DNA of 64,000 nucleotides. Origin: Streptomyces antimycoticus (GTDB lineage: Bacteria > Actinomycetota > Actinomycetes > Streptomycetales > Streptomycetaceae). Positions 1 through 64,000 of this stretch are shown here, piece after piece (within the stretch, counting starts at the first letter, position 1; every line of letters begins with the position of its first letter). The stretch lies in contig NZ_BJHV01000001.1 of NCBI RefSeq assembly GCF_005405925.1, positions 2,976,001 through 3,040,000 of the forward strand. The letters are read 5' to 3'. Below the pieces are notes generated by a model. The model saw only the letters and a list, made by a program, of their open reading frames with translations. It made no database searches and was not told where the DNA came from. The position numbers and the translations under genes are program-made.

Positions 1-163
1 ACGTGTCAGGGATCTGCGCATCGCTGGCGAAGCTCGGCACGGTCTCATGTCCGTTCGAGCACCAGAAGGAGATGCGCAGGCGCGGCGCCGATTCGCCTCG
101 CTCGGCCTCTCCCATCGGCCCCGCTCCGACCCGGCTTCCACGGATCGCGTTGCCACTTGCCAC
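1..163 (-). CDS. rbpA: RNA polymerase-binding protein RbpA (N-terminal part, cut by window edge)
   Basis: The minus strand from a GTG at 163 reads MASGNAIRGSRVGAGPMGEA and continues through RLRISFWCSNGHETVPSFAS to the window edge, about 54 codons of a protein usually near 110-125 residues. This is the conserved N-terminal tail and first zinc-ribbon half of actinobacterial RbpA, which binds RNA polymerase and the group I/II sigma factor and stabilises the open complex. A GGGAG Shine-Dalgarno lies about 9 bases upstream of the GTG. It lies downstream of secG in the same orientation but has its own promoter-like sequence. The partner zinc-binding cysteines (CPRC in homologues) lie outside the window. 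Confidence 0.93.
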   Translation of the reverse strand, partial: MASGNAIRGSRVGAGPMGEAERGESAPRLRISFWCSNGHETVPSFASDAQIPDT

Positions 164-228
164 GGTCGTAACTCCCTGCGTGATGGTGCCGCGAAGCCTC
201 GATTGGCAGCTTCGCCGCCCGGCGCCCC

Positions 229-256
229 AGTCTACGTAAGGCCCAACGCGCGTCCA
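229..256 (-). promoter_or_regulatory. Candidate rbpA promoter
   Basis: On the minus strand TGGACG (251-256) and TAGACT (229-234) are separated by 16 bases, close to the housekeeping -35/-10 consensus, about 65 bases upstream of the rbpA GTG. rbpA in Streptomyces is known to respond to disulfide stress through sigma R, but I did not see a clean sigma-R pair here. Placement is an inference. Confidence 0.4.
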
Positions 257-318
257 GTGAGAGGAGTTACACCCGTCCCCGAGGACGCCATGCCATCATA
301 GGCCGCATATGGGCCCCG

Positions 319-369
319 CTGACGACGGTACGTCAGTTATCGGGCGTCGGCCGGGCCCTGAGCGGGCCC
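319..369 (-). terminator. Hairpins downstream of secG
   Basis: Immediately after the secG stop, the minus strand contains GGGCCC-5 nt-GGGCCC (353-369) followed by a 6-bp CTGACG/CGTCAG hairpin (319-336). No U-tract follows, as is usual for Streptomyces terminators. This probably ends the gap-pgk-tpiA-secG transcript before rbpA. Confidence 0.5.
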
Positions 370-379
370 CGCCGGAGCC

Positions 380-613
380 TCAGTCGAGCTTCATCAGCAG
401 CCCGAGCACGACGATGCAGACGAACCACAGCAGCCCGACCACCACGGTGATGCGGTCCAGGTTGCGCTCGGCGACCGAGGAGCCGCCCACCGAGGACTGC
501 ATGCCGCCACCGAACATGTCGGACAGGCCGCCGCCCTTCCCCTTGTGCATGAGCACCAACATCATCAGCAGCAGGCTGAAGATGATGAGGGCGATCGAAA
601 ACCCCATGATCAC
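380..613 (-). CDS. secG: Protein-export membrane protein SecG
   Basis: SecG is the small accessory subunit of the SecYEG translocon in the cytoplasmic membrane. The 77-residue product has two hydrophobic segments (about residues 4-22 and 54-74) linked by the conserved cytoplasmic loop containing HKGKGGGLSDMFGGG. The GTG at 613 was chosen because GAGAAGG lies about 11 bases upstream; the next in-frame ATG is at 607. Longer upstream starts have no ribosome-binding site and add non-homologous residues. It is the last gene of the gap-pgk-tpiA-secG run, as in other Streptomyces. Length and sequence are typical. Confidence 0.95.
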   Translation of the reverse strand: MIMGFSIALIIFSLLLMMLVLMHKGKGGGLSDMFGGGMQSSVGGSSVAERNLDRITVVVGLLWFVCIVVLGLLMKLD

Positions 614-645
614 AGCTGGACCAACCTTCTCGGGCTTGTACGGAC

Positions 646-689
646 GTCGGGGGCCGGACGGTGCGATTCCCACCGCCTCGACCCCCGAC
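646..689 (-). other. Inverted repeat between tpiA and secG
   Basis: GTCGGGGG (646-653) and CCCCCGAC (682-689) form an 8-bp perfect stem around a 28-base loop in the roughly 110-bp gap between the tpiA stop and the secG start. It could act as an attenuator or RNA-processing site that lowers secG output relative to tpiA. Function is inferred only from position. Confidence 0.4.
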
Positions 690-720
690 AGGGTACGACG
701 ACGCGCGCGCTAGGGCCTAC

Positions 721-1496
721 TCACTGGTCGCGGAAACGAACGATCTTGACGAATTCGTCCGCGTCCAGCGCCGCACCGCCGATCAGGGCGCCGTCCACAT
801 CCGGCTGGGCCATGATCGCGGCGACGTTCCCGGACTTCACCGAGCCGCCGTACTGGATCCGGACCTTGTCGGCGACCTCCTGGCCGTAGAGCTCGGCCAG
901 CCGGCCGCGGATGGCCCGCAGACCTCCTGGGCGTCCTCGGGGGTCGCGACCTCACCGGTGCCGATCGCCCAGACCGGCTCGTAGGCGATCACGATGGTCT
1001 CGGCCTGCTCGGCGGGGATGTCCTTGAGACCGCCGTCCACCTGCGCGAGGGTGTGGGCGACCTGGTTGCCCGCCTTACGGACCTCGAGGCCCTCGCCGAC
1101 GCACAGGATCGGGGTGAGGTCATGGCGGAACGCCGCCTTGACCTTGGCGTTGCACAGCTCGTCGGACTCGCAGTGGTACTGGCGCCGCTCCGAGTGCCCG
1201 ACGACGGCGAAGGTGCACTTGAGCTTGGACAGCATCGGGCCGGAGATCTCGCCGGTGTAGGCGCCGGAGTCCTGCGCGGAGATGTCCTGGGCGCCGTACT
1301 TGATCTTCAACTTGTCGCCATCGACCAGGGTCTGCACCGACCGCAGATCGGTGAAGGGCGGCAGCACCGCGACCTCCACGGCCTCGTAGTCCTTGTCGGC
1401 GAGTGCGAAGGCGAGCTTCTGGACGTGGGCGATGGCCTCGAGGTGGTTGAGGTTCATCTTCCAGTTGCCCGCCATCAGCGGCGTACGGTCACTCAC
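721..1496 (-). pseudogene. tpiA: Triosephosphate isomerase, broken by one apparent single-base frameshift
   Basis: TpiA interconverts dihydroxyacetone phosphate and glyceraldehyde 3-phosphate in the cytoplasm. From ATG 1496 the frame shows NWKMN (residues 11-15), the catalytic His in VVGHSERR (about 101) and catalytic Glu in [11 protein letters not shown] (about 173). After residue 193 (EDAQEVCG) the frame is lost; adding one base to the CCC run at 915-917 restores [20 protein letters not shown], the phosphate-binding IQYGGSVK and [11 protein letters not shown], ending at a TGA at 721 with KIVRFRDQ. The restored protein has 258 residues, the usual length. As read, the product would be 219 residues with a nonsense tail lacking the phosphate-binding loop. 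Because a glycolytic gene should be intact and the change is in a homopolymer, a sequence error is likely. It is 5 bases from pgk. Confidence 0.9.
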
Positions 1497-1501
1497 AGTG
1501 T

Positions 1502-2704
1502 TCAGTCCTCCAGTGCGGCGAGGCCGGGGAGCGTCTTGCCCTCGAGGTATTCGAGGCTTGCTCCACCGCCGGTCGAGATGTGGCCGAAAGCGTTCTCGTC
1601 GAAGCCCAGGATGCGTACGGCCGCGGCGGAGTCGCCGCCGCCGACCACGGTGAAGGCCGGGCTGTCCAGGAGTGCCTGGGCCACGGCCCGGGTGCCCTCG
1701 GCGAAATCGGGGTGCTCGAAGACGCCCATCGGGCCGTTCCAGAAGACGGTGGCCGCGTCGGCCAGCTTCGAGGCGTACAGCTTGCGGGTCTCCGGGCCGA
1801 TGTCCAGCCCCTGAAGATCGGCCGGAATCGCGTCCGCGGCGATGACCTGCGGGTTCGCGGGGGCCTTGGTCTTCAGATCCGGGAATTCGGACGCGGCCGT
1901 GACATCGACCGGGAGCACGAACTCCACCCCGCGCTCCTTGGCCCGGCGCAGATAGTCCTGGACCGCCGGGACCTGGTCCTCCTGCAGCAGCGAGCCCCCG
2001 ACCTCATGGCCCTGGGCCTTGAGGAAGGTGTAGGCCATGCCGCCGCCGATCAGGATGCGGTCGGCCTTCTCCAGGAGGTGGTCGATGACACCGAGCTTGT
2101 CGGAGACCTTGGCGCCGCCGAGGACGACCGCATAGGGCCGCTTGACGTCCTCGGTGAGCTTCTTCAGCACCGAGAGCTCGGCGGCGATCAGTTCACCCGC
2201 GGCGTGCGGCAGCCGGGCCGGGAGGTCGTACACAGAGGCGTGCTTACGGTGGACCGCGCCGAAGCCGTCGCCCACGTAGAGGTCGGCGAGGGCGGCGAGC
2301 CGGTCGGCGAAGGCGCCGCGCTCGGCGTCGTCCTTACTGGTCTCGCCGGCGTTGAAGCGCAGGTTCTCCAGCAGCGCGACCTCGCCGTCGCCGAGCGCCG
2401 CCACGGTCGCCTGAGCGCTCTCGTCCACGGTGTCGGTCGCGAAGGCGACCTGCTTGCCGAGGAGTTCACCGAGCCGCCGGGCGACCGGGGCGAGCGAGTA
2501 CTGGGGGTCCGGGGCGCCCTTGGGGCGGCCCAGGTGCGAGGCGACGATCACCTTGGCGCCCCGGTCCAGGAGCTTGTTGATCGTCGGGACGGCGGCGCGG
2601 ATCCGGCCGTCGTCGGTGATCGTCTCGCCGTCGAGCGGGACGTTCAGATCGACGCGGACGAAGACCCGCTGCCCGGCGACCTGAAGATCGTCAATCGTCT
2701 TCAC
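1502..2704 (-). CDS. pgk: Phosphoglycerate kinase
   Basis: Transfers the acyl phosphate of 1,3-bisphosphoglycerate to ADP, giving ATP and 3-phosphoglycerate. The 400-residue protein is full length. It carries the N-domain substrate loop [13 protein letters not shown] (about residues 14-26), the SHLGRPKG motif, the [13 protein letters not shown] segment, the C-domain nucleotide site [12 protein letters not shown], and the terminal [12 protein letters not shown] glycine-rich loop. The stop lies 5 bases before the tpiA start, so pgk and tpiA are almost certainly cotranscribed. A strong hairpin separates it from gap upstream. Confidence 0.97.
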
Positions 2705-2729
2705 AGGGATGACTCCTTGATCATGGATC

Positions 2730-2762
2730 GGGGCCCGCTACGACGCCGTCGTAGCGGGCCCC
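2730..2762 (-). terminator. 15-bp perfect hairpin between gap and pgk
   Basis: GGGGCCCGCTACGAC (2730-2744) pairs perfectly with 2748-2762 across a 3-base loop, in the 82-bp gap between the gap stop and the pgk start. There is no T-run. It may partially terminate gap transcripts or protect the gap mRNA 3' end, allowing gap to be expressed above pgk-tpiA. Confidence 0.65.
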
Positions 2763-2786
2763 ATTCCTAGCTCATCGGGACAGCGG

Positions 2787-3866
<1,080 letters not shown>

Positions 3867-3966
3867 CTACCGCTATCACGGGACGTACGTGACATTGGCA
3901 TCGGCGGCCCATGACCACCGGAAAGTGGTACGGACCGCCGATTCAGTCACGATTTGTCACGCGCTG

Positions 3967-6929
3967 TCAACGACGCAGCGCACGTAGCGCGTCGGCCACC
4001 AGCCGGGCCCTCTGGGCGGCGTCCGGGACATGTTCCAGGCCGAAGCCCAGCAGCACGGTGTCCCGGGTGGTGACGCCCGCGACGGTGTGGAAGAGTTCCC
4101 GGGAGCGGGACCAGTCACCCGAGTTCGCCGGGCTGCCCTCCGGCGCCCCCGAGACCGTCCAGGGGCCGAGCGCGGTCTCGAAGCCCTCGGAGTCCTTGGC
4201 GGTGCCGCCGACGGTGAACTCGGTGCCGTCCACGAAGGCGCCCCGGCCGCCGGTGCCCGGGTCGGTGACGTACGAGAGGGCCAGCTCGACCTTCTTGCCC
4301 GCGTAACCGCTGAGGTCCACGGAGACCGGCCGCCACCCCTCGGAGGAGCCGGTCAGGCTGTTCCAGGCTCCGGTGCTGCCCTGTGCGCTGCAGCCGTCGT
4401 CGCCGGGGTCAGGTAGTGCTTCAGGAACGGGTGCAGATTGAGCAGGAAGCCCGCCTCGCACTCGGTGGGCACCTCGCTGGAGGAACCGCCGTTCGCGTCG
4501 GGGAGGGTGGTCCAGTCGTCCTGGCCCGCGGTGTGCGCCTCGATGACCACATGGTCGTAGCCGGGCTCGGTGTCATAGCTGAGTTGGAAGCCCAGGGCCG
4601 GTTTGTCGGCGGCGGCCACACCGGTCAGGTCGACCGTACGGGACAGCCGCATCCAGGAGTTGTCACGGTGGCCCGCGGCCGCCATCCAGTCGCCCTCATA
4701 GGGCTGGTACGGGGTGCGCGTGCCCGGGTACTCCCCCGCGCCCGCGCTGCGGAACTGGGGGAAGTCCTTCGGCGGCAGCACATCGGAGGTGACCGTGTAG
4801 GCACCCGCGGCGTCCAGGGGGTTGCCGGGGCGTCGCCGAGGTTGGCGCCGGTGCCCGCCAGCGCGCCGGTGCCCTGGAAGGCGGTGGGCGACTTCAGGGT
4901 GAGCCGGCTGTCGGCGCCCAGGTAGTACTGGCTGAAGTCGTCGGTGTCGGCCGGTCCCACCTCGGAGCTGCCGCCCGCCCGCTCACCGGTGGTGATCAGC
5001 TTGCCGCCCTCGTTGAGGAAGTCGCGCACCGCCAGCAGGGTCGGGCCGCCGGGCCGTTCGGCGCCGGTGTACCAGAGCACGGTCTTGAAGTGGCTCAGCA
5101 CCCCGAGCGCGGACGGTGCCCCTTGGGTGGCCACGTCCCAGACGGCGGCCTTACGGCCGTTGTCGGCCAGTGCCCTGGTGTACGCGGCGGTGTGCCGGGC
5201 CGGGGAGCTGCCGCCCTCCTCGGCGAGCACCAGCGTGTCGGCGCGGGGCCGCTTGGCCACGGTGTAGGTGAACGGCTCGCTGACGGTTCGCTTGCCGCTT
5301 TTCGTACGGCCGGTGAACCAGACCTTGACCTGCTGCCCGGGGTCCGCATCCTTGACGGCGGCGCGGTACTGGTCGAAGAGGACGTTGTCCTCGCCGCCGT
5401 AGGTCTCGCCGCCCTTCCACGCCTTCAGCGAGGCGGTGCGGGTGCGCCCGCCGTCCACGCGGTAGTTGAGCTTCTTGTCGCGAACACTCTTGCGGACGGT
5501 GACGGCGACGTCCTGGTCGCCGCCGCGGGCGTAGGACGTGGTGAAGGTGTCCGGGGTGAAGTCGGGCGCGGTCAGGCCGACGGACGAGGCCGGCCGGTCG
5601 GGGTGCTCGGCGGTCTCGGCGACGGAGAGCGCGAAGGGGATGTTCTTGGTGAACTCCTGCGCGATCAGCTTCTCGTCGTCGGGGAAGGTGAAGACGGACG
5701 CGCAGTCACGCGGCTGCCAGGCGTCGTTCGGGTCGACGCCGGAGGCGGTCTGACACGTCGACATCTCCGGGGTGAACATCATCATCCCGTTGACGTTCGC
5801 CGCATGGCCGTCGGCCTCGCCGTTGGTGGTGTACAGCTCCGAGGAGACCTGCGGGTGGTAGCCGGGGATCGCGGAGTGCTCCGGGGTGCCGGCCAGGGAC
5901 TTGTAGAGGACGTCGTCGGGGGTCGGGGTGGCGACCTGCCAGCCGACGCCGTAGAGCAGCAGTTCGGCGGCCGAGTGGTAGTTGATGCCGTAGGTGAAGC
6001 CGACGCGCTTCTCGAAGGCGTCCAGCGCCTTGGTCTCCGGCTCGGAGCCCGGGGCGGGGCCGCGGTAGGTCTCGTCGGCCAGATCGGCGGACGAACCCTC
6101 GTTGTCGTAGCCCCACTTGTAGGCGAAGTTGCGGTTGAGGTCGACGCCGTCGCCCGCGGTGATCTTGCCGTCGCCGTTGTTGTCGCGCAGATTCTTGCGC
6201 CACTGGCGGTTGTCCGGGCTCTGATGCGTGTAGTCGTAGCCGTCCGGGTTGGCGGACAGGACGAACCACAGTTCGGTACGGTCCACGATCCGGGTGACGC
6301 GGTCGTCCTTGCCGTAGTTGTCGAGGTAATAGTGCATCAGCCGGCGGGTCATCTCCGGCGTGATCCACTCACGGGCGTGCTGATTGGACATGTACAGCAC
6401 CGACGGCTTGCTGCCGTCGCGGGTCTTCCCCGCGCCCTTGCTCAGCTTGAGGGCGAGGATGTCCTTGCCGCGGCCGGTCTTGCCGATGCTGACGACCTTG
6501 GTGAGGCCGGGGTGGGCCCGGCCGGTCTCGACGATCTCCTGCTGGAGCCCGCCCTCGCCGCTGTAGGGCGGAAGACGCCGTCGCCCGCGGCCTTCAGGCG
6601 GTTGCCGGTCTGAGCGGAGATCTTCTTCTCGGTGAGCCTTACGCCCTTGCCGCGCAGTGCGGCGGCCTGCTTCCCGGTGAGGTAGAGCTCGACCGGGCCG
6701 GTGCCCTTCTCGGGCACCTGCCGCCCCAGTTCGGTGCCGTCCGCTCCGGCGCGCAGCAGCAGCGGAATCTGACCCTTGGTGACCTGGGCGGTCCATACGG
6801 ACAGCCCGTCGCCGGCGGGGGTCGCCGGCTGTTGTGCGGGGGCCGCGGGTGTCGCGGCCAGTCCCCCAGGAGCAACGCGGCCAGTGCCACCACCGCGCCG
6901 CTCGATCTCACCGTGCGTCTGAGCTTCAT
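3967..6929 (-). pseudogene. Secreted M14 zinc carboxypeptidase, broken by four apparent frameshifts
   Basis: An M14-family metallocarboxypeptidase read from ATG 6929. It starts with a signal peptide (MKLRRTVRSSG followed by an Ala/Leu core), then a propeptide-like region (GPVELYLTGKQAAALRGKGV). The catalytic domain shows zinc ligands in NQHAREWIT, ANPDGYDYTH, GVDLNRNF and INYHSAAELLLY, with a late TPEM. The C-terminal half contains immune-inhibitor-A-like beta domains ending EHVPDAAQRARLVADALRAL. The frame is lost four times, each time restored by adding one base to a short C/G run: 6863-6867, 6566-6568, 4827-4830 and 4405-4408. Restored length is 988 residues. All four changes are of the same kind, so sequence error is at least as likely as decay. 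It would be exported to digest peptides extracellularly. Confidence 0.85.
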
Positions 6930-7051
6930 CAGCCCCCCTGGCTGTCGTGTGAAGACCCGCGGGTGCGCAGGCGCACCAGACTTGTCAGGACACATGGTCA
7001 TGTCAACAGCGGCGCGCGGAACCGGTCCGAACACCACCCTGGGGACGCATA

Positions 7052-7083
7052 CGCCCCCGGATCGCTGGCGTGATCCGGGGGCG
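7052..7083. terminator. 12-bp hairpin between the peptidase gene and the whiA repeat array
   Basis: CGCCCCCGGATC (7052-7063) pairs perfectly with 7072-7083 around an 8-base loop. It lies beyond the repeat array downstream of whiA, so it may be the end of the uvrC-rapZ-yvcK-whiA transcript. The rest of 6930-7117 holds the upstream region of the peptidase gene and no visible gene. Confidence 0.55.
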
Positions 7084-7117
7084 CGGGGTGCGGCTTCGGT
7101 GCCCCTCTGGGGAGGCC

Positions 7118-7371
7118 GCTCTCGGGCGGTCGTTCTCGGGGCGGTCGCTCTCGGGCTGGTCGCTCTCGGGGCGGTCGTTCTCGGGGCAGCCGCTCTTGGG
7201 ACAGCCGCTCTCGGAGTGGTCGTTCTCGGGGCAGCCGCTCTTGGGACAGCCGCTCTCGGAGTGGTCGCTCTCGGGGCAGCCGCTCTTGGGACAGCCGCTC
7301 TCGGGACAGCCGCTCTCGGAGTGGTCGCTCTTGGGACAGCCGCTCTCAGGACAGCCGCTCTCGGGGCGGTC
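7118..7371 (-). repeat. 15-bp tandem repeat array (about 17 units) starting on the whiA stop codon
   Basis: Read on the minus strand, the array begins with the GA of the whiA TGA stop. It runs for about 17 units with the pattern (GACCGCCC or GGCTGTCC) then CGAGAGC, the last unit being 14 bases. Variants alternate in a higher-order order (GACCAC, GGCTGT and GGCTGC types), so groups of units were duplicated together. Both strands stay open in several frames only because 15 is a multiple of three; there is no ribosome-binding site for such an ORF. Treated as non-coding. Confidence 0.9.
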
Positions 7372-8359
7372 AGCCGACCATGCCCTCGGCCATCTCCTCG
7401 GTGAGGCTGGACTCGGTGCCGGGGATGCCCAGGTCCTGGGCCCGCTTGTCGGCCATGGCCAGCAGCCGGCGGATACGGCCCGCGACAGCGTCCTTGGTCA
7501 GCGGCGGGTCGGCGAGGGCGCCCAGCTCCTCCAGGGACGCCTGCTTGTGCTCCATGCGCAGCCGGCCGGCCGCGGCGAGGTGCTCGGGCACCTCGTCGGC
7601 CAGGATCTCCAGGGCGCGCTGCACCCGGGCCCCGGCGGCGACGGCGGCACGGGCCGAGCGGCGCAGATTGGCGTCGTCGAAGTTGGCGAGGCGGTTGGCG
7701 GTCGCCCGCACCTCGCGCCGCATCCGCCGCTCCTCCCAGGCGAGGACCGACTCATGCGCCCCCAGCCGCGTCAACAGCGCGCCGATGGCGTCACCGTCCC
7801 GGACGACCACCCGGTCCACCCCGCGCACCTCGCGCGCCTTGGCGGCGATTTGCAGCCGGCGGGCGGCGCCGACCAGCGCGAGCGCGGCCTCCGGGCCGGG
7901 GCAGGTCACCTCCAGGGAGGACGAGCGGCCGGGCTCGGTGAGCGAGCCATGGGCGAGGAAGGCCCCGCGCCAGGCGGCCTCGGCGTCGCAGGTGGCGCCG
8001 GAGACGACCTGCGGCGGCAGTCCGCGGATCGGCCGGCCGCGGCCGTCGACCAGGCCGGTCTGCCGCGCCAGCTGGTCACCGCCCGCCACCACCCGCACCA
8101 CGTACCTGCTGCCGCGGCGCAGCCCGCCGGGGGCCATCACCACCAGATCCGAGGAGTGGCCGAAGATCTCCAGGATGTCCTTGCGCACCCTGCGGGCCGC
8201 GATCCCGGTGTCCAGCTCCGCCTCGATCACGATGCGCCCGCTGACCAGGTGCAGCCCGCCCGCGAACCGCAGGATCGCCGAGACCTCCGCTTTCCGGCAG
8301 CAGGTCCGGGTGACGGGGAGCCGGGAGATTTCGTCCTTCACCGCTGCCGTCATCGCCAT
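7370..8359 (-). CDS. whiA: Sporulation regulator WhiA
   Basis: WhiA is a DNA-binding protein that works with WhiB to switch aerial hyphae to sporulation septation in Streptomyces. The 329-residue product starts [14 protein letters not shown] and has the N-terminal homing-endonuclease-like (LAGLIDADG-derived) domain, for example [18 protein letters not shown] and [12 protein letters not shown]. The C-terminal helix-turn-helix is in [23 protein letters not shown] 8359 has GGAAGGAT about 7 bases upstream; the second Met at 8353 would give an ATGA overlap with the yvcK stop. It is the last gene of an overlapping four-gene operon. Its stop codon is the first element of a 15-bp tandem array. Confidence 0.96.
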
Positions 8360-9369
8360 GGGCCGATCCTTCCATGCATCCGAAAAATACGGTCGTACGC
8401 GGCCGCCAGAAGCTCCGGGTCGTGCTTCGGGGCACCGTCGGTCGCGGCCACCGGCGCCAGCTCGACCGTGCCGCCCAGCCGCTTGGCCGCGTCGCACAGA
8501 CTGCTCTGGTCGGGGACGGCGGCCTCGTCGGCCAGCACCACGTCGAAGGCGAGTTTAGGGGCGTGTCGGGCCAAAACCTCCAAATGACGCTGCGGAGAGA
8601 ACCCATCGGTTTCTCCCGGCTGAGGGGCGAGGTTCAGTGACAGCACCCGCCGGGCCTTGGTCTCGGTGAGGGCCTGGAGCAGATCGGGGACCAGCAGATG
8701 CGGGATCACCGAGGAGAACCAGGAGCCGGGCCCCAGCACCACCCAGTCGGCGTCCATGACCGCCTCGACGGCCTCGGGGACGGCCGGCGGATCGTGCGGC
8801 ACGAGATGGACCGACTGCACCTCGCCGCGGGTCAGCGCCACGGTGGCCTGCCCGGCGACGGTGGAGACCTCGTCCGGGCGCGCCGGGTCATGGCCCCGGA
8901 CATACGCCTGGAGCTCCAGGGGGACGGCCGACATGGGCAGCACCCGGCCATGGGCGCCCAGCAGCTTGCCGACCAGGTCGAGTGCCTTCACATGGTCGCC
9001 CAGCTGTTCCCACAGGGCGACGATCAGCACATTGCCGACCGCGTGGCCATGCAGCTCGCCCTCGCTGATGAAGCGGTGCTGGATGACCCGCGCCCAGGTC
9101 TGGCCCCAGTCGTCGTCGCCGCAGAGCGCGGCCAGGGCCTTGCGCAGATCGCCGGGCGGCAGCACGCCCAGCTCGTCGCGGAGCCGTCCGCTGGAGCCTC
9201 CGTCGTCGGCCACGGTGACGACGGCGGTGAGGTCGCCGGTGATCCGACGCAGTGCGGCGAGCGACGCGGACAGGCCCATGCCGCCGCCGAGTGCGACGAC
9301 CTTGGGCTGCGCGCTCCGGCTGGCCCGTGTTCCGACCAGCCGTCGCAGCCGCTTGGTACGAATGGTCAC
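8350..9369 (-). CDS. yvcK: YvcK-family gluconeogenesis factor (uridine diphosphate-sugar binding protein)
   Basis: A 339-residue YvcK/CofD-like protein. In Bacillus, YvcK is needed for growth on gluconeogenic carbon sources and binds UDP-GlcNAc; actinobacterial homologues affect cell-wall synthesis. The nucleotide-binding signature [15 protein letters not shown] (about residues 23-37) and [13 protein letters not shown] are intact, followed by [12 protein letters not shown] and [14 protein letters not shown]. It overlaps rapZ upstream and whiA downstream by a few bases, so translation is coupled. This rapZ-yvcK-whiA order is conserved in Gram-positive bacteria. Confidence 0.94.
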
Positions 9370-10301
9370 TCGCGCCCCATGTCCCGGTGGACGATGACGG
9401 TCTCCACTCCCTCGGCGGCCAGCCGCGGGGCGAGCCGCTCGGACATCGCCACACTGCGGTGCTTGCCGCCGGTGCAGCCGATGGCGATGGTCACATAGCG
9501 CTTGCCCTCGCGGCGGTAGCCCGCGGCGATGAGCTGGAGCAGCTCCGCGTAGCGGTCGAGGAACTCCTTGGCGCCGGGCTGGTTGAAGACATAGCTGGAG
9601 ACCTCCTCGTTGAGCCCGGTGAAGGGGCGCAGCTCGGGGACCCAGTGCGGATTGGGCAGGAAGCGGCAGTCCACCACCAGATCGGCGTCGACCGGCAGCC
9701 CGTACTTGTAGCCGAACGACATCACGGTGGCCCGCAGCTCGGGCTCCTCCTCGCCCGCGAACTGGGCGTCCATCTTGGCGCGCAGCTCATGCACGTTGAG
9801 GCTGGAGGTGTCGATCACCAGGTCGGCGTCGCCGCGCAGCTCGCGCAGCAGATCGCGCTCGGCTGCGATGCCGTCCACGATCCGGCCGTCGCCCTGGAGC
9901 GGGTGCGGGCGGCGCACCGACTCGAAGCGGCGCACCAGGGCCTCGTCGGACGCCTCCAGGAACAGCACGCGCCGCTTGACGCTCTTGGCGGCGAGATCGG
10001 CGAGGGACTCGCGGAGGTTGTCGAAGAAGCGGCGGCCGCGGACGTCCACCACCACGGCGATCCGGGCCACATTGCCCTGGGAGCGGGCGCCCAGGTCGAC
10101 CATGGTGGGGATCAGCGCGGGCGGCAGGTTGTCCACGACGAACCAGCCGAGGTCCTCCAGACATTTGGCGGCGGTGCTGCGGCCCGCGCCCGACATTCCA
10201 GAGATGATCACCAGCTCGGGGATGGCCGCCGCCTCGGCGGGCTCGCCCGACGTGCCCGTATTCACCTGCGCTCCGTCTCCATGGTTCTCGTGTTCGGTCA
10301 T
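9366..10301 (-). CDS. rapZ: RNase adapter protein RapZ / YvcJ-type nucleotide-binding protein
   Basis: RapZ in E. coli targets GlmZ small RNA to RNase E; the Gram-positive YvcJ branch hydrolyses nucleotides and its RNA role is less certain. The 311-residue product has a P-loop GMSGAGRS at residues 35-42, with Arg where Walker A normally has Lys. It also has [15 protein letters not shown] and a conserved C-terminal domain with [19 protein letters not shown]. The first 27 residues are a variable extension. Start and stop each overlap the neighbouring genes by 4 bases. Confidence 0.93.
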
Positions 10302-12502
10302 GGTCTGGTCCCCCCGTTCGACGAGGACGCCGCACCGGCGGTCTCGTCCTCAATGATCTCTCCTGTGGCGGTGTTCACGGCGGGCGCGGCCGGGGCGGAC
10401 CCGGCGAGCGCCGCGGCGACCGTCTCGGCCGTCTTACGGCCGACGCCCGGGACCTCACAGATCTGCTCGACCGTGGCGGCGCGCAGCCGCTTGACCGAGC
10501 CGAAGTGCTTCAGCAGGGCCTGCTTACGGCTGTCACCGAGGCCCGGAACGGTGTCCAGCGGCCCGGCCTTCATCGACTTGGCGCGCTTGCTGCGCTGGTA
10601 GGTGATGGCGAAGCGGTGGGCCTCGTCGCGAACCCGCTGGAGGAGGTAGAGCCCCTCGCTGCTGCGGGGCAGCACCACCGGGTCCTCCTCGTCCGGCAGC
10701 CACACCTCCTCGAGCCGCTTGGCGAGGCCGCAGACGGCGACATCGTCGACGCCGAGCTCGTCCAGGGCCCGCTGGGCTGCGGCCACCTGCGGCTTTCCAC
10801 CGTCGACCACGACGAGCTGGGGCGGGTAGGCGAACCGCTTCGGCCTGCCCTCCTCGTCGATCGGGCCGGAGGGCCCCTCGGAGGGACTGTCGGCGGGCCC
10901 CTCGGAGGGACTGGCGGAGGGGCTGTCGAGGGCCTGCCCGGCGGGACCGCCGAGCGCCTGCCCGGCGGGTGCGGCGATGCCGGTGGTCCCTGTGTCCTCG
11001 GTGGCCCCGGCGGACTCCTGGGCCCCGGCGACTCCCGGAGTCACGGTGGCCTCCGGACCCCCACCGGCCCCGGTGGCCTGCTCCTCCCACTCCCCCGTCT
11101 TCTGCTTCTCCAGCAGATAGCGGCGGAAGCGGCGGCTGACGACCTCATGCATGGAGCGGACATCGTCCTGCCCGGCGAAGCTCTTGATCTGGAAGCGGCG
11201 GTACTCACTCTTACGGGGGAGCCCGTCCTCGAAAACCACCATGGAGGCCACCACGTCATCTCCCTGCAGATGGGAGATGTCGAAGCACTCGACGCGCAGC
11301 GGGGCGGAGTCCAGCCCCAGGGCCTCGGCGATCTCCTCCAGCGCCCGGGAGCGCGTGGTGAGGTCGGAGGCGCGCTTGGTCTTGTGCAGCGCGAGTGCCT
11401 GCTGGGCGTTGCGCTGGACGGTCTGCATCAGGTCCTTCTTGTCGCCGCGCTGCGGGATGCGCAGATCGACCAGGGAGCCCCGGCGCTCGGTGAGCCACTG
11501 GGTGACCGGCTCGGCCGGGTCCGGCACGGCGGGCACCAGGACCTCCTTGGGGACGGCATCGCCGCGCTCCTCCCCGTAGAGCTGCTGCAGGGCGTGCTCG
11601 ACCAGCCCGGCGGTGTCGACGGCCTCGACCTTGTCGGTCACCCAGCCGCGCTGACCGCGCACCCGGCCGCCGCGCACATGGAAGATCTGGACGGCGGCCT
11701 CCAGCTCGTCCTCGGCGACCGCTATCAGATCGGCGTCGGTGGCGTCGGCGAGAACCACCGCGTTCTTCTCCATGGCGCGCTTGAGCGCCCCTATGTCGTC
11801 GCGGAGCCGGGCCGCCTTCTCGTACTCCATGTCCTCGGCGGCCTCGTGCATCCGCTGCTCCAGGCGGCGCAGATAGGTGCCGGTGCGGCCGGCCATGAAG
11901 TCGCAGAACTCCTCGGCGAGTTCGCGGTGCTCCTCGGCGGTGACACGGCCGACACAGGGGGCCGAGCATTTGCCGATATAGCCGAGCAGACAGGGGCGGC
12001 CGATCTGGGCGGAGCGCTTGAACACCCCGGCGGAGCAGGTCCGGACGGGGAACACGCGCAGCATCAGGTCGACGGTCTCGCGGATGGCCCAGGCGTGGCC
12101 GTAAGGGCCGAAGTAACGCACGCCCTTCTTCTTGGCGCCGCGCATCACCTGGACCCGGGGGAACTCCTCGTTCATGGTCACGGCGAGGGAGGGGTAGCTC
12201 TTGTCGTCGCGGTATTTGACGTTGAACCGGGGGTCGAACTCCTTGATCCAGGAGTACTCGAGCTGCAGGGCCTCGACCTCGGTGGAGACCACGGTCCACT
12301 CCACGGCGGCGGCCGTGGTGACCATGGTCCGGGTGCGCGGGTGGAGGTTCGTCAGGTCCTGGAAGTACGACGAGAGCCGCGGGCGCAGGCTCTTCGCCTT
12401 TCCTACGTAGATCACCCGGCCGTGCTCATCACGGAACTTGTAGACCCCCGGCGACTCGGGGATCTGTCCCGGCTTGGGGCGGTAGCTGCTCGGGTCGGCC
12501 AT
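10298..12502 (-). CDS. uvrC: Excinuclease ABC subunit C
   Basis: UvrC makes the 3' and 5' incisions in nucleotide excision repair after UvrA/UvrB loading. The 734-residue protein has the GIY-YIG nuclease ([20 protein letters not shown], residues 18-37), a Cys cluster around CSAPC, the UVR motif ([19 protein letters not shown]), the RNase H-like endonuclease domain ([28 protein letters not shown]) and terminal helix-hairpin-helix repeats ([21 protein letters not shown]). A low-complexity Ala/Gly/Pro/Ser/Glu insertion of about 80 residues, with [17 protein letters not shown] repeats, interrupts the endonuclease domain. Met at 12502 was preferred over GTG/ATG codons further upstream. First gene of the uvrC-rapZ-yvcK-whiA operon. 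Confidence 0.96.
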
Positions 12503-12613
12503 GGTCACCACCCTACTTGCGGGAAGTGACACATCCGGGCCCTCCGGAGGTGGTCGGCTGAGGTCCAGTGGATTTGGGGATTCCGCGGCCGCTCGGGCGC
12601 GCGCCGGGCGCCC

Positions 12614-12735
12614 GCTGAGGCGCCGGGCCCGCCCGCCCGCTGAGGCGCCGGGCCCGCCCAGGCGGTCCGGCTTCGCTCAGGCATCAGGGCCCGCCCAGGC
12701 GTCCCGCTCCGCTCAGGCGTCGGGGCCCGCCACGA
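12614..12735 (-). repeat. Degenerate repeats derived from the 3' end of the Rieske gene
   Basis: On the plus strand a motif close to GCTCAGGCGTCGGGGCCCGCC occurs at 12711 (inside the gene end, containing the complement of its TGA stop) and again at 12675. Two further copies with GCTGAGGCGCCGGGCCCGCCC lie at 12639 and 12614. Spacing is irregular (25-36 bases). Copies lie downstream of the gene in its own direction. Confidence 0.7.
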
Positions 12736-13138
12736 GCCGTCCGCCCTTGGCGGTGACCGGGATCGACGGCAGCGGCTTCTCCGCGGGCCCCTGGAGGACC
12801 TTGCCGGTGCGGGCGTCGAACTGGCTGCCGTGGCAGGGGCAGTTGATCTTGCCGTCCTCGACGCTGTCGACAACGCATCCGGCGTGGGTGCACACCGCGC
12901 TGAACGCCGTGAACTCGCCCTTGGCGGGCTGGGCGACCACCACCCGCTGCTCGCGGTAGATCTTGGCGCCGCCGACCGGGACGGCACCGGCCGAGCCGAG
13001 CTCGACGGGGGCGGTGGGCGTCGAGGGCGTTTTCTGGCCCGTACCGTCCGGGGAGCAGGCCGCCGCCCCGAGCCCGGCGGCTCCGGCCAGCGCGGCACAG
13101 CACAGCACGGTTCGGCGGGAGGCGGGCTGGCTGGACAT
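12713..13138 (-). CDS. Rieske [2Fe-2S] domain lipoprotein
   Basis: A 141-residue exported iron-sulfur protein. The N-terminus has a twin-arginine-type signal ([13 protein letters not shown]) and a lipobox-like LGAAAC, so it is probably a Tat-exported lipoprotein on the outer face of the membrane. Residues about 80-125 carry the Rieske ligands CTHAGC and CPCHGSQF, with the conserved [13 protein letters not shown] after them. This is a stand-alone Rieske ferredoxin type, not the cytochrome bc1 subunit QcrA, which is longer. Its redox partner is unknown. ATG 13138 was chosen for the signal peptide; a longer frame to 13234 lacks one. Divergent from the LacI gene. Confidence 0.87.
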
Positions 13139-13215
13139 ATACGGCTCCTGGAGGTGTGAAGGCCCTCCGACCATACCGACACAGATCCCTCCGCTCGCCG
13201 CCGCCTCCCGGGGAG

Positions 13216-13245
13216 GACGTAAGCGCTTGCGCAAACGTTTACGTC
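13216..13245. promoter_or_regulatory. 30-bp near-perfect palindromic operator (LacI type)
   Basis: A palindrome with arms GACGTAAGCGC and GCGTTTACGTC-like sequence centred on TTGCGCAA lies between the divergent Rieske and LacI genes. The two halves differ at only two symmetric pairs. Embedded AAGCGCTT and AAACGTTT are themselves LacI-family half-site style palindromes with a central CG. It is most likely the autoregulatory operator of the adjacent LacI protein, about 140 bases upstream of its start. Confidence 0.75.
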
Positions 13246-13385
13246 GGACCGTGGATGCGATACGTTACGTGCCCCCAGGACCCGGTGGCCCCCATGAATC
13301 CGGTGGCCCCGGGAATCCTGTGCCCCGACGACCCGACGACACGACCCGACGACCCGACGACCCTCGACGCGGAGGACCGCAGCGG

Positions 13386-14456
13386 ATGGCAACCATGGTC
13401 GATGTCGCCCGGCGTGCCGGGGTGTCCGTGGCCACCGTCTCGCATGTGCTCAACGAGACCCGGCCGGTCCGTCCGGACACCCGTAAGGCCGTGCTGGACG
13501 CCATCGACGACCTCGGGTACATCCCCAATACGCTGGCGCGCTCCCTGGTGACCGCGCGCACCCGCTCGATCGGTCTCGCCGTCTCGGCGATCAGCAATCC
13601 GTACTTCACCGAGATCCTCCAGGGCGTCGAGTCCAGCGCCCTGGAGCACGGGTACGGGCTGCTGATCGCCGATCCGCATGACGATCCCGAGCATGAGCGC
13701 AAGGTCGTCCGGCTGCTCCATGAGCGGCGGGTGGACGGCGTGATCGTCGCCCCGTCGGCCGAGCCCGCCGGGCTGCTGGAGTATCTGGCCGGCCGCAAGA
13801 TCCCCGCCGTCTTCCTCGATCGGCTGGTGGGCGACGCCCATGATCAGGTGTGCGCCGAGAGCACCCGCCCCGTCGAACAGCTGGTCCAGCACCTCGCCGG
13901 CCTCGGCCACACCCGTATCGGACTGGTCGCGGGGCTGCCGGGGCTGAGCACCACCACCGAGCGGATCGCGGGCTACCGGGCCGGGCTGGAGCGGCACGGG
14001 CTGCCGTTCCGCCCCGGGCTGCTGGCCGAGGGCCACTCCGAGGCACGGGGCGCGGAGGACGCCGTCCACCGGCTGCTGGCCTCCCCCGAGCCGCCCACCG
14101 CGATCATCACCGCGAACAACGCGATGACCATCGGCGCGCTGCGCGCCCTGCGCACTGCGGGCCTGAGCGTGCCGGACGATCTCGCGCTCGTCTGCTTCGA
14201 CGACTTCTCCTGGGCGGATGTCTTCTCCCCCGGGCTCACCGCGATCTCCCAGCCCAGCCGGGAGGTCGGCGCCACCGCCGTCCGGCTGCTGCTCGACCGG
14301 CTGGAGAACCCGGGGCGGCCGCCGCGCACCGTCCGGCTGCCCTGCGCCTTCGTCCACCGCACCTCCTGCGGCTGTGTGGCCGAAGCCCCCGACCGACCGC
14401 TCGACCGCCCGCTCCCCGGAACCCCCGGACTCGCCGGAAAGGACCCCGTCTCGTGA
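13386..14456 (+). CDS. LacI-family transcriptional regulator
   Basis: A 356-residue repressor-type regulator. The N-terminal helix-turn-helix and hinge are MVDVARRAGVSVATVSHVLN followed by RSLVTARTRSIGLAV. The C-terminal periplasmic-binding-protein-like effector domain includes NPYFTEILQGVE, VDGVIVAPSAEP, the dimerisation/ligand segment ITANNAMTIGALRAL and CFDDFSWADVFSPGLTAISQP. ATG 13386 starts the conserved region; a second ATG lies at 13395. It overlaps the sugar kinase gene by 4 bases (GTGA), so the two form a regulator-kinase unit. A sugar or sugar phosphate is the likely effector; which one cannot be told. The 30-bp palindrome upstream is its probable target. Confidence 0.92.
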   Translation: MATMVDVARRAGVSVATVSHVLNETRPVRPDTRKAVLDAIDDLGYIPNTLARSLVTARTRSIGLAVSAISNPYFTEILQGVESSALEHGYGLLIADPHDDPEHERKVVRLLHERRVDGVIVAPSAEPAGLLEYLAGRKIPAVFLDRLVGDAHDQVCAESTRPVEQLVQHLAGLGHTRIGLVAGLPGLSTTTERIAGYRAGLERHGLPFRPGLLAEGHSEARGAEDAVHRLLASPEPPTAIITANNAMTIGALRALRTAGLSVPDDLALVCFDDFSWADVFSPGLTAISQPSREVGATAVRLLLDRLENPGRPPRTVRLPCAFVHRTSCGCVAEAPDRPLDRPLPGTPGLAGKDPVS

Positions 14457-15403
14457 TCGTCGTCGCCGGAGAAGCCCTGATCGACCTCGTGCCCGAGCGC
14501 ACGTCGAGCGCCGCGGCGGGCGACCGGCTGCCCGCGCTGCGTCCGGCGCGTGGCGGCGGCCCGTACAACACCGCGCTGGCGCTGGGGCGGCTCGGCTCGC
14601 CCAGCGCGTTCTGCTCGCGGGTCTCCACGGACGGCTTCGGGGAAGCGCTGCTGGAAGGGTTGCGGAAGGACGGCGTGGACACCGCGCTGGTGCAGCGCGG
14701 CCAGGAGCCCACGACCCTCGCCGTCGCCTCCATCGGGGCCGATGGCTCGGCCGGATACGGCTTCTATGTGCAGGGCACCGCGGACCGGCTCTTCACCCTG
14801 CCGCCGTCCCTTCCCGAGGGGGTGAGCGCGCTGTCGCTGGGCACCTGCTCGCTGGTGCTGGAGCCGGGCGCGAGCGCGTATGAGGAGCTGCTGCGGCGCG
14901 AGGCCGCGCGCGGTGTCTTCACCACACTGGACCCCAATATCCGCACCGGTCTGATCCCCGACGCCAACGCCTACCGGGCCCGTTTTCAGGGCTGGCTGCC
15001 CCATATCGGCCTGCTGAAGCTGTCCATAGAGGACGCGCGGTGGCTGGCCGACTCGGAGGACGCGGACGATGTCGAGACGGCCGTGGGCGAGTGGCTGGCG
15101 GCAGGTCCGGCGGCCGTGGTGCTCACCCATGGCGGGGAGGGGCTGAGCGTACGGCGCCAGGACGGCTCCGTGCTCTCGGTGCCGGGCGAGCGGGTGGACA
15201 TCGTGGACACCATCGGGGCGGGCGACACCGTGAACGCCGCGCTGCTGCACCGGCTGGCGGGCCACCAGGCGCTGTCGGCGCCCGCCCTGGCCAAGCTGGA
15301 CGAGGCGGCCTGGCGGGATGTGCTGGGCTTCGCCGCCCGCGCCGCCGCGATCACCTGCTCCCGCGCGGGCGCGGAGCCCCCCTACGCGTCCGAGCTCGCC
15401 TGA
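14453..15403 (+). CDS. PfkB-family carbohydrate kinase (fructokinase-like)
   Basis: A 316-residue sugar kinase of the ribokinase/PfkB fold. The N-terminal motif IVVAGEALIDLVPE, the substrate loop GGGPYNTALALGRLG and the C-terminal signature DTIGAGDTVNAALLHRL (with the catalytic Asp in GAGD) are all present. GTG 14453 overlaps the lacI stop, with GGAAAGGA 8 bases upstream, so it is translationally coupled to its regulator. Closest in style to fructokinases; ribokinase or KDG kinase activity cannot be excluded. It ends just before a strong bidirectional terminator. Confidence 0.9.
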   Translation: MIVVAGEALIDLVPERTSSAAAGDRLPALRPARGGGPYNTALALGRLGSPSAFCSRVSTDGFGEALLEGLRKDGVDTALVQRGQEPTTLAVASIGADGSAGYGFYVQGTADRLFTLPPSLPEGVSALSLGTCSLVLEPGASAYEELLRREAARGVFTTLDPNIRTGLIPDANAYRARFQGWLPHIGLLKLSIEDARWLADSEDADDVETAVGEWLAAGPAAVVLTHGGEGLSVRRQDGSVLSVPGERVDIVDTIGAGDTVNAALLHRLAGHQALSAPALAKLDEAAWRDVLGFAARAAAITCSRAGAEPPYASELA

Positions 15404-15419
15404 CCCGCTCCGCGGCACG

Positions 15420-15466
15420 CATACGCCACGCCGCGCCCGGATCGACCGGGCGCGGCGTGGCGTATG
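15420..15466. terminator. Bidirectional 21-bp terminator hairpin between pfkB-type kinase and uvrA
   Basis: 15420-15440 pairs perfectly with 15446-15466 across the 5-base loop ATCGA. It sits between two convergent genes and would end both transcripts. No U-tract. Confidence 0.85.
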
Positions 15467-15486
15467 GCAAGCGCGGAGGCCGGGGG

Positions 15487-18400
15487 CTACTTAGCGGCCG
15501 TCCGCCTGGACGCGGCCGTGGACTTGGCCGCCGCCTTCTTGGCCACGGTCTTCTTCGCCGCGGTCTTCTTGGCCGCCGCGCTCTTGGCGGCGGCCTTCTT
15601 GGCGGGCGCCTTCTTGGCGGCCGCGCCGCCATTGCGCGCGGCGGGCACCGTCGCGTCGCTCACCCAGTCGCCCAGCATGTCGCGCAGGAACTTCCCGGTG
15701 TGGCTGGCCGGGACCGAGGCCACCTCCTCCGGGGTGCCCTCGGCGATTACCAGACCGCCGCCGCTGCCGCCCTCGGGGCCCATGTCCACGACCCAGTCGG
15801 CCGTCTTGATCACATCGAGGTTGTGCTCGATGACGATCACGGTGTTGCCCTTGTCGACCAGACCGGAGAGCACGCTGATCAGCTTGCTGATGTCCTCGAA
15901 GTGCAGACCGGTGGTCGGCTCGTCCAGGACGTACACCGTGCGGCCGGTGGAGCGCTTCTGCAGCTCGCTCGCCAGCTTGACGCGCTGGGCCTCACCGCCG
16001 GACAGGGTCGGCGCGGGCTGCCCGAGCCGGACATAGCCCAGCCCGACCTCGTTGAGCGTGCGCAGATGGCGGGCGATGGTGGGCACCGCCTCGAAGAAGT
16101 CCAGGGCCTCCTCGATGGGCATGTCCAGCACCTCGGCGATGGACTTGCCCTTGTAGTGCACCTCCAGGGTCTCCCGGTTGTAGCGCGCGCCGTGGCAGAC
16201 CTCGCACGGCACATACACATCCGGCAGGAAGTTCATCTCGATCTTGATGGTGCCGTCACCGGAGCAGTTCTCGCAGCGGCCGCCCTTGACGTTGAAGGAG
16301 AACCGCCCGGGCTGGTACCCGCGGACCTTGGCCTCCATCGTCTCCGCGAACAGCTTGCGCACATGGTCGAAGACGCCGGTGTACGTCGCCGGGTTGGACC
16401 GCGGGGTGCGGCCGATGGGCGACTGGTCGACATGGACCACCTTGTCGACCAGATCGTCGCCGGCGACCCGGGTGTGCCGCCCCGGCACCGCCCGCGCGCC
16501 GTTCAGCTCGCGGGCCAGATGGGTGTAGAGGATGTCGTTGACCAGCGTGGACTTACCCGATCCGGAGACACCGGTGACGGCGGTGAGCACCCCCAGCGGG
16601 AAGGACACATCGATGTCCTGGAGGTTGTTCTCCCGGGCGCCGTGGACCGTCAGATGCCGCTTGGGGTCCACGGCCCGACGCGCCGACGGCAGCGGGATGG
16701 CCCTCTTGCCGGACAGATAGTGACCGGTCACCGAATCCTCGTTGACCAGCAGCTCGCTCAGCGGTCCGCTGTGCACCACCTTGCCGCCGTGCTCGCCCGC
16801 GCCCGGGCCGATGTCCACCACCCAGTCCGAGGTCTTGATGGTGTCCTCGTCGTGCTCCACGACGATCAGGGTGTTACCGAGGTCGCGCAGCCGCACCAGC
16901 GTCTCGATCAGCCGGTGGTTGTCGCGCTGGTGCAGGCCGATGGACGGCTCGTCCAGCACATACAGCACGCCGACCAGACCGGAGCCGATCTGGGTGGCCA
17001 GCCGGATGCGCTGGGCCTCGCCGCCGGAGAGGGTGCCCGCGGCGCGGTTGAGCGAGAGGTAGTCCAGGCCGACGTCGACCAGGAACCTCAGCCGCTCGTT
17101 GACCTCCTTGAGGACCCGCTCGGCGATGGTCTTCTCGCGCGGGCTCAGCTCCATGGCGCGCAGGAACTCGGCGCATTCGCTGATCGACATCGCCGAGACA
17201 TCCGCGATGGACTTGTCCTGCACGGTGACCGCGAGAACGATCGGCTTGAGGCGGGTGCCCTCACACGTGGGGCAGGGCACCTCGCGCATATAGCCCTCGA
17301 ACCGCTCCCGGCTGGCGTCGCTCTCCGCCTCCGAGTGGCGCCGCTTCACATAGGGCACCGCGCCCTCGAAGGCCGTGGTGTACGCCCGCTGGCGGCCGTA
17401 GCGATTGCGGTAGCGGACCTCGATCTGGGTCCGGTGGCCGTTGAGGAGCGCCTTCTTGGCACGCTGCGGCAGCCCGGCCCAGGGGATGTCCGTACGGAAG
17501 CCGAGCGCATCGGCGAGCGCGCCGACCAGCCGCCCGAAGTAGTCCTTGGTGTGGCCGTGGGACCAGGGGTGGATGGCGCCCTCGTCGAGCGACTTCTCCT
17601 CGTCCGGGATGATCAGCTCGGGGTCGACCTCCATCCGGGTGCCGATGCCGGTGCAGTCCGGGCAGGCGCCGAAGGGCGAGTTGAAGGAGAAGGTGCGCGG
17701 CTCCAGCTCCTCGAAGGACAGGTCGTCGTACGGGCAGTACAGATGCTCGGAGAACATCCGCTCCCGCTGCGGGTCGTCCTCGTCGAGGTCGACGAAGTCG
17801 AGGATCACCATGCCGCCGGAGAGGCCCAGCGCGGTCTCCACCGAGTCGGTCAGCCGGCGCTTGGCGCTCTCCTTGACGGTGAGGCGGTCGATGACCACCT
17901 CGATGGTGTGCTTCTCCTGCTTCTTCAGCTTCGGCGGGTCGGACAGCTGGATCGTGGCGCCGTCCACCCGGGCGCGGCTGTAGCCCTTGGTCTGGAGATC
18001 GGAGAAGAGGTCGACGAACTCCCCCTTGCGCTCGCGCACCAGCGGGGAGAGCACCTGGAAGCGGCTGCCCTCCGGGAGCTCCAGCACCCGGTCCACGATC
18101 GCCTGCGGCGACTGGCGGGCGATCGGACGGCCGCACTCGGGGCAGTGCGGCTTGCCGATGCGGGCGAACAGCAGCCGGAGGTAGTCATAGACCTCGGTGA
18201 TGGTGCCGACCGTCGAGCGCGGATTCCGCGAGGTCGATTTCTGGTCGATCGACACCGCGGGGGACAGACCCTCGATGAAGTCCACATCGGGCTTGTCCAT
18301 CTGCCCCAGGAACTGGCGGGCGTAGGAGGAGAGCGACTCGACGTAGCGGCGCTGCCCCTCGGCGAAGATCGTGTCGAACGCGAGGGACGACTTGCCCGAC

Positions 18401-18504
18401 CCGGACAGCCCGGTGAAGACGATGAGCGAGTCGCGAGGAAGGTCGAGTGAGACGTTCTTGAGGTTGTGCTCGCGAGCCCCACGAACGATGAGACGGTCGG
18501 CCAC
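15487..18504 (-). CDS. uvrA: Excinuclease ABC subunit A with Lys/Ala-rich C-terminal tail
   Basis: UvrA is the damage-sensing ABC ATPase of nucleotide excision repair. From GTG 18504 (AAGAAAGG about 11 bases upstream; another GTG lies at 18516) it encodes 1005 residues. It has Walker [10 protein letters not shown] (residues 32-40), a zinc module (CPECGRP), the signature [19 protein letters not shown], the second Walker [12 protein letters not shown] and zinc ligands ([17 protein letters not shown]), then a second LSGGEAQRV and [13 protein letters not shown]. After the normal end, about 50 residues of Lys/Ala repeats ([20 protein letters not shown] and on) form a histone H1-like tail. The tail probably adds non-specific DNA affinity. 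Convergent with the sugar kinase gene. Confidence 0.96.
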
Positions 18505-18734
18505 GCCGGTCGGCACCTTTCTTGAGAGAGATGGGGTGCGCCGAGCCCGCTCGCCGGGGCGGCCCTGCCGGACGGAGCAGAGGCGGAGCGGAGCGAAACC
18601 CCCAACCCAGGGTATGGGGGCACGACGACGATGTCTTAAGGATGCAGCACACCGAGCCTATAGCACGCACATTCGATTTGCGGGCGACGGGAGCCGACTT
18701 CACCCGATCGTGTGGTGCGGACTACGGTCGGGTC

Positions 18735-19466
18735 ATGACCGACTACATCAGGGACGCCCTCGCCGTACAGGAGGCGACGGACCGGCTGCTGACCGCCGTC
18801 GCCGCTCTCGACGACGCGTCCCTCGCGAGCCCTTCGGAGCTCCCCGGCTGGAGCCGCGGCCATGTCCTGGCCCACCTGGCCCGCAACGCGGACGCCCTGG
18901 TGAACCTGCTCACCTGGGCCCGGACCGGCCAGGAGACTCCGATGTACGCCGACGCCCAGACGCGCGACGCCGAGATCCTGCGCGACGCCGCCCGGCCGCT
19001 CACCGTCCACCTGGACGACCTGCGCACCAGCGCGACCCGCTTCGACGCGGCGGTCACCGCACTGCCCCCGGAAAGCCTGCCGTACGAGGTGACCCTGCGC
19101 GGCGGGATCCGGGAGTCGGCGGCCGGGCTGCCACTGCGCCGCCTCGCCGAGGTCGAGCTGCATCATGTCGATCTCGGTATCGGCTACACCGTGGCGGATC
19201 TGCCCGCCACCTTCGTCGAGAGCCAGCTCTCCGTGCTCATCCGTACAAGGTTCGCCGGGCGCCCGGATATTCCCCCGCTGCGGCTGGCCACCGGGCCCGG
19301 TGAAGGGGACGTCCGGCACACCGGCCGCCCCGCCGCCCCCGGGGAGTCCCCGGTCACCGTCACCGGCTCCCCCGCCGCCCTGCTGGGCTGGCTCACCGGC
19401 CGTACGGACGGCTCCGGCCTCTCCTGCCCGAACGGCCCCTTGCCCGTCCTCCCCGCACTAGGCTGA
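18735..19466 (+). CDS. Maleylpyruvate isomerase family mycothiol-dependent enzyme
   Basis: A 243-residue DinB/MDMPI-superfamily protein. The N-terminal four-helix part has the metal-binding style motif [20 protein letters not shown] (His about 44 and 48) and a later His in [17 protein letters not shown], consistent with the three-His metal site of mycothiol-dependent maleylpyruvate isomerase. The C-terminal SCP2-like part includes [18 protein letters not shown]. Such proteins use mycothiol as cofactor in conjugation or isomerisation; the substrate is not predictable. ATG 18735 starts the conserved region. The MBL hydrolase gene starts 4 bases after its stop, so the two are coexpressed. Confidence 0.86.
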
Positions 19467-19470
19467 GGCC

Positions 19471-20127
19471 ATGACCTACAGCGGAGTAGTGACGGTCGGT
19501 GGACCGGCGGACGTGCACGAACTGCCCGATCTGATGATCTCGAAGGTCGCGGTCGGCCCCATGAACAACAACGCGTACCTGCTGCGCTGCCGGGCCACCG
19601 ACGAGCAGCTCCTGATCGACGCCGCCGCCGAGCCGCACACCCTGCTCTCCCTGATCGGCGAGAGCGGCATCGCCTCCGTCGTCACCACCCACCGCCACCA
19701 GGACCACTGGAGCGCGCTGCGCGAGGTGGTGGAGGCCACCGGCGCCCGCACCTACGCGGGCCAGTACGACGCCGAGGGCATCCCGGTGCCGACCGATGTG
19801 CCGGTCGCGGACGGCGACACGGTGCGGGTCGGCCGGGTCGAGCTGACCGCACGCCATCTGGTCGGCCACACTCCCGGCAGCATCGCCCTGGTGTACAACG
19901 ACCCGCACGGCCATGCGCATGTGTTCACCGGCGACTGCCTCTTCCCGGGCGGCGTGGGCAACACATGGAAGGACTCCAAGGCGTTCGAGAGCCTGATCAA
20001 CGACGTCGAGACCAAGCTCTTCGACCAGCTTTCGGACGAGACCTGGGTCTATCCCGGCCACGGCGACGACACCACGCTCGGCGCCGAGCGCCCGCACCTC
20101 GGGGAGTGGCGCGAGCGCGGCTGGTAG
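19471..20127 (+). CDS. MBL-fold metallohydrolase (glyoxalase II-like)
   Basis: A 218-residue metallo-beta-lactamase-fold hydrolase with the zinc motif THRHQDHW (His74, His76, Asp78, His79), a further HLVGHTPGSIAL and FTGDCLF, and VYPGHGDDT near the end. This is the layout of glyoxalase II-like thioester hydrolases. Because it follows an MDMPI-type gene by only 4 bases, it may act on a mycothiol conjugate or thioester; that is an inference. Its TAG stop lies inside a two-copy 28-bp repeat. Confidence 0.88.
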   Translation: MTYSGVVTVGGPADVHELPDLMISKVAVGPMNNNAYLLRCRATDEQLLIDAAAEPHTLLSLIGESGIASVVTTHRHQDHWSALREVVEATGARTYAGQYDAEGIPVPTDVPVADGDTVRVGRVELTARHLVGHTPGSIALVYNDPHGHAHVFTGDCLFPGGVGNTWKDSKAFESLINDVETKLFDQLSDETWVYPGHGDDTTLGAERPHLGEWRERGW

Positions 20128-20162
20128 CAGCGCCGGAGGTACGCGCGGCTCGTAGCGGCGCA
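20115..20162 (+). repeat. Two-copy 28-bp repeat spanning the MBL gene stop codon
   Basis: GCGCGGCTGGTAGCAGCGC at 20115 recurs as GCGCGGCTCGTAGCGGCGC at 20143 (two differences, period 28). The TAG in the first copy is the gene's stop; the second TAG is one frame over. Confidence 0.7.
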
Positions 20163-20234
20163 CACACCGCCCCAGAGCGCCGCGCACCTCCGTACGCCCC
20201 GTGACCCCCGGCGGGCCATGGCGGTTGTCGCGTC

Positions 20235-21569
20235 ATGCACCATGACCGCTCCCCGTCCATGGCCCGCCTCGCCGCCGCGTCCCTGGCCGGCACCGCGATC
20301 GAGTTCTACGACTTCTTCGTCTACGGCACGGCCGCCGCGCTCGTCCTCGGCCCGCTGTTCTTTCCCACCTTCTCGCCGCTGGCCGGCACCCTCGCGGCCT
20401 TCGGCACCTTCGCCGTCGGCTTCGTCTCCCGGCCCCTGGGCTCGATGCTCTTCGGGCCCATCGGCGACCGCCACGGGCGCCGGCCGGTGCTCATCGCCTC
20501 CCTGCTGCTCACCGGCGTCGCGACCGTCGCCGTGGGCTTCGTCCCGACCTACGACTCGATCGGCGTCGCCGCCCCCGTCCTGCTGCTCGTGCTGCGCTTT
20601 CTGCAGGGGCTGGGGCTCGGCGGCGAATGGGGCGGCGCGGTGCTGCTGACCGCCGAGCATGCGCCCGCGGAGCGGCGCGGGCTGTGGTCGGGCTTTCCGC
20701 AAGTCGGCCCGGCCATCGGCTTTCTGCTGGCCAACGGCACGATGCTGGCCCTGTCGGCCACGCTGAGCGATGCCGAGTTCCGGTCCTGGGGGTGGCGGGT
20801 GCCGTTCTGGGGCGCGGGGCTGCTGGCGGGGGCCGGGCTGCTGCTGCGGGCCCAGCTCACCGAGTCCCCGCGGTTCCAGGAGCTGGCCGAGCTCGGCGAA
20901 CGGGCCACCGCGCCGCTGGCCGAGGTGGTGCGCGGCCACTGGCGGCTGGTCCTGCTGACCGCGGGCGGGCTCGCGGTGGGCTATGCCGTCTTCTACGCGG
21001 TCACGACCTGGTCCCTGGCATACGGCACGGAGCGGCTCGGTGTCGCCCGCACCACCCTGCTGGGCTGCATCATGGCGGCCGTGGCGGTCATGGGCGCCCT
21101 GACGCCGCTGGCGGCCCATTTCGGCGACCGCTTCGGGCGGCGGCCGCTGTGCCTGGTGGGCTGCGTGGCCACCGTGGTGTGGATGTTTCCGCTGGTCGCG
21201 CTGTTGCGCACCGGTGAGCCGCCGTTGATGTTCCTGGGCTTCCTGGGCGCGCTGCTCGCCTTCATCACCATGTTCGCCGTGACCTCGGCGTATCTGCCCG
21301 AGCTGTTCGAGGCGCGGGTGCGCTGCACGGGAGCGGCGCTCGGCTACAACCTCGCGGGCGTCCTGGGCGGGGCGCTCACACCGATCGTCGCGACGGCGAT
21401 GTCGCACGGGGACGGCCCGCCCTGGGGCGTCGCCGCGTATCTGACCGCCGCCGCGCTGCTGAGCCTGGGCTGCTTCGTGCTGCTGCCGGAGACACGGCCG
21501 ACGGCCGACCGTCCGGATGGTGGACGATCGGCCGTACGGCCTCTGGAGGCCGGGGAGGCGGCTGTATGA
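20235..21569 (+). CDS. MFS transporter, metabolite:H+ symporter (MHS) type
   Basis: A 444-residue, 12-helix major facilitator. The MHS-family marks are FYDFFVYGTAAAL in helix 1, the loop motif GPIGDRHGRRPVL after helix 2, FLQGLGLGGEWGGAVLLTAEH in helices 4-5, a second-half FGDRFGRRPLCLVG, and YLPELFEARVRCTGAALGYN near helix 10. Relatives (ShiA, ProP, KgtP) carry carboxylates or betaines with protons; the substrate here is not predictable. The short GTG/ATG start at 20235 gives only eight residues before helix 1. It stands alone, convergent with terC. Confidence 0.9.
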   Translation: MHHDRSPSMARLAAASLAGTAIEFYDFFVYGTAAALVLGPLFFPTFSPLAGTLAAFGTFAVGFVSRPLGSMLFGPIGDRHGRRPVLIASLLLTGVATVAVGFVPTYDSIGVAAPVLLLVLRFLQGLGLGGEWGGAVLLTAEHAPAERRGLWSGFPQVGPAIGFLLANGTMLALSATLSDAEFRSWGWRVPFWGAGLLAGAGLLLRAQLTESPRFQELAELGERATAPLAEVVRGHWRLVLLTAGGLAVGYAVFYAVTTWSLAYGTERLGVARTTLLGCIMAAVAVMGALTPLAAHFGDRFGRRPLCLVGCVATVVWMFPLVALLRTGEPPLMFLGFLGALLAFITMFAVTSAYLPELFEARVRCTGAALGYNLAGVLGGALTPIVATAMSHGDGPPWGVAAYLTAAALLSLGCFVLLPETRPTADRPDGGRSAVRPLEAGEAAV

Positions 21570-21659
21570 GCCGTCTCCCGGATCCGGGACGCGGACAGTC
21601 GCCGCGCGCCTTCTGACGCTGTCGGGCGTGTCAGGGCGGTGACGCCGCGGAAGACACCG

Positions 21660-22664
21660 TCAGACGTCGACGCTGTCCTTGTCCCGGGCCCGGTCCTCCC
21701 CGCTCCCCGCCTCCGCCAGGGCCTGTTTCTTCGAGGCGTAGAGACTGGTGACCGTCGTGACGGCGAGCACCGCGCAGATGACGCCGAGCGAGACGGGGAT
21801 GCTGATCTCCGGGACATGCACTCCGGCCTCGTGCAGGGCATGCAGCACCAGCTTGACGCCGATGAAGCCGAGGATGATCGACAGCCCGTACGAGAGGTGG
21901 ACCAGCTTCTTGAGCAGGCCACCGATCAGGAAGTACAGCTGGCGCAGACCCATCAGCGCGAAGGCGTTGGCGGTGAAGACGATGTACGGGTCCTGGGTGA
22001 GGCCGAAGATCGCGGGTATCGAGTCCAGCGCGAACAGGACGTCCGTGGTGCCGATCGCCAGCATGACGATCAGCATCGGGGTCATCAGCCGCTTGCCGTT
22101 CTCCATGATGAACAGCTTGGTGCCGTGGTACTGGTCGGTGGACGGGAACCGCTTCTCGACCGCCTTGAGCAGCCGGTTCTCCTCGAACTCCGCTTCCTCC
22201 TCATCGGCCCGCGCCTCCTGGACGAGCTTCCACGCCGTCCAGATGAGGAAGGCGCCGAAGATGAAGAAGACCCAGGAGAAGGTCGAGACGATCGCGGCGC
22301 CGGCGGCGATGAAGACCGCACGCAGCACGAGGGCGATGAGCACGCCCACCATGAGCACGCGCTGCTGGTAGATCGTCGGCACGGCGAACTTCGCCATGAT
22401 CAGGACGAAGACGAAGAGGTTGTCGACGCTCAGCGACTTCTCGGTGATGAAGCCCGCGAAGAACTCACCGGAGGGCTGGCCGCCCGCGAAGACCAGCAGC
22501 CCGAGCCCGAAGAGCGCGGCGAGCGCGACCCAGACGGCGGTCCAGATCCCGGCCTCCTTGATGGAGACCTCATGCGGTTTGCGGCCGCCTATGAAGAAGT
22601 CGGCGGCGATGAGGGCGCAGAGACCGACGATGGTCAGGCTCCACATGGTCACGGAAACGTCCAC
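21660..22664 (-). CDS. terC: TerC-family integral membrane protein (probable Mn2+ exporter/metalation factor)
   Basis: A 334-residue TerC protein with about nine membrane segments. The two conserved acidic motifs are in SVDNLFVFVLI and TTDVLFALDSIPAIFG; these Asp residues lie in helices and are thought to bind metal. TerC relatives (Alx, MeeF/MeeY) export Mn2+ and support metalation of secreted proteins. A charged cytoplasmic loop (EARADEEEAEFEENRLL) follows the fourth helix. GTG 22664 has GGAGG 4 bases upstream; GTG or ATG 12-18 bases later are alternatives. A yybP-ykoY-like Mn riboswitch lies in its leader. Confidence 0.92.
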   Translation of the reverse strand: MDVSVTMWSLTIVGLCALIAADFFIGGRKPHEVSIKEAGIWTAVWVALAALFGLGLLVFAGGQPSGEFFAGFITEKSLSVDNLFVFVLIMAKFAVPTIYQQRVLMVGVLIALVLRAVFIAAGAAIVSTFSWVFFIFGAFLIWTAWKLVQEARADEEEAEFEENRLLKAVEKRFPSTDQYHGTKLFIMENGKRLMTPMLIVMLAIGTTDVLFALDSIPAIFGLTQDPYIVFTANAFALMGLRQLYFLIGGLLKKLVHLSYGLSIILGFIGVKLVLHALHEAGVHVPEISIPVSLGVICAVLAVTTVTSLYASKKQALAEAGSGEDRARDKDSVDV

Positions 22665-22668
22665 AGTT

Positions 22669-22835
22669 CCTCCGGCATTCGTACGGCAATCTCAGCGTCG
22701 TCGCTGCCGGAGGTCTCTTCCGCCCGTGGACCGCGCCACGGACCGGCGCCCCGGGATTCCGTCCGGCCTCCTGGGGCCGGACGGAATCCGTGGTGACGGG
22801 AACACCGCTACAGGAGTACTCCCCTCCGCGTATAC
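22669..22835 (-). promoter_or_regulatory. yybP-ykoY (Mn2+-sensing) riboswitch upstream of terC
   Basis: In minus-strand order the leader contains GGAGGGGAGTA (about 22828-22818), CCCGTCACCACGG, a long GTCCGGCC hairpin and AGAGACCTCCGGC (about 22718-22706). These match the conserved L1 and L3 segments and the closing P1 strand of yybP-ykoY riboswitches, which commonly control TerC-type genes. P1 can form from CGGAGG and CCTCCG. The same CCTCCGGC (22706-22713) is perfectly complementary over 8 bases to GCCGGAGG (22669-22676), the terC Shine-Dalgarno. So P1 formation and ribosome-site sequestration are mutually exclusive: Mn binding should release translation. Confidence 0.78.
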
Positions 22836-22860
22836 GAGGGTACAGGAATTCCCATGGAAG

Positions 22861-22890
22861 AGTAAAGAGATGGATAAAAGCGCAGGTCAA
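22861..22890 (-). promoter_or_regulatory. Candidate terC promoter
   Basis: TTGACC (22885-22890) and TTTACT (22861-22866) are 18 bases apart on the minus strand, giving a predicted start near 22853, just before the riboswitch. The -35 overlaps the last codons of the upstream TerD-fusion gene. Confidence 0.5.
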
Positions 22891-24857
22891 TTGCCGTATG
22901 ACGGGCGGGCCCTGGCAGCCTTCAGAGCCTTCGCGGCCCGCCCCGCCTCCCCGAGCACCTGATCCAGCACCCGGCTGCCCCGCGGCACCATCGACGGCTC
23001 GTACGTCCACGCATGGCCCACCCAGGGGTCGGCGAGGTGGTCGTCGGCGACCGGGGTGAGCCGCAGCAGCGACCGCCACAGCGGGTCCAGCACCGGACCG
23101 TAGGCCCGCGCGTCCTCACGGTCGGCGACCATCATCAGATGCACGCCCACGGCGGGCCCCTCGTCCGCCAGATAGCGCAGCTGGGTAACGGCCCGGTCGT
23201 CGAAGCCGTGCGGGAAGTCGTGGACGATCAGCAGCTGCTCGGCGGTGTCCAGATCGGGCGGCAGCGCGTCCGTGGCACCACTGCGGACCGCCATCTGCAC
23301 CAGGTCCACGCGCCGGGTCAGGGCGGCCAGCACCGAGGAGACCCCCTGGGCTCCGGCCGCCGGCGGCTCGGCCAGCGCGCCCGACCCCACCAGCGGGGCG
23401 AACGAGCCCGCGGCCGAACCCGCCGGGTCGATCACCTGCACCGCGATCTCCCCCGCCGGATAGACGGCCAGCAGCCGCGCGGCGATGGCGACCGCCGCGT
23501 CCGCGGCCAGCCTGCGCAGCTCACCTGAGTCGGCCGGCCCCTCGTCGAACCCGCCCGAACGCCCCGCGTCGATCCACAGCCCCCGCTCCAGCGGCAGCCG
23601 CACCAGCATGGGGATGCGCAGGTCGGTGCGTTCCGGGAGGTGCAGATCGCCCACGCGCAGGGCCATCGGGATCTCCATCGGCACCTGGTACGCCTGCCAC
23701 ACCGGGCTGTCCCAGCGGGCGTAGGCGGGCGGCAGCGCGGGCTCCACCACCTCGGCCTCGGCGGTGAGCTGCGCCAGATCGCGGTCGAGGGCGGCGCGGG
23801 CCTGCTCGACGAGGTCGGCGTGCTTGGCGCGCGCGTCGGCGCGGGCGGAGTCGGCGGCCGGGCCCACCCTGGTGCGCGGGTCGGAGAGCACCCGGTCCAG
23901 CTCCTGCTCCATCCGGGACTCGGCGAAGTCCACGGCGCTGCGGTAGGCCGCGGTCGTCCGGGCCAGGTCCTCGAACATCCCCCAGACCTGGTTGTAGAGC
24001 CGCTCGTCCATGGTCCAGCCGGAGGCGTCGCCCGCGACCGGCTGGGCGGGCTGTCCGGGTGCGGCGGGCGGCGCGGTGGGCGCGGGGGTGGGCGGCGCGG
24101 CCGTACGGCGGGCCGGGTGCTCGTAGTTGACCGGCCCTCCGGTGGCGGGCGCGCCCTGGGGTTGCTGCGAGGTCTGCGGCTGGGCGGGAGCCGGGTCGGC
24201 GCCGCCGCTCGTAGTGGCCGCCGGGTCGGCGCCGACGCCCGCGGCGGACGTGCGCACCCGGCCGTCGCCCTCGGAGCGGGGCGGGGGCTGGGCGACCGAG
24301 CGGGCCATGCCCCGCGCCACCGCCTCGTTGATCCGCGCCGCGAGGTCGGTGGCCTCCGCCAGCCCCTGGTCGTGCAGCATGGCGGCCAGCCCGCCCGCGT
24401 ATCCCTGGCCGACGGCGCGCACCTTCCAGGCGCCCTGCCTGCGGTAGAGCTCCAGGGCGGTCACCGCGGACTCCGAGTCCAGATCGGTGATGGTGTAGCC
24501 GGCGATCTCGGTGCCGTCGAGGCCGGTGACGGCGACGAACGGCGCGGCCATGACGCCGAATCGGGCCGGGCCGCCGACGCCGGCCGGCAGCGCGAGCAGC
24601 ACGGTGACCCGGTGGATGTGGTCGGGCATCGCGTCGAGGTCGACGGCGAGCCGGTGGTCGGCCGCCGCCTGTTTGGGCACCTCTATCCCGGCCAGCTGGG
24701 GCGAGGCGGGGTGCGCGACCCATTCGGCGCCGTGCACCGTGCCCCGCTCATCGCCGAGTGTCGCCCCGGCCACGATCGGATTGCCCGCAGAGATCCGGAT
24801 CTCCAAACGGGTCTGGGGCAGGGGGTGGTTCTGCCCTCGGACCAGCTCGGCCGTCAT
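22887..24857 (-). CDS. TerD-domain protein fused to an FtsK/SpoIIIE-like domain without an intact P-loop
   Basis: A 656-residue multidomain protein. Residues 1-185 form a TerD-like domain (RISAGNPIVAGATLGDERGT, AVDLDAMPDHIHRVTVLLAL, YTITDLDSESAVTALELYRR). TerD domains bind calcium and belong to tellurite/stress response systems. A Pro/Ala/Gln linker follows (about 190-285), then a coiled-coil-like segment (DFAESRMEQELDRVLSD). The C-terminal region resembles an FtsK/SpoIIIE-type fold: MLVRLPLERGLWIDAGRSGG stands where a P-loop would be, and LLIVHDFPHGFDD resembles Walker B. No GxxGxGKS/T is visible, so ATP hydrolysis is doubtful. Same direction as terD upstream and terC downstream. Confidence 0.75.
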   Translation of the reverse strand: MTAELVRGQNHPLPQTRLEIRISAGNPIVAGATLGDERGTVHGAEWVAHPASPQLAGIEVPKQAAADHRLAVDLDAMPDHIHRVTVLLALPAGVGGPARFGVMAAPFVAVTGLDGTEIAGYTITDLDSESAVTALELYRRQGAWKVRAVGQGYAGGLAAMLHDQGLAEATDLAARINEAVARGMARSVAQPPPRSEGDGRVRTSAAGVGADPAATTSGGADPAPAQPQTSQQPQGAPATGGPVNYEHPARRTAAPPTPAPTAPPAAPGQPAQPVAGDASGWTMDERLYNQVWGMFEDLARTTAAYRSAVDFAESRMEQELDRVLSDPRTRVGPAADSARADARAKHADLVEQARAALDRDLAQLTAEAEVVEPALPPAYARWDSPVWQAYQVPMEIPMALRVGDLHLPERTDLRIPMLVRLPLERGLWIDAGRSGGFDEGPADSGELRRLAADAAVAIAARLLAVYPAGEIAVQVIDPAGSAAGSFAPLVGSGALAEPPAAGAQGVSSVLAALTRRVDLVQMAVRSGATDALPPDLDTAEQLLIVHDFPHGFDDRAVTQLRYLADEGPAVGVHLMMVADREDARAYGPVLDPLWRSLLRLTPVADDHLADPWVGHAWTYEPSMVPRGSRVLDQVLGEAGRAAKALKAARARPSYGN

Positions 24858-24903
24858 GGCTGCGTCCCCTCGTTGTATTCCGCTGATGCCGTATGGGTGC
24901 GGT

Positions 24904-24949
24904 GAGCGCGTCGGCCCGGCGAGCTGTGCTCCACCGGGCCGACGCGCTC
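24904..24949. terminator. 16-bp perfect hairpin between terD and the TerD-fusion gene
   Basis: GAGCGCGTCGGCCCGG (24904-24919) pairs perfectly with 24934-24949 across a 14-base loop, 47 bases before the start of the TerD-fusion gene. It may attenuate or end transcription from terD. Confidence 0.65.
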
Positions 24950-24993
24950 ATCCGGGCGGTTCGCCTCCGGGGCGGATCCGCCGGTCGACGTGT

Positions 24994-25015
24994 CCGCCGC
25001 TCGTCCGAGCGGCGG
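24994..25015. terminator. 10-bp hairpin just after terD
   Basis: CCGCCGCTCG (24994-25003) pairs with 25006-25015 across a 2-base loop, 11 bases downstream of the terD stop. Likely terD terminator together with the larger hairpin beyond it. Confidence 0.6.
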
Positions 25016-25026
25016 TGACAGCCGTT

Positions 25027-25605
25027 TTACAGATGCGGCACGATGTGCGGCATCAGGTCCTGGAAGGTGCGGCCGTTGGCCGGCTCGCCGACCGCCTTCA
25101 TCTGCCAGGCGCCGCCCGCGCGCTGGACCGTGGCCATGATCTGGGCGGTGTACTGCCCGCCGCCGGTGAGGGTGTAGCGGGCGAGTTCCTGCCCGTTGGT
25201 CTCGTCCACCAGCCTGCAGAACGCGTTCTGCACCTCGGCGAAGGTCTGGCCGGTGAAGGAGTTCACCGTGAAGACGATCTGGTCGATGTGGACGGGCACC
25301 CGCTGCAGATCGACCAGGATCGCCTCGTCGTCGCCGCCCTGACCGGCACCGCCCACGAGATTGTCACCGGTGTGGCGGACCGAGCCGTCGTCGCTGACCA
25401 GGTGGCGGAAGAAGACGACATCGGTCGGCTGCTTGTCGGCGAAGAGGACGGCCGACGCATCGAGGTCGATCTCCCTCGTACGGGAGCCGAACAGTCCGCG
25501 GCGGGGCGCCGCCTGCCAGCCCAGCCCCATCCGCACCGCGGTCAGGGCGCCCCCGTCGGCCTTCTGCAGGCTGATGGCCTGTCCCTTGGACATGTTGACC
25601 GTCAC
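25027..25605 (-). CDS. terD: TerD-family stress-response protein
   Basis: A 192-residue single-domain TerD/CABP protein: SKGQAISLQKADG at the N-terminus, then REIDLDASAVLFAD, GGDDEAILVDLQRVP (acidic calcium-binding type motif) and VFTVNSFTGQTFAEVQNAFCRLVD. The end has ELARYTLTGGGQYTAQIMA. TerD proteins are cytoplasmic, bind Ca2+ and in Streptomyces influence development and stress tolerance. GTG 25605 is used; Met at 25593 is an alternative matching the usual MSKG start. Same strand as the TerD-fusion and terC genes downstream. Confidence 0.92.
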   Translation of the reverse strand: MTVNMSKGQAISLQKADGGALTAVRMGLGWQAAPRRGLFGSRTREIDLDASAVLFADKQPTDVVFFRHLVSDDGSVRHTGDNLVGGAGQGGDDEAILVDLQRVPVHIDQIVFTVNSFTGQTFAEVQNAFCRLVDETNGQELARYTLTGGGQYTAQIMATVQRAGGAWQMKAVGEPANGRTFQDLMPHIVPHL

Positions 25606-25766
25606 GCGCTGTCCCTACTCTCGTCTCTCGATTCCCCGTGGCCGCCGTGGGTGTGCGGCCGTGGCCGCGCCGTATGCACGGCCCTCCGAAAACCCTATGC
25701 ACTGCCGCCAGGGCTCCGGCCGGACGAGCGGGCTTTTGTGTCGGTCTTGCAACACAGCGAAGGTGC

Positions 25767-25795
25767 GGGCGCCCCGGCGAAGACCCGGGGCGCCC
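25767..25795 (-). terminator. uvrB terminator
   Basis: GGGCGCCCCGG (25767-25777) pairs with CCGGGGCGCCC (25785-25795) over a 7-base loop, directly after the uvrB stop on the minus strand. The rest of 25606-25766, the upstream region of terD, holds no visible gene. Confidence 0.8.
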
Positions 25796-25800
25796 GGCCG

Positions 25801-27939
<2,139 letters not shown>

Positions 27940-28024
27940 GAGACCAACCGTACGACTCGCCACTGACAACGGCGGGGCGCTCCCGTGCGCGACCCGCCCC
28001 CGGCCCTCCGGCCGGATTCAGACG

Positions 28025-28038
28025 ATCATGCGCATGAT
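28025..28038. promoter_or_regulatory. 14-bp palindrome in the uvrB/GDPD divergent promoter region
   Basis: ATCATGCGCATGAT is a perfect palindrome in the 214-bp region between the divergent uvrB and glycerophosphodiesterase genes. No GAAC-N4-GTTC LexA box is visible nearby. It is a candidate operator with no known owner. Confidence 0.35.
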
Positions 28039-28117
28039 GTCGCCCGCGGCACGAATTTTCCGCCCATCCGATATCTATCCTCCGCTACCACGCATCTGGG
28101 ACCCTCTGCCCGTCCAT

Positions 28118-28139
28118 GAGTCAGACGAGAGTCAGACGA
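28118..28139 (+). repeat. Two perfect 11-bp direct repeats before the GDPD start
   Basis: GAGTCAGACGA occurs twice in tandem, ending 14 bases before the ATG. The 11-bp period resembles tandem response-regulator sites such as PHO boxes, but the sequence does not match GTTCACC. Confidence 0.4.
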
Positions 28140-28153
28140 CGCGAGGAGTCCGT

Positions 28154-29038
28154 ATGCAGATCCGCCCGGCCGCCGCGTTAACCGGCGCGCTCATCGGGAT
28201 GTCCGCGCTCTTCCTCCCCACGGCCACGGCGACCGCCCAGCCCACCGGCCAGACGCACCACCACACGGTCACCGTGGCCCATCGCGGTGCCTCCGCCTAC
28301 GCCCCCGAGAACACCCTGGCCGCCGTCGACGCCGCCGACGACCTGGGCATCGACTGGGTGGAGAACGACGTCCAGCGCACCAGGGACGGCGAGCTGATCG
28401 TGATGCACGACACCACGCTGAGCCGGACCACCGACGTCGAGCAGCTGTTCCCGGACCGGGCGCCCTGGAACATCTCCGACTTCACCCTCGACGAGATCGA
28501 GAAGCTGGACGCCGGAAGCTGGTTCGGCGCCGAGTTCCAGGGCGAGACGGTGCCGACCCTGGAGGAGTACATGGACCGGGTTTCGGACAATCATCAAAAG
28601 CTCCTGATGGAGCTCAAGGCCCCTGAGCGCTATCCCGGGATCGAACGCCAGACGCTGCGGGAGCTGCGCAGAGAGGGCTGGCTGGACCATCGGCACAAGC
28701 CCCGGCTGATCATCCAGAGCTTCAGCGCCGACTCCGTGCGGACGGTCCACGGGCTGCGGCCGGACGTCAAGACCGGCTTCCTCGGCACCCCGGCCGTCGC
28801 CGACCTGCCGGAGTACGCCGAGTTCACCGACCAGATCAACCCCAGCTACACCACCATCGACGCCGGCTATGTGGCCGCGGTGCGGTCGGTGGACGGGGCG
28901 CACGGCAAGCCGCTGGAGGTCTACACCTGGACCGTCAACGACGGCCCGTCGGCGGTCTCGGTCGCGGGCATGGGCGTGAACGGCATCATCACCAACAAGC
29001 CCGATGTGATCCGGGACGCCCTCGACGACGCCTCGTGA
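28154..29038 (+). CDS. glpQ: Secreted glycerophosphodiester phosphodiesterase
   Basis: Hydrolyses glycerophosphodiesters to glycerol 3-phosphate and an alcohol outside the cell, scavenging phosphate and glycerol. The 294-residue protein has a signal peptide (MQIRPAAALTGALIG through TATATAQP), then the GDPD catalytic start VAHRGASAYAPENTLAAV with catalytic His/Arg, DWVENDVQRTRDGELIVMHD with metal-binding Glu/Asp and catalytic His, and VYTWTVND near the end. ATG 28154 has AGGAG 5 bases upstream. Compact form without extra domains; some homologues are phosphate-regulated. Confidence 0.92.
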   Translation: MQIRPAAALTGALIGMSALFLPTATATAQPTGQTHHHTVTVAHRGASAYAPENTLAAVDAADDLGIDWVENDVQRTRDGELIVMHDTTLSRTTDVEQLFPDRAPWNISDFTLDEIEKLDAGSWFGAEFQGETVPTLEEYMDRVSDNHQKLLMELKAPERYPGIERQTLRELRREGWLDHRHKPRLIIQSFSADSVRTVHGLRPDVKTGFLGTPAVADLPEYAEFTDQINPSYTTIDAGYVAAVRSVDGAHGKPLEVYTWTVNDGPSAVSVAGMGVNGIITNKPDVIRDALDDAS

Positions 29039-29057
29039 TCCACGGCTCCTGAACGAG

Positions 29058-29085
29058 GCGCCCCGCCGGCCGACCGGCGGGGCGC
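29058..29085. terminator. 12-bp terminator hairpin after the GDPD gene
   Basis: GCGCCCCGCCGG (29058-29069) pairs perfectly with 29074-29085 over a 4-base loop, 19 bases after the stop. Confidence 0.8.
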
Positions 29086-29113
29086 TGTCGGTGGTGGGTT
29101 CTACGCTGAGGGC

Positions 29114-29749
29114 GTGACGATCGCGCAGCGGCAGACACAGCGGGACCCGCACGAGGGGCCGGAGCGGCGGGACGCGCGCGCCTGGGCCTGGGCGGTCCCG
29201 GCCACGCCCATCGGCCCGCTGCTGCTCGCGGCCACGGACGAGGGGCTGGTCCAGGTGGTCTTCCACGCTGAGGAGAAGACGGCGGCCGAGGCCGTCGCCA
29301 GGCTCATCCGCCGCCTGGGCACCGAGCCCACGCCCGTGCCCTCCCCGGCCTCCGGCACCGCGGCCGCCCCGGCGGCGCCTCGCTGCGCCGAGCATCTCGC
29401 CGAGGCGATCCGGCAGGTGGGGAGCTATTTCGCCGAGGACACCACGGCGTTCACCCTCGCCCTGGACTGGTCCCTGACCACCGGCTTCAACCGCCGGGTG
29501 CTGCGCGAGCTGGCCGCCCATGTTCCCTACGGCACGGTCGTCGGCTATCAGGACCTCGCCGACCGGGTGGGCGAGCCGGGCGCGGCCCGTGCCGTCGGCG
29601 TGGCCATGGGGAGCAATCCGCTGCCGGTCGTGGTGCCCTGCCACCGGGTGGTCGAGAGCGGCGGGGGCATCGGCGGCTTCGGCGGCGGGCTGGAGACCAA
29701 GCGCTCCCTGCTCGCGCTGGAAGGCGTTCTTCCGCAACCGCTCTTCTGA
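29114..29749 (+). CDS. ogt: Methylated-DNA--protein-cysteine S-methyltransferase
   Basis: A suicide repair protein that moves the alkyl group from O6-alkylguanine to its own cysteine. The 211-residue protein has the C-terminal DNA-binding and active-site domain: FNRRVLRELAAHVPYGTVVG, ARAVGVAMGSNPLPVVVPCHRV with acceptor Cys176, and GGFGGGLETKRSLLALEG. The N-terminal domain has a 20-residue Pro/Ala loop insertion (about 73-92). The GTG start at 29114 lies only 28 bases after the upstream terminator. Second DNA-repair gene here besides uvrB. Confidence 0.93.
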   Translation: MTIAQRQTQRDPHEGPERRDARAWAWAVPATPIGPLLLAATDEGLVQVVFHAEEKTAAEAVARLIRRLGTEPTPVPSPASGTAAAPAAPRCAEHLAEAIRQVGSYFAEDTTAFTLALDWSLTTGFNRRVLRELAAHVPYGTVVGYQDLADRVGEPGAARAVGVAMGSNPLPVVVPCHRVVESGGGIGGFGGGLETKRSLLALEGVLPQPLF

Positions 29750-30091
29750 ATCGTTCTTCCCGGCCGGGACGGAAATATCTTGTTCCGGAATTCCTCGGCT
29801 GTCTTGTGGCGCTTGCCTATCACCCCTATCTTAGGAGCGCCCATCGCCCTGGCATTCCGTCACCTGCCGGGCATGGGGCTCTCATTGCGTTCGGCCGTAC
29901 GAACCGTACCGCGCGATAACGCTCTTCCCCGCTCTTCTGCTCTTCAGCTCTTGCGCTCTTCCTCGTTCCATCGATCTTCCGCTCCACCCGCTCCTGCGGT
30001 TCCCCCTGCCCTACCCGCACGCCCCGTTCTTCCCGCTCCTTGGAAATTCACCGCTCAACTACGTCCCCACAAGTGATCGAATTGGAGAGCC
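29750..30091 (+). promoter_or_regulatory. 342-bp AT-richer, pyrimidine-rich leader with promoter before the DUF4360 pair
   Basis: TTGTGG (29804-29809) and TATCTT (29827-29832) are 17 bases apart, a good promoter match, giving a start near 29840 and a leader of about 250 bases. From about 29932 to 30045 the plus strand is dominated by C and T with repeated GCTCTTCC-like words and few purines. No gene with a ribosome site is seen. Lower GC than its surroundings. Confidence 0.5.
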
Positions 30092-30745
30092 ATGTCCGGT
30101 GTTCTGCTCGCGGGCGGCGCGGCCGCGGCGCTATTCGCCTCGGCCCTTTCCACCCAAGGTGTTTCCTCGGCTCCTGACGCGCCGCCGGAAAAGATCCAGA
30201 TAAGCGTCAAGACGGTGAACGGCTCGGGCTGCCCCAAGGGCACCGCCGCCGTGGCCACCGCCGCCGACAACTCGGCCTTCACCGTGACCTACAGCGACTA
30301 TCTCGCCCAGGTGGGCCCCGGCGCGGATCCGACCGACATCCGTAAGAACTGCCAGCTCAGCCTCGGCGTGCATGTGCCGCAGGGATTCACGTACGCCATC
30401 GCCCAGGTCGACTACCGGGGTTATGGCTACCTCGAAAAGGGCGCCAAGGGCACCGAGAAGGCGAGCTACTACTTCCAGGGCTCGGCGGACACCGCGTCAC
30501 GGACCCATGAATTCAGCGGTCCGTACAACGACAACTGGCAGACCACCGACAGCACGGACTACAGCGCCCTGGTGTGGGCCCCCTGCGGCCAGGACCGCAA
30601 CTTCAACGTCAACACCGAGCTGCGGGTCAGCGCCGGCACCTCCTCTTCGGGCAGCACCAGCTTCATGGCCATGGACTCGACGGACGGCGGCGTCAGCACC
30701 ATTTACCACCTCGCCTGGAAGGAATGCCCCTCCGCCGTCCAGTAG
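30092..30745 (+). CDS. Secreted DUF4360 protein, first of a tandem pair
   Basis: A 217-residue secreted protein of unknown function. A signal peptide-like start (MSGVLLAGGAAAALFASALS, cleavage after about VSSA) is followed by the DUF4360 core: ISVKTVNGSGCPKGTAAV, FTVTYSDYLAQVG, IRKNCQLSLGVHVPQGFTYA and VDYRGYGYLEKGAKGTEKAS, ending with NFNVNTELRV. The conserved Cys residues (SGCP, KNCQL, WAPCGQ, WKECPS) probably form disulfides outside the cell. GGAGAG precedes the ATG. About 60% identical by eye to the next gene, 30 bases downstream. Confidence 0.85.
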   Translation: MSGVLLAGGAAAALFASALSTQGVSSAPDAPPEKIQISVKTVNGSGCPKGTAAVATAADNSAFTVTYSDYLAQVGPGADPTDIRKNCQLSLGVHVPQGFTYAIAQVDYRGYGYLEKGAKGTEKASYYFQGSADTASRTHEFSGPYNDNWQTTDSTDYSALVWAPCGQDRNFNVNTELRVSAGTSSSGSTSFMAMDSTDGGVSTIYHLAWKECPSAVQ

Positions 30746-30775
30746 CACGGTAAATCCACCATCGAATGGAGAATC

Positions 30776-31438
30776 ATGCCCGGTGTTCTGTACGCAGGCG
30801 GCGTGGTCGCGGCGTTATTCGCCTCGACGCTCACTTCCCAGGCATATGCGCAACCCCCGTTCGACACCGTGCCACCCGACAAGATCGTGATCACGGTCGC
30901 CACCGTGAATGGATCAGGCTGCCCGGCGGGTACCGCGGCGATCGCCGTCTCCCCCGACAACACCGCCTTCACCGTGACCTACAGCGAGTATCTCGCCCAG
31001 GTGGGCAAGGGAGCCAAGCCGACGGACTTCAGAAAGAACTGTCAGCTGAGTCTGGTCACGCATGTGCCACAGGGCTTCTCCTACGCCATCGCCAGTGTCG
31101 ACTACCGTGGTTTCGCCCATCTGGAAAAGGGCGCGTCCGCGACGCAGAAAGCCTCGTACTACTTCCAGGGGCAGTCGCAGACCTCGTCCAACACGCATGA
31201 GTTCGCCGGTTCCTACGACGACAACTGGCAGGTCACCGACACGGCCGATATCGCGACCGTGGTGTGGTCGCCCTGCGGTGAACTCCGCAACTTCAACATC
31301 AACACCGAGTTGCGAGCCAACGCCGGAACGTCCAACACCAAGGAAACGACCAGCTTCATCGCGATGGACTCGACCGACGGCGATGTGAGCACCACCTATC
31401 ACTTCGCCTGGAAGGAATGCCCGCCGGGCAAGAAGTGA
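30776..31438 (+). CDS. Secreted DUF4360 protein, second of a tandem pair
   Basis: A 220-residue paralogue of the preceding gene with the same signal peptide layout (MPGVLYAGGVVAALFASTLT, then Gln-Ala around residue 23-25), the same four conserved Cys positions, and matching blocks: ITVATVNGSGCPAGTAAI, FTVTYSEYLAQVGKGAKPTD, LVTHVPQGFSYAIASVDYRG and NFNINTELRANAGTS. GGAGAATC precedes its ATG. The two genes share a promoter and arose by tandem duplication. Function of the family is unknown; abundant secreted proteins of this kind occur in actinomycetes and fungi. Confidence 0.85.
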   Translation: MPGVLYAGGVVAALFASTLTSQAYAQPPFDTVPPDKIVITVATVNGSGCPAGTAAIAVSPDNTAFTVTYSEYLAQVGKGAKPTDFRKNCQLSLVTHVPQGFSYAIASVDYRGFAHLEKGASATQKASYYFQGQSQTSSNTHEFAGSYDDNWQVTDTADIATVVWSPCGELRNFNINTELRANAGTSNTKETTSFIAMDSTDGDVSTTYHFAWKECPPGKK

Positions 31439-31495
31439 CCTTCCACGTACCACCCCGGACATGACGTCCTGCGCACCGCCCCGAGACGTACCCGG

Positions 31496-32143
31496 TTACG
31501 GCTCGGGGCGGTGCCAGGCCGGATGCCGGGGGTCGTCCATCCGCACCACCACATCCGCCGCCTCACCTGGCCCCACCTCGTCCTCGTAGCGCGCGAAGGC
31601 CGGCAGGGTCCAGTGGTCGTCCTCCTGCGTGCGGCGGGCGAGGGCGGCCGGGGACAGCCGCAGATGCACCGACAGATCGAACGGGAACCAGTGCCCCAGC
31701 AGCAGCGCGCCGTGCAGCAGCAGCACCCCGCCCCGCGGAAGTTCGGCGTACGGGCTGCGCGTGGCCCGGTCGGTCACCGGATCCCACAGGTCGGGCAGCA
31801 CCCGCCCGGTGCCGCCCACCCCCGGGTCCAGCGGATCGAAGACCTCGCGCCACAGGGCACCGGTGTCCAGCCAGCGGTCGTAGTACGCGTCGGGGTCCCG
31901 CTTCCCGTACTCGTAGCGCAGCGAGGCGGGCCGCCAGAACCCCGCCGACCCGACCACCAGCACCGGACGCCCCCGGATCCGCAGCGCCTCCGACAGGTCC
32001 CGCGCCAGTTCGGCGGTGGGCGCCGCCGGAGCCCCGTCGACGGCCACTCTCAGCCAGGGGCCGCCGTCCGCCGCCGTCAGCCCGGCGATGCGGTCGGCGG
32101 TCGCGTCGGTCAGCCGTTCCCAGGTGATCGCTTCGAGCCGCAC
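31496..32143 (-). CDS. Uridine kinase-like protein with a degenerate P-loop
   Basis: A 215-residue protein resembling the uridine kinase/phosphoribulokinase group. The strand-P-loop region reads VAVDGAPAAPTAELARDL, where a kinase would have GxxGxGKS/T, so the Lys and following Ser/Thr are missing. Downstream features of the fold remain: FWRPASLRYEYGKRDPDAYYDRWLD, GGVLLLHGALLLGHW (Walker-B-like) and HLRLSPAALARRTQEDD. Probably not an active nucleoside kinase as written. GTG 32143 was chosen at the start of the conserved VRLEAITWERL; GGGGG precedes it. Confidence 0.7.
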   Translation of the reverse strand: MRLEAITWERLTDATADRIAGLTAADGGPWLRVAVDGAPAAPTAELARDLSEALRIRGRPVLVVGSAGFWRPASLRYEYGKRDPDAYYDRWLDTGALWREVFDPLDPGVGGTGRVLPDLWDPVTDRATRSPYAELPRGGVLLLHGALLLGHWFPFDLSVHLRLSPAALARRTQEDDHWTLPAFARYEDEVGPGEAADVVVRMDDPRHPAWHRPEP

Positions 32144-32222
32144 GCCCCCATCATGCCGTGGGCTTCCGGGCCCGGGCCGCGGGGGCCCGGCTCCGCGGCC
32201 CGGGGAGCGGTACTCTCCGCCC

Positions 32223-32765
32223 ATGGCATTTCAGATAGCGCTGCTGCGCGGCATCAATGTGGGCGGGAACAGGAAGTTCCCCATGGCCCGGCAGCGTGAG
32301 CTGATGGCCGAGCTGGGCTTCAAGGACGTCACCGTCCACCTCCAGACCGGCAATATCGTCTTCGCCGACCCCGGCACCCCGCCCGAGCGGACGGCCCGCA
32401 CCCTCGAGGACGGCTTCGCCGCCGACCTCGGCTTTCCCGTGCCCGTCATGGTCCGTACGCGCGATGAGCTGGCCGCGGCGATCGAGGCCAACCCCTATCC
32501 GGAGGCCGCGGCCGAGCCCAAGACCCTCCATGTGGTCTTCCTGGCGGACATGCCCACGGACACGGCCGCGCTGGACACGGTGGATCCGGCCGCCTACGCC
32601 CCGGACGAATTCCGCCTCATCGGCCGCGAGATCTTCCTGCGCTGCCCGGACGGGATCGGCCGCTCCAAGCTGGCGGCGAAGGTCACCAACGCCCGGCTCG
32701 GCGTGCCGACCACCGCCCGCAACTGGAACACGGTCACCAAGCTGCTGGCGCTGGCCGACGCCTGA
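32223..32765 (+). CDS. DUF1697 family protein
   Basis: A 180-residue cytoplasmic protein of unknown function. The DUF1697 marks are present: the N-terminal FQIALLRGINVGGNRKFPMA, the ELGFKDVTVHLQTGNIVFAD segment and the C-terminal LTNARLGV-like AAKVTNARLGVPTTARNWNTV. Start ATG 32223 begins the conserved motif. Divergent from the kinase-like gene (80 bases). A 22-bp perfect palindrome follows the stop. Confidence 0.9.
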   Translation: MAFQIALLRGINVGGNRKFPMARQRELMAELGFKDVTVHLQTGNIVFADPGTPPERTARTLEDGFAADLGFPVPVMVRTRDELAAAIEANPYPEAAAEPKTLHVVFLADMPTDTAALDTVDPAAYAPDEFRLIGREIFLRCPDGIGRSKLAAKVTNARLGVPTTARNWNTVTKLLALADA

Positions 32766-32779
32766 GACATCTCCTCGAC

Positions 32780-32801
32780 GGTTGAGGGACGTCCCTCAAC
32801 C
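32780..32801. terminator. 22-bp perfect palindrome after the DUF1697 gene
   Basis: GGTTGAGGGAC followed directly by GTCCCTCAACC. Lies between convergent genes; probably a bidirectional terminator. Its right arm begins a two-copy 20-bp direct repeat (CCTCAACCCCGAAGCACGCT at 32794, near-copy at 32814). Confidence 0.65.
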
Positions 32802-32851
32802 CCGAAGCACGCTCCTCAACCCCGAGGCGCGTCCCCCGGTGTGAGGCTTTC

Positions 32852-33331
32852 TCAGCTCCAGCCGTACCGCTGCCGCAGCCGCATCACGACCAGGTCGAAG
32901 CGCGGCCGGTCGAGTGCGCACGCCTCGCGCCGCATCCCGTCCGGGTGCACCCGCAGCACCCGGTCCAGATCGACCCAGGAGTCCCGCCCGGCCCGGTCCC
33001 AGGGCCCGGAGCCGATCGGCACCCACTCGCGGTCGGCGTCATGCCGCTTGCTCGACAGCTGCACGGCGAGCAGCGTCCCGCCCCGCTCCCGCGCGACCAC
33101 CAGCACCGGCCGGTCCTTGCCGCGGCCGTCGTTCTCCTCGTACGGCACCCATGTCCAGACGATCTCCCCGGGGTCCGGGTCCCCGTCCGGATCGGGTGCG
33201 TACTCCGTCCGTACCCGCCCGACCTGGCGCGGATGAGCCTCGACGGTGGCGGCGGGACCGGTGCTTCCGGGAAGCGCCGCGCCGTCCTCCGTCCCCTGCG
33301 TTCCGTTGAATGGCCTGATCACGCGCGACAC
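32852..33331 (-). CDS. PemK/MazF-type toxin family protein
   Basis: A protein of about 159 residues (GTG 33331; a second GTG at 33322 gives 156). The C-terminal 100 residues match the PemK/MazF ribonuclease fold: EIVWTWVPYEENDGRGKDRP, VLVVARERGGTLLAVQLSSK, SWVDLDRVLRVHPDGMRREA and a final LVVMRLRQRYGW. MazF family members cleave mRNA. No antitoxin gene is adjacent; the upstream DNA leads into the divergent FUSC gene. The chromosomal Streptomyces form is widespread without a partner and may not act as a classical toxin. No clear ribosome site, so the start is uncertain. Confidence 0.75.
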   Translation of the reverse strand: MSRVIRPFNGTQGTEDGAALPGSTGPAATVEAHPRQVGRVRTEYAPDPDGDPDPGEIVWTWVPYEENDGRGKDRPVLVVARERGGTLLAVQLSSKRHDADREWVPIGSGPWDRAGRDSWVDLDRVLRVHPDGMRREACALDRPRFDLVVMRLRQRYGWS

Positions 33332-33386
33332 GTTAACCCGTACGCGGCGGCCGATGACATGGCGGCCCCCTCCACGTGGAAGGGGC

Positions 33387-34628
33387 ATGTACGTGCCTGA
33401 TGTTCCCGACCCGGTGGCAGAGCTCGTCAAACGGCGCCACGATCCGGTCGTCGTCCAGACAGTGCGTTCCACGGCGGCCGCGACCATCGCGTACGTCGTC
33501 GCCCTCCAGCTCAGCAAGGAACCCGCCCCGCTCACCGCCCCGCTGACCGCCCTCCTCGTCGTCCAGGTCACCCTCTACGCGACTCTGACCCGGAGCCTGC
33601 GCAGGGTCGAGGCCGTGATCGTGGGCGTCCTGATCGCCGTCGCCTTCAGCGTGCTGGTGGGGCTGACCTGGTGGAGTCTGTGCCTGATCATCCTCGCCGC
33701 CCAGACCGCCGGCTATCTCACGCGGGTGGGCGACTGGGTCCAGGAGGTGGCGATCAGCGCCATGCTGGTCCTCGGCGTGACGCAGGTGACCACCTACGCC
33801 TGGGACCGGGTGCTGGAGACCCTCATCGGGGCCGGTGTCGGGATGGCCTTCAACTTCTTCCTCGCCCCTCCGGTGTGGGTCGAGACGGCCGGCAACTCGA
33901 TCGAGGACCTGGCCCGCCGGATGCGCCAGCTGATGCTGCACATCGGCCAGGAGCTGGGCAGCCAGATGGCCGTCGACCGCGCCGCCGCCCGTCTCTACGA
34001 GGCCCGGCGGCTCGACCACGACATCACCCAGGTCGACGCCGCGCTCCGCCAGGCGGAGGACAGCGTGCGGCTCAACCCCCGCGTCAAGGAGGGCCTGCTC
34101 TACCGCGTGGTGCTCCGCACCGGCCTGGACACGCTCGAGATCTGCACCGTCATCCTGCGCGTGATGTCCCGGACTCTGACCGACCTCGCCAAGGCGCGGA
34201 CGGAGGAGCCGCTCTTCCCCCCGGAGGTGGCGGAGGCCCTCAAGGACCTCTTCGTCCATCTCGCCGCCGCCGTCGAGAGCTTCGCCGTCCTGGTCACCAC
34301 GCAGGTCAGCGCCAACGCCGAAGAAGCCGAATCCCGCCTCTCCAGCGAGCTCGTGAAGGCCCATGCCAGCCGCGACCGCGGCGCCGATCTCCTGCTGCGC
34401 CGCGTCCAGGAGCACCCTCGCCAGTGGCAGCTCCACGGTGCCCTGCTCGCGGAGATCGACCGCATCCTCGACGAACTCGACATGGAGCAGCGCTCCAAGC
34501 GCCTCATGGAAGAGCTCGACCGCAGCACCCGCGAGAAGCGCGAGCGCTTTCTCTTCCTCCACAAGATCCAGCGCCGGATCCGGCGCTGGATCCGGCGCGA
34601 CCGTAAGGACGGCTCCACGGCCGGCTGA
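33387..34628 (+). CDS. FUSC/aromatic acid exporter-like membrane protein
   Basis: A 413-residue protein with about five to six membrane helices in residues 25-165 (STAAATIAYVVALQLS, LLVVQVTLYATL, VIVGVLIAVAFSVLVGLTWW, CLIILAAQTAGYL, GAGVGMAFNFFLAPPVWV). A long cytoplasmic helical region follows, ending in a basic patch IQRRIRRWIRRDRK. This is the FUSC/DUF939 (AaeB-like) layout. Role probably in export of aromatic or other organic acids; substrate unknown. ATG 33387 sits close to GGAAGGGG; GTG 33393 has better spacing. Confidence 0.8.
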   Translation: MYVPDVPDPVAELVKRRHDPVVVQTVRSTAAATIAYVVALQLSKEPAPLTAPLTALLVVQVTLYATLTRSLRRVEAVIVGVLIAVAFSVLVGLTWWSLCLIILAAQTAGYLTRVGDWVQEVAISAMLVLGVTQVTTYAWDRVLETLIGAGVGMAFNFFLAPPVWVETAGNSIEDLARRMRQLMLHIGQELGSQMAVDRAAARLYEARRLDHDITQVDAALRQAEDSVRLNPRVKEGLLYRVVLRTGLDTLEICTVILRVMSRTLTDLAKARTEEPLFPPEVAEALKDLFVHLAAAVESFAVLVTTQVSANAEEAESRLSSELVKAHASRDRGADLLLRRVQEHPRQWQLHGALLAEIDRILDELDMEQRSKRLMEELDRSTREKRERFLFLHKIQRRIRRWIRRDRKDGSTAG

Positions 34629-34667
34629 GCGGGGTCCGGGGCCGCGCACCCCGGCTCCCGGGCGCGG

Positions 34668-35876
34668 TCAGCTGAGCGGGTAGCGGTCGCGCGGGAAGAC
34701 CACGTCGTCGTAGGGCTCGTACAGCTCCACGGAGCGGTGGAACTCGGAGGCGAAGTCGTCGGCGAGTTCTGCGATCGTGCCGCGGCCCTCGGTCAGGGCC
34801 AGCCAGGACGGGGGAAGGCGAAGGTCGCCGTGGTGGGCTCCGAGGAGGTTGCCGCAGATCGAGCCGGTCGAGTCGCTGTCGCCCGAGTGGTTGACGGAGA
34901 GCAGAAGGGCCGCCTGGACGGGGGTGCGCGGGGGCGCCGGATCATAGCTGATCTTGCCGCCGGGGCCGTAGAGGATCTGCTGGGCGGGGGTACGGGCCAG
35001 GGCGCTGTAGACCGCGATGGCCAGCGCCTCCTCGGCGACCCAGCCGCCGCCGAGCGATTCGGCCTTCTCGGCGGTCGGATCGCCCTCGGCCGCAAGGTCG
35101 ACCGCCTTACGGAGGGCGGCGGTGGTCTCCTCGTGGCGGGGATAGCGGGCGAGGAGTTCCAGGGCGCGCAGGGCCGCGCCTTCGAGGGACTCGCCGTCGA
35201 GCAGGCACGCGATCATGGCGGCCAGGGCGCCGGCCGCGTAGGAGCCGGTCGGATGGCCATGGGTGATCGTGGCACAGCGGGCGGCGAGTTCGAAGCAATC
35301 GCGGGGGTCGAGCCCGGTGAGGCCGAACGGCGCCGAGCGCATCACGGTGCCGCAGCCCTTGGAGCCGGGGTTCACCGGGCCGGGGGTGCCGTCCAGGGGC
35401 GCCCGAGGGGCGGGGACATGCTGCGCGGTGAGGCCGGAGAGGCAGGCGTTGCCGGGGGCGCGGCGGGCGTACAGCCAGGGCTGGGTGCGCAGCCAGCCGG
35501 AGCGGACCAGGTCGCCGGTGCCCTCGGCGGGCGGCGGCCCGGGGTGGTTCTGGGTGTCCAGCCAGCGCAGATAGGCATGGCGGACGACGGCGGTCTCGGA
35601 CCCTTCGATGCCCTTGGACGAGGATCTGGCGTGGGCCCGTATCAGGCCCTCCGCCGTGAAGAGCGTCATCTGGGTGTCATCGGTGACCCGGCCCACGACT
35701 CCGCTGCCGTCCGGGACGAGGGTGGTGATGCCCGTGCCGCCATAGGTCTCGCGGATCGACCGCAGGGAGAGGAACTCGATCGGATTGCCGAGGGCGTCCC
35801 CGATCGCCCCGCCCAGCAGGCAACCGCGGATACGGGCCCGCTTGGCGGCCGATTCGTCCCATGACTGGCGGATCAC
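34668..35876 (-). CDS. ADP-ribosylglycohydrolase family protein
   Basis: A 402-residue DraG/ARH-fold hydrolase that would remove ADP-ribose from proteins, nucleic acids or small molecules. The two dinuclear-metal motifs are present: VTDDTQM (residues 64-70) and NHSGDSDSTGSICGNLLGAHHG near the C-terminus, plus RGCLLGGAIGDALGNPIEF at the start and GCGTVMRSAPFGL. Length is within the family range. It lies convergent to the FUSC gene (39 bases). Its target is not predictable. Start ATG 35876 begins the conserved N-terminus. Confidence 0.9.
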   Translation of the reverse strand: MIRQSWDESAAKRARIRGCLLGGAIGDALGNPIEFLSLRSIRETYGGTGITTLVPDGSGVVGRVTDDTQMTLFTAEGLIRAHARSSSKGIEGSETAVVRHAYLRWLDTQNHPGPPPAEGTGDLVRSGWLRTQPWLYARRAPGNACLSGLTAQHVPAPRAPLDGTPGPVNPGSKGCGTVMRSAPFGLTGLDPRDCFELAARCATITHGHPTGSYAAGALAAMIACLLDGESLEGAALRALELLARYPRHEETTAALRKAVDLAAEGDPTAEKAESLGGGWVAEEALAIAVYSALARTPAQQILYGPGGKISYDPAPPRTPVQAALLLSVNHSGDSDSTGSICGNLLGAHHGDLRLPPSWLALTEGRGTIAELADDFASEFHRSVELYEPYDDVVFPRDRYPLS

Positions 35877-36025
35877 TGGCAGCTCCTCATCGTCCTGGTC
35901 CCATGCCGTCCCCTGTGGATGCTCACGACATGATCTCAGGTATCGGAGGGCGCCCTCCGGCGGTAGATTCGAGGAGGAACGAAGCGGGAGAAAGTAGAAG
36001 AAATCTGTCGAAAACGGGAGATACG

Positions 36026-36337
36026 ATGCCCATGCCGACGCGGCTGATCCGAACGGGTGACGAACCGGTACACGCGCGCAGCCCGCTGCGGATGCGGCTG
36101 GGGCTGGCCACGTGGGGGCTGCTCTGGACGCTCGGCGGCGCGGTGGCCTTCGCGGTCGTGGGCCGACCGGGATGGGCAGCCGCGTGTGGGGTGCTCGCCG
36201 TCGTCACCCTGGTCGATCTGGTCCTGGTGATCCGGCACATCCGGCAGGGGCCGCACTATCAGCCCGGCCCGGATGTGCCGCCGTACGCACCGCTCGGCGA
36301 GCGCAGGCGCGGCCGCGGATGGCGCCGGGCCCCGTAA
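36026..36337 (+). CDS. DUF6343-type small membrane protein
   Basis: A 103-residue protein: a short polar N-terminus with TGDEPVHARSPLRMRLGLA, two membrane helices (about 30-47 and 52-69) and a polar tail ending RRRGRGWRRAP. The EP-x-x-ARSPLRLRL motif followed by two helices is what I know as the actinobacterial DUF6343 family, of unknown function. GGGAG lies 6 bases before the ATG. Stands alone. Confidence 0.75.
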   Translation: MPMPTRLIRTGDEPVHARSPLRMRLGLATWGLLWTLGGAVAFAVVGRPGWAAACGVLAVVTLVDLVLVIRHIRQGPHYQPGPDVPPYAPLGERRRGRGWRRAP

Positions 36338-36486
36338 GGCGTGCACGGCGTGGCCGCCGTAAGGCATGGCCGCCGTAAGGCGTGCACGGCGCTCCGGGGG
36401 TGACGGGATATCGACGGCCGGGAGTCCCGCATTCCGGGAGATACTGGCGAGTACCTGCTGGGTACCTGCCGCGACAGGGGGCCGTC

Positions 36487-36693
36487 ATGGGGGTGCTGGC
36501 GATCGGCATCGCGCTCTGTGCGCTCGGGCTGATGCTCTCCGGAACCGGAGAGCCGTACGAGCGGCGGGAGCCGCGGCCGGGCCGGGAGGCCGATCCGTAC
36601 GACCTCGTCCGGCAGCGCGGCGTGGCGCTGGGGCTCGGCGGGGTGGTGCTGCTGGGCGCGGTGGTCCTCGGCGGATTCGCCCTCTGGCGCTGA
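36487..36693 (+). CDS. Small two-helix membrane protein, unknown
   Basis: A 68-residue protein with helices at about 4-18 (LAIGIALCALGLMLSG) and 46-66 (VALGLGGVVLLGAVVLGGFA) joined by a polar loop rich in Glu/Arg (EPYERREPRPGREADPYD). ATG 36487 has AGGGGG 6 bases upstream; a longer frame from 36382 lacks a ribosome site. I do not recognise a family. Its stop codon is in the first unit of a 49-bp tandem repeat. Confidence 0.65.
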   Translation: MGVLAIGIALCALGLMLSGTGEPYERREPRPGREADPYDLVRQRGVALGLGGVVLLGAVVLGGFALWR

Positions 36694-36878
36694 CCTGGGA
36701 CGGGCCGCCTGGCGCTCACTTGGAGCAAGCCCCTGGCGCTGACCGGAGACGAGCCGCCTGGCGCTCACCTGGAGCAAGCCCCTGGCGCTGACCGGAGACG
36801 AGCCGCCTGGCGCTCACCTGGAGCAAGCCCCTGGCGCTGACCGGAGACGAGCCGCCTGGCGCTGACCGGGGACCGGCC
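36683..36878 (+). repeat. 49-bp tandem repeat (about four units) starting on a stop codon
   Basis: The unit CCTGGCGCTGACCGGAGACG (first 20 bases) repeats at 36732, 36781 and 36830 with period 49; the first, diverged copy includes the last codons CTCTGGCGCTGA of the small membrane gene. Each unit itself consists of two related halves of 25 and 24 bases. The period is one more than a multiple of three, so TGA recurs in all three frames. The remainder to 37019 is GC-rich and holds no visible gene. Confidence 0.9.
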
Positions 36879-37019
36879 GCCCACAGCGGCCCGGCATGGG
36901 CCGCCGGGTACGCGGGCGACAGTTCGCCCGGGCCTGCCGCGGGCCGAAACCGGCGGAGGGGGCGGAGTCCGGGCCCGGCAATCGCCGCGGCCCAGCCCAC
37001 GCCCCGCCTGTCCGGTCCT

Positions 37020-37388
37020 TCAGTCCCGCTCGCCGAACCGGGCCGCCTCGACGAAGTCCGGGCGCGGATCGAGCGCCGCGGCCAGCCGGAAGTGGCGGGT
37101 GGCCTCGGCCGAGCGGTTGGCCCGCTCCAGGGTGCGGGCCAGGGCGAAGTGGGCGAACGCGTTGTCCGGCTCGCGCTCGATGACGAGCTGGAACTCCAGC
37201 TCCGCCGAGCGCAGCTGCGCCGCGAGGAAGAACGCGCGCGCCCGCAGCAGCCGGGCGGCGGTGTTCTCGGGGTGGGCGCTGATGACGGAGTCGAGCAGCT
37301 TCACGGCGCCCCGTGGGTCTCGGGCGGCGAGCAGTTGCTCCGCGGCGCGGTAGTCGATGACATGGGTCTCGGGCGTGGGCTCGGGCAC
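37020..37388 (-). CDS. Tetratricopeptide-repeat protein
   Basis: A 122-residue protein made of three helical TPR-type pairs: YRAAEQLLAARDPRGAVKLL, TAARLLRARAFFLAAQLRSA and AFAHFALARTLERANRSAEA, followed by ATRHFRLAAALDPRPDF. It probably acts as a protein-interaction scaffold. Divergent orientation is absent: it reads in the same direction as coaE, about 200 bases downstream of it. The 197 bases between them (37389-37585) hold the coaE repeat and no gene. Confidence 0.85.
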   Translation of the reverse strand: MPEPTPETHVIDYRAAEQLLAARDPRGAVKLLDSVISAHPENTAARLLRARAFFLAAQLRSAELEFQLVIEREPDNAFAHFALARTLERANRSAEATRHFRLAAALDPRPDFVEAARFGERD

Positions 37389-37528
37389 AGCCGTTTCCTT
37401 CCCCGGGTACGTGCTCGGTGATGAGGCGGTGGATCGGGTGAGGGGATGGGATGAACCGTCACGGATGATCGTTCGCTACGAGGAGCACAACAATCACCCC
37501 GCACGCCGCATTCCCCGCCACGGGCGCG

Positions 37529-37592
37529 CGCACGCTCCGCGCCGCGCCCCGGCTCAGCCCCGCACGCTCCGCGCCGCGCCCCCGCTCAGCCC
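37529..37592 (-). repeat. 32-bp tandem duplication spanning the coaE stop codon
   Basis: GGGCTGAGCGGGGGCGCGGC begins at 37592 (minus strand) and recurs at 37560 with one difference in 32 bases. The first TGA is the coaE stop; the second is in another frame. Confidence 0.88.
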
Positions 37593-38194
37593 TCCGCGCC
37601 GGCCGCCCGCGCCACCAGATCCGCCCAGACCTTGGTGACCTGCGGCTCCAACGCCTCGATCGGGCCATTGTTGTCGATCACGACATCGGCGATCGCCAGC
37701 CGGTCGGCGCGGGTGGCCTGCGCCGCCATCCGGGCCCGCGCCTCGGCCTCGGCCATGCCGCGCAGCCGTACCAGCCGGTCGAGCTGGGTCTCGGGCGTGG
37801 CGTCCACGACCATCACCAGGTCGTAGAGCGGGGCCAGCTTGTTCTCGGCCAGGAGCGGGACGTCATGGACCACAACGGCATCGGGGGCGGCCGCCGCCTG
37901 AAGCTCCGCGGAGCGGTCCCGGACCAGCGGGTGGATGATCGCGTTCAGCGCGCTCAGCCGCTCCGGGTCGTTGAAGACGATCGCGCCGAGCCCGGGCCGG
38001 TCCAGATGGCCGTCGGCGGTCAGCACCTCGGGGCCGAATTCGGTGACGACGGCGGTCAGTCCCGGCGTTCCCGGCTCGACCACCTCGCGAGCGATCCGAT
38101 CGGAGTCGATCAGCACTGCTCCCAATGAGGTCAGGATCCGTGAGACCTCGCTCTTGCCCGCGCCGATTCCGCCCGTGAGCCCCAGCTTCAGCAT
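37586..38194 (-). CDS. coaE: Dephospho-CoA kinase
   Basis: Phosphorylates the 3'-hydroxyl of dephospho-CoA, the last step of CoA synthesis. The 202-residue protein has the P-loop [13 protein letters not shown] (residues 5-17), the conserved [13 protein letters not shown] and the lid region with [20 protein letters not shown], then DVVIDNNG near the end. Met 38194 (MLKLGLTGG) was preferred over the upstream Met. In Streptomyces coaE typically lies near rpsA, as here. Its stop codon is tandemly duplicated. Confidence 0.95.
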
Positions 38195-38232
38195 GGGGCC
38201 CACGCTATATGGCGCACCGGCGGGGTCCTCGC

Positions 38233-39177
38233 TCAGGCTCCACCCTCGCCCTCCCGCTCGGCCAGGAACCGCTCGAACTCCGCGGCCAATTCGTCCGCCG
38301 AGGGCAGCTCGGCCGGCTCCGCGACCAGATTGCCGCGGCTCTCGGCCCCGGCCACCGCGTCGTACTGGTGCTCAAGGCCCCGTACGAGCGCGACCAGCTC
38401 CTCGTCCCCCTCCGAGATCTGCCGCTCGATCTCCTCCTGCGTCTTGAGGGCGTCGTTGCGCAGGGCGTGCGTGGGCCCCGGCAGGACCAGGCCGGTGGCC
38501 GCGGTGATGGCCTCCAGCGCGGTGAGCGCCGCGTCCGGATAGGCCGACCGGGCCAGATAGTGCGGCACATGCGCGGCGACGCCGAGCACATCGCGGCCCG
38601 CCTCGGCCAGTCGGTACTCGATCAGGGATTCGGCGCTGCCGGGCACTTGGGCCTCGTCGAAGAAGCCGCGATGACCAGGCGTCAGGTCGGTGCGGTTTCC
38701 ATGCGGGGTGATGCCGACCGGCCGGGTGTGCGGAACGCCCATCGGGATGCCGTGGAAGTTCACCGCGAGCCGTACGCTCAGGCGCTCGACCATCTGGCGC
38801 ACGGCCGCCGCGAACCGCTCCCACTCCACGTCCGGCTCCGGCCCGGCGAGCAGCAGGAACGGGGCCGCGGTCGCGTCGCGCACCAGATACAGCTCGAGCT
38901 TCGGGGTCTCGTACGCGGTCCAGCGGTCGCGCTGGAAGGTGAGCAGGGGGCGCCGGGCCCGGTAGTCGACCAGCCGGTCATGGTCGAAGCGCGCGACGAC
39001 CTTGCGTGGCAGGCCGTCGAGCAGCCGCTCGACGATCTGGTCCCCCGTCTCGCCGGCGTCGATATAGCCGTCGAAGTGGTACAGCAGCACCAGCCCGGCC
39101 GAGTCCCGCGAGGCTATCGCGTCGACCTCCGCCAGCCCGCTCGGTTCCCATGCGTACAACTCCTGCGGATCTTGCAC
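38233..39177 (-). CDS. PAC2 family protein
   Basis: A 314-residue PAC2-domain protein (proteasome assembly chaperone 2-like fold). Characteristic parts are [20 protein letters not shown] near the N-terminus, [20 protein letters not shown], and [19 protein letters not shown] with the conserved His-x-Pro-His. Actinobacterial PAC2 proteins have been proposed as proteasome-related chaperones, but this branch is not characterised. Start ATG 39177. It lies 38 bases upstream of coaE and may be cotranscribed with it. Confidence 0.88.
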
Positions 39178-39341
39178 TGTGACCGCTCCTCCTTGTGTCC
39201 GTTCCGAAGAACACCGAACAAGGGCGGGGGCATTCCCCGGGCGGTATCCGCGATGGCCCGGCGTCCGGGAACCGCGTTGCGAAGGAGCCCACTTGGGCTC
39301 ACGGGAGCGGCCCGAACTCGACGTCGGCGCATTTCGCGGGG

Positions 39342-39370
39342 TTGACGCGCATATGCGGCACGCCTATCTT
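39342..39370 (+). promoter_or_regulatory. Strong promoter before the truncated beta-helix gene
   Basis: TTGACG (39342-39347), 17-base spacer, TATCTT (39365-39370). Predicted start near 39377. The spacer contains the palindrome GCATATGC. The region 39178-39464 otherwise holds no gene. Confidence 0.65.
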
Positions 39371-39464
39371 CGCCAGCCGTCAGCGGTTCATCATGTCATC
39401 CGGCGTTCACTGACCAGAACCCAGCGTGTTCACCTCTGGCCACGGCACAGGAAGGCAGCCTCCT

Positions 39465-39926
39465 ATGCACTCCCCCGGCCGCACTCCCACCCGATTACGC
39501 ACCTTCGTCACCGCCTCCGCCGCCGGGCTGGTCGCCGCCGGTGGGCTGATCGCGGCCGGCACGACCGCGCGGGAGGCCCCCGCCGCCACCGCCGTCCCGA
39601 TCTCCGTGCACGACGCGGACGGGCTCAGGAAGGCCCTCGCCGGGGCCCGGCCCGGCGATACGATCCGGCTCGCCGACGGCAGGTATCGCGGCAGCTTCGA
39701 GATCACCGCCTCCGGCACCTCCGGCTCGCGGATCACCCTCACCGGCTCGCCGAAGGCGGTGCTCACCGCGAGCGGCGGCTACGGGCTGCGGCTGAACGGC
39801 GCCTCGTACTGGACCGTCAGGGGCATCACGGTCCGCGGCGGCCGGGAGGGCATCAGGATCGACGCCGCCCGGAGCGTGACCGTGGACTCCGTTTCGGTCA
39901 GTGTGCGGCGACCCGGGCATGGGTAA
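39465..39926 (+). pseudogene. Truncated secreted right-handed beta-helix (polysaccharide lyase-like) protein
   Basis: A 153-residue reading frame: a signal peptide (TRLRTFVTASAAGLVAAGGL, cleavage near AAT), then the start of a chondroitinase B/pectate-lyase type beta-helix, with VHDADGLRKALAGARPGDTI, LADGRYRGSFEITASGTSGS and ITLTGSPKAVLTASGGYGLR, followed by helix rungs GASYWTVRGITVRGG and AARSVTVDSVSV. Such enzymes need many more rungs (usually 300 or more residues). The frame ends abruptly with VRRPGHG inside the left arm of the rpsA terminator, so the catalytic part is missing. A good promoter and ribosome site remain. Probably a 3' truncated remnant. Confidence 0.75.
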
Positions 39927-39960
39927 GGCCCGCTCCCCAGGGGGAGCGGGCCTTACCCAT
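39919..39960. terminator. 20-bp perfect hairpin, rpsA terminator
   Basis: ATGGGTAAGGCCCGCTCCCC (39919-39938) pairs perfectly with 39941-39960 across a 2-base loop. It lies 28 bases after the rpsA stop on the minus strand and includes the stop codon of the truncated plus-strand gene. Confidence 0.92.
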
Positions 39961-39988
39961 TCAGCTGGTGCCGACTAGCGGCCGGTGA

Positions 39989-41497
39989 TCAGCTCTGGCC
40001 GCCGGCCAGCTTCTCGCGAAGCGCGGCCAGCGCCTCGTCCGAGGCCAGGGCGCCGGAGTTGTCGGCCGACTCCGAGGAGTACGAACCGCCGCCGCCGGAC
40101 GCCTGCCCGCCGGGCGCCGGAGCGGCACCGCTGCCCGCCTCGGCAGCGGCCTGCTCGTCGGCCTCGCGGGACTTGATGACCTGAGCCTGGTGCTGCTCGA
40201 ACCGCTGCTGCGCCTCGGCGTACTGGGTCTCCCACGCCTCCCGCTGGGTCTCGAAGCCCTCGAGCCAGTCGTTGGTCTCGGGGTCGAAGCCCTCGGGGTA
40301 GATGTAGTTGCCCTGGTCGTCGTAGGACGCGGCCATGCCGTACAGGGTCGGGTCGAACTCGACCACGGACGGGTCGGCACCGAACGCCTCGTTGGCCTGC
40401 TTCAGCGAGAGGCTGATGCGGCGGCGCTCGAGGTCGATGTCGATGACCTTGACGAAGATCTCGTCGTTGACCTGGACGACCTGCTCCGGGATCTCCACGT
40501 GGCGCTCGGCCAGCTCGGAGATGTGGACCAGACCCTCGATGCCCTCGTCCACACGGACGAACGCACCGAACGGAACAAGCTTGGTGACCTTACCCGGGAC
40601 GACCTGGCCGATCTGGTGGGTCCGGGCGAACTGCTGCCACGGGTCTTCCTGGGTCGCCTTGAGCGACAGGGAGACGCGCTCGCGGTCCATGTCGACGTCC
40701 AGGACCTCGACCGTGACCTCCTGGCCGACCTCGACAACCTCGGAGGGGTGGTCGATGTGCTTCCAGGACAGCTCCGAGACGTGGACGAGACCGTCGACGC
40801 CGCCGAGGTCCACGAACGCACCGAAGTTGACGATGGAGGAGACGACGCCGGAGCGCACCTGGCCCTTCTGGAGGGTGGTGAGGAAGGTCTGGCGGACCTC
40901 GCTCTGGGTCTGCTCCAGCCAGGCGCGGCGGGACAGGACCACGTTGTTGCGGTTCTTGTCGAGCTCGATGATCTTCGCCTCGAGCTCCTTGCCCACGTAG
41001 GGCTGGAGGTCGCGAACGCGGCGCATCTCCACCAGGGAGGCGGGAAGGAAGCCACGGAGGCCGATGTCGAGGATGAGACCACCCTTGACGACCTCGATGA
41101 CGGTACCGGTGACGATCCCGTCCTCTTCCTTGATCTTCTCGATGGTGCCCCAAGCGCGCTCGTACTGCGCGCGCTTCTTCGAGAGGATCAGCCGGCCTTC
41201 CTTGTCCTCCTTCTGGAGGACCAGGGCCTCGATCTCATCGCCGACGGCGACGACCTCATTGGGGTCGACGTCGTGCTTGATCGACAGTTCGCGGGAGGGG
41301 ATGACGCCTTCGGTCTTGTAACCAATGTCGAGCAGGACCTCGTCCCGGTCGACCTTCACGATGACGCCGTCGACGATGTCGCCGTCGTTGAAGTACTTGA
41401 TCGTCTCGTCGATCGCGGCGAGGAAGGCTTCCTCGGAACCGATGTCGTTTACCGCCACCTGCGGGGTGGTGCGGGTTGCCTCGGTGCTGCTCGTCAT
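39989..41497 (-). CDS. rpsA: 30S ribosomal protein S1
   Basis: S1 binds mRNA and helps it onto the 30S subunit. The 502-residue protein has four S1 domains at about residues 36-105, 122-187, 208-277 and 295-364 (each with the GxVxxIxxxGAFVDLG type core, for example SSIVNFGAFVDLGGVDGLVH and TKLVPFGAFVRVDEGIEGLV). A Glu/Gln-rich C-terminal tail of about 120 residues follows, ending in LREKLAGGQS. Four domains is the actinobacterial form (six in E. coli). The strong promoter at 41712-41740 leaves a leader of about 205 bases. Confidence 0.97.
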   Translation of the reverse strand: MTSSTEATRTTPQVAVNDIGSEEAFLAAIDETIKYFNDGDIVDGVIVKVDRDEVLLDIGYKTEGVIPSRELSIKHDVDPNEVVAVGDEIEALVLQKEDKEGRLILSKKRAQYERAWGTIEKIKEEDGIVTGTVIEVVKGGLILDIGLRGFLPASLVEMRRVRDLQPYVGKELEAKIIELDKNRNNVVLSRRAWLEQTQSEVRQTFLTTLQKGQVRSGVVSSIVNFGAFVDLGGVDGLVHVSELSWKHIDHPSEVVEVGQEVTVEVLDVDMDRERVSLSLKATQEDPWQQFARTHQIGQVVPGKVTKLVPFGAFVRVDEGIEGLVHISELAERHVEIPEQVVQVNDEIFVKVIDIDLERRRISLSLKQANEAFGADPSVVEFDPTLYGMAASYDDQGNYIYPEGFDPETNDWLEGFETQREAWETQYAEAQQRFEQHQAQVIKSREADEQAAAEAGSGAAPAPGGQASGGGGSYSSESADNSGALASDEALAALREKLAGGQS

Positions 41498-41740
41498 GTG
41501 GAAAAGGGCTCCGGTACGGACATGAAGTCGTAGGTACTGCTACGCCGGGGGCCCTTATCGCACTGCCGAAGCCGGACAGCCTTGGAGGCACCGAATCTTT
41601 CCGATTTCGAATGATCGAAAAGCCCATGTACCTCGACAACCGAGGGGACATACAACAGATGCGAGTGCGGCCTGCTCGGTCCGAGGCGCACAGGCCCGCA
41701 GCGCAACTTGTAGCATACGGGGGCAGCCGGGCATGGTCAA
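41498..41740 (-). promoter_or_regulatory. rpsA promoter and long leader
   Basis: TTGACC (41735-41740), 17 bases, TATGCT (41712-41717) on the minus strand is close to the ideal housekeeping promoter, with a predicted start near 41705. The roughly 205-base leader to the rpsA ATG is AT-richer than its surroundings and contains a hairpin with CGTAG/CTACG arms near 41535-41550. S1 is known to regulate its own translation in E. coli; a similar role for this leader is an inference. Confidence 0.7.
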
Positions 41741-41865
41741 TGCACGAAGAGCACACGTGGGGATTAACTCCCCGAACCCGGCAAATTGCATGGTCCGTAC
41801 TGCGACGCGGTCTTCACCGTGCCCCGCAGCCACAGGTCGATACAGAGAGTACGACGACGCGCGCG

Positions 41866-42738
41866 ATGCTCCAAGAACACGAGCCCAGCACCCCTGCGGA
41901 GGCGGCCGAGCCGACGGCCACCCGCCGGACCGCCGACGAGGCGGAGAGCAGCCGGGCCAGCCGGGGATGGTGGGACCGCAACGCGGACGAGTACCAGGAG
42001 GAACACGGCGCCTTCCTGGGCGACGACCGGTTCATATGGGGCCCGGAGGGGCTGGACGAGGCGGCAGCCGGGCTGCTGGGCCCGGTGGAGGCGCTCAAGG
42101 GGCGCGATGTGCTGGAGGTGGGCGCGGGCGCCGCACAGTGCGCCCGCTGGCTGGCCGCCCAGGGGGCGCGGCCGGTGGCCCTGGACCTCTCCCACCGGCA
42201 GCTGCGGCACGCGCGGCGGATCGACACGGAGGCCGCCGCCGGGGGCGGCGACGGGGCGGGCGAGCGGGCCGGGGTCGCCCTGGTGCAGGCCGACGCCACG
42301 GCCCTGCCCTTCCGGGACGGCTCGTTCGACCTGGCGTGCTCGGCGTACGGGGCGGTGCCGTTCGTGGCCGAGCCGGTACGGGTGATGCGCGAGGTGTGCC
42401 GGGTGCTGCGGCCGGGCGGACGGTGGGTCTTCTCGGTGACGCATCCGATCCGCTGGGCGTTTCCCGACGAACCGGGGCCCGAGGGGCTGTCCGTCGCCGG
42501 CTCCTACTTCGACCGCACGCCCTATGTGGAGCAGGACGAGTCGGGCCGGGCCGTCTACGTGGAGCACCACCGGACGCTGGGCGACCGGGTGCGGGACGTG
42601 GTGGCCGGGGGCTTCCGGCTGGTCGACCTGATCGAACCGGAATGGCCCGCGTGGAACCACCAGGAGTGGGGCGGCTGGTCCCCCCTGCGGGGGAACCTCA
42701 TCCCGGGCACGGCGATCTTCGTATGCGAGCGGGACTGA
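41866..42738 (+). CDS. Class I SAM-dependent methyltransferase
   Basis: A 290-residue methyltransferase with the SAM-binding motif I DVLEVGAGAAQCARWLA (about residues 81-97), motif II-like VALVQADATALPFRDGSFDL and the post-motif VCRVLRPGGRWVFSVTHPIR. The N-terminal 35 residues are disordered (EPSTPAEAAEPTATRRT). The substrate is unknown; sequence style resembles small-molecule methyltransferases of the UbiE/Methyltransf_11 group. ATG 41866 is used. It diverges from rpsA and overlaps the hrpB start by 16 bases. Confidence 0.87.
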   Translation: MLQEHEPSTPAEAAEPTATRRTADEAESSRASRGWWDRNADEYQEEHGAFLGDDRFIWGPEGLDEAAAGLLGPVEALKGRDVLEVGAGAAQCARWLAAQGARPVALDLSHRQLRHARRIDTEAAAGGGDGAGERAGVALVQADATALPFRDGSFDLACSAYGAVPFVAEPVRVMREVCRVLRPGGRWVFSVTHPIRWAFPDEPGPEGLSVAGSYFDRTPYVEQDESGRAVYVEHHRTLGDRVRDVVAGGFRLVDLIEPEWPAWNHQEWGGWSPLRGNLIPGTAIFVCERD

Positions 42739-45366
42739 GCGGGATCGGGGCAGAGCCGTTGACCACTCCTGGGGACCCGCGCGCCGAGGCCCTCGACCGC
42801 CTTCCCGTACGCGAGGCCGTGCCGGCGCTGCTGCGCGCGCTCGACGACCGCGGGGTCGCCGTGCTGTGCGGGCCCCCGGGGACCGGTAAGACGACGCTGG
42901 TGCCACTGGTCCTCGCCGGGCTGGTGGGCGGCGGGCCGGTGCGGCGGGTGCTGGTCGCCGAGCCGCGGCGGATCGCGGCACGGGCCGCCGCGCGGCGGAT
43001 GGCGTGGCTGCTGGGCGAGCGGCCGGGCGGGAAGGTCGGCTTCACCGTGCGCGGGGAGCGGCAGGCCGGCCGGGGGACCGTGGTCGAGGTGGTCACCACC
43101 GGCGTGCTGCTTGCAACGGCTGCAACGCGACCAGGAGCTGGCCGGGGTCGACGTGGTCGTTCTCGACGAATGCCATGAGCGCCATCTGGACGCGGACACG
43201 GCCGCCGCCTTCCTGCTGGACGTCCGGGCCGTCCTGCGCCCCGACCTCCGGCTGATCGCCGCCTCGGCGACCACGGACGCGGAGGGCTGGGCGCGGCTGC
43301 TCGGCGACGGCGGGATGGACGGCGGGGAAGGGGCGACGGGCGGCGGAGGCGGCCCTGAGGGGCCCGCGCCGGTCGTCTCGGCACCGGGTGTGTCCCATCC
43401 GGTGGAGGTGGTGTGGGCGCCGCCCGAGCGCCCCGTACGGCCGCCGCACGGGATGCGCGTTGACCCCGCCCTGCTGGACCATGTCGCGGCCGTGGTGCGG
43501 CGGGCGCTGCGCGAGCGGGAGGGCGATGTGCTGTGCTTCCTGCCGGGCGTGGGCGAGATCGCCCGGGTGGCCGGGAAGCTGGGCGGGCTCGCCGAGGCGG
43601 AGGTCCTGCAGGTGCACGGGCGGGCGCCGGCCGCCGTACAGGAGGCGGTGCTGGCCGGTGCGGACGGCGGACGGCGGCGGGTGGTGCTGGCCACCTCGCT
43701 CGCCGAGTCGAGCCTGACCGTGCCGGGCGTGAGGATCGTCGTGGACTGCGGGCTGGCGCGTGAGCCCCGGATGGACCACGCACGCGGGCTGAGCGCGCTG
43801 ACGACCGTAAGGGCGTCACGGGCGGCCGCCCGGCAGCGCGCGGGCCGGGCGGGGCGTGAGGCGCCCGGGGTGGTCTACCGCTGCTGGCCGGAGGCGGAGG
43901 ACGCCCGGCTGCCGCGTTTCCCGTCCCCGGAGATCGCCGGCGCGGACCTTACGGCCTTCGCGCTGCAGACGGCGTGCTGGGGCGATCCGGACGCCTCGGG
44001 GCTGGCCCTGCTCGATCCGCCGCCCACCGGGGCGATGACGGCCGCCCGCGAGACGCTGACCGCGATCGGTGCCGTGGACGCCGCCGGACGGGCCACCGAG
44101 CGCGGCACCCGGATGGCCCGCCTCGGCCTCCACCCCCGCCTCGCGCGGGCGCTCATCGACGGCGCGAAGGAGGTCGGCGCACGCCGGGCCGCCGAGGTGG
44201 TGGCCCTGCTGAGCGAGGAGCCCCCGAGGGAGTACGGCGACGACCTCGCCGCCGCCTGGCGCACCGCACGCCACGGCGGTGACCCCTACGCCGCCCGCTG
44301 GCGCCAGGAGGCCCGGCGACTCGAACAGGCCCTCACCGGCACGGGCGACGCGCGGCCCGATGGCGCACCTGGCGCGCAGCGGGCGGCGCGCGGCGATGAC
44401 GCCGTGGCGGGGCTGATGGCCGCGCTGGCGTTCCCGGAGCGGGTGGCCCGACGGCGCGGCGAGCGGGCGTACCTCATGGCCGCCGGGACGGGCGCGGAAC
44501 TGAGCGAGGGCTCGCGGCTGGGCGGGTCGCCGTGGCTCGCGGTGGCCGTCGCGGACCGGCCGGTGACCGCCGCGTCGGCGCGGGTGCGGCTCGCGGCCGT
44601 GACCGACGAGGACACCGCCCGGGCGGCGGCCGCGGCCCTGGCCTCGGAGGGTGCGGAGGTGCGCTGGGCCGACGGGGACGTCGTGGCGCGCCGGGTGGCC
44701 CGGCTCGGCGCGATCGAGCTGGTGTCCCGGCCGCTGGCCAAGCCCGATCCGGAGCTGGTGCGGCAGGCGCTGCTGGAGGGGCTGCGCCGCGAGGGGACGG
44801 GGCTGCTGCGCTGGTCGGCGCAGGCCACGGCGGTCCGGCAGCGGATGGCGTTTCTCCACCGGGAGCTGGGCGGGGCCTGGCCGGATGTCTCCGACGCGGC
44901 GCTGCTGGACCGCGCGGACGACTGGCTCGGCGTGGAGCTGGCGCGGGCCCGCGGGCGGGCCGATCTGGGGCGGGTGGACGCGGGAGGGGCGCTGGCCCGG
45001 CTGATGCCGTGGGCCACGGGCGAGGCCGCGCGGTTCGAGGAGCTGGCTCCGGAGCGGATCGAGGTGCCGAGCGGCTCGCGGGTGCGGGTGGACTACGGCG
45101 CGGACCGGCCCGTGCTGGCGGTGAAGCTGCAGGAGCTGTTCGGCTGGCAGGAGGCGCCCCGGATCGCGGGCGGGCGGGTGCCGCCGCTGGTGCATCTGCT
45201 GTCCCCGGCGGGGCGTCCGGCCGCGGTCACCGCCGATCTGGCGTCGTTCTGGAAGGACGGCTACCGCTCGGTGCGGGCCGAGTTGCGCGGCCGGTACCCC
45301 AAGCATCCGTGGCCGGAGGATCCGTCGACGGTCGAGCCGACCCGGCGGACCAACACCCGCCGCTGA
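42723..45366 (+). pseudogene. hrpB: ATP-dependent RNA helicase HrpB, broken by one apparent frameshift
   Basis: A DEAH-type helicase. The first frame (ATG 42723, or TTG 42759) has Walker A CGPPGTGKTTLVPL and VLVAEPRRIAARAAARR up to VTTGVLLATA. Removing one T from the TT at 43111-43112 joins it to LQRLQRDQELAGVDVVVLDE with the DECH box, LRLIAASATTD, VVLATSLAESSLTVPG, the motif VI region RQRAGRAGREAPG, and the C-terminal HrpB domain. Restored length is about 880 residues, normal for HrpB. As read, the helicase is split between motifs I and II. A sequence error is possible; unlike the other breaks this one is an extra base. The stop TGA is in a 16-bp triple repeat. Confidence 0.88.
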
Positions 45367-45408
45367 GCCCCGCGGCCGCTGAGCCCCGCCGCCGCTGAGT
45401 CCGCCCAG
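45361..45408 (+). repeat. 16-bp triple repeat starting on the hrpB stop codon
   Basis: CGCTGAGCCCCGCGGC occurs at 45361 (including the hrpB TGA), 45377 and, diverged, 45393. With period 16, TGA appears once in each reading frame. Confidence 0.8.
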
Positions 45409-45480
45409 CGCCCGTGACTGAACCCCGCGGCCGCTGAGCCCGCCAACCGCCCGCCCGCTCAACCCACGGCCGACGGGGGC

Positions 45481-45630
45481 CGCTCAGCGGGCCGCGTCAG
45501 ACATCAGCCGACCCCACCGGGCATCAGCGGGCCGCGTCAGACATCAGCCGACCCCACCGGGCATCAGCGGGCCGCGTCGGACATCAGCCGACCCCACCGG
45601 GCATCAGCGGGCCGCGTCGGACATCAGTCG
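45481..45630 (-). repeat. 40-bp tandem repeat (about four units) starting on the Fic-like gene stop codon
   Basis: GCATCAGCGGGCCGCGTCGG recurs at 45521, 45561 and 45601 with period 40; an incomplete copy lies at 45484. On the minus strand the first unit contains the TGA stop of the Fic-like gene (45626-45624), and every unit carries further TGA triplets. Units are 95-100% identical, so the expansion is recent. No spacer variation, so not a CRISPR. Confidence 0.9.
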
Positions 45631-46001
45631 GCCCAGTCGCGCAGCCGACGCGCGGTCTCGCCGAGCCGGAATCCGCTGATCTCCCGTATCTCGCGGACGA
45701 GTTTGACCATGCCGCCCGGCGGCGGCGTGATCGGCTCTCCCGACTCCTCCATGTACATCCGCGCGCAGGCCGCGCCGATCGTGGCGTTGTAGTCGGAGAA
45801 CGGCTCGAGGATCAGTGAGGTGTGCAGAAAGGTCGCGGCGCGGGCGGCGGCCTCTTCGTAATAGGGCTCGCCCGAGAATCGCTCATAGCGGTGGCGTTCG
45901 GTCATGCAGTGCAGCGCACCCCAGTCCCGGACCGGGGTGTTCACCGGGGAGACCTCGACCTGGACGTTCAGTACCCAACCGGCGTCGACATACAGGATCA
46001 C
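45624..46001 (-). CDS. Fic/Doc-like toxin component lacking the catalytic motif
   Basis: A 125-residue protein that resembles the short Fic-family toxin components common in Streptomyces: N-terminal MILYVDAGWVLNV, the DWGALHCMTERHRYERFSGE segment, then EEAAARAATFLHTSLILEPF with SDYNATIGAACARMYMEESG. In active Fic/Doc proteins this place has HPFxxGNKRT; here His is Glu and GNKR is replaced, so AMP or phosphate transfer is unlikely. The start overlaps the antitoxin stop by 4 bases. Its 3' end is embedded in a 40-bp tandem array. Confidence 0.62.
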   Translation of the reverse strand: MILYVDAGWVLNVQVEVSPVNTPVRDWGALHCMTERHRYERFSGEPYYEEAAARAATFLHTSLILEPFSDYNATIGAACARMYMEESGEPITPPPGGMVKLVREIREISGFRLGETARRLRDWAD

Positions 46002-46216
46002 CGCATGCCGTGCGGGAACTCCCGCTCGAACTCGGGCTTGTACTCCAGGGCGAACTTCACGGCGCCCTCGACGAAACGCTGCTTCTGACGCCGCCGGACC
46101 ACGTCCTCGGTCAGTATGTCGTGCGCCAGGCGCTTGATCGCGACGCCCTTCTCCCTCGCCTCGGCACGCAGCTCGGCCAGCTCCTGCTCGGTGAACTCAA
46201 TCGTGATGCCAGGCAT
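45998..46216 (-). CDS. Antitoxin-like small protein paired with the Fic-like gene
   Basis: A 72-residue protein beginning MPGITIEFTEQELAELRAEA, a beta-strand then helix-helix pattern (VAIKRLAHDILTEDVVRRRQ) like ribbon-helix-helix antitoxins, with a charged C-terminal part (EYKPEFEREFPHG) that may bind the toxin. The ATGA overlap with the downstream gene is the classical toxin-antitoxin layout. Start Met 46216 was chosen over a Met six residues upstream because it begins the conserved pattern. Confidence 0.62.
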   Translation of the reverse strand: MPGITIEFTEQELAELRAEAREKGVAIKRLAHDILTEDVVRRRQKQRFVEGAVKFALEYKPEFEREFPHGMR

Positions 46217-46324
46217 GGGCGGCATGCTAGCCACGCTCCCGCCCTGATCACTACCGGCTTGGCCACCACGAGCGAATCGCGGGGACGCAGGTTGACGCGG
46301 CGATTGACGCGACGGCCGCGCCGC

Positions 46325-46951
46325 TCAGCACTCCAGCCTCAGGGCGAACTGCTCCCCCGTCGGGAACGGTTCGTCCACGGGGTGCGGCCCGACCCATATG
46401 AGCGCCTGCTCGAAGGTCATATACGAGCCGTTGTCGACGCACTGGCCGACCACCACCGCATTGCCGCCGCAGCGCCACGCGGCGTAGTTCCAGGGGTGGT
46501 CACCCTTCTCGTCCCGCACGACGGTCTCCGGCTCGCCCAGCCGCTCGCCGAAGGCGTCCACGGCGGCGCGCCACCGGTCGTCGAAGACGGAGCGGTCGGC
46601 GTCGCGGTGGAAGACCCATGCGGGGTCCTCGGAGTGGTACTCGGCGAGCCAGTCGACATTGCCGCTGAGCCCGTCGGCCTGCAACTCCGCGTCGAAGTCG
46701 TCCGGCTCGTAGTAGTAGCAGAACGGGATCAGGCATTCGGTGTCCGCGTCATCGGGCCCGCCGAACCACTCCGGGCGCACATAGTGCCCGGTGTTGGTGG
46801 CGTGGGAGGACGTGTGGGAGCGGTCGGGCACCCAGCCGAAGCGCTCGGCGGCGGCCGCCGTGGCGCCCGGCGTCCATTCCAGGCGCGCCAATTCGACGAT
46901 GTGGCCGACGAGTTCGGGCCCGGGGACGCAGCTGTTCACTGGCATGGTCAT
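46325..46951 (-). CDS. Conserved hypothetical protein
   Basis: A 208-residue, acidic, soluble protein without a recognised domain. Notable parts are PDDADTECLIPFCYYYEPDD, WLAEYHSEDPAWVFHRDADR and NYAAWRCGGNAVVVGQCVDN, with many Trp, Tyr and Asp residues. No signal peptide or helix spans. Its start overlaps the stop of the DUF3068 gene upstream, so the two are cotranscribed. The high aromatic and acidic content is a feature of many polymorphic-toxin immunity proteins, but no toxin gene is present. Confidence 0.7.
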   Translation of the reverse strand: MTMPVNSCVPGPELVGHIVELARLEWTPGATAAAAERFGWVPDRSHTSSHATNTGHYVRPEWFGGPDDADTECLIPFCYYYEPDDFDAELQADGLSGNVDWLAEYHSEDPAWVFHRDADRSVFDDRWRAAVDAFGERLGEPETVVRDEKGDHPWNYAAWRCGGNAVVVGQCVDNGSYMTFEQALIWVGPHPVDEPFPTGEQFALRLEC

Positions 46952-47949
46952 ACGCTATGGCCCGCCACTGACATCGGGGTCGGCGCCGCCGGGGCCGCCG
47001 GCGGGCGCGCCGCGCGCCCGCGGGCCTCCAGCAGCAGGGCGAGCGCGAGCAGGGCCAGGCCGAGGATCAGAAAGCCCCACGGCAGATAGGCCGTGAGCAG
47101 CAGGACGAGCTGGCGCTGGGACTTCACCATGTCGACCGTGTGCCGGATGTAGTCCTCGCGCATCTTCACATGGCCGGAGAAGACGGTCACCCGGTCGCGG
47201 TCGCCCAGCAGCGTGCCACCGCGCAGCTCCTCCTTGTGGATCTCCTGCCCGTTGACCGGGGCGCCGGTGGTGGGCTCGACCCAGAACATCCGCTTGGTGC
47301 TGTACCAGCGGGAGGTGCCGGCCTTGCGGACGGTCTCGGGGGTGACGCCCTCGACCGGCATGGTCTTGGGCAGCGCCACCTTGGTCCAGGGGATGGTCTG
47401 TTCGAAGTAGTAGACCTTCAGGCCGCGGAAGTTCTGGGTGCCCTTGTAGTGGATGGGGGCGGAGGTGCGGGTCTGTGCGTCGAAGTAGCGGTAGTCGCGC
47501 TTCTCGGTGAGGAACGGCCATTTGAACTCGATGCCGTCGCGGCGCACCGCGTCCCCGTCGACATGTTCCCCGCCCGCGTGCACCGGGTCCTGGGAGTGGG
47601 CGTCGAAGACATAGCGCTCGGGGATCTTGGAGACCATCTTGCCGTCGGGCCCGGCCACATACGACAGGGCGTCCCAGACGACGACATCGCGCCCGGTCGC
47701 CTTCCCGGTCTTCTCGGCGGCGGGCACATTGCCGCGCAGGGTCTGCACGATGCTGACCTTGGAGACCTTGCGGGGTTGCATGGTGCCGTAGTCGAGCAGG
47801 GTGGCCGGACTGGCCTCCAGGACCGCCGTCTGGTACTCGCTGGGCGGGATCTTGGCCAGCCGGGGATAGGCGTACCAGCGCAGCAGCGGCGCGAGGGCGG
47901 CGAAGAAGACGGCGAAGGCCAGCAACACCAGGCTTGCTCTGCGGCGCAT
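46948..47949 (-). CDS. DUF3068 (PorA-like) membrane-anchored protein
   Basis: A 333-residue protein with an N-terminal helix (MRRRASLVLLAFAVFFAALA), a large extracytoplasmic domain (about 30-280) and a C-terminal helix (YLPWGFLILGLALLALALLL). Family parts are PRKVSKVSIVQTLRGNVPAA, VVVWDALSYVAGPDG and YSTKRMFWVEPTTGAPVNGQ. DUF3068 is an actinobacterial envelope family of unknown role. GGGAGGGA lies 8 bases upstream of ATG 47949. It follows the SPW_0924-like small gene by 16 bases. Confidence 0.88.
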   Translation of the reverse strand: MRRRASLVLLAFAVFFAALAPLLRWYAYPRLAKIPPSEYQTAVLEASPATLLDYGTMQPRKVSKVSIVQTLRGNVPAAEKTGKATGRDVVVWDALSYVAGPDGKMVSKIPERYVFDAHSQDPVHAGGEHVDGDAVRRDGIEFKWPFLTEKRDYRYFDAQTRTSAPIHYKGTQNFRGLKVYYFEQTIPWTKVALPKTMPVEGVTPETVRKAGTSRWYSTKRMFWVEPTTGAPVNGQEIHKEELRGGTLLGDRDRVTVFSGHVKMREDYIRHTVDMVKSQRQLVLLLTAYLPWGFLILGLALLALALLLEARGRAARPPAAPAAPTPMSVAGHSV

Positions 47950-47965
47950 GGCGGATGTCCCTCCC

Positions 47966-48100
47966 TCAGGGGTGCTTGGGGACGGTGGTGAGCAGGGGCT
48001 CCGGGGAGGTCTTACCGCTGGGCGCGCCGATGGCCGTCATCGTGAGGACGATGGCGAGGGCGGCGACGAGTCCGATCGCGGCGGCGGCGAGGGCGCGCAT
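47966..48100 (-). CDS. SPW_0924-type small protein
   Basis: A 44-residue protein: MRALAAAAIGLVAALAIVLT, then MTAIGAPSGKTSPEPLLTTV and PKHP. One hydrophobic segment followed by a short Pro-rich tail matches the small actinobacterial SPW_0924 family, of unknown function. AGGAGG lies 6 bases upstream of ATG 48100. It is 16 bases from the DUF3068 gene, so the two probably form an operon and may be partners in the envelope. Confidence 0.85.
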   Translation of the reverse strand: MRALAAAAIGLVAALAIVLTMTAIGAPSGKTSPEPLLTTVPKHP

Positions 48101-48133
48101 ACGGGCCTCCTCGTGGTCCGGTACGAGGCGCTG

Positions 48134-48150
48134 CCTGACGGTTCGTCAGG
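48134..48150. promoter_or_regulatory. 17-bp palindrome upstream of the SPW_0924 gene
   Basis: CCTGACG-GTT-CGTCAGG lies 34 bases upstream of the small gene's ATG, in the position of a promoter. The sequence style resembles TetR-family operators. No TetR gene is adjacent, so the regulator is unknown. Confidence 0.45.
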
Positions 48151-48288
48151 GATGGGGCACCGTAGCAACGGGGGCCGCAGATGAGAACACGAAGACGCGA
48201 AAGCGTCGCGCCGCCCCTGGCCCGGTGGGGGCTCAGGGGCGGCGCGAGGAACCGCATGATCCGTGGCGGTGTTCGGCCGCCGGGCGGC

Positions 48289-50055
48289 TTACGAGGCGGG
48301 GGCCTCGGCCTGGGTGACCGTCAGCTCGATGTCCAGGACGGCGCCGCCTTCGGCGGTGAGGCGGAGCAGGAAGGTGCCCGCGTGGTCATCGGTGAGGATC
48401 TTCGGCAGGGTGAGCTGCCCGAGGGCGTTGGTCTTCAGGGCGGTCAGGGTACGCACCGGCTTGCCCTGGTCGTCCAGGAAGTAGGGCCCCTTGTCGCCCG
48501 GCTCGGGGTCCTTCGCCGAGGTGATCATGGTGGCGGTCACCGGCACATCCGCCGTGGTCTTGCCCTTGCTGGTGGCCGTGACGGTGAGCGCGTCGGCGAA
48601 GGAGGCGCCGGTCTGGGCTGTGAGCTCCTTGTCGCCGAGGCGGGCCAGCGCATCGGCCTGCGGTACGGGACGGGCCTTGACGGTCGCGGCGAACTCGACC
48701 GGGGCGGCCTCCCGCCCCACGGCGGTGGCGCGCACGGTGAAGGTGCCGGTCTTCTCGCCCGCGAGCAGCTTCGGCGCGGTGGCGGTGCCGTCGATGCCGG
48801 TCAGCATGGTGGCGGACTTGACGAGGCCGAGGAAGCGCGCGTCGGTCTCGCCGAGGATCTCGTACCTCACCCGCGCACCGGCCACCGGCTTGCCCGCGGC
48901 GTCCACGGCCTTGACGCGCGGCGACTGGGCGAACCCGGTGCCCGCGATGGCGGACAGCTCCTTCGCACCGACCGTGGTGAGCTTGCTGGTGCCGCTCGGG
49001 GTGGACGGCGGAGTGGTCGGGGGCTTGGGGGTCGGGGTCCCGGTGCCGGGGGTCCCGCCGTGCTCGCCGGCCGGGGGGGTCGGGGTGGAGGTGTCGGGCT
49101 CGTCGTCGGGCTTGGGCAGGGTGTGGGCGTTCTCCGGACCCTTCCCGGTGTCCTTGCCGTTTCCACCGCCCTTGCCCGAGTCCTTGCCCTTGTCGCCCGA
49201 GCCCGAGCCGCCGGAGCCGTCCCCCGAGGGCAGCACGCCGGTGCCGTCGGGGACCTCGTGGGTGCCGCGCTTGTAGTACTCGAACCACGACAGGACGGTG
49301 TTCAGATACTCCTGCGAGTGGTTGTAGCCGAGGATCGCGCGGTCCAGATCGGCCTTGACGGACAGATCGCGGCCGTCCGCGCAGAGGTAGTTGCCCGCGG
49401 CGAGGGCGGCGTCATAGACGTTGTTGGGGTCCTTCTCGCCGTCACCGTTGCCGTCCCGCCCCCAGTTGGCCCAGGTGGACGGGATGAACTGCATGGGGCC
49501 GACCGCGCGGTCATGCGTACTGTCGCCGTCGTAGGCACCGCCGTCGGTGTCCTTGATCAGGGCGAAGCCGTCGCCATTGAGGACCGGGCCGAGGATGGGG
49601 GAGACGGTGGTGCCGTCGGCCTCCACATTGCCGCCGCGGGCCTGGCCGGACTCGACCTTGCCGATCGCGGCGAGCAGCTGCCAGGGCAGATTGCAGCCGG
49701 GGTTGGACTCCCTCAGGGCCGCTTCCGCCTTCTTGTAGGCGTCCAGCACGCTGGCGGGTATGCCCGCCTCGGGCTTGGTGTTGCCGCTACCGGGGAGCCC
49801 GGGCAGATCGATCGAGGAGCCCGGCTTGTCCGGGGTGACCAGCGGTGGCAGATCGGTGTGGTACGACGAACCACCGTCAATGGGGGTGTCTTCGGGCGCC
49901 GGTGCCTCCCCCGCCCGCTGCTCCCGGTGCCGGTCGCCCTGGTCGGAGTCGGCGAAGCCGGGTGCCTGAGACGCGGTGAGGGCGGCCATCGCAGCCGCCG
50001 CCACCGCCGTCGTGGCGGCCCCCTTGCGCAGTCGTCGGCCGATTAGCGGTGCCAT
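48289..50055 (-). CDS. Secreted lytic transglycosylase with Ig-like C-terminal domains
   Basis: Cleaves peptidoglycan glycan strands with formation of 1,6-anhydro ends. The 588-residue protein has a signal peptide (MAPLIGRRLRKGAATTAVAA), a transglycosylase SLT-type domain at about 95-260 with catalytic-type Glu in LLAAIGKVESGQARGG, RAVGPMQFIPSTWANWG and VYDAALAAGNYLC, then a Gly/Ser/Lys/Pro-rich linker (about 280-365). Two bacterial Ig-like domains follow (KLTTVGAKELSAIAGTGFAQ and ALARLGDKELTAQTGASFAD start each). Probably wall-bound and used in growth or spore germination. GGGAGGG is 8 bases before ATG 50055. Confidence 0.88.
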   Translation of the reverse strand: MAPLIGRRLRKGAATTAVAAAAMAALTASQAPGFADSDQGDRHREQRAGEAPAPEDTPIDGGSSYHTDLPPLVTPDKPGSSIDLPGLPGSGNTKPEAGIPASVLDAYKKAEAALRESNPGCNLPWQLLAAIGKVESGQARGGNVEADGTTVSPILGPVLNGDGFALIKDTDGGAYDGDSTHDRAVGPMQFIPSTWANWGRDGNGDGEKDPNNVYDAALAAGNYLCADGRDLSVKADLDRAILGYNHSQEYLNTVLSWFEYYKRGTHEVPDGTGVLPSGDGSGGSGSGDKGKDSGKGGGNGKDTGKGPENAHTLPKPDDEPDTSTPTPPAGEHGGTPGTGTPTPKPPTTPPSTPSGTSKLTTVGAKELSAIAGTGFAQSPRVKAVDAAGKPVAGARVRYEILGETDARFLGLVKSATMLTGIDGTATAPKLLAGEKTGTFTVRATAVGREAAPVEFAATVKARPVPQADALARLGDKELTAQTGASFADALTVTATSKGKTTADVPVTATMITSAKDPEPGDKGPYFLDDQGKPVRTLTALKTNALGQLTLPKILTDDHAGTFLLRLTAEGGAVLDIELTVTQAEAPAS

Positions 50056-50168
50056 CCGTGTGTCCCTCCCGTCGAACACAGTGCGCTCCCCCGGCGCGTC
50101 AACTCTGGTGACACTACGACAACTTATGGCCCGCAGCTACCGGTGCAAACACCGCATCGGTGGAACCC

Positions 50169-52907
50169 TCAGTGAGCCGCCGATTCCCAGTCCGACCCGG
50201 ATCCTACCGATACATCCAGCGGAGCGCTCAAGTTGAAGGCGCCCGTCATCTCCCGGCGGACCAGCTCCTCGACCCGCTCCCGCTCACCGGACGCGATCTC
50301 CAGCACGATTTCGTCGTGGACCTGCAACAGCATCCGCGACGAGAGTTTCTCCCTCGTCAACGCCGCGTCCACCTTGAGCATCGCGATCTTCACGATATCG
50401 GCGGCGGTGCCCTGGATCGGGGCGTTGAGCGCCATCCGCTCGGCCATCTCGCGGCGCTGGCGGTTGTCGCTGGTGAGGTCCGGGAGATAGCGGCGGCGGC
50501 CGAGCATGGTCTCCGTATAGCCGGTGGCGCGTGCCTCCTCGACGACCCGCTGCAGATAGTCGCGCACCCCGCCGAACCGCTCGAAGAAGTTCTCCATCAG
50601 CTTGCGGGCCTCATCGGGGGTGATGCCGAGCTGCTGGGAGAGGCCGAACGCCGAGAGGCCGTACGCCAGCCCGTAGGACATGGCCTTGATCTTGCGGCGC
50701 ATCTCCGGGTCGACCGCCGACTTGTCGACGGAGAAGACCTGGGAGGCGACCGTGGTGTGCAGGTCCTCACCGGAGGTGAACGCCTCGATCAGGCCCTCGT
50801 CCTCGGAGAGATGGGCCATCACGCGCAGCTCGATCTGGCTGTAGTCGGCGGTCATCAGCGACTCGAAGCCGTCACCGACGACGAAGCCGCGCCGGATCGC
50901 CCGGCCCTCGTCCGTGCGCACCGGGATGTTCTGCAGATTGGGGTCGGTGGAGGAGAGCCGGCCGGTGGCCGCCACGGTCTGGTTGAAGGTGGTGTGGATG
51001 CGGCCGCCGGGGGCGATGGTCTTGATCAGGCCCTCGACGGTGGAGCGCAGCCGCGCCTGCTCCCGGTGGCGCAGCATGATCACCGGGAGCTCGTGGTCGG
51101 TCTGCGCGGCCAGCCACGCCAGCGCGTCGGCGTCCGTGGTGTATCCGGTCTTGGTCTTCTTGGTCTTGGGCAGGCCCAGCTCGCCGAAGAGCACCTCCTG
51201 GAGCTGCTTGGGCGAGCCGAGGTTGAACTCATGGCCCACCGCGGCGTGCGCCTCCTGCACGGCGTGCTGCACGGCGGCCGCGAACTGCTGCTCCATGCGC
51301 TCCAGCCAGCCGCGGTCGGCGGCGATGCCCGACCGCTCCATCCGGGCCAGCAGCTCGGAGACGGGCAGCTCCATGTCGTGCAGCAGCCCGGCGGCGCCCA
51401 CGTCCTTCAGGCGGCCGCCGAACGCCTCGCCCAGGTCCAGGATCGTCCGCGCCTTGATCATCAGGGCGTCCCGCTCGGCCTCGTCATCGGCGCCGAAGGC
51501 CAGCTGTCCGCTGTCCGCGGCGACCGCCGGGGACAGCTCACGGCCCAGGTACTCCACCGACAGGGCGTCCAGCTCGAAGGAGCGGCGGCCGGGCTTGACC
51601 AGATAGGCCGCGAGGGCGGTGTCCATGGTGACGCCCGCGACCGACCAGCCGTGCTCGGCGAAGACCCGCATGATGCCCTTGGCGTTGTGCAGCACCTTGG
51701 GGCGGTCCGGGTCCGCGATCCACTCGGCGAACGCCCGCTCATCGGCCTCGTCCAGCTGCGAGGGGTCGAAGAACGCGGCGGGGCCGGAGCCGGTGGCCAG
51801 CGCGATCTCGCTGACACTGCCGCTGCCCAGCGCCCAGGTGTCGACCGTGGCCAGGCCCAGCGGGGCGTCGCGGTGGCTCTCCAGCCAGGGGGCGAGCTCG
51901 CCCGCGCCCAGCACCACGCCGTCGACCGCGATACCCGGCTCCGCGGCCGCGGGCTCGTCCGCCGCCGCGCCCGGGTCGACGGCCATGATCCGGTCGCGGA
52001 AGTTCTGGTGGCGGAACTCCAGCGCGTCCAGGATCACCGAGAGCGCCTCCCGGTCGTACGGAGTGCGCCCCAGCCCCTCGGGGCCGGCGGCCAGCTCCAC
52101 ATCCCGCACCAGCTCGGTCAGCTGGCGGTTGAGCTTGACGGACTCCAGGTGGTCGCGGAGCTTCTCGCCGACCTTCCCCTTGACCTCGTCGACCCGCTCC
52201 ACCAGCTCCTTGAACGAGCCGAACTGGTTGATCCACTTCGCCGCGGTCTTCTCGCCGACGCCCGGGATGCCGGGGAGGTTGTCCGACGGGTCGCCGCGCA
52301 GGGCCGCGAAGTCGGGGTACTGGGCCGGGGTGAGGCCGTACTTCTCGTGCACCTTCCCGGGGGTGAACCGGGTCAGCTCGGAGACGCCCTTGGTGGGGTA
52401 GAGCACCGTGACATGGTCGGTGACCAGCTGGAACGAATCCCGGTCGCCGGTGACGATCAGTACGTCGAAGCCCTGCTCCTCGGCCTGGGTGGCGAGGGTG
52501 GCGATCACGTCGTCGGCCTCGAAGCCGTCCACCGCGAAGCGCGTGATGTTCATGGCGTCGAGCAGCTCGCCGATCAGCTCGACCTGACCCTTGAACTCGT
52601 CGGGGGACTTGGAGCGGTTCGCCTTGTACTCCGTGAACTGCTCGGAGCGCCAGGTCTTGCGCGAGACGTCGAACGCCACGGCGAGGTGCGTGGGCTGCTC
52701 ATCACGGAGCGTGTTCGCCAGCATCGAGGTGAAGCCGTAGATCGCGTTGGTGGTCTGGCCGGTGGTCGTGTTGAAGTTCTCCGCCGGCAGCGCGAAGAAC
52801 GCCCGGTATGCCAGGGAATGCCCGTCCAGCAGGAGCAGGCGGGGACGGTCCTCCCCCGTGCGGTCGGGCGCGGGCGCTGCGGTCTTCTTCGATGCTTTCT
52901 CTGCCAC
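50169..52907 (-). CDS. polA: DNA polymerase I
   Basis: Fills gaps in excision repair and removes Okazaki primers. The 912-residue protein has the N-terminal 5' nuclease (LLLLDGHSLAYRAFFALPAE, FEADDVIATLATQAEEQGFD, GDPSDNLPGIPGVGEKTAAK) and the polymerase motifs A (LMTADYSQIELRVMAHLSED), B (RRKIKAMSYGLAYGLSAFG) and C (LLQVHDEIVLE). The middle domain shows VDTWALG where E. coli has the DxE exonuclease motif, so proofreading is probably lost, as in many actinobacterial PolA proteins. GTG 52907 gives the usual MAEKASKK; the frame upstream is repeat-derived. Confidence 0.96.
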   Translation of the reverse strand: MAEKASKKTAAPAPDRTGEDRPRLLLLDGHSLAYRAFFALPAENFNTTTGQTTNAIYGFTSMLANTLRDEQPTHLAVAFDVSRKTWRSEQFTEYKANRSKSPDEFKGQVELIGELLDAMNITRFAVDGFEADDVIATLATQAEEQGFDVLIVTGDRDSFQLVTDHVTVLYPTKGVSELTRFTPGKVHEKYGLTPAQYPDFAALRGDPSDNLPGIPGVGEKTAAKWINQFGSFKELVERVDEVKGKVGEKLRDHLESVKLNRQLTELVRDVELAAGPEGLGRTPYDREALSVILDALEFRHQNFRDRIMAVDPGAAADEPAAAEPGIAVDGVVLGAGELAPWLESHRDAPLGLATVDTWALGSGSVSEIALATGSGPAAFFDPSQLDEADERAFAEWIADPDRPKVLHNAKGIMRVFAEHGWSVAGVTMDTALAAYLVKPGRRSFELDALSVEYLGRELSPAVAADSGQLAFGADDEAERDALMIKARTILDLGEAFGGRLKDVGAAGLLHDMELPVSELLARMERSGIAADRGWLERMEQQFAAAVQHAVQEAHAAVGHEFNLGSPKQLQEVLFGELGLPKTKKTKTGYTTDADALAWLAAQTDHELPVIMLRHREQARLRSTVEGLIKTIAPGGRIHTTFNQTVAATGRLSSTDPNLQNIPVRTDEGRAIRRGFVVGDGFESLMTADYSQIELRVMAHLSEDEGLIEAFTSGEDLHTTVASQVFSVDKSAVDPEMRRKIKAMSYGLAYGLSAFGLSQQLGITPDEARKLMENFFERFGGVRDYLQRVVEEARATGYTETMLGRRRYLPDLTSDNRQRREMAERMALNAPIQGTAADIVKIAMLKVDAALTREKLSSRMLLQVHDEIVLEIASGERERVEELVRREMTGAFNLSAPLDVSVGSGSDWESAAH

Positions 52908-52950
52908 GCCCCCGATCCTGCCACGGCCCACCGACAATGCCTCCCGCCCG

Positions 52951-53019
52951 GCCACCGGACCGGACCGCCCCCGGCCACCGGACCGGACCGCCCCCGGCCA
53001 CCGGACCGGACCGGGCACA
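52951..53019. repeat. 23-bp tandem repeat (three units) upstream of polA
   Basis: GCCACCGGACCGGACCGCCC starts at 52951, 52974 and 52997 with period 23 (the last unit diverges at its end). It lies 44 bases upstream of the polA GTG, so in the promoter or leader. More GGACCGGGC-type words continue to about 53095. No gene between 52908 and 53183. Confidence 0.8.
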
Positions 53020-53183
53020 AGACCGGACCGGGCCCCGTACAAGATCGGAGCAGACGGCACTCAAGATCGCGCCCCCGCACAGCCGGACCGGGCCGCCGCC
53101 TCGGCTGTCGTAGGCCCGTGACAGGATTTGACCCACAGGTCCACGCACAGGTCCCGCAACGCTCGAGCCCGAGGGGAACGACG

Positions 53184-55466
<2,283 letters not shown>

Positions 55467-55528
55467 GCGTTTGCTCAGTCACCTGGTAAGAAGGTGGCCA
55501 CCACAAGCAATCGAACGGAGCCGGTCCG

Positions 55529-56044
55529 ATGGGCGAGCAGACCAGCGTGAAGTTCCCGCAGGAGGTCATCGACGAGTACGCGGCGCTCGGCGTGGACCTT
55601 CCCGCGCTGTTCTCCGCCGGGCACCTGGGCACCCGCATGGGCGTGCAGATCCTGGAAGCCTCCGCGGACCGCGTCGTGGCCACGATGCCCGTGGAGGGCA
55701 ACACCCAGCCGTACGGACTGCTGCACGGCGGGGCCTCCGCCGTGCTGGCCGAGACTCTCGGTTCGGTCGGCTCGATGCTCCACGGCGGCAGCGGGCGGAT
55801 CGCGGTCGGCGTCGACCTCAACTGCACCCACCACCGCGGAGTGCGCTCCGGCCTGGTCACCGGTGTCGCCACCCCCGTCCACCGGGGCCGCTCCACCGCC
55901 ACCTACGAGATCGTCATCAGCGATGAGCAGGACCGGCGGGTGTGCACCGCCCGCCTCACCTGCCTGCTGCGCGAGGTCGACGAGGCCGGCCAGGCCAAGA
56001 CGGTCGCCGAGGTCACCGAGGCCAAGGAGCGCGGCGAAGCGTGA
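55529..56044 (+). CDS. Hotdog-fold thioesterase (PaaI type)
   Basis: A 171-residue acyl-CoA thioesterase. The PaaI/YbgC-type motif is MPVEGNTQPYGLLHGGASAVLAE, with catalytic HGG and Glu, followed by GVDLNCTHHRGVRSGLVTGV and RSTATYEIVISDEQDRRVCT. It hydrolyses aryl- or acyl-CoA thioesters; the substrate is not predictable. GGAGCCGG lies before ATG 55529. It starts 62 bases after the oxidoreductase gene in the same direction, and may be cotranscribed. Confidence 0.9.
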   Translation: MGEQTSVKFPQEVIDEYAALGVDLPALFSAGHLGTRMGVQILEASADRVVATMPVEGNTQPYGLLHGGASAVLAETLGSVGSMLHGGSGRIAVGVDLNCTHHRGVRSGLVTGVATPVHRGRSTATYEIVISDEQDRRVCTARLTCLLREVDEAGQAKTVAEVTEAKERGEA

Positions 56045-56194
56045 CGCCCGGCGGGCCGGACGCCCCGGGGCGGCGTCCGGTGCCCCGCTTCCGGCCCCGG
56101 GCGGCGCATGGTGCCCCGGCGGTCCGGCCCTCGCGTAACGGCCGGCGTCATCGCCGTTGTCCCCCCCGGGAGGCCGGGTCTAGCGTGACTCCCC

Positions 56195-56650
56195 ATGGGG
56201 GCAACGACCCGGGCGGGCTCCTGGCCCGCCACCGCTTGTGGCTGCGCTCTCGTACTCGCCGTGACACTGACCGGATGCGGCGGATCCGGTTCCGGCGGCT
56301 CCGACGACTCTCGCGGCTCGGGTGACAGCTCCGCCTCCGCGTCCGGCCCCGGCCCCAACAGCCCCACGCCACAGGCGCCTTCGCCCGTACGGCTGTGCAC
56401 CGATCTCATCTCCTACTGGGCCGAACAGGACCTTGCGGGCAGCCGCTGGGCCGGGCTCGACTGGGAGCAGAAGGGGCTCTCCAACCAACAGTACGAGATC
56501 TACGACGACATCGTCCACGCCGCGCGCGCCGAGCGGCGGCGGCATGGCACCCCGGCCGCCAAAGCGCTGATCAAACGCCTGGCCGAGCGCCGCTGCGCGG
56601 CCGCGAACGGCGCCACCCACAGCTCCGAGAACTGGCGCCCGCCCACCTGA
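56195..56650 (+). CDS. Putative lipoprotein, unknown function
   Basis: A 151-residue exported protein with signal peptide (ACGCALVLAVTLTGC, lipidation Cys at residue 28), a Gly/Ser/Pro linker (about 29-62) and a compact helical domain starting VRLCTDLISYWAEQDLAG, with LDWEQKGLSNQQYEIYDDIV and AKALIKRLAERRCAA. Two further Cys residues may form a disulfide. I do not recognise the family. Downstream is a 465-bp gap. Confidence 0.72.
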   Translation: MGATTRAGSWPATACGCALVLAVTLTGCGGSGSGGSDDSRGSGDSSASASGPGPNSPTPQAPSPVRLCTDLISYWAEQDLAGSRWAGLDWEQKGLSNQQYEIYDDIVHAARAERRRHGTPAAKALIKRLAERRCAAANGATHSSENWRPPT

Positions 56651-57115
56651 GCCCCGCCCGTCCGGCACCCCCGCCGGGGCACCGGACCGACGTCGGCAGT
56701 CGTAACACTCCGTAACACTGACGCAATATAAGATCGCATTTTCGCCACTCACCGCGCCCCTGAACTCGATCTTTCTCCGCTCGCCCGCACACGGCCGTTC
56801 GCGCATCGCTCACCAGTCCCCCGCACTCCTTAGCGGAACTGCATCTTCTCAGGATCCGGACCTAATGGTTGGATCAGATTCGCCCTATTCATCCCTTACG
56901 TTCCGCTACACGGACATCCCGGGGTGACGCGCGTCATAACAAGACAGTCACATCATCGTCTGGACCTCTGCCACCGGTCGCGCCCCGCGCTTAGAGTCAC
57001 AGCCAGTCACGGCCCTGTGGGGTGTACGCCGCACCCGCACGGCCATTCCAGGTTCATCCGGCGAGGACACGGCACCCCATGAACCCGGGGTGCCGGGCCA
57101 GCGAAAGGATTCCTC
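56651..57115 (+). promoter_or_regulatory. 465-bp upstream region of livK
   Basis: No gene is visible. The region is AT-richer than its surroundings. It has direct repeats CGTAACACT at 56701 and 56711, a TATAA-like segment near 56727, the 12-bp perfect palindrome TGACGCGCGTCA at 56925-56936 and, just before livK, a hairpin (GGCACCCC 57071-57078 with GGGGTGCC 57087-57094). The hairpin ends 21 bases before the GTG. Regulatory use is inferred. Confidence 0.55.
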
Positions 57116-58348
57116 GTGCGACACCGTTCCTTGCTCATCATCACGACCGCGATCACCGCGGGCGCCCTCACGCTCAGCGCCTGCGGGTCGCGCGACGACA
57201 AAGACGACAGTGGCGGCAAGGACAGCAAGACGACCGTGGTCATCGGTGTCGACGCCCCGCTCACCGGCTCGCTGTCCGCCCTCGGCCAGGGCATCAAGAA
57301 CTCCGTCGACCTCGCGGCCAAGGTGGCCAACAAGAACAACGAGGTCGACGGGGTCACCTTCAAGGTCAAGTCCTTCGACGACCAGGCCGTGCCCTCCTCC
57401 GGCAAGGCGAACGCGACCTCGATGGTCGACGACGAGGACATCCTCGGCGCCGTCGGGCCGCTCAACTCGGGCGTCGCCCAGTCCATGCAGGGCGTCTTCG
57501 ACCGGGCCGACCTCGCCCAGGTCTCCCCCGCCAACACCAACCCGGCCCTCAGCCAGGGTGACGACTGGGCGTCGGGCAAGAAGTCGCGCCCGTTCAAGAC
57601 CTACTTCCGCACCGCGACCACCGACATCATCCAGGGCCGCTTCGCCGCGCAGTACTACTACAAGGACGCGAAGAAGCGGAAGGTGTTCGTCATCGACGAC
57701 AAGCAGGCGTACGGCAACGGCCTCGCGACCATCTTCGCCGAGGAGTTCAAGCGCCTCGGCGGCAAGGTCGTCGGCCGGGACCACCTGACCGTCAAGGAGA
57801 CCGACTTCTCCGGCATCTCCAGCAAGGTCAAGTCCACCGGCGCCGACTCCGTCTACTTCGGCGGTCAGTACCCCGAGGGCGGACTGCTGTCCGACCAGGT
57901 CAAGCAGGCCGGCGCGCAGGTCCCGATCATGGGCGGCGACGGCATCTACGACCCCGCCTTCATCAAGGCGTCGGGCACCAACAACGACGGTGACCTCGCC
58001 ACCTCCGTCGGCTACCCGGTCGAGCAGCTCGACTCCGCCAAGACCTTCGTGAAGAACTACGGGGAGCAGCACTACAAGGACCCGTACGCGGCCTACGGCG
58101 GCTACTCCTACGACGCCGGCTGGGCCATCATCCAGGCCGTCAAGGCCGTCGTCGAGGACAACGACGGCAAGCTCCCGGACGACGCCCGCGCCAAGATCAC
58201 CGAGGCGCTCGGCAAGGTCTCCTTCGACGGCGTCACCGGCAAGGTCTCCTTCGACCAGTACGGCGACACCACCAACAAGCAGCTGACCGTCTACAAGGTC
58301 ACCAAGGGCGCCTGGAAGTCCGTGAAGAGCGAGACCTTCAAGGACTGA
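57116..58348 (+). CDS. livK: Branched-chain amino acid ABC transporter, substrate-binding lipoprotein
   Basis: The extracytoplasmic binding protein of the Liv uptake system. The 410-residue precursor has a signal peptide with lipobox LTLSAC (Cys23), a charged linker (SRDDKDDSGGKDSK) and a two-lobed periplasmic-binding fold: VVIGVDAPLTGSLSALGQGI, ILGAVGPLNSGVAQSMQGVF, FVIDDKQAYGNGLATIFAEE and ADSVYFGGQYPEGGLLSDQV. GTG 57116 has AAAGGA 7 bases upstream. First gene of livKHMGF; the gap of about 100 bases to livH contains a hairpin. Confidence 0.94.
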   Translation: MRHRSLLIITTAITAGALTLSACGSRDDKDDSGGKDSKTTVVIGVDAPLTGSLSALGQGIKNSVDLAAKVANKNNEVDGVTFKVKSFDDQAVPSSGKANATSMVDDEDILGAVGPLNSGVAQSMQGVFDRADLAQVSPANTNPALSQGDDWASGKKSRPFKTYFRTATTDIIQGRFAAQYYYKDAKKRKVFVIDDKQAYGNGLATIFAEEFKRLGGKVVGRDHLTVKETDFSGISSKVKSTGADSVYFGGQYPEGGLLSDQVKQAGAQVPIMGGDGIYDPAFIKASGTNNDGDLATSVGYPVEQLDSAKTFVKNYGEQHYKDPYAAYGGYSYDAGWAIIQAVKAVVEDNDGKLPDDARAKITEALGKVSFDGVTGKVSFDQYGDTTNKQLTVYKVTKGAWKSVKSETFKD

Positions 58349-58383
58349 CTCCCGGCGGCGATCCGCACACCCACGAAACGAAT

Positions 58384-58417
58384 CCGCGCGAGGGCGTACA
58401 CCATCGCCCTCGCGCGG
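58384..58417 (+). terminator. 13-bp perfect hairpin between livK and livH
   Basis: CCGCGCGAGGGCG (58384-58396) pairs with 58405-58417 over an 8-base loop. Hairpins in this position usually let the binding protein be made in excess over the membrane and ATPase subunits by partial termination or by protecting the upstream RNA. Confidence 0.75.
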
Positions 58418-58451
58418 CGTCATATCCGACACGCTCATCGGAGGCCCTGCG

Positions 58452-59384
58452 GTGCACGAACTGCCGCAAACGCTGGTCAACGGCCTGACCCTTGGCGCCC
58501 TCTACGGCTTGATCGCCATCGGGTACACCATGGTCTACGGCATCGTCCAGCTCATCAACTTCGCCCACGGCGAGATCTTCATGATCGGGGGCTTCGGGGC
58601 CCTCACCATCTACATCTGGCTGCCCAGCGGCACCGCGCTCTCCCTCGCCCTGCCCCTCATGCTGATCGGCGGCGTCATCGCCTCGGTCGCCATCGCCACC
58701 GCGGCGGAACGCTTCGCCTACCGGCCCCTGCGCGGCGGACCCCGGCTCGCCCCCCTGATCACCGCGATCGGTCTGTCCATCGCGCTGCAGCAGGCCGTCT
58801 GGGCCTTCTACCCCGACGCCAAGAAGCCCCGCAGCTTCCCGCAGTTCGAAGGCTCCTCGTTCGAGATCTTCAGCAATCTCCACATCCAGCGCGGCGACGC
58901 CTTCCTCCTCATAGCCGCCCCGGTGTGCATGCTCGCCCTCGGGCTGTTCGTCTCCAAGAGCCGCGCCGGCCGCGCCATGCAGGCCACCGCACAGGACCCC
59001 GACACCGCCAAGCTCATGGGCATCAACACCGACCGCATCATCGTGATGGCCTTCGCCATCGGCGGTGCGTTCGCCGCCGTCGCCGCCCTCTCCCACGGGC
59101 TCAAGTACGGCCAGATCAACTTCGAGATGGGCTTCATCGCCGGCCTCAAGGCGTTCACCGCCGCCGTGCTCGGCGGCATCGGCAACATCTACGGCGCCAT
59201 GCTCGGCGGCGTCGTCCTCGGCATCGTCGAGGCGCTGGCCATCAAGTACATCCAGGACATCCCCGGGATGGACCAACTCGGCGGCGGCGCCTGGAAGGAC
59301 GTATGGGCCTTCACCCTGCTCATCGTCGTCCTGCTGGTCAGGCCACAGGGCCTGCTCGGCGAACGCGTCGCGGACCGGGCGTGA
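58452..59384 (+). CDS. livH: Branched-chain amino acid ABC transporter, permease LivH
   Basis: One of two permease subunits. The 310-residue protein has about eight membrane helices and the LivH motifs NGLTLGALYGLIAIGYTMVYG, LINFAHGEIFMIGGFGA and the late coupling-helix segment with AVLGGIGNIYGAMLGGVVLG. The start is GTG 58452 (GGAGGCCCTGC upstream). It lies 12 bases before livM. Confidence 0.94.
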   Translation: MHELPQTLVNGLTLGALYGLIAIGYTMVYGIVQLINFAHGEIFMIGGFGALTIYIWLPSGTALSLALPLMLIGGVIASVAIATAAERFAYRPLRGGPRLAPLITAIGLSIALQQAVWAFYPDAKKPRSFPQFEGSSFEIFSNLHIQRGDAFLLIAAPVCMLALGLFVSKSRAGRAMQATAQDPDTAKLMGINTDRIIVMAFAIGGAFAAVAALSHGLKYGQINFEMGFIAGLKAFTAAVLGGIGNIYGAMLGGVVLGIVEALAIKYIQDIPGMDQLGGGAWKDVWAFTLLIVVLLVRPQGLLGERVADRA

Positions 59385-59396
59385 GGGAGTGAACCG

Positions 59397-61151
59397 ATGA
59401 CCACCGACAAGACCCAGCCCACCCCCGTGAACGAGGCCGAGGCCGGCGCCACCGTGCCGCGCACCACCCTGCTCCGCGCCCTCACCGCGGCAGGCGGCGC
59501 CGCCGCCGTCGTCTCCACCTTCCTCGCCTGGACCTGGACCGCCGAATTCCCCGGCGACCTGACCGTCTACGGGTACCCGGGCGGACTCCAGCTCCTCACC
59601 CTCGTCCTCGGCATCGCCACCGCCGTCTTCGCGCTGGCCGCCCTCGACCTGAAGGGCCTGCGCTGGCTCACCCCCAGCGGCTCCACCCAAGCCCTGCGGA
59701 TGCTGGCCCTCGGCACCTTCGCCGTCACCTGGTTCACCGTCATCTCCATCGCCGTGGACCTGGACGGCCTGGTCAACCTCGAACCCGGCGGCTGGATCGC
59801 CGCGGTGGTGACCGCCGCCCCCGTGGCCACCACCTTCCTGCTCCCGGACGACACCCGCCCCCTGTGCCGCCCCAAGGAGCTGCCCTCCTGGGCCGACATC
59901 CTGATCATCGCGGGCGTCTTCGCCCTCGGCCTCTACGTGGTCAACTACGGCATCCAGACCGACGCCGACCACCCCGAGCCGTTCATCGGCTACCTCATCG
60001 CCGTCGCGTTCGCCGCCGTCGCCCTCGTCAAGGCCGGGCTCGTCAACCGGATCAGCGAGCTCACCAGCGCCTACCGCTCCACCACCCTGGTCGCGGCACT
60101 GATCACCGCGATCGTCTTCCCCTTCTTCCAGGACAAGTCCAGCTTCACCGAACTCGGCGTCAACATCGCGATCTTCGCGACCGTCGCCCTCGGCCTGAAC
60201 ATCGTCGTCGGCCTCGCCGGCCTCCTGGACCTCGGATACGTCGCCTTCCTCGGCGTCGGCGCCTACACCGCCGCCCTGGTCTCCGGATCCACCGCCTCGA
60301 CCATCGACGTCAGGTTCCCCTTCTGGGCCGCCGTCATCACCGGCGGTGTGGTCTCGCTGATCTTCGGTGTGGTCATCGGCGCCCCCACCCTGCGGCTGCG
60401 CGGCGACTACCTCGCCATCGTCACCCTCGGCTTCGGAGAGATCTTCCGTCTCGCCATGCTGAACCTCGACGGCACCTCAGGACCCTCCGTCACCAACGGC
60501 CCCGACGGCATCCCCAACATCCCGCCGCTGGAGATCTTCGGGTTCAACTTCAACGACGACCACAACATCGCCGGCCTCAGCCTCGACTCCAACGGCAACT
60601 ACTACCTGCTGATGCTGCTGGTCACCATCGTCGTCGTGCTGATCTTCAGCCGCGCGGGCAACTCCCGCATCGGCCGCGCCTGGGTCGCCATCCGCGAGGA
60701 CGAGACCGCCGCCACCGCCATGGGCATCAACGGATTCCGGGTCAAGCTGGTCGCCTTCGCGCTCGGCGCCACCCTCGCCGGAGTCGCCGGCGCCGTCTGG
60801 GCCCACTTCCAGTCCACCGTCGTCCCCGAGCAGTACGTCTTCGCCGGCCCCGTCCCGCCCAACTCCACCTTCCTGGTCGCCGCCGTCATCCTCGGCGGCA
60901 TGGGCACCATCGGCGGCCCCCTGCTCGGCGCCACCCTGCTCTACCTGATCCCCAAGAAGCTGGAATTCCTCCAGGACTACCAGCTCCTCGCCTTCGGTAT
61001 CGCGCTCATCCTGCTGATGCGCTTCCGCCCCGAAGGGATCGTCCCCAACCGGCGGCAGCAGCTCGAATACCACGAGACCGGCCAGCTCGACGTCCCCGGC
61101 GCGACCGGACTCAAGGACGGTGCCATCGGCGTCACCAAGGCGGAGGCATGA
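59397..61151 (+). CDS. livM: Branched-chain amino acid ABC transporter, permease LivM with long N-terminal extension
   Basis: The second permease subunit. At 584 residues it is about 200 longer than typical LivM. The LivM core lies in the second half: NIVVGLAGLLDLGYVAFLGV, GAPTLRLRGDYLAIVTLGFG and REDETAATAMGINGFRVKLV, then GGMGTIGGPLLGATLLYL. The first 230 residues add several helices (for example LQLLTLVLGIATAVFALAAL, FAVTWFTVISIAVDL and DILIIAGVFALGLYVVNYGI). Such extended forms occur in actinobacteria. The stop overlaps the livG start (ATGA). Confidence 0.93.
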   Translation: MTTDKTQPTPVNEAEAGATVPRTTLLRALTAAGGAAAVVSTFLAWTWTAEFPGDLTVYGYPGGLQLLTLVLGIATAVFALAALDLKGLRWLTPSGSTQALRMLALGTFAVTWFTVISIAVDLDGLVNLEPGGWIAAVVTAAPVATTFLLPDDTRPLCRPKELPSWADILIIAGVFALGLYVVNYGIQTDADHPEPFIGYLIAVAFAAVALVKAGLVNRISELTSAYRSTTLVAALITAIVFPFFQDKSSFTELGVNIAIFATVALGLNIVVGLAGLLDLGYVAFLGVGAYTAALVSGSTASTIDVRFPFWAAVITGGVVSLIFGVVIGAPTLRLRGDYLAIVTLGFGEIFRLAMLNLDGTSGPSVTNGPDGIPNIPPLEIFGFNFNDDHNIAGLSLDSNGNYYLLMLLVTIVVVLIFSRAGNSRIGRAWVAIREDETAATAMGINGFRVKLVAFALGATLAGVAGAVWAHFQSTVVPEQYVFAGPVPPNSTFLVAAVILGGMGTIGGPLLGATLLYLIPKKLEFLQDYQLLAFGIALILLMRFRPEGIVPNRRQQLEYHETGQLDVPGATGLKDGAIGVTKAEA

Positions 61152-62065
61152 CACAGATGACCACCACCACGACCTCCCCCGTGCTCACCGCCACCGGCGT
61201 CACCATGCGCTTCGGCGGACTCACGGCCGTACAGTCCGTCGACCTCAACGTCCACCCCGGCGAGATCGTCGGCCTCATCGGCCCCAACGGCGCGGGCAAG
61301 ACCACCTTCTTCAACTGCCTCACCGGCCTCTACGTCCCCACCGAGGGCAGCGTCGCCTACGAGGGCACCGTCCTGCCGCCCAAACCCCACCTCGTCACCC
61401 AGGCCGGCATCGCCCGCACCTTCCAGAACATCCGGCTCTTCGCCAACATGACGGTCCTCGAAAACGTCCTCGTCGGCCGCCACACCCGCACCAAGGAAGG
61501 CCTGTGGTCGGCCCTCCTGCGCGGCCCCGGCTTCAAACGCGCCGAGGCCGCCTCCAAGGCCCGCGCCATGGAACTCCTGGAGTTCACCGGCCTCGCCGGC
61601 AAGGCCGACCACCTCTCCCGCAACCTCCCCTACGGCGAACAGCGCAAGCTGGAGATCGCACGCGCCCTCGCCAGCGACCCCGGACTGCTGCTCCTCGACG
61701 AGCCCACCGCCGGAATGAACCCCCAGGAGACCCGCGCCACCGAGGAACTGGTCTTCGCCATCCGGGACCTGGGCACCGCCGTACTCGTCATCGAGCACGA
61801 CATGCGCTTCATCTTCAACCTCTGCGACCGGGTCGCCGTGCTCGTCCAGGGCCAGAAGCTCGTCGAGGGCACCTCCGAGGTCGTCCAGAGCGATGAGCGC
61901 GTCATCGCCGCCTACCTCGGCACCCCCTTCGAAGGCGCACCCGGCGCGGAGGAGGCCGCCGAGGTCGAGGCCGCGGAGGCCGGAGCCACCACCGGCGCCA
62001 CGACCGGCGCCCCGCAGGACGAGACCCAGCGGGGCACCACAGCACGTACGGAGGACGGACAGTGA
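61148..62065 (+). CDS. livG: Branched-chain amino acid ABC transporter, ATPase LivG
   Basis: One of two cytoplasmic ATPases. The 305-residue protein has Walker A GPNGAGKT (residues 45-52), LivG-type IARTFQNIRLFANMTVLENV, the signature-region NLPYGEQRKLEIARALASD in place of LSGGQ, and Walker B LLLLDEPTAGMNPQE. The C-terminal 45 residues are an Ala/Glu/Thr-rich extension (EEAAEVEAAEAGATTGATTG). Start ATG 61148 overlaps livM by 4 bases and the stop overlaps livF by 4. Confidence 0.94.
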   Translation: MTQMTTTTTSPVLTATGVTMRFGGLTAVQSVDLNVHPGEIVGLIGPNGAGKTTFFNCLTGLYVPTEGSVAYEGTVLPPKPHLVTQAGIARTFQNIRLFANMTVLENVLVGRHTRTKEGLWSALLRGPGFKRAEAASKARAMELLEFTGLAGKADHLSRNLPYGEQRKLEIARALASDPGLLLLDEPTAGMNPQETRATEELVFAIRDLGTAVLVIEHDMRFIFNLCDRVAVLVQGQKLVEGTSEVVQSDERVIAAYLGTPFEGAPGAEEAAEVEAAEAGATTGATTGAPQDETQRGTTARTEDGQ

Positions 62066-62778
62066 CCGCACTGCTCGAGGTCGAGGACCTGCGGGTCGCC
62101 TACGGCAAGATCGAGGCCGTCAAGGGCATCTCGTTCAGCGTCGAGGCCGGCCAGGTCGTCACCCTCATCGGTACCAACGGCGCGGGCAAGACCACCACGC
62201 TGCGCACCCTGTCCGGCCTGCTCGAACCCCTCGGCGGGGAGATCCGCTTCGACGGCCAACCGCTGAAGGGCGTCCCCGCGCACAAGATCGTCGCCCTGGG
62301 GCTGGCCCACTCGCCCGAGGGCCGGCATATCTTCCCGCGGCTGTCGATCGCCGAGAACCTCCAGCTCGGAGCGTTTCTCCGGAAGGACGCGGACGGCATA
62401 GCCGCCGACATCCGCCACGCGTACGAGCTCTTCCCCATCCTCGGCGAACGCCGCGCCCAGGCGGCCGGCACCCTCTCCGGCGGTGAGCAGCAGATGCTCG
62501 CGATGGGGCGGGCGCTGATGTCCCGCCCCAAGCTGCTGATGCTCGACGAGCCCTCAATGGGCCTCTCGCCGATCATGATGCAGAAGATCATGCACACCAT
62601 CGCCGAGCTCAAGTCCCAGGGCACGACGATCCTGCTGGTCGAACAGAACGCCCAGGCGGCCCTGTCGCTGGCCGATGAGGGCCATGTGATGGAGATCGGC
62701 AAGATCGTGCTGTCGGGGACGGGGGATGCGCTGCTGCACGACGAGTCGGTGCGGAAGGCGTACCTCGGCGAGGACTGA
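62062..62778 (+). CDS. livF: Branched-chain amino acid ABC transporter, ATPase LivF
   Basis: The second ATPase. The 238-residue protein has Walker A GTNGAGKT (37-44), LAHSPEGRHIFPRLSIAENL, the signature LSGGEQQMLAMGRALM, Walker B LLMLDEPSMGLSPIM and the LivF-type EQNAQAALSLADEGHVMEIG. Normal length. Last gene of the operon; its TGA stop is in the first of three 7-bp repeats. Confidence 0.95.
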   Translation: MTALLEVEDLRVAYGKIEAVKGISFSVEAGQVVTLIGTNGAGKTTTLRTLSGLLEPLGGEIRFDGQPLKGVPAHKIVALGLAHSPEGRHIFPRLSIAENLQLGAFLRKDADGIAADIRHAYELFPILGERRAQAAGTLSGGEQQMLAMGRALMSRPKLLMLDEPSMGLSPIMMQKIMHTIAELKSQGTTILLVEQNAQAALSLADEGHVMEIGKIVLSGTGDALLHDESVRKAYLGED

Positions 62779-62790
62779 GGACTGAGGACT
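62770..62790 (+). repeat. 7-bp triple repeat on the livF stop codon
   Basis: GAGGACT three times. The TGA at 62776-62778 is the livF stop; TGA recurs at 62783 and 62790, covering all three frames. Confidence 0.8.
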
Positions 62791-62804
62791 GACAGACACG
62801 GTGA

Positions 62805-62843
62805 GGGGCCCGTACCGCCGACACGTTCGGCACAACGGGCCCC
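62805..62843. terminator. Bidirectional terminator between livF and the ANTAR regulator gene
   Basis: GGGGCCCGT (62805-62813) pairs with ACGGGCCCC (62835-62843); the loop contains a second hairpin GCCGA/TCGGC. Lies between convergent genes. Confidence 0.8.
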
Positions 62844-62856
62844 TTCCGCTCGTCCC

Positions 62857-63492
62857 CTACTGCTCCTTGGCCTTCTTCTCCGCCGCGTCCTCGATAACGG
62901 CCTCGGCCACCTGCTGCATCGACAGCCGGCGGTCCATCGAGGTCTTCTGGATCCAGCGGAAGGCGGCGGGCTCGGTCAGCCCGTACTGCGTCTGCAGAAT
63001 GCTCTTGGCCCGGTCGACCAGCTTGCGGGTCTCCAGCCGCTGGGAGAGATCGGCGACCTCCTGCTCCAGGGTCTTCAGCTCGGTGAAGCGGGAGACGGCC
63101 ATCTCGATGGCCGGGACCACATCGCTCTTGCTGAACGGCTTCACGAGATACGCCATCGCCCCCGCGTCCCGGGCCCGCTCGACCAGCTCGCGCTGGGAGA
63201 AGGCGGTCAGCATCAGGACGGGGGCGATACGGTCGGCCGCGATCCGCTCGGCGGCGGAGATGCCGTCGAGAACCGGCATCTTCACATCGAGGATGACGAG
63301 GTCGGGGCGGTGCTCCTGGGCAAGCGCGACAGCCGTCTCACCATCACCCGCCTCGCCGACGACGGAGTACCCCTCCTCCTCGAGCATCTCCTTCAGGTCG
63401 AGGCGGATGAGTGCCTCGTCCTCGGCGATGACGACGCGGGTTGTCAGCGGTGGGACGTGCGACTGCGCGTCGGGGGCGTCAGCGGTGCTCAC
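62857..63492 (-). CDS. pdtaR: ANTAR-domain response regulator (PdtaR type)
   Basis: A 211-residue two-component regulator: receiver domain at about 18-135 with phosphoacceptor Asp69 in LVILDVKMP, conserved VIAEDEALIRLDL and YLVKPFS (Lys), then a coiled coil (FTELKTLEQEVADLSQRLE) and an ANTAR RNA-binding domain (KLVDRAKSILQTQYGLTEPA and AFRWIQKTSMDRRLSMQQVA). ANTAR proteins bind paired hairpins in mRNA and prevent termination. In Mycobacterium PdtaR pairs with the kinase PdtaS; no kinase gene is adjacent here. GTG 63492 has GAGGAG 4 bases upstream. Confidence 0.93.
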   Translation of the reverse strand: MSTADAPDAQSHVPPLTTRVVIAEDEALIRLDLKEMLEEEGYSVVGEAGDGETAVALAQEHRPDLVILDVKMPVLDGISAAERIAADRIAPVLMLTAFSQRELVERARDAGAMAYLVKPFSKSDVVPAIEMAVSRFTELKTLEQEVADLSQRLETRKLVDRAKSILQTQYGLTEPAAFRWIQKTSMDRRLSMQQVAEAVIEDAAEKKAKEQ

Positions 63493-63589
63493 TGTGCTCC
63501 TCGTTTTCCTGGCAGGTGGGCACCACGAGCCTACCTAGCTGCGGTAAGGTGGACGCGCAGCGGGTCATTGGTGACCTTCGAAACTGCAA

Positions 63590-63664
63590 GCCCCGGTAGC
63601 CCAATTGGCAGCAGGCAATGGATTCAAAACCCATACAGTGTCGGTTCGAGTCCGACCCGGGGCA
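63590..63664 (+). tRNA. tRNA with CAA anticodon (tRNA-Leu by anticodon), short variable loop
   Basis: A 75-base cloverleaf: acceptor GCCCCGG/CCGGGGC with discriminator A, D arm with GG in the loop, anticodon arm 63618-63634 with loop TTCAAAA (anticodon CAA at 63625-63627), variable loop ACAGT (5 bases), and T arm GTCGG-TTCGAGT-CCGAC. CCA is not encoded. CAA reads Leu UUG, but bacterial tRNA-Leu normally has a long variable arm of 10 or more bases; this one is type I. The anticodon stem has an A-C mismatch next to the loop and the D stem only three pairs. The amino acid carried is therefore uncertain. Confidence 0.8.
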
Positions 63665-63773
63665 CTTTTCCTTCGATTCCAAGGTCGCAAGGGAATGGGT
63701 CTTCTTCACTCGATGAAGTGAACAATGCTTCGAGCGCTCGCAGGATGACCACCCTACGGCCAGGCTCGCATTC

Positions 63774-64000
63774 GTGTACGACCTCGAAACGCGTGAGCGC
63801 ACACTCGCGCTCGTCCGCCAGGGCCGAAGTCTGAATTCCGTGAGCAAGCAGACCGGGATATCACGGTCCGCCATCCGCGAATGGCAGGTCCGTCCGCAAC
63901 CCGCCTCCACCGTGGCCCACTGCTCAAGATGTGCCCCCGAGCCCCGACCGCCAGAGGACACCTGCGCCTACGCATATCTGCTCGGGCTCTATCTCGGCGA
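63774..64000 (+). CDS. HTH and LAGLIDADG-type protein, N-terminal part (runs off the window)
   Basis: From GTG 63774 the frame stays open to the window end (75 codons). It reads MYDLETRERTLALVRQGRSL, NSVSKQTGISRSAIREWQVR (a Helix-turn-helix like those in transposases and resolvases), a HCSRCAPEP Cys pair, and then AYAYLLGLYLG, the first half of a LAGLIDADG homing-endonuclease motif. Streptomyces genomes carry a family of such proteins near tRNA genes. Role is unknown; a homing-endonuclease-derived regulator or mobile element protein is plausible. It sits 109 bases after the tRNA. Confidence 0.72.
   Translation, partial: MYDLETRERTLALVRQGRSLNSVSKQTGISRSAIREWQVRPQPASTVAHCSRCAPEPRPPEDTCAYAYLLGLYLG

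Follow-up and report, generated by a model that had tools for sequence, protein, structure and literature searches.

Short tandem repeats lie at the 3' ends of several genes in a 64,000-nucleotide stretch of the Streptomyces antimycoticus chromosome (hereafter the window), which raises the question of whether the stop codon itself attracts them. A preliminary description had offered two readings, namely simple slippage tolerated only outside coding sequence, or a process peculiar to the lineage that operates at gene 3' ends and might bring the benefit of backup stop codons. The window arrays are real, but they do not single out stop codons. The arrays are very probably ordinary bacterial minisatellites that arise by tandem duplication, most likely through replication slippage, with selection setting where they remain.

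Data and methods

Arrays were detected with TRF and genes with our own codon-usage gene caller. On an annotated stretch of Azospirillum, this caller found 40 of the 44 stops and placed 28 of the 44 starts exactly. The genome sample comprises 2.0 Mb of the same chromosome, the window left out. Its coding coverage is 77%, hence genes were missed. Gaps between genes were limited in length (upper limits of 600 or 800 bp, lower limits of 30, 40 or 100 bp), and the others were dropped.

Arrays in the window

The genes, arrays and hairpins considered are as follows (Pfam or TRF support in parentheses).

7052..7083, minus strand: terminator-like hairpin of whiA
7101..7367: 15/45-bp array between the whiA stop and this hairpin (TRF)
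7370..8359, minus strand: whiA, stop codon TGA at 7372-7370 (Pfam WhiA_N, LAGLIDADG_WhiA, HTH_WhiA)
12632..12731: irregular 18/36-bp array, sharing 19 bases with the 3' end of the Rieske gene (TRF)
12713..13138, minus strand: Rieske [2Fe-2S] protein gene (Pfam PF00355)
19513..20127, plus strand: metallo-beta-lactamase-fold (MBL) gene (Pfam Lactamase_B)
35861..36337, plus strand: DUF6343 gene (Pfam PF19870), overlooked by the preliminary description and by our gene caller
36306..36392: 41-bp/16-bp array across the TAA stop of the DUF6343 gene (TRF, sequence)
36487..36693, plus strand: small 68-aa gene (own gene caller; no Pfam match)
36679..36867: 49-bp array, its first unit including the last four codons and stop of the 68-aa gene (TRF)
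37529..37592: 32-bp array of two copies, overlapping the last 7 bases of coaE (TRF)
37586..38203, minus strand: coaE, dephospho-CoA kinase (Pfam CoaE)
43153..45366, plus strand: hrpB-type helicase gene (Pfam HrpB_C)
45359..45453: 16/39-bp array at the hrpB 3' end (TRF)
45484..45634: 40-bp array, extending 11 bases into the 3' end of the 125-aa ORF (TRF)
45624..46001, minus strand: 125-aa ORF, putatively named 'Fic-like' (no Pfam match)
62062..62778, plus strand: livF-like ABC ATPase gene (Pfam ABC_tran)
62770..62792: 7-bp array of 3.3 copies, derived from the last two livF codons and TGA (TRF)
62805..62843, plus strand: terminator-like hairpin past the livF array (fold)

Arrays had been described at eight genes, and seven of these were recovered by TRF together with our gene calls. 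The exception is the 28-bp repeat at the MBL gene (20108-20163), in which 19 of 28 bases match. This is at chance level; it is the tied second-best lag-28 match anywhere in the window, and TRF does not report it at score 30. The list was also incomplete, the array at the DUF6343 gene, within which the TAA context recurs, having been overlooked. Pfam backs the names WhiA, Rieske, CoaE, HrpB_C, ABC ATPase and Lactamase_B, but 'Fic-like' stays unverified because that ORF has no Pfam match.

The hrpB and 'Fic-like' arrays lie in one convergent intergenic gap. Seven of the eight window arrays have less than 100% matches in their best TRF row, and livF has 100%. Strong arrays (score at least 90) occur at 6 of 38 genes in the window versus 35 of 982 in the sample (Fisher p = 0.003, a post hoc value given that the window was chosen for its arrays); at a score of at least 45, the counts are 7/38 and 94/982 (p = 0.07).

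The claim that the arrays begin exactly on the stop does not hold, as their proximal edges, measured against the stop-codon end, range between -32 (upstream of it) and +12 (downstream). In the best TRF rows these edges are at +2 for whiA, -19 for Rieske, -32 for DUF6343, -15 for the 68-aa gene, -7 for coaE, +12 for hrpB (where a weaker 16-bp row begins 8 bases before the stop-codon end), -11 for 'Fic-like' and -9 for livF, so that six of the eight fall between -7 and -32. Among 150 repeat-bearing stops of the genome sample, the left edge is on the first stop-codon base in one and on any of the three stop-codon bases in five. A bump of left edges is seen at the first base past the stop (8/150), which, judged by eye, looked partly like chance matches being blocked by the AT-richer stop codon.

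Position of repeats across the genome

Repeats in the sample are strongly biased in location. Around 565 stops, 12-mers recur at 0.41% in coding sequence, at 3.2% when they span the stop and at 5.0% in free 3' DNA; at start codons the figure is 0.06% (777 starts). At four k-mer offsets on the stop, recurrence is 2.0-3.7% versus 0 in a shuffled-gene control, which reaches at most 0.54% at any offset tested. The comparison of stops with starts, proposed beforehand as a check, thus finds gene 3' ends enriched and starts nearly repeat-free. It cannot separate the two earlier readings, however, because selection alone yields that asymmetry. The comparison with other intergenic sites is more telling: the ratio of recurrence at the stop to that in free 3' DNA is 0.63 (95% CI 0.41-0.93), hence the stop shows no surplus relative to other 3' intergenic positions, which counts against a stop-linked process. 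The 5' flanks are not empty, with a recurrence of 1.67% at 50-80 bp upstream of starts.

The density of arrays (TRF score at least 60, window excluded) is 1.48 per kb in convergent gaps, 0.66 in same-strand gaps, 0.33 in divergent gaps and 0.114 in coding sequence. In same-strand gaps, random placement would put 21.0 of the 82 arrays near the stop and 21.1 near the start, whereas 36 and 7 were observed; in convergent gaps, 39 of 54 are near a stop versus 36.6 expected (p = 0.22). Edges do fall in the interval -30..0 in excess: 20/82 versus 10.1 by random placement in same-strand gaps (p < 0.0005), a test that does not allow for the exclusion of arrays from the promoter side, and, at a score of at least 90, 8/29 versus 4.0 in same-strand gaps (p = 0.03).

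Recurrence forms a ramp into the coding end, rising toward the stop from about -30. Between -3 and -24 the observed values do not exceed a ramp predicted on the basis of unit lengths alone. From -27 to -60 the observed values exceed the prediction (7/565 at -30, with 0.46% predicted, and 4/565 at -60, with 0 predicted), a surplus that may be explained in part by the coding background of about 0.4%, which lies outside the prediction.

Unit length, frame and microhomology

A frame bias is present inside genes only. Unit length is divisible by three in 166 of 176 arrays inside genes versus 20 of 55 spanning stops (score at least 60), chance giving one third; for stop-spanning arrays with a score of at least 90 the count is 7/29, and for exact duplications it is 43/45 in coding sequence and 4/15 across stops. 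The preliminary description had pointed out that six of eight window periods are not divisible by three, which is as chance (2/3) gives.

In two-copy exact duplications of intergenic DNA, the extra matching amounts to a median of 4 bases (n = 71), where a mean of about 0.8 is expected from the match probability, although such values can be inflated by older multi-copy arrays. This surplus is as predicted by slippage between microhomologies. The median is 6 for coding in-frame duplications (n = 40) and a small 1 for stop-spanning two-copy duplications (n = 12); for intergenic two-copy duplications in named Streptomyces loci it is 2 (n = 29), lower than here.

Turnover among sister genomes

Five sister genomes (G055, G165, G360, G096 and G384) are 93-97% identical to the host over the window. 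Across the clade, coding tails are conserved, and immediately beyond the stop the repeats vary: some genomes have them and others do not, and periods and copy numbers differ, which indicates rapid turnover. At a TRF score of at least 50, the whiA array is found in four of six clade genomes including the host, at differing sizes, and is absent from G360 and G096. Every one of the five sisters has arrays inside the Rieske gap or at its edge (best periods 35, 36, 19, 18 and 21) and arrays near the coaE end (periods 32, 24, 32, 61/25 and 20). The 49-bp array of the 68-aa gene is also present in G384 and in none of G055, G165, G360 and G096; weak arrays of 13 bp (G360, score 46) and 7 bp (G096, score 41) lie at this site. 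The livF array is near-identical in G165, and TRF did not detect it (score at least 40) in the four other clade genomes. Anchored pairwise indel calling between the window and the sisters gave 6 to 9 clean tandem events per sister, few because diverged arrays do not align, and was set aside.

Comparison with other Streptomyces

Among the best 80 of 539 whiA matches, from which 78 named Streptomyces loci were drawn, the nearest named relatives are S. niphimycinicus and S. iranensis. Arrays near gene ends also occur in other Streptomyces. In the whiA region, 3' DNA recurrence is found at 43 of 553 stops of the 78 named loci versus 8 of 33 in the clade, where the rows from the six genomes are not independent of one another, and TRF arrays number 0.58 versus 1.20 per kb. 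Density in convergent gaps is equal at 1.51 per kb in the named loci and 1.48 in the host, a comparison that is not region-matched. Named loci on contigs over 5 Mb have 3' repeats at 7/67 stops and stop-spanning repeats at 5/67, the remaining contigs 36/486 and 8/486, and the host genome 87/565 and 33/565. Given that the stop-spanning share in the long-contig assemblies (7.5%) is not below that of the host (5.8%), draft assemblies may account for some of the apparent excess in the clade. A higher array density in this clade is possible.

By TRF density, the comparators do not clearly favour 3' DNA, with 1.51, 0.42 and 0.77 arrays per kb (convergent, same-strand and divergent gaps in turn) in the named loci, and 0.60, 0.68 and 0.69 in S. 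clavuligerus pCLA1. Recurrence in 3' DNA and at the stop is 2.2% and 0.35% in pCLA1 (142 stops), and 0.8% and 0.45% in Azospirillum brasilense p1 (110 stops), both weak comparators because they are plasmids with few stops. On the start side, the named loci present high values at offsets +2 (28/672) and +50 (24/672), probably one conserved gene sampled many times.

Relation to known repeat systems

The arrays present no basic difference from bacterial minisatellites (VNTR). Both are head-to-tail, with mostly imperfect units of 7-60 bp (the window arrays lie within the usual range of about 7-100 bp), are enriched in intergenic DNA, vary in presence or copy number among close relatives, as in the five sisters, and have in-gene units mostly divisible by three. 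What is added here is the positional profile around stops, measured in a Streptomyces.

Mycobacterial interspersed repetitive units (MIRUs) overlap the stop and start codons of operon neighbours; the arrays studied here, as a class, do not overlap both, given the recurrence at starts. The two are alike in being actinobacterial tandem repeats, which in MIRU-VNTR vary between isolates, and MIRUs are scattered over 41 sites, according to the accessible part of PMC2734929, whereas the 49-bp unit, the sole one searched, is unique in the host genome. The repeats of archaeal Borg elements have perfect, A-rich units in the accessible part of PMC9879509, unlike the GC-rich, mostly imperfect arrays of this bacterial chromosome, but they resemble these in having ORF units divisible by three and a first unit that may lie in the gene end.

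A tree-of-life survey of short tandem repeats reportedly deals with units shorter than those found here. In its accessible text, it describes weak enrichment up- and downstream of bacterial and archaeal genes, with no occurrence of 'stop codon' or 'Streptomyces' (PMC12699852). A survey of prokaryote satellites lists 38 satellites (4.2 per Mb) for Streptomyces coelicolor, and 'stop codon' does not occur in its accessible text (PMC6749651). No title among those listed points to work on repeats at Streptomyces stop codons, although such work may exist.

Alternative explanations

A mutational process that targets gene 3' ends, such as duplication when transcription terminates or when head-on collisions occur in convergent gaps, would account for convergent gaps having the highest density in the host genome, for free 3' DNA recurrence being 6.6% at convergent versus 4.2% at same-strand stops, for repeat-bearing stops making up 15-21% per bin in the chromosome core (430 stops) versus 10% of 90 and 0/45 in the arms, and for strong convergent-gap arrays (score at least 90) leaning onto the stop (18/27 edges in -30..0 versus 12.9 expected, p = 0.0065). 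Yet the stop shows no excess over free 3' DNA, same-strand gaps are less tolerant because the next gene's promoter lies there too, and coding sequence also holds in-frame duplications with extra matching, therefore duplication is not confined to 3' ends. We consider this process unlikely. The same holds for a clade with a raised tandem-duplication rate, which would be tied to transcription ends rather than general slippage and would be more pronounced in convergent gaps and in the linear chromosome's core, with selection then shaping the pattern around stops. The lineage-specific process proposed earlier likewise lacks support, as such arrays occur in other Streptomyces too.

Arrays acting as transcription terminators or RNA-stabilising 3' structures are very unlikely. 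They occupy the usual terminator positions, and the whiA units are partly palindromic by eye, but the arrays are not unusually stable as hairpins: z-scores of the first 80 nt have a median of -0.90 with arrays (n = 68) and -0.79 in a set sampled from array-free genes (n = 120; p = 0.82). The separate whiA hairpin (-25.0 to -30.2 kcal/mol), moreover, is kept in 6/6 clade genomes, while the array beside it, present or not, varies from none to about 258 bp. It is still harder to believe that arrays are kept as backup stop codons in all frames. Although the livF array repeats TGA every 7 bases and thus covers three frames, stop-spanning periods have no modulo 3 preference, stop-spanning repeats are not in excess over nearby 3' DNA, and several of the five sisters either lack the whiA, livF and 68-aa gene arrays or carry different ones. 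Two further explanations are close to negligible. A dispersed mobile or copied family has no observation in its favour and conflicts with the single occurrence in the whole genome of the 49-bp array sequence, the one unit searched at that scale, and with units that differ by eye among 51 rows at a score of at least 90 (six from the window; some arrays entered once per convergent gene). An assembly artefact, conceivable given that assemblies are error-prone in repeat copy number, conflicts with the arrays that separate sister genomes carry at these gene ends, which are related to those of the host without being the same.

Mechanism and implications

Under slippage with selective retention, slippage between short direct repeats in this 71% GC genome would produce tandem duplications widely, and selection would decide where they are retained. 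In coding sequence mostly in-frame duplications would survive, near start codons and in 5' DNA they would be removed, and in 3' intergenic DNA they would be tolerated. A stop-spanning duplication should leave the protein unchanged, because the first copy retains an intact reading frame and stop, and the array seems to grow from the last codons and stop, then downstream. We infer both slippage as the mutational act and the near-neutrality of stop-spanning copies; as a counterpoint, these are rarer than a fully neutral model predicts, the upper bound of the ratio being below one. The earlier reading of slippage tolerated only outside coding sequence finds support, for the host genome, in arrays that crowd 3' ends, avoid starts, stay in frame inside genes and are no denser at stops than in free 3' DNA. 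Its 'only' is too strict, since arrays do reach into the last codons, at no cost where the unit includes the stop.

These results argue against the attractive idea of stop-anchored repeats or backup stops: given that a stop-spanning duplication is silent, arrays growing from gene ends need no special cause. The enrichment in the chromosome core and the possible enrichment in this clade are testable loose ends. The arrays could serve as fast typing markers for these Streptomyces, and could be a natural readout of how often tandem duplications arise and of how constraint differs between 3' and 5' flanks.

Tandem arrays in the window

The window covers positions 2,976,001-3,040,000 of a 10.9-Mb contig in the 11.17-Mb genome of Streptomyces antimycoticus, whose whiA gene has its closest named relatives, among the matches listed, in S. 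niphimycinicus and S. iranensis. The preliminary description reported tandem repeats beginning exactly on the stop codons of eight genes. Seven of these are present, but the repeat at the MBL gene, with 19 of 28 bases matching, is no better than chance; an overlooked array at a DUF6343 gene is the eighth real one. Measured from the end of the stop codon, their proximal edges lie between -32 and +12 (negative offsets on the coding side), so "starts on the stop codon" was loose wording: the window arrays straddle stops or follow closely behind them.

Other features of the window are the following.

50169-52931, minus strand: DNA polymerase I gene
52947-53049: array of 22-23-bp units 15 bp from the predicted start of that gene, in the divergent gap on its 5' side
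15523-15626: in-frame 15/45-bp repeat (TRF) encoding the UvrA C-terminal tail (protein of 1009 aa)
32852-33148: PemK/MazF-like toxin family gene (Pfam PF02452)
45998-46225: 75-aa ORF immediately preceding the "Fic-like" ORF (125 aa); its CopG/ParD antitoxin-like matches are sub-threshold
63590-63665: tRNA-Leu (CAA) gene

The array upstream of DNA polymerase I is a rare 5'-side case, and 22-24-bp arrays are found in four of five sister genomes. The UvrA repeat tail has a sub-threshold match to the histone-like HC2. The 75-aa and "Fic-like" ORFs may form a toxin-antitoxin operon.

Placement of arrays along the chromosome

TRF was run on 2.0 Mb of the chromosome, sampled as 100 spread-out stretches of 20 kb each; 1655 genes were predicted in these stretches plus the window, which is excluded from the sample statistics. 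At a TRF score of at least 60, convergent gaps held 1.48 arrays per kb, same-strand gaps 0.66, divergent gaps 0.33 and coding sequence 0.114. Array edges amounted to 1.1-1.9 per kb from -30 to +30 around stops, and were nearly absent around starts (0-0.4).

Placement was compared with arrays reshuffled inside their own gaps. Of the 82 arrays in same-strand gaps, 36 lay near the stop, where 21.0 were expected, and 7 near the start, against an expected 21.1. Convergent gaps, which have stops on both sides, showed no pull to stops (39 of 54 arrays against 36.6 expected, p 0.22), nor was there a spike 0-10 bp past the stop in convergent (12 against 10.6 expected) or same-strand gaps (5 against 5.2). 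A contrary sign comes from an enrichment in the band from -30 to 0. It holds 20 of the 82 same-strand arrays, where reshuffling predicts 10.1. Among arrays scoring at least 90, it holds 18 of the 27 in convergent gaps (12.9 expected, p 0.0065) and 8 of the 29 in same-strand gaps (4.0 expected, p 0.03). Part of this excess is expected, given that random placement ignores promoters barring the far side of same-strand gaps.

Tandem repeats in 3' intergenic DNA are denser in the chromosome core, at 15-21% of stops per bin (430 stops), than in the left arm (10% of 90 stops) and the right arm (0 of 45), though gene calling may be poorer in both arms.

The stop codon as an edge

As a TRF-free measure, recurrence was computed per offset as the share of sites whose 12-mer is found again 5-60 bp downstream with at most one mismatch. 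Over 565 stops, coding sequence shows a recurrence of 0.41%; the value begins to rise at about -30 and reaches a plateau near 5% in 3' intergenic DNA; shuffled-gene controls give 0-0.54%. The proposed enrichment at stops holds over starts (3.2% for stop-spanning k-mers against 0.06% at 777 starts), but not over free 3' DNA (ratio 0.63, 95% CI 0.41-0.93). From 50 to 80 bp upstream of starts, recurrence is 1.67%. A ramp into the coding end was predicted from unit lengths alone, assuming stop-spanning duplications to be silent; the observed ramp is at or below the prediction from -3 to -24, and exceeds it between -27 and -60, a region in which the prediction omits the coding background. Given this profile, the stop codon is the edge of a zone where repeats are tolerated, and not a peak.

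Genetic-code reasoning offers a reason for the asymmetry. In a duplicated gene end, the first copy would retain the full reading frame and stop, leaving the protein unchanged, whereas duplicating a segment with a start would shift or double both the start and its ribosome-binding site; selection by itself would hence treat the two ends of a gene differently. The reading frames are in line with this: the unit is a multiple of three bases long in 166 of 176 coding arrays against 20 of 55 stop-spanning ones, and so it is in 43 of 45 coding exact duplications against 4 of 15 stop-spanning ones.

Functional explanations find no support. As regards backup stops, the unit lengths show no selection either favouring or opposing additional stop codons, whatever the frame. 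Nor are the arrays supported as terminators, given that 3' ends carrying them show no greater tendency to form hairpins than array-free 3' ends (z of -0.90, n=68, against -0.79, n=120, over the first 80 nt past the stop; p 0.82), or as a mobile repeat family, given that the 49-bp array sequence, the one unit searched genome-wide, occurs only once in the genome.

Turnover among sister genomes

The five sisters, 93-97% identical over the window, have alike coding tails followed by differing arrays or none. The whiA array has 5.7 copies of a 45-bp unit in this genome and 2.7 in sister G384, and 6.1 and 4.9 copies of a 15-bp unit in G055 and G165; it was undetected in G360 and G096. A hairpin beyond its position is kept in all six clade genomes. 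The 7-bp livF unit, made up of the two final codons plus the stop, is also repeated in G165. The array was undetected in the other four sisters, where these codons and the stop are identical.

In intergenic two-copy exact duplications (n=71), the median number of extra matching bases is 4, compared with a chance mean of about 0.8, which fits slippage between microhomologies. This evidence is only moderate, since the medians are lower for stop-spanning duplications (1, n=12) and in whiA regions of other named Streptomyces (2, n=29).

Other bacteria

Arrays near gene ends also occur at the whiA loci of 78 other named Streptomyces (from the best 80 of 539 whiA matches), with 1.51, 0.42 and 0.77 arrays per kb in convergent, same-strand and divergent gaps, and recurrence of 1.8% in 3' DNA, 0.9% at stops and 0.0% at starts. 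On the start side of these loci (672 starts), 12-mers at +2 and +50 reappear upstream in 28 and 24 cases, far above adjacent offsets, probably because many of the loci contribute the same conserved gene. An S. clavuligerus plasmid presents no 3' preference in TRF density (0.60, 0.68 and 0.69 per kb, in the same order of gaps), and its recurrence is 2.2% in 3' DNA, 0.35% at stops and 0 at starts. Recurrence is lower in Azospirillum brasilense (3' DNA 0.78%, stop 0.45%).

The clade may be denser in repeats in the whiA region than other Streptomyces: 8 of 33 stops have 3' repeats in the clade, whose rows are not independent, against 43 of 553 in the named loci. Counter to such an excess, stop-spanning repeats are proportionally no fewer in long-contig assemblies of other Streptomyces (5 of 67 stops) than in this genome (33 of 565).

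A survey of short tandem repeats (PMC12699852) describes their weak enrichment on both the 5' and the 3' side of bacterial genes. The array pattern found here belongs with known bacterial minisatellites.
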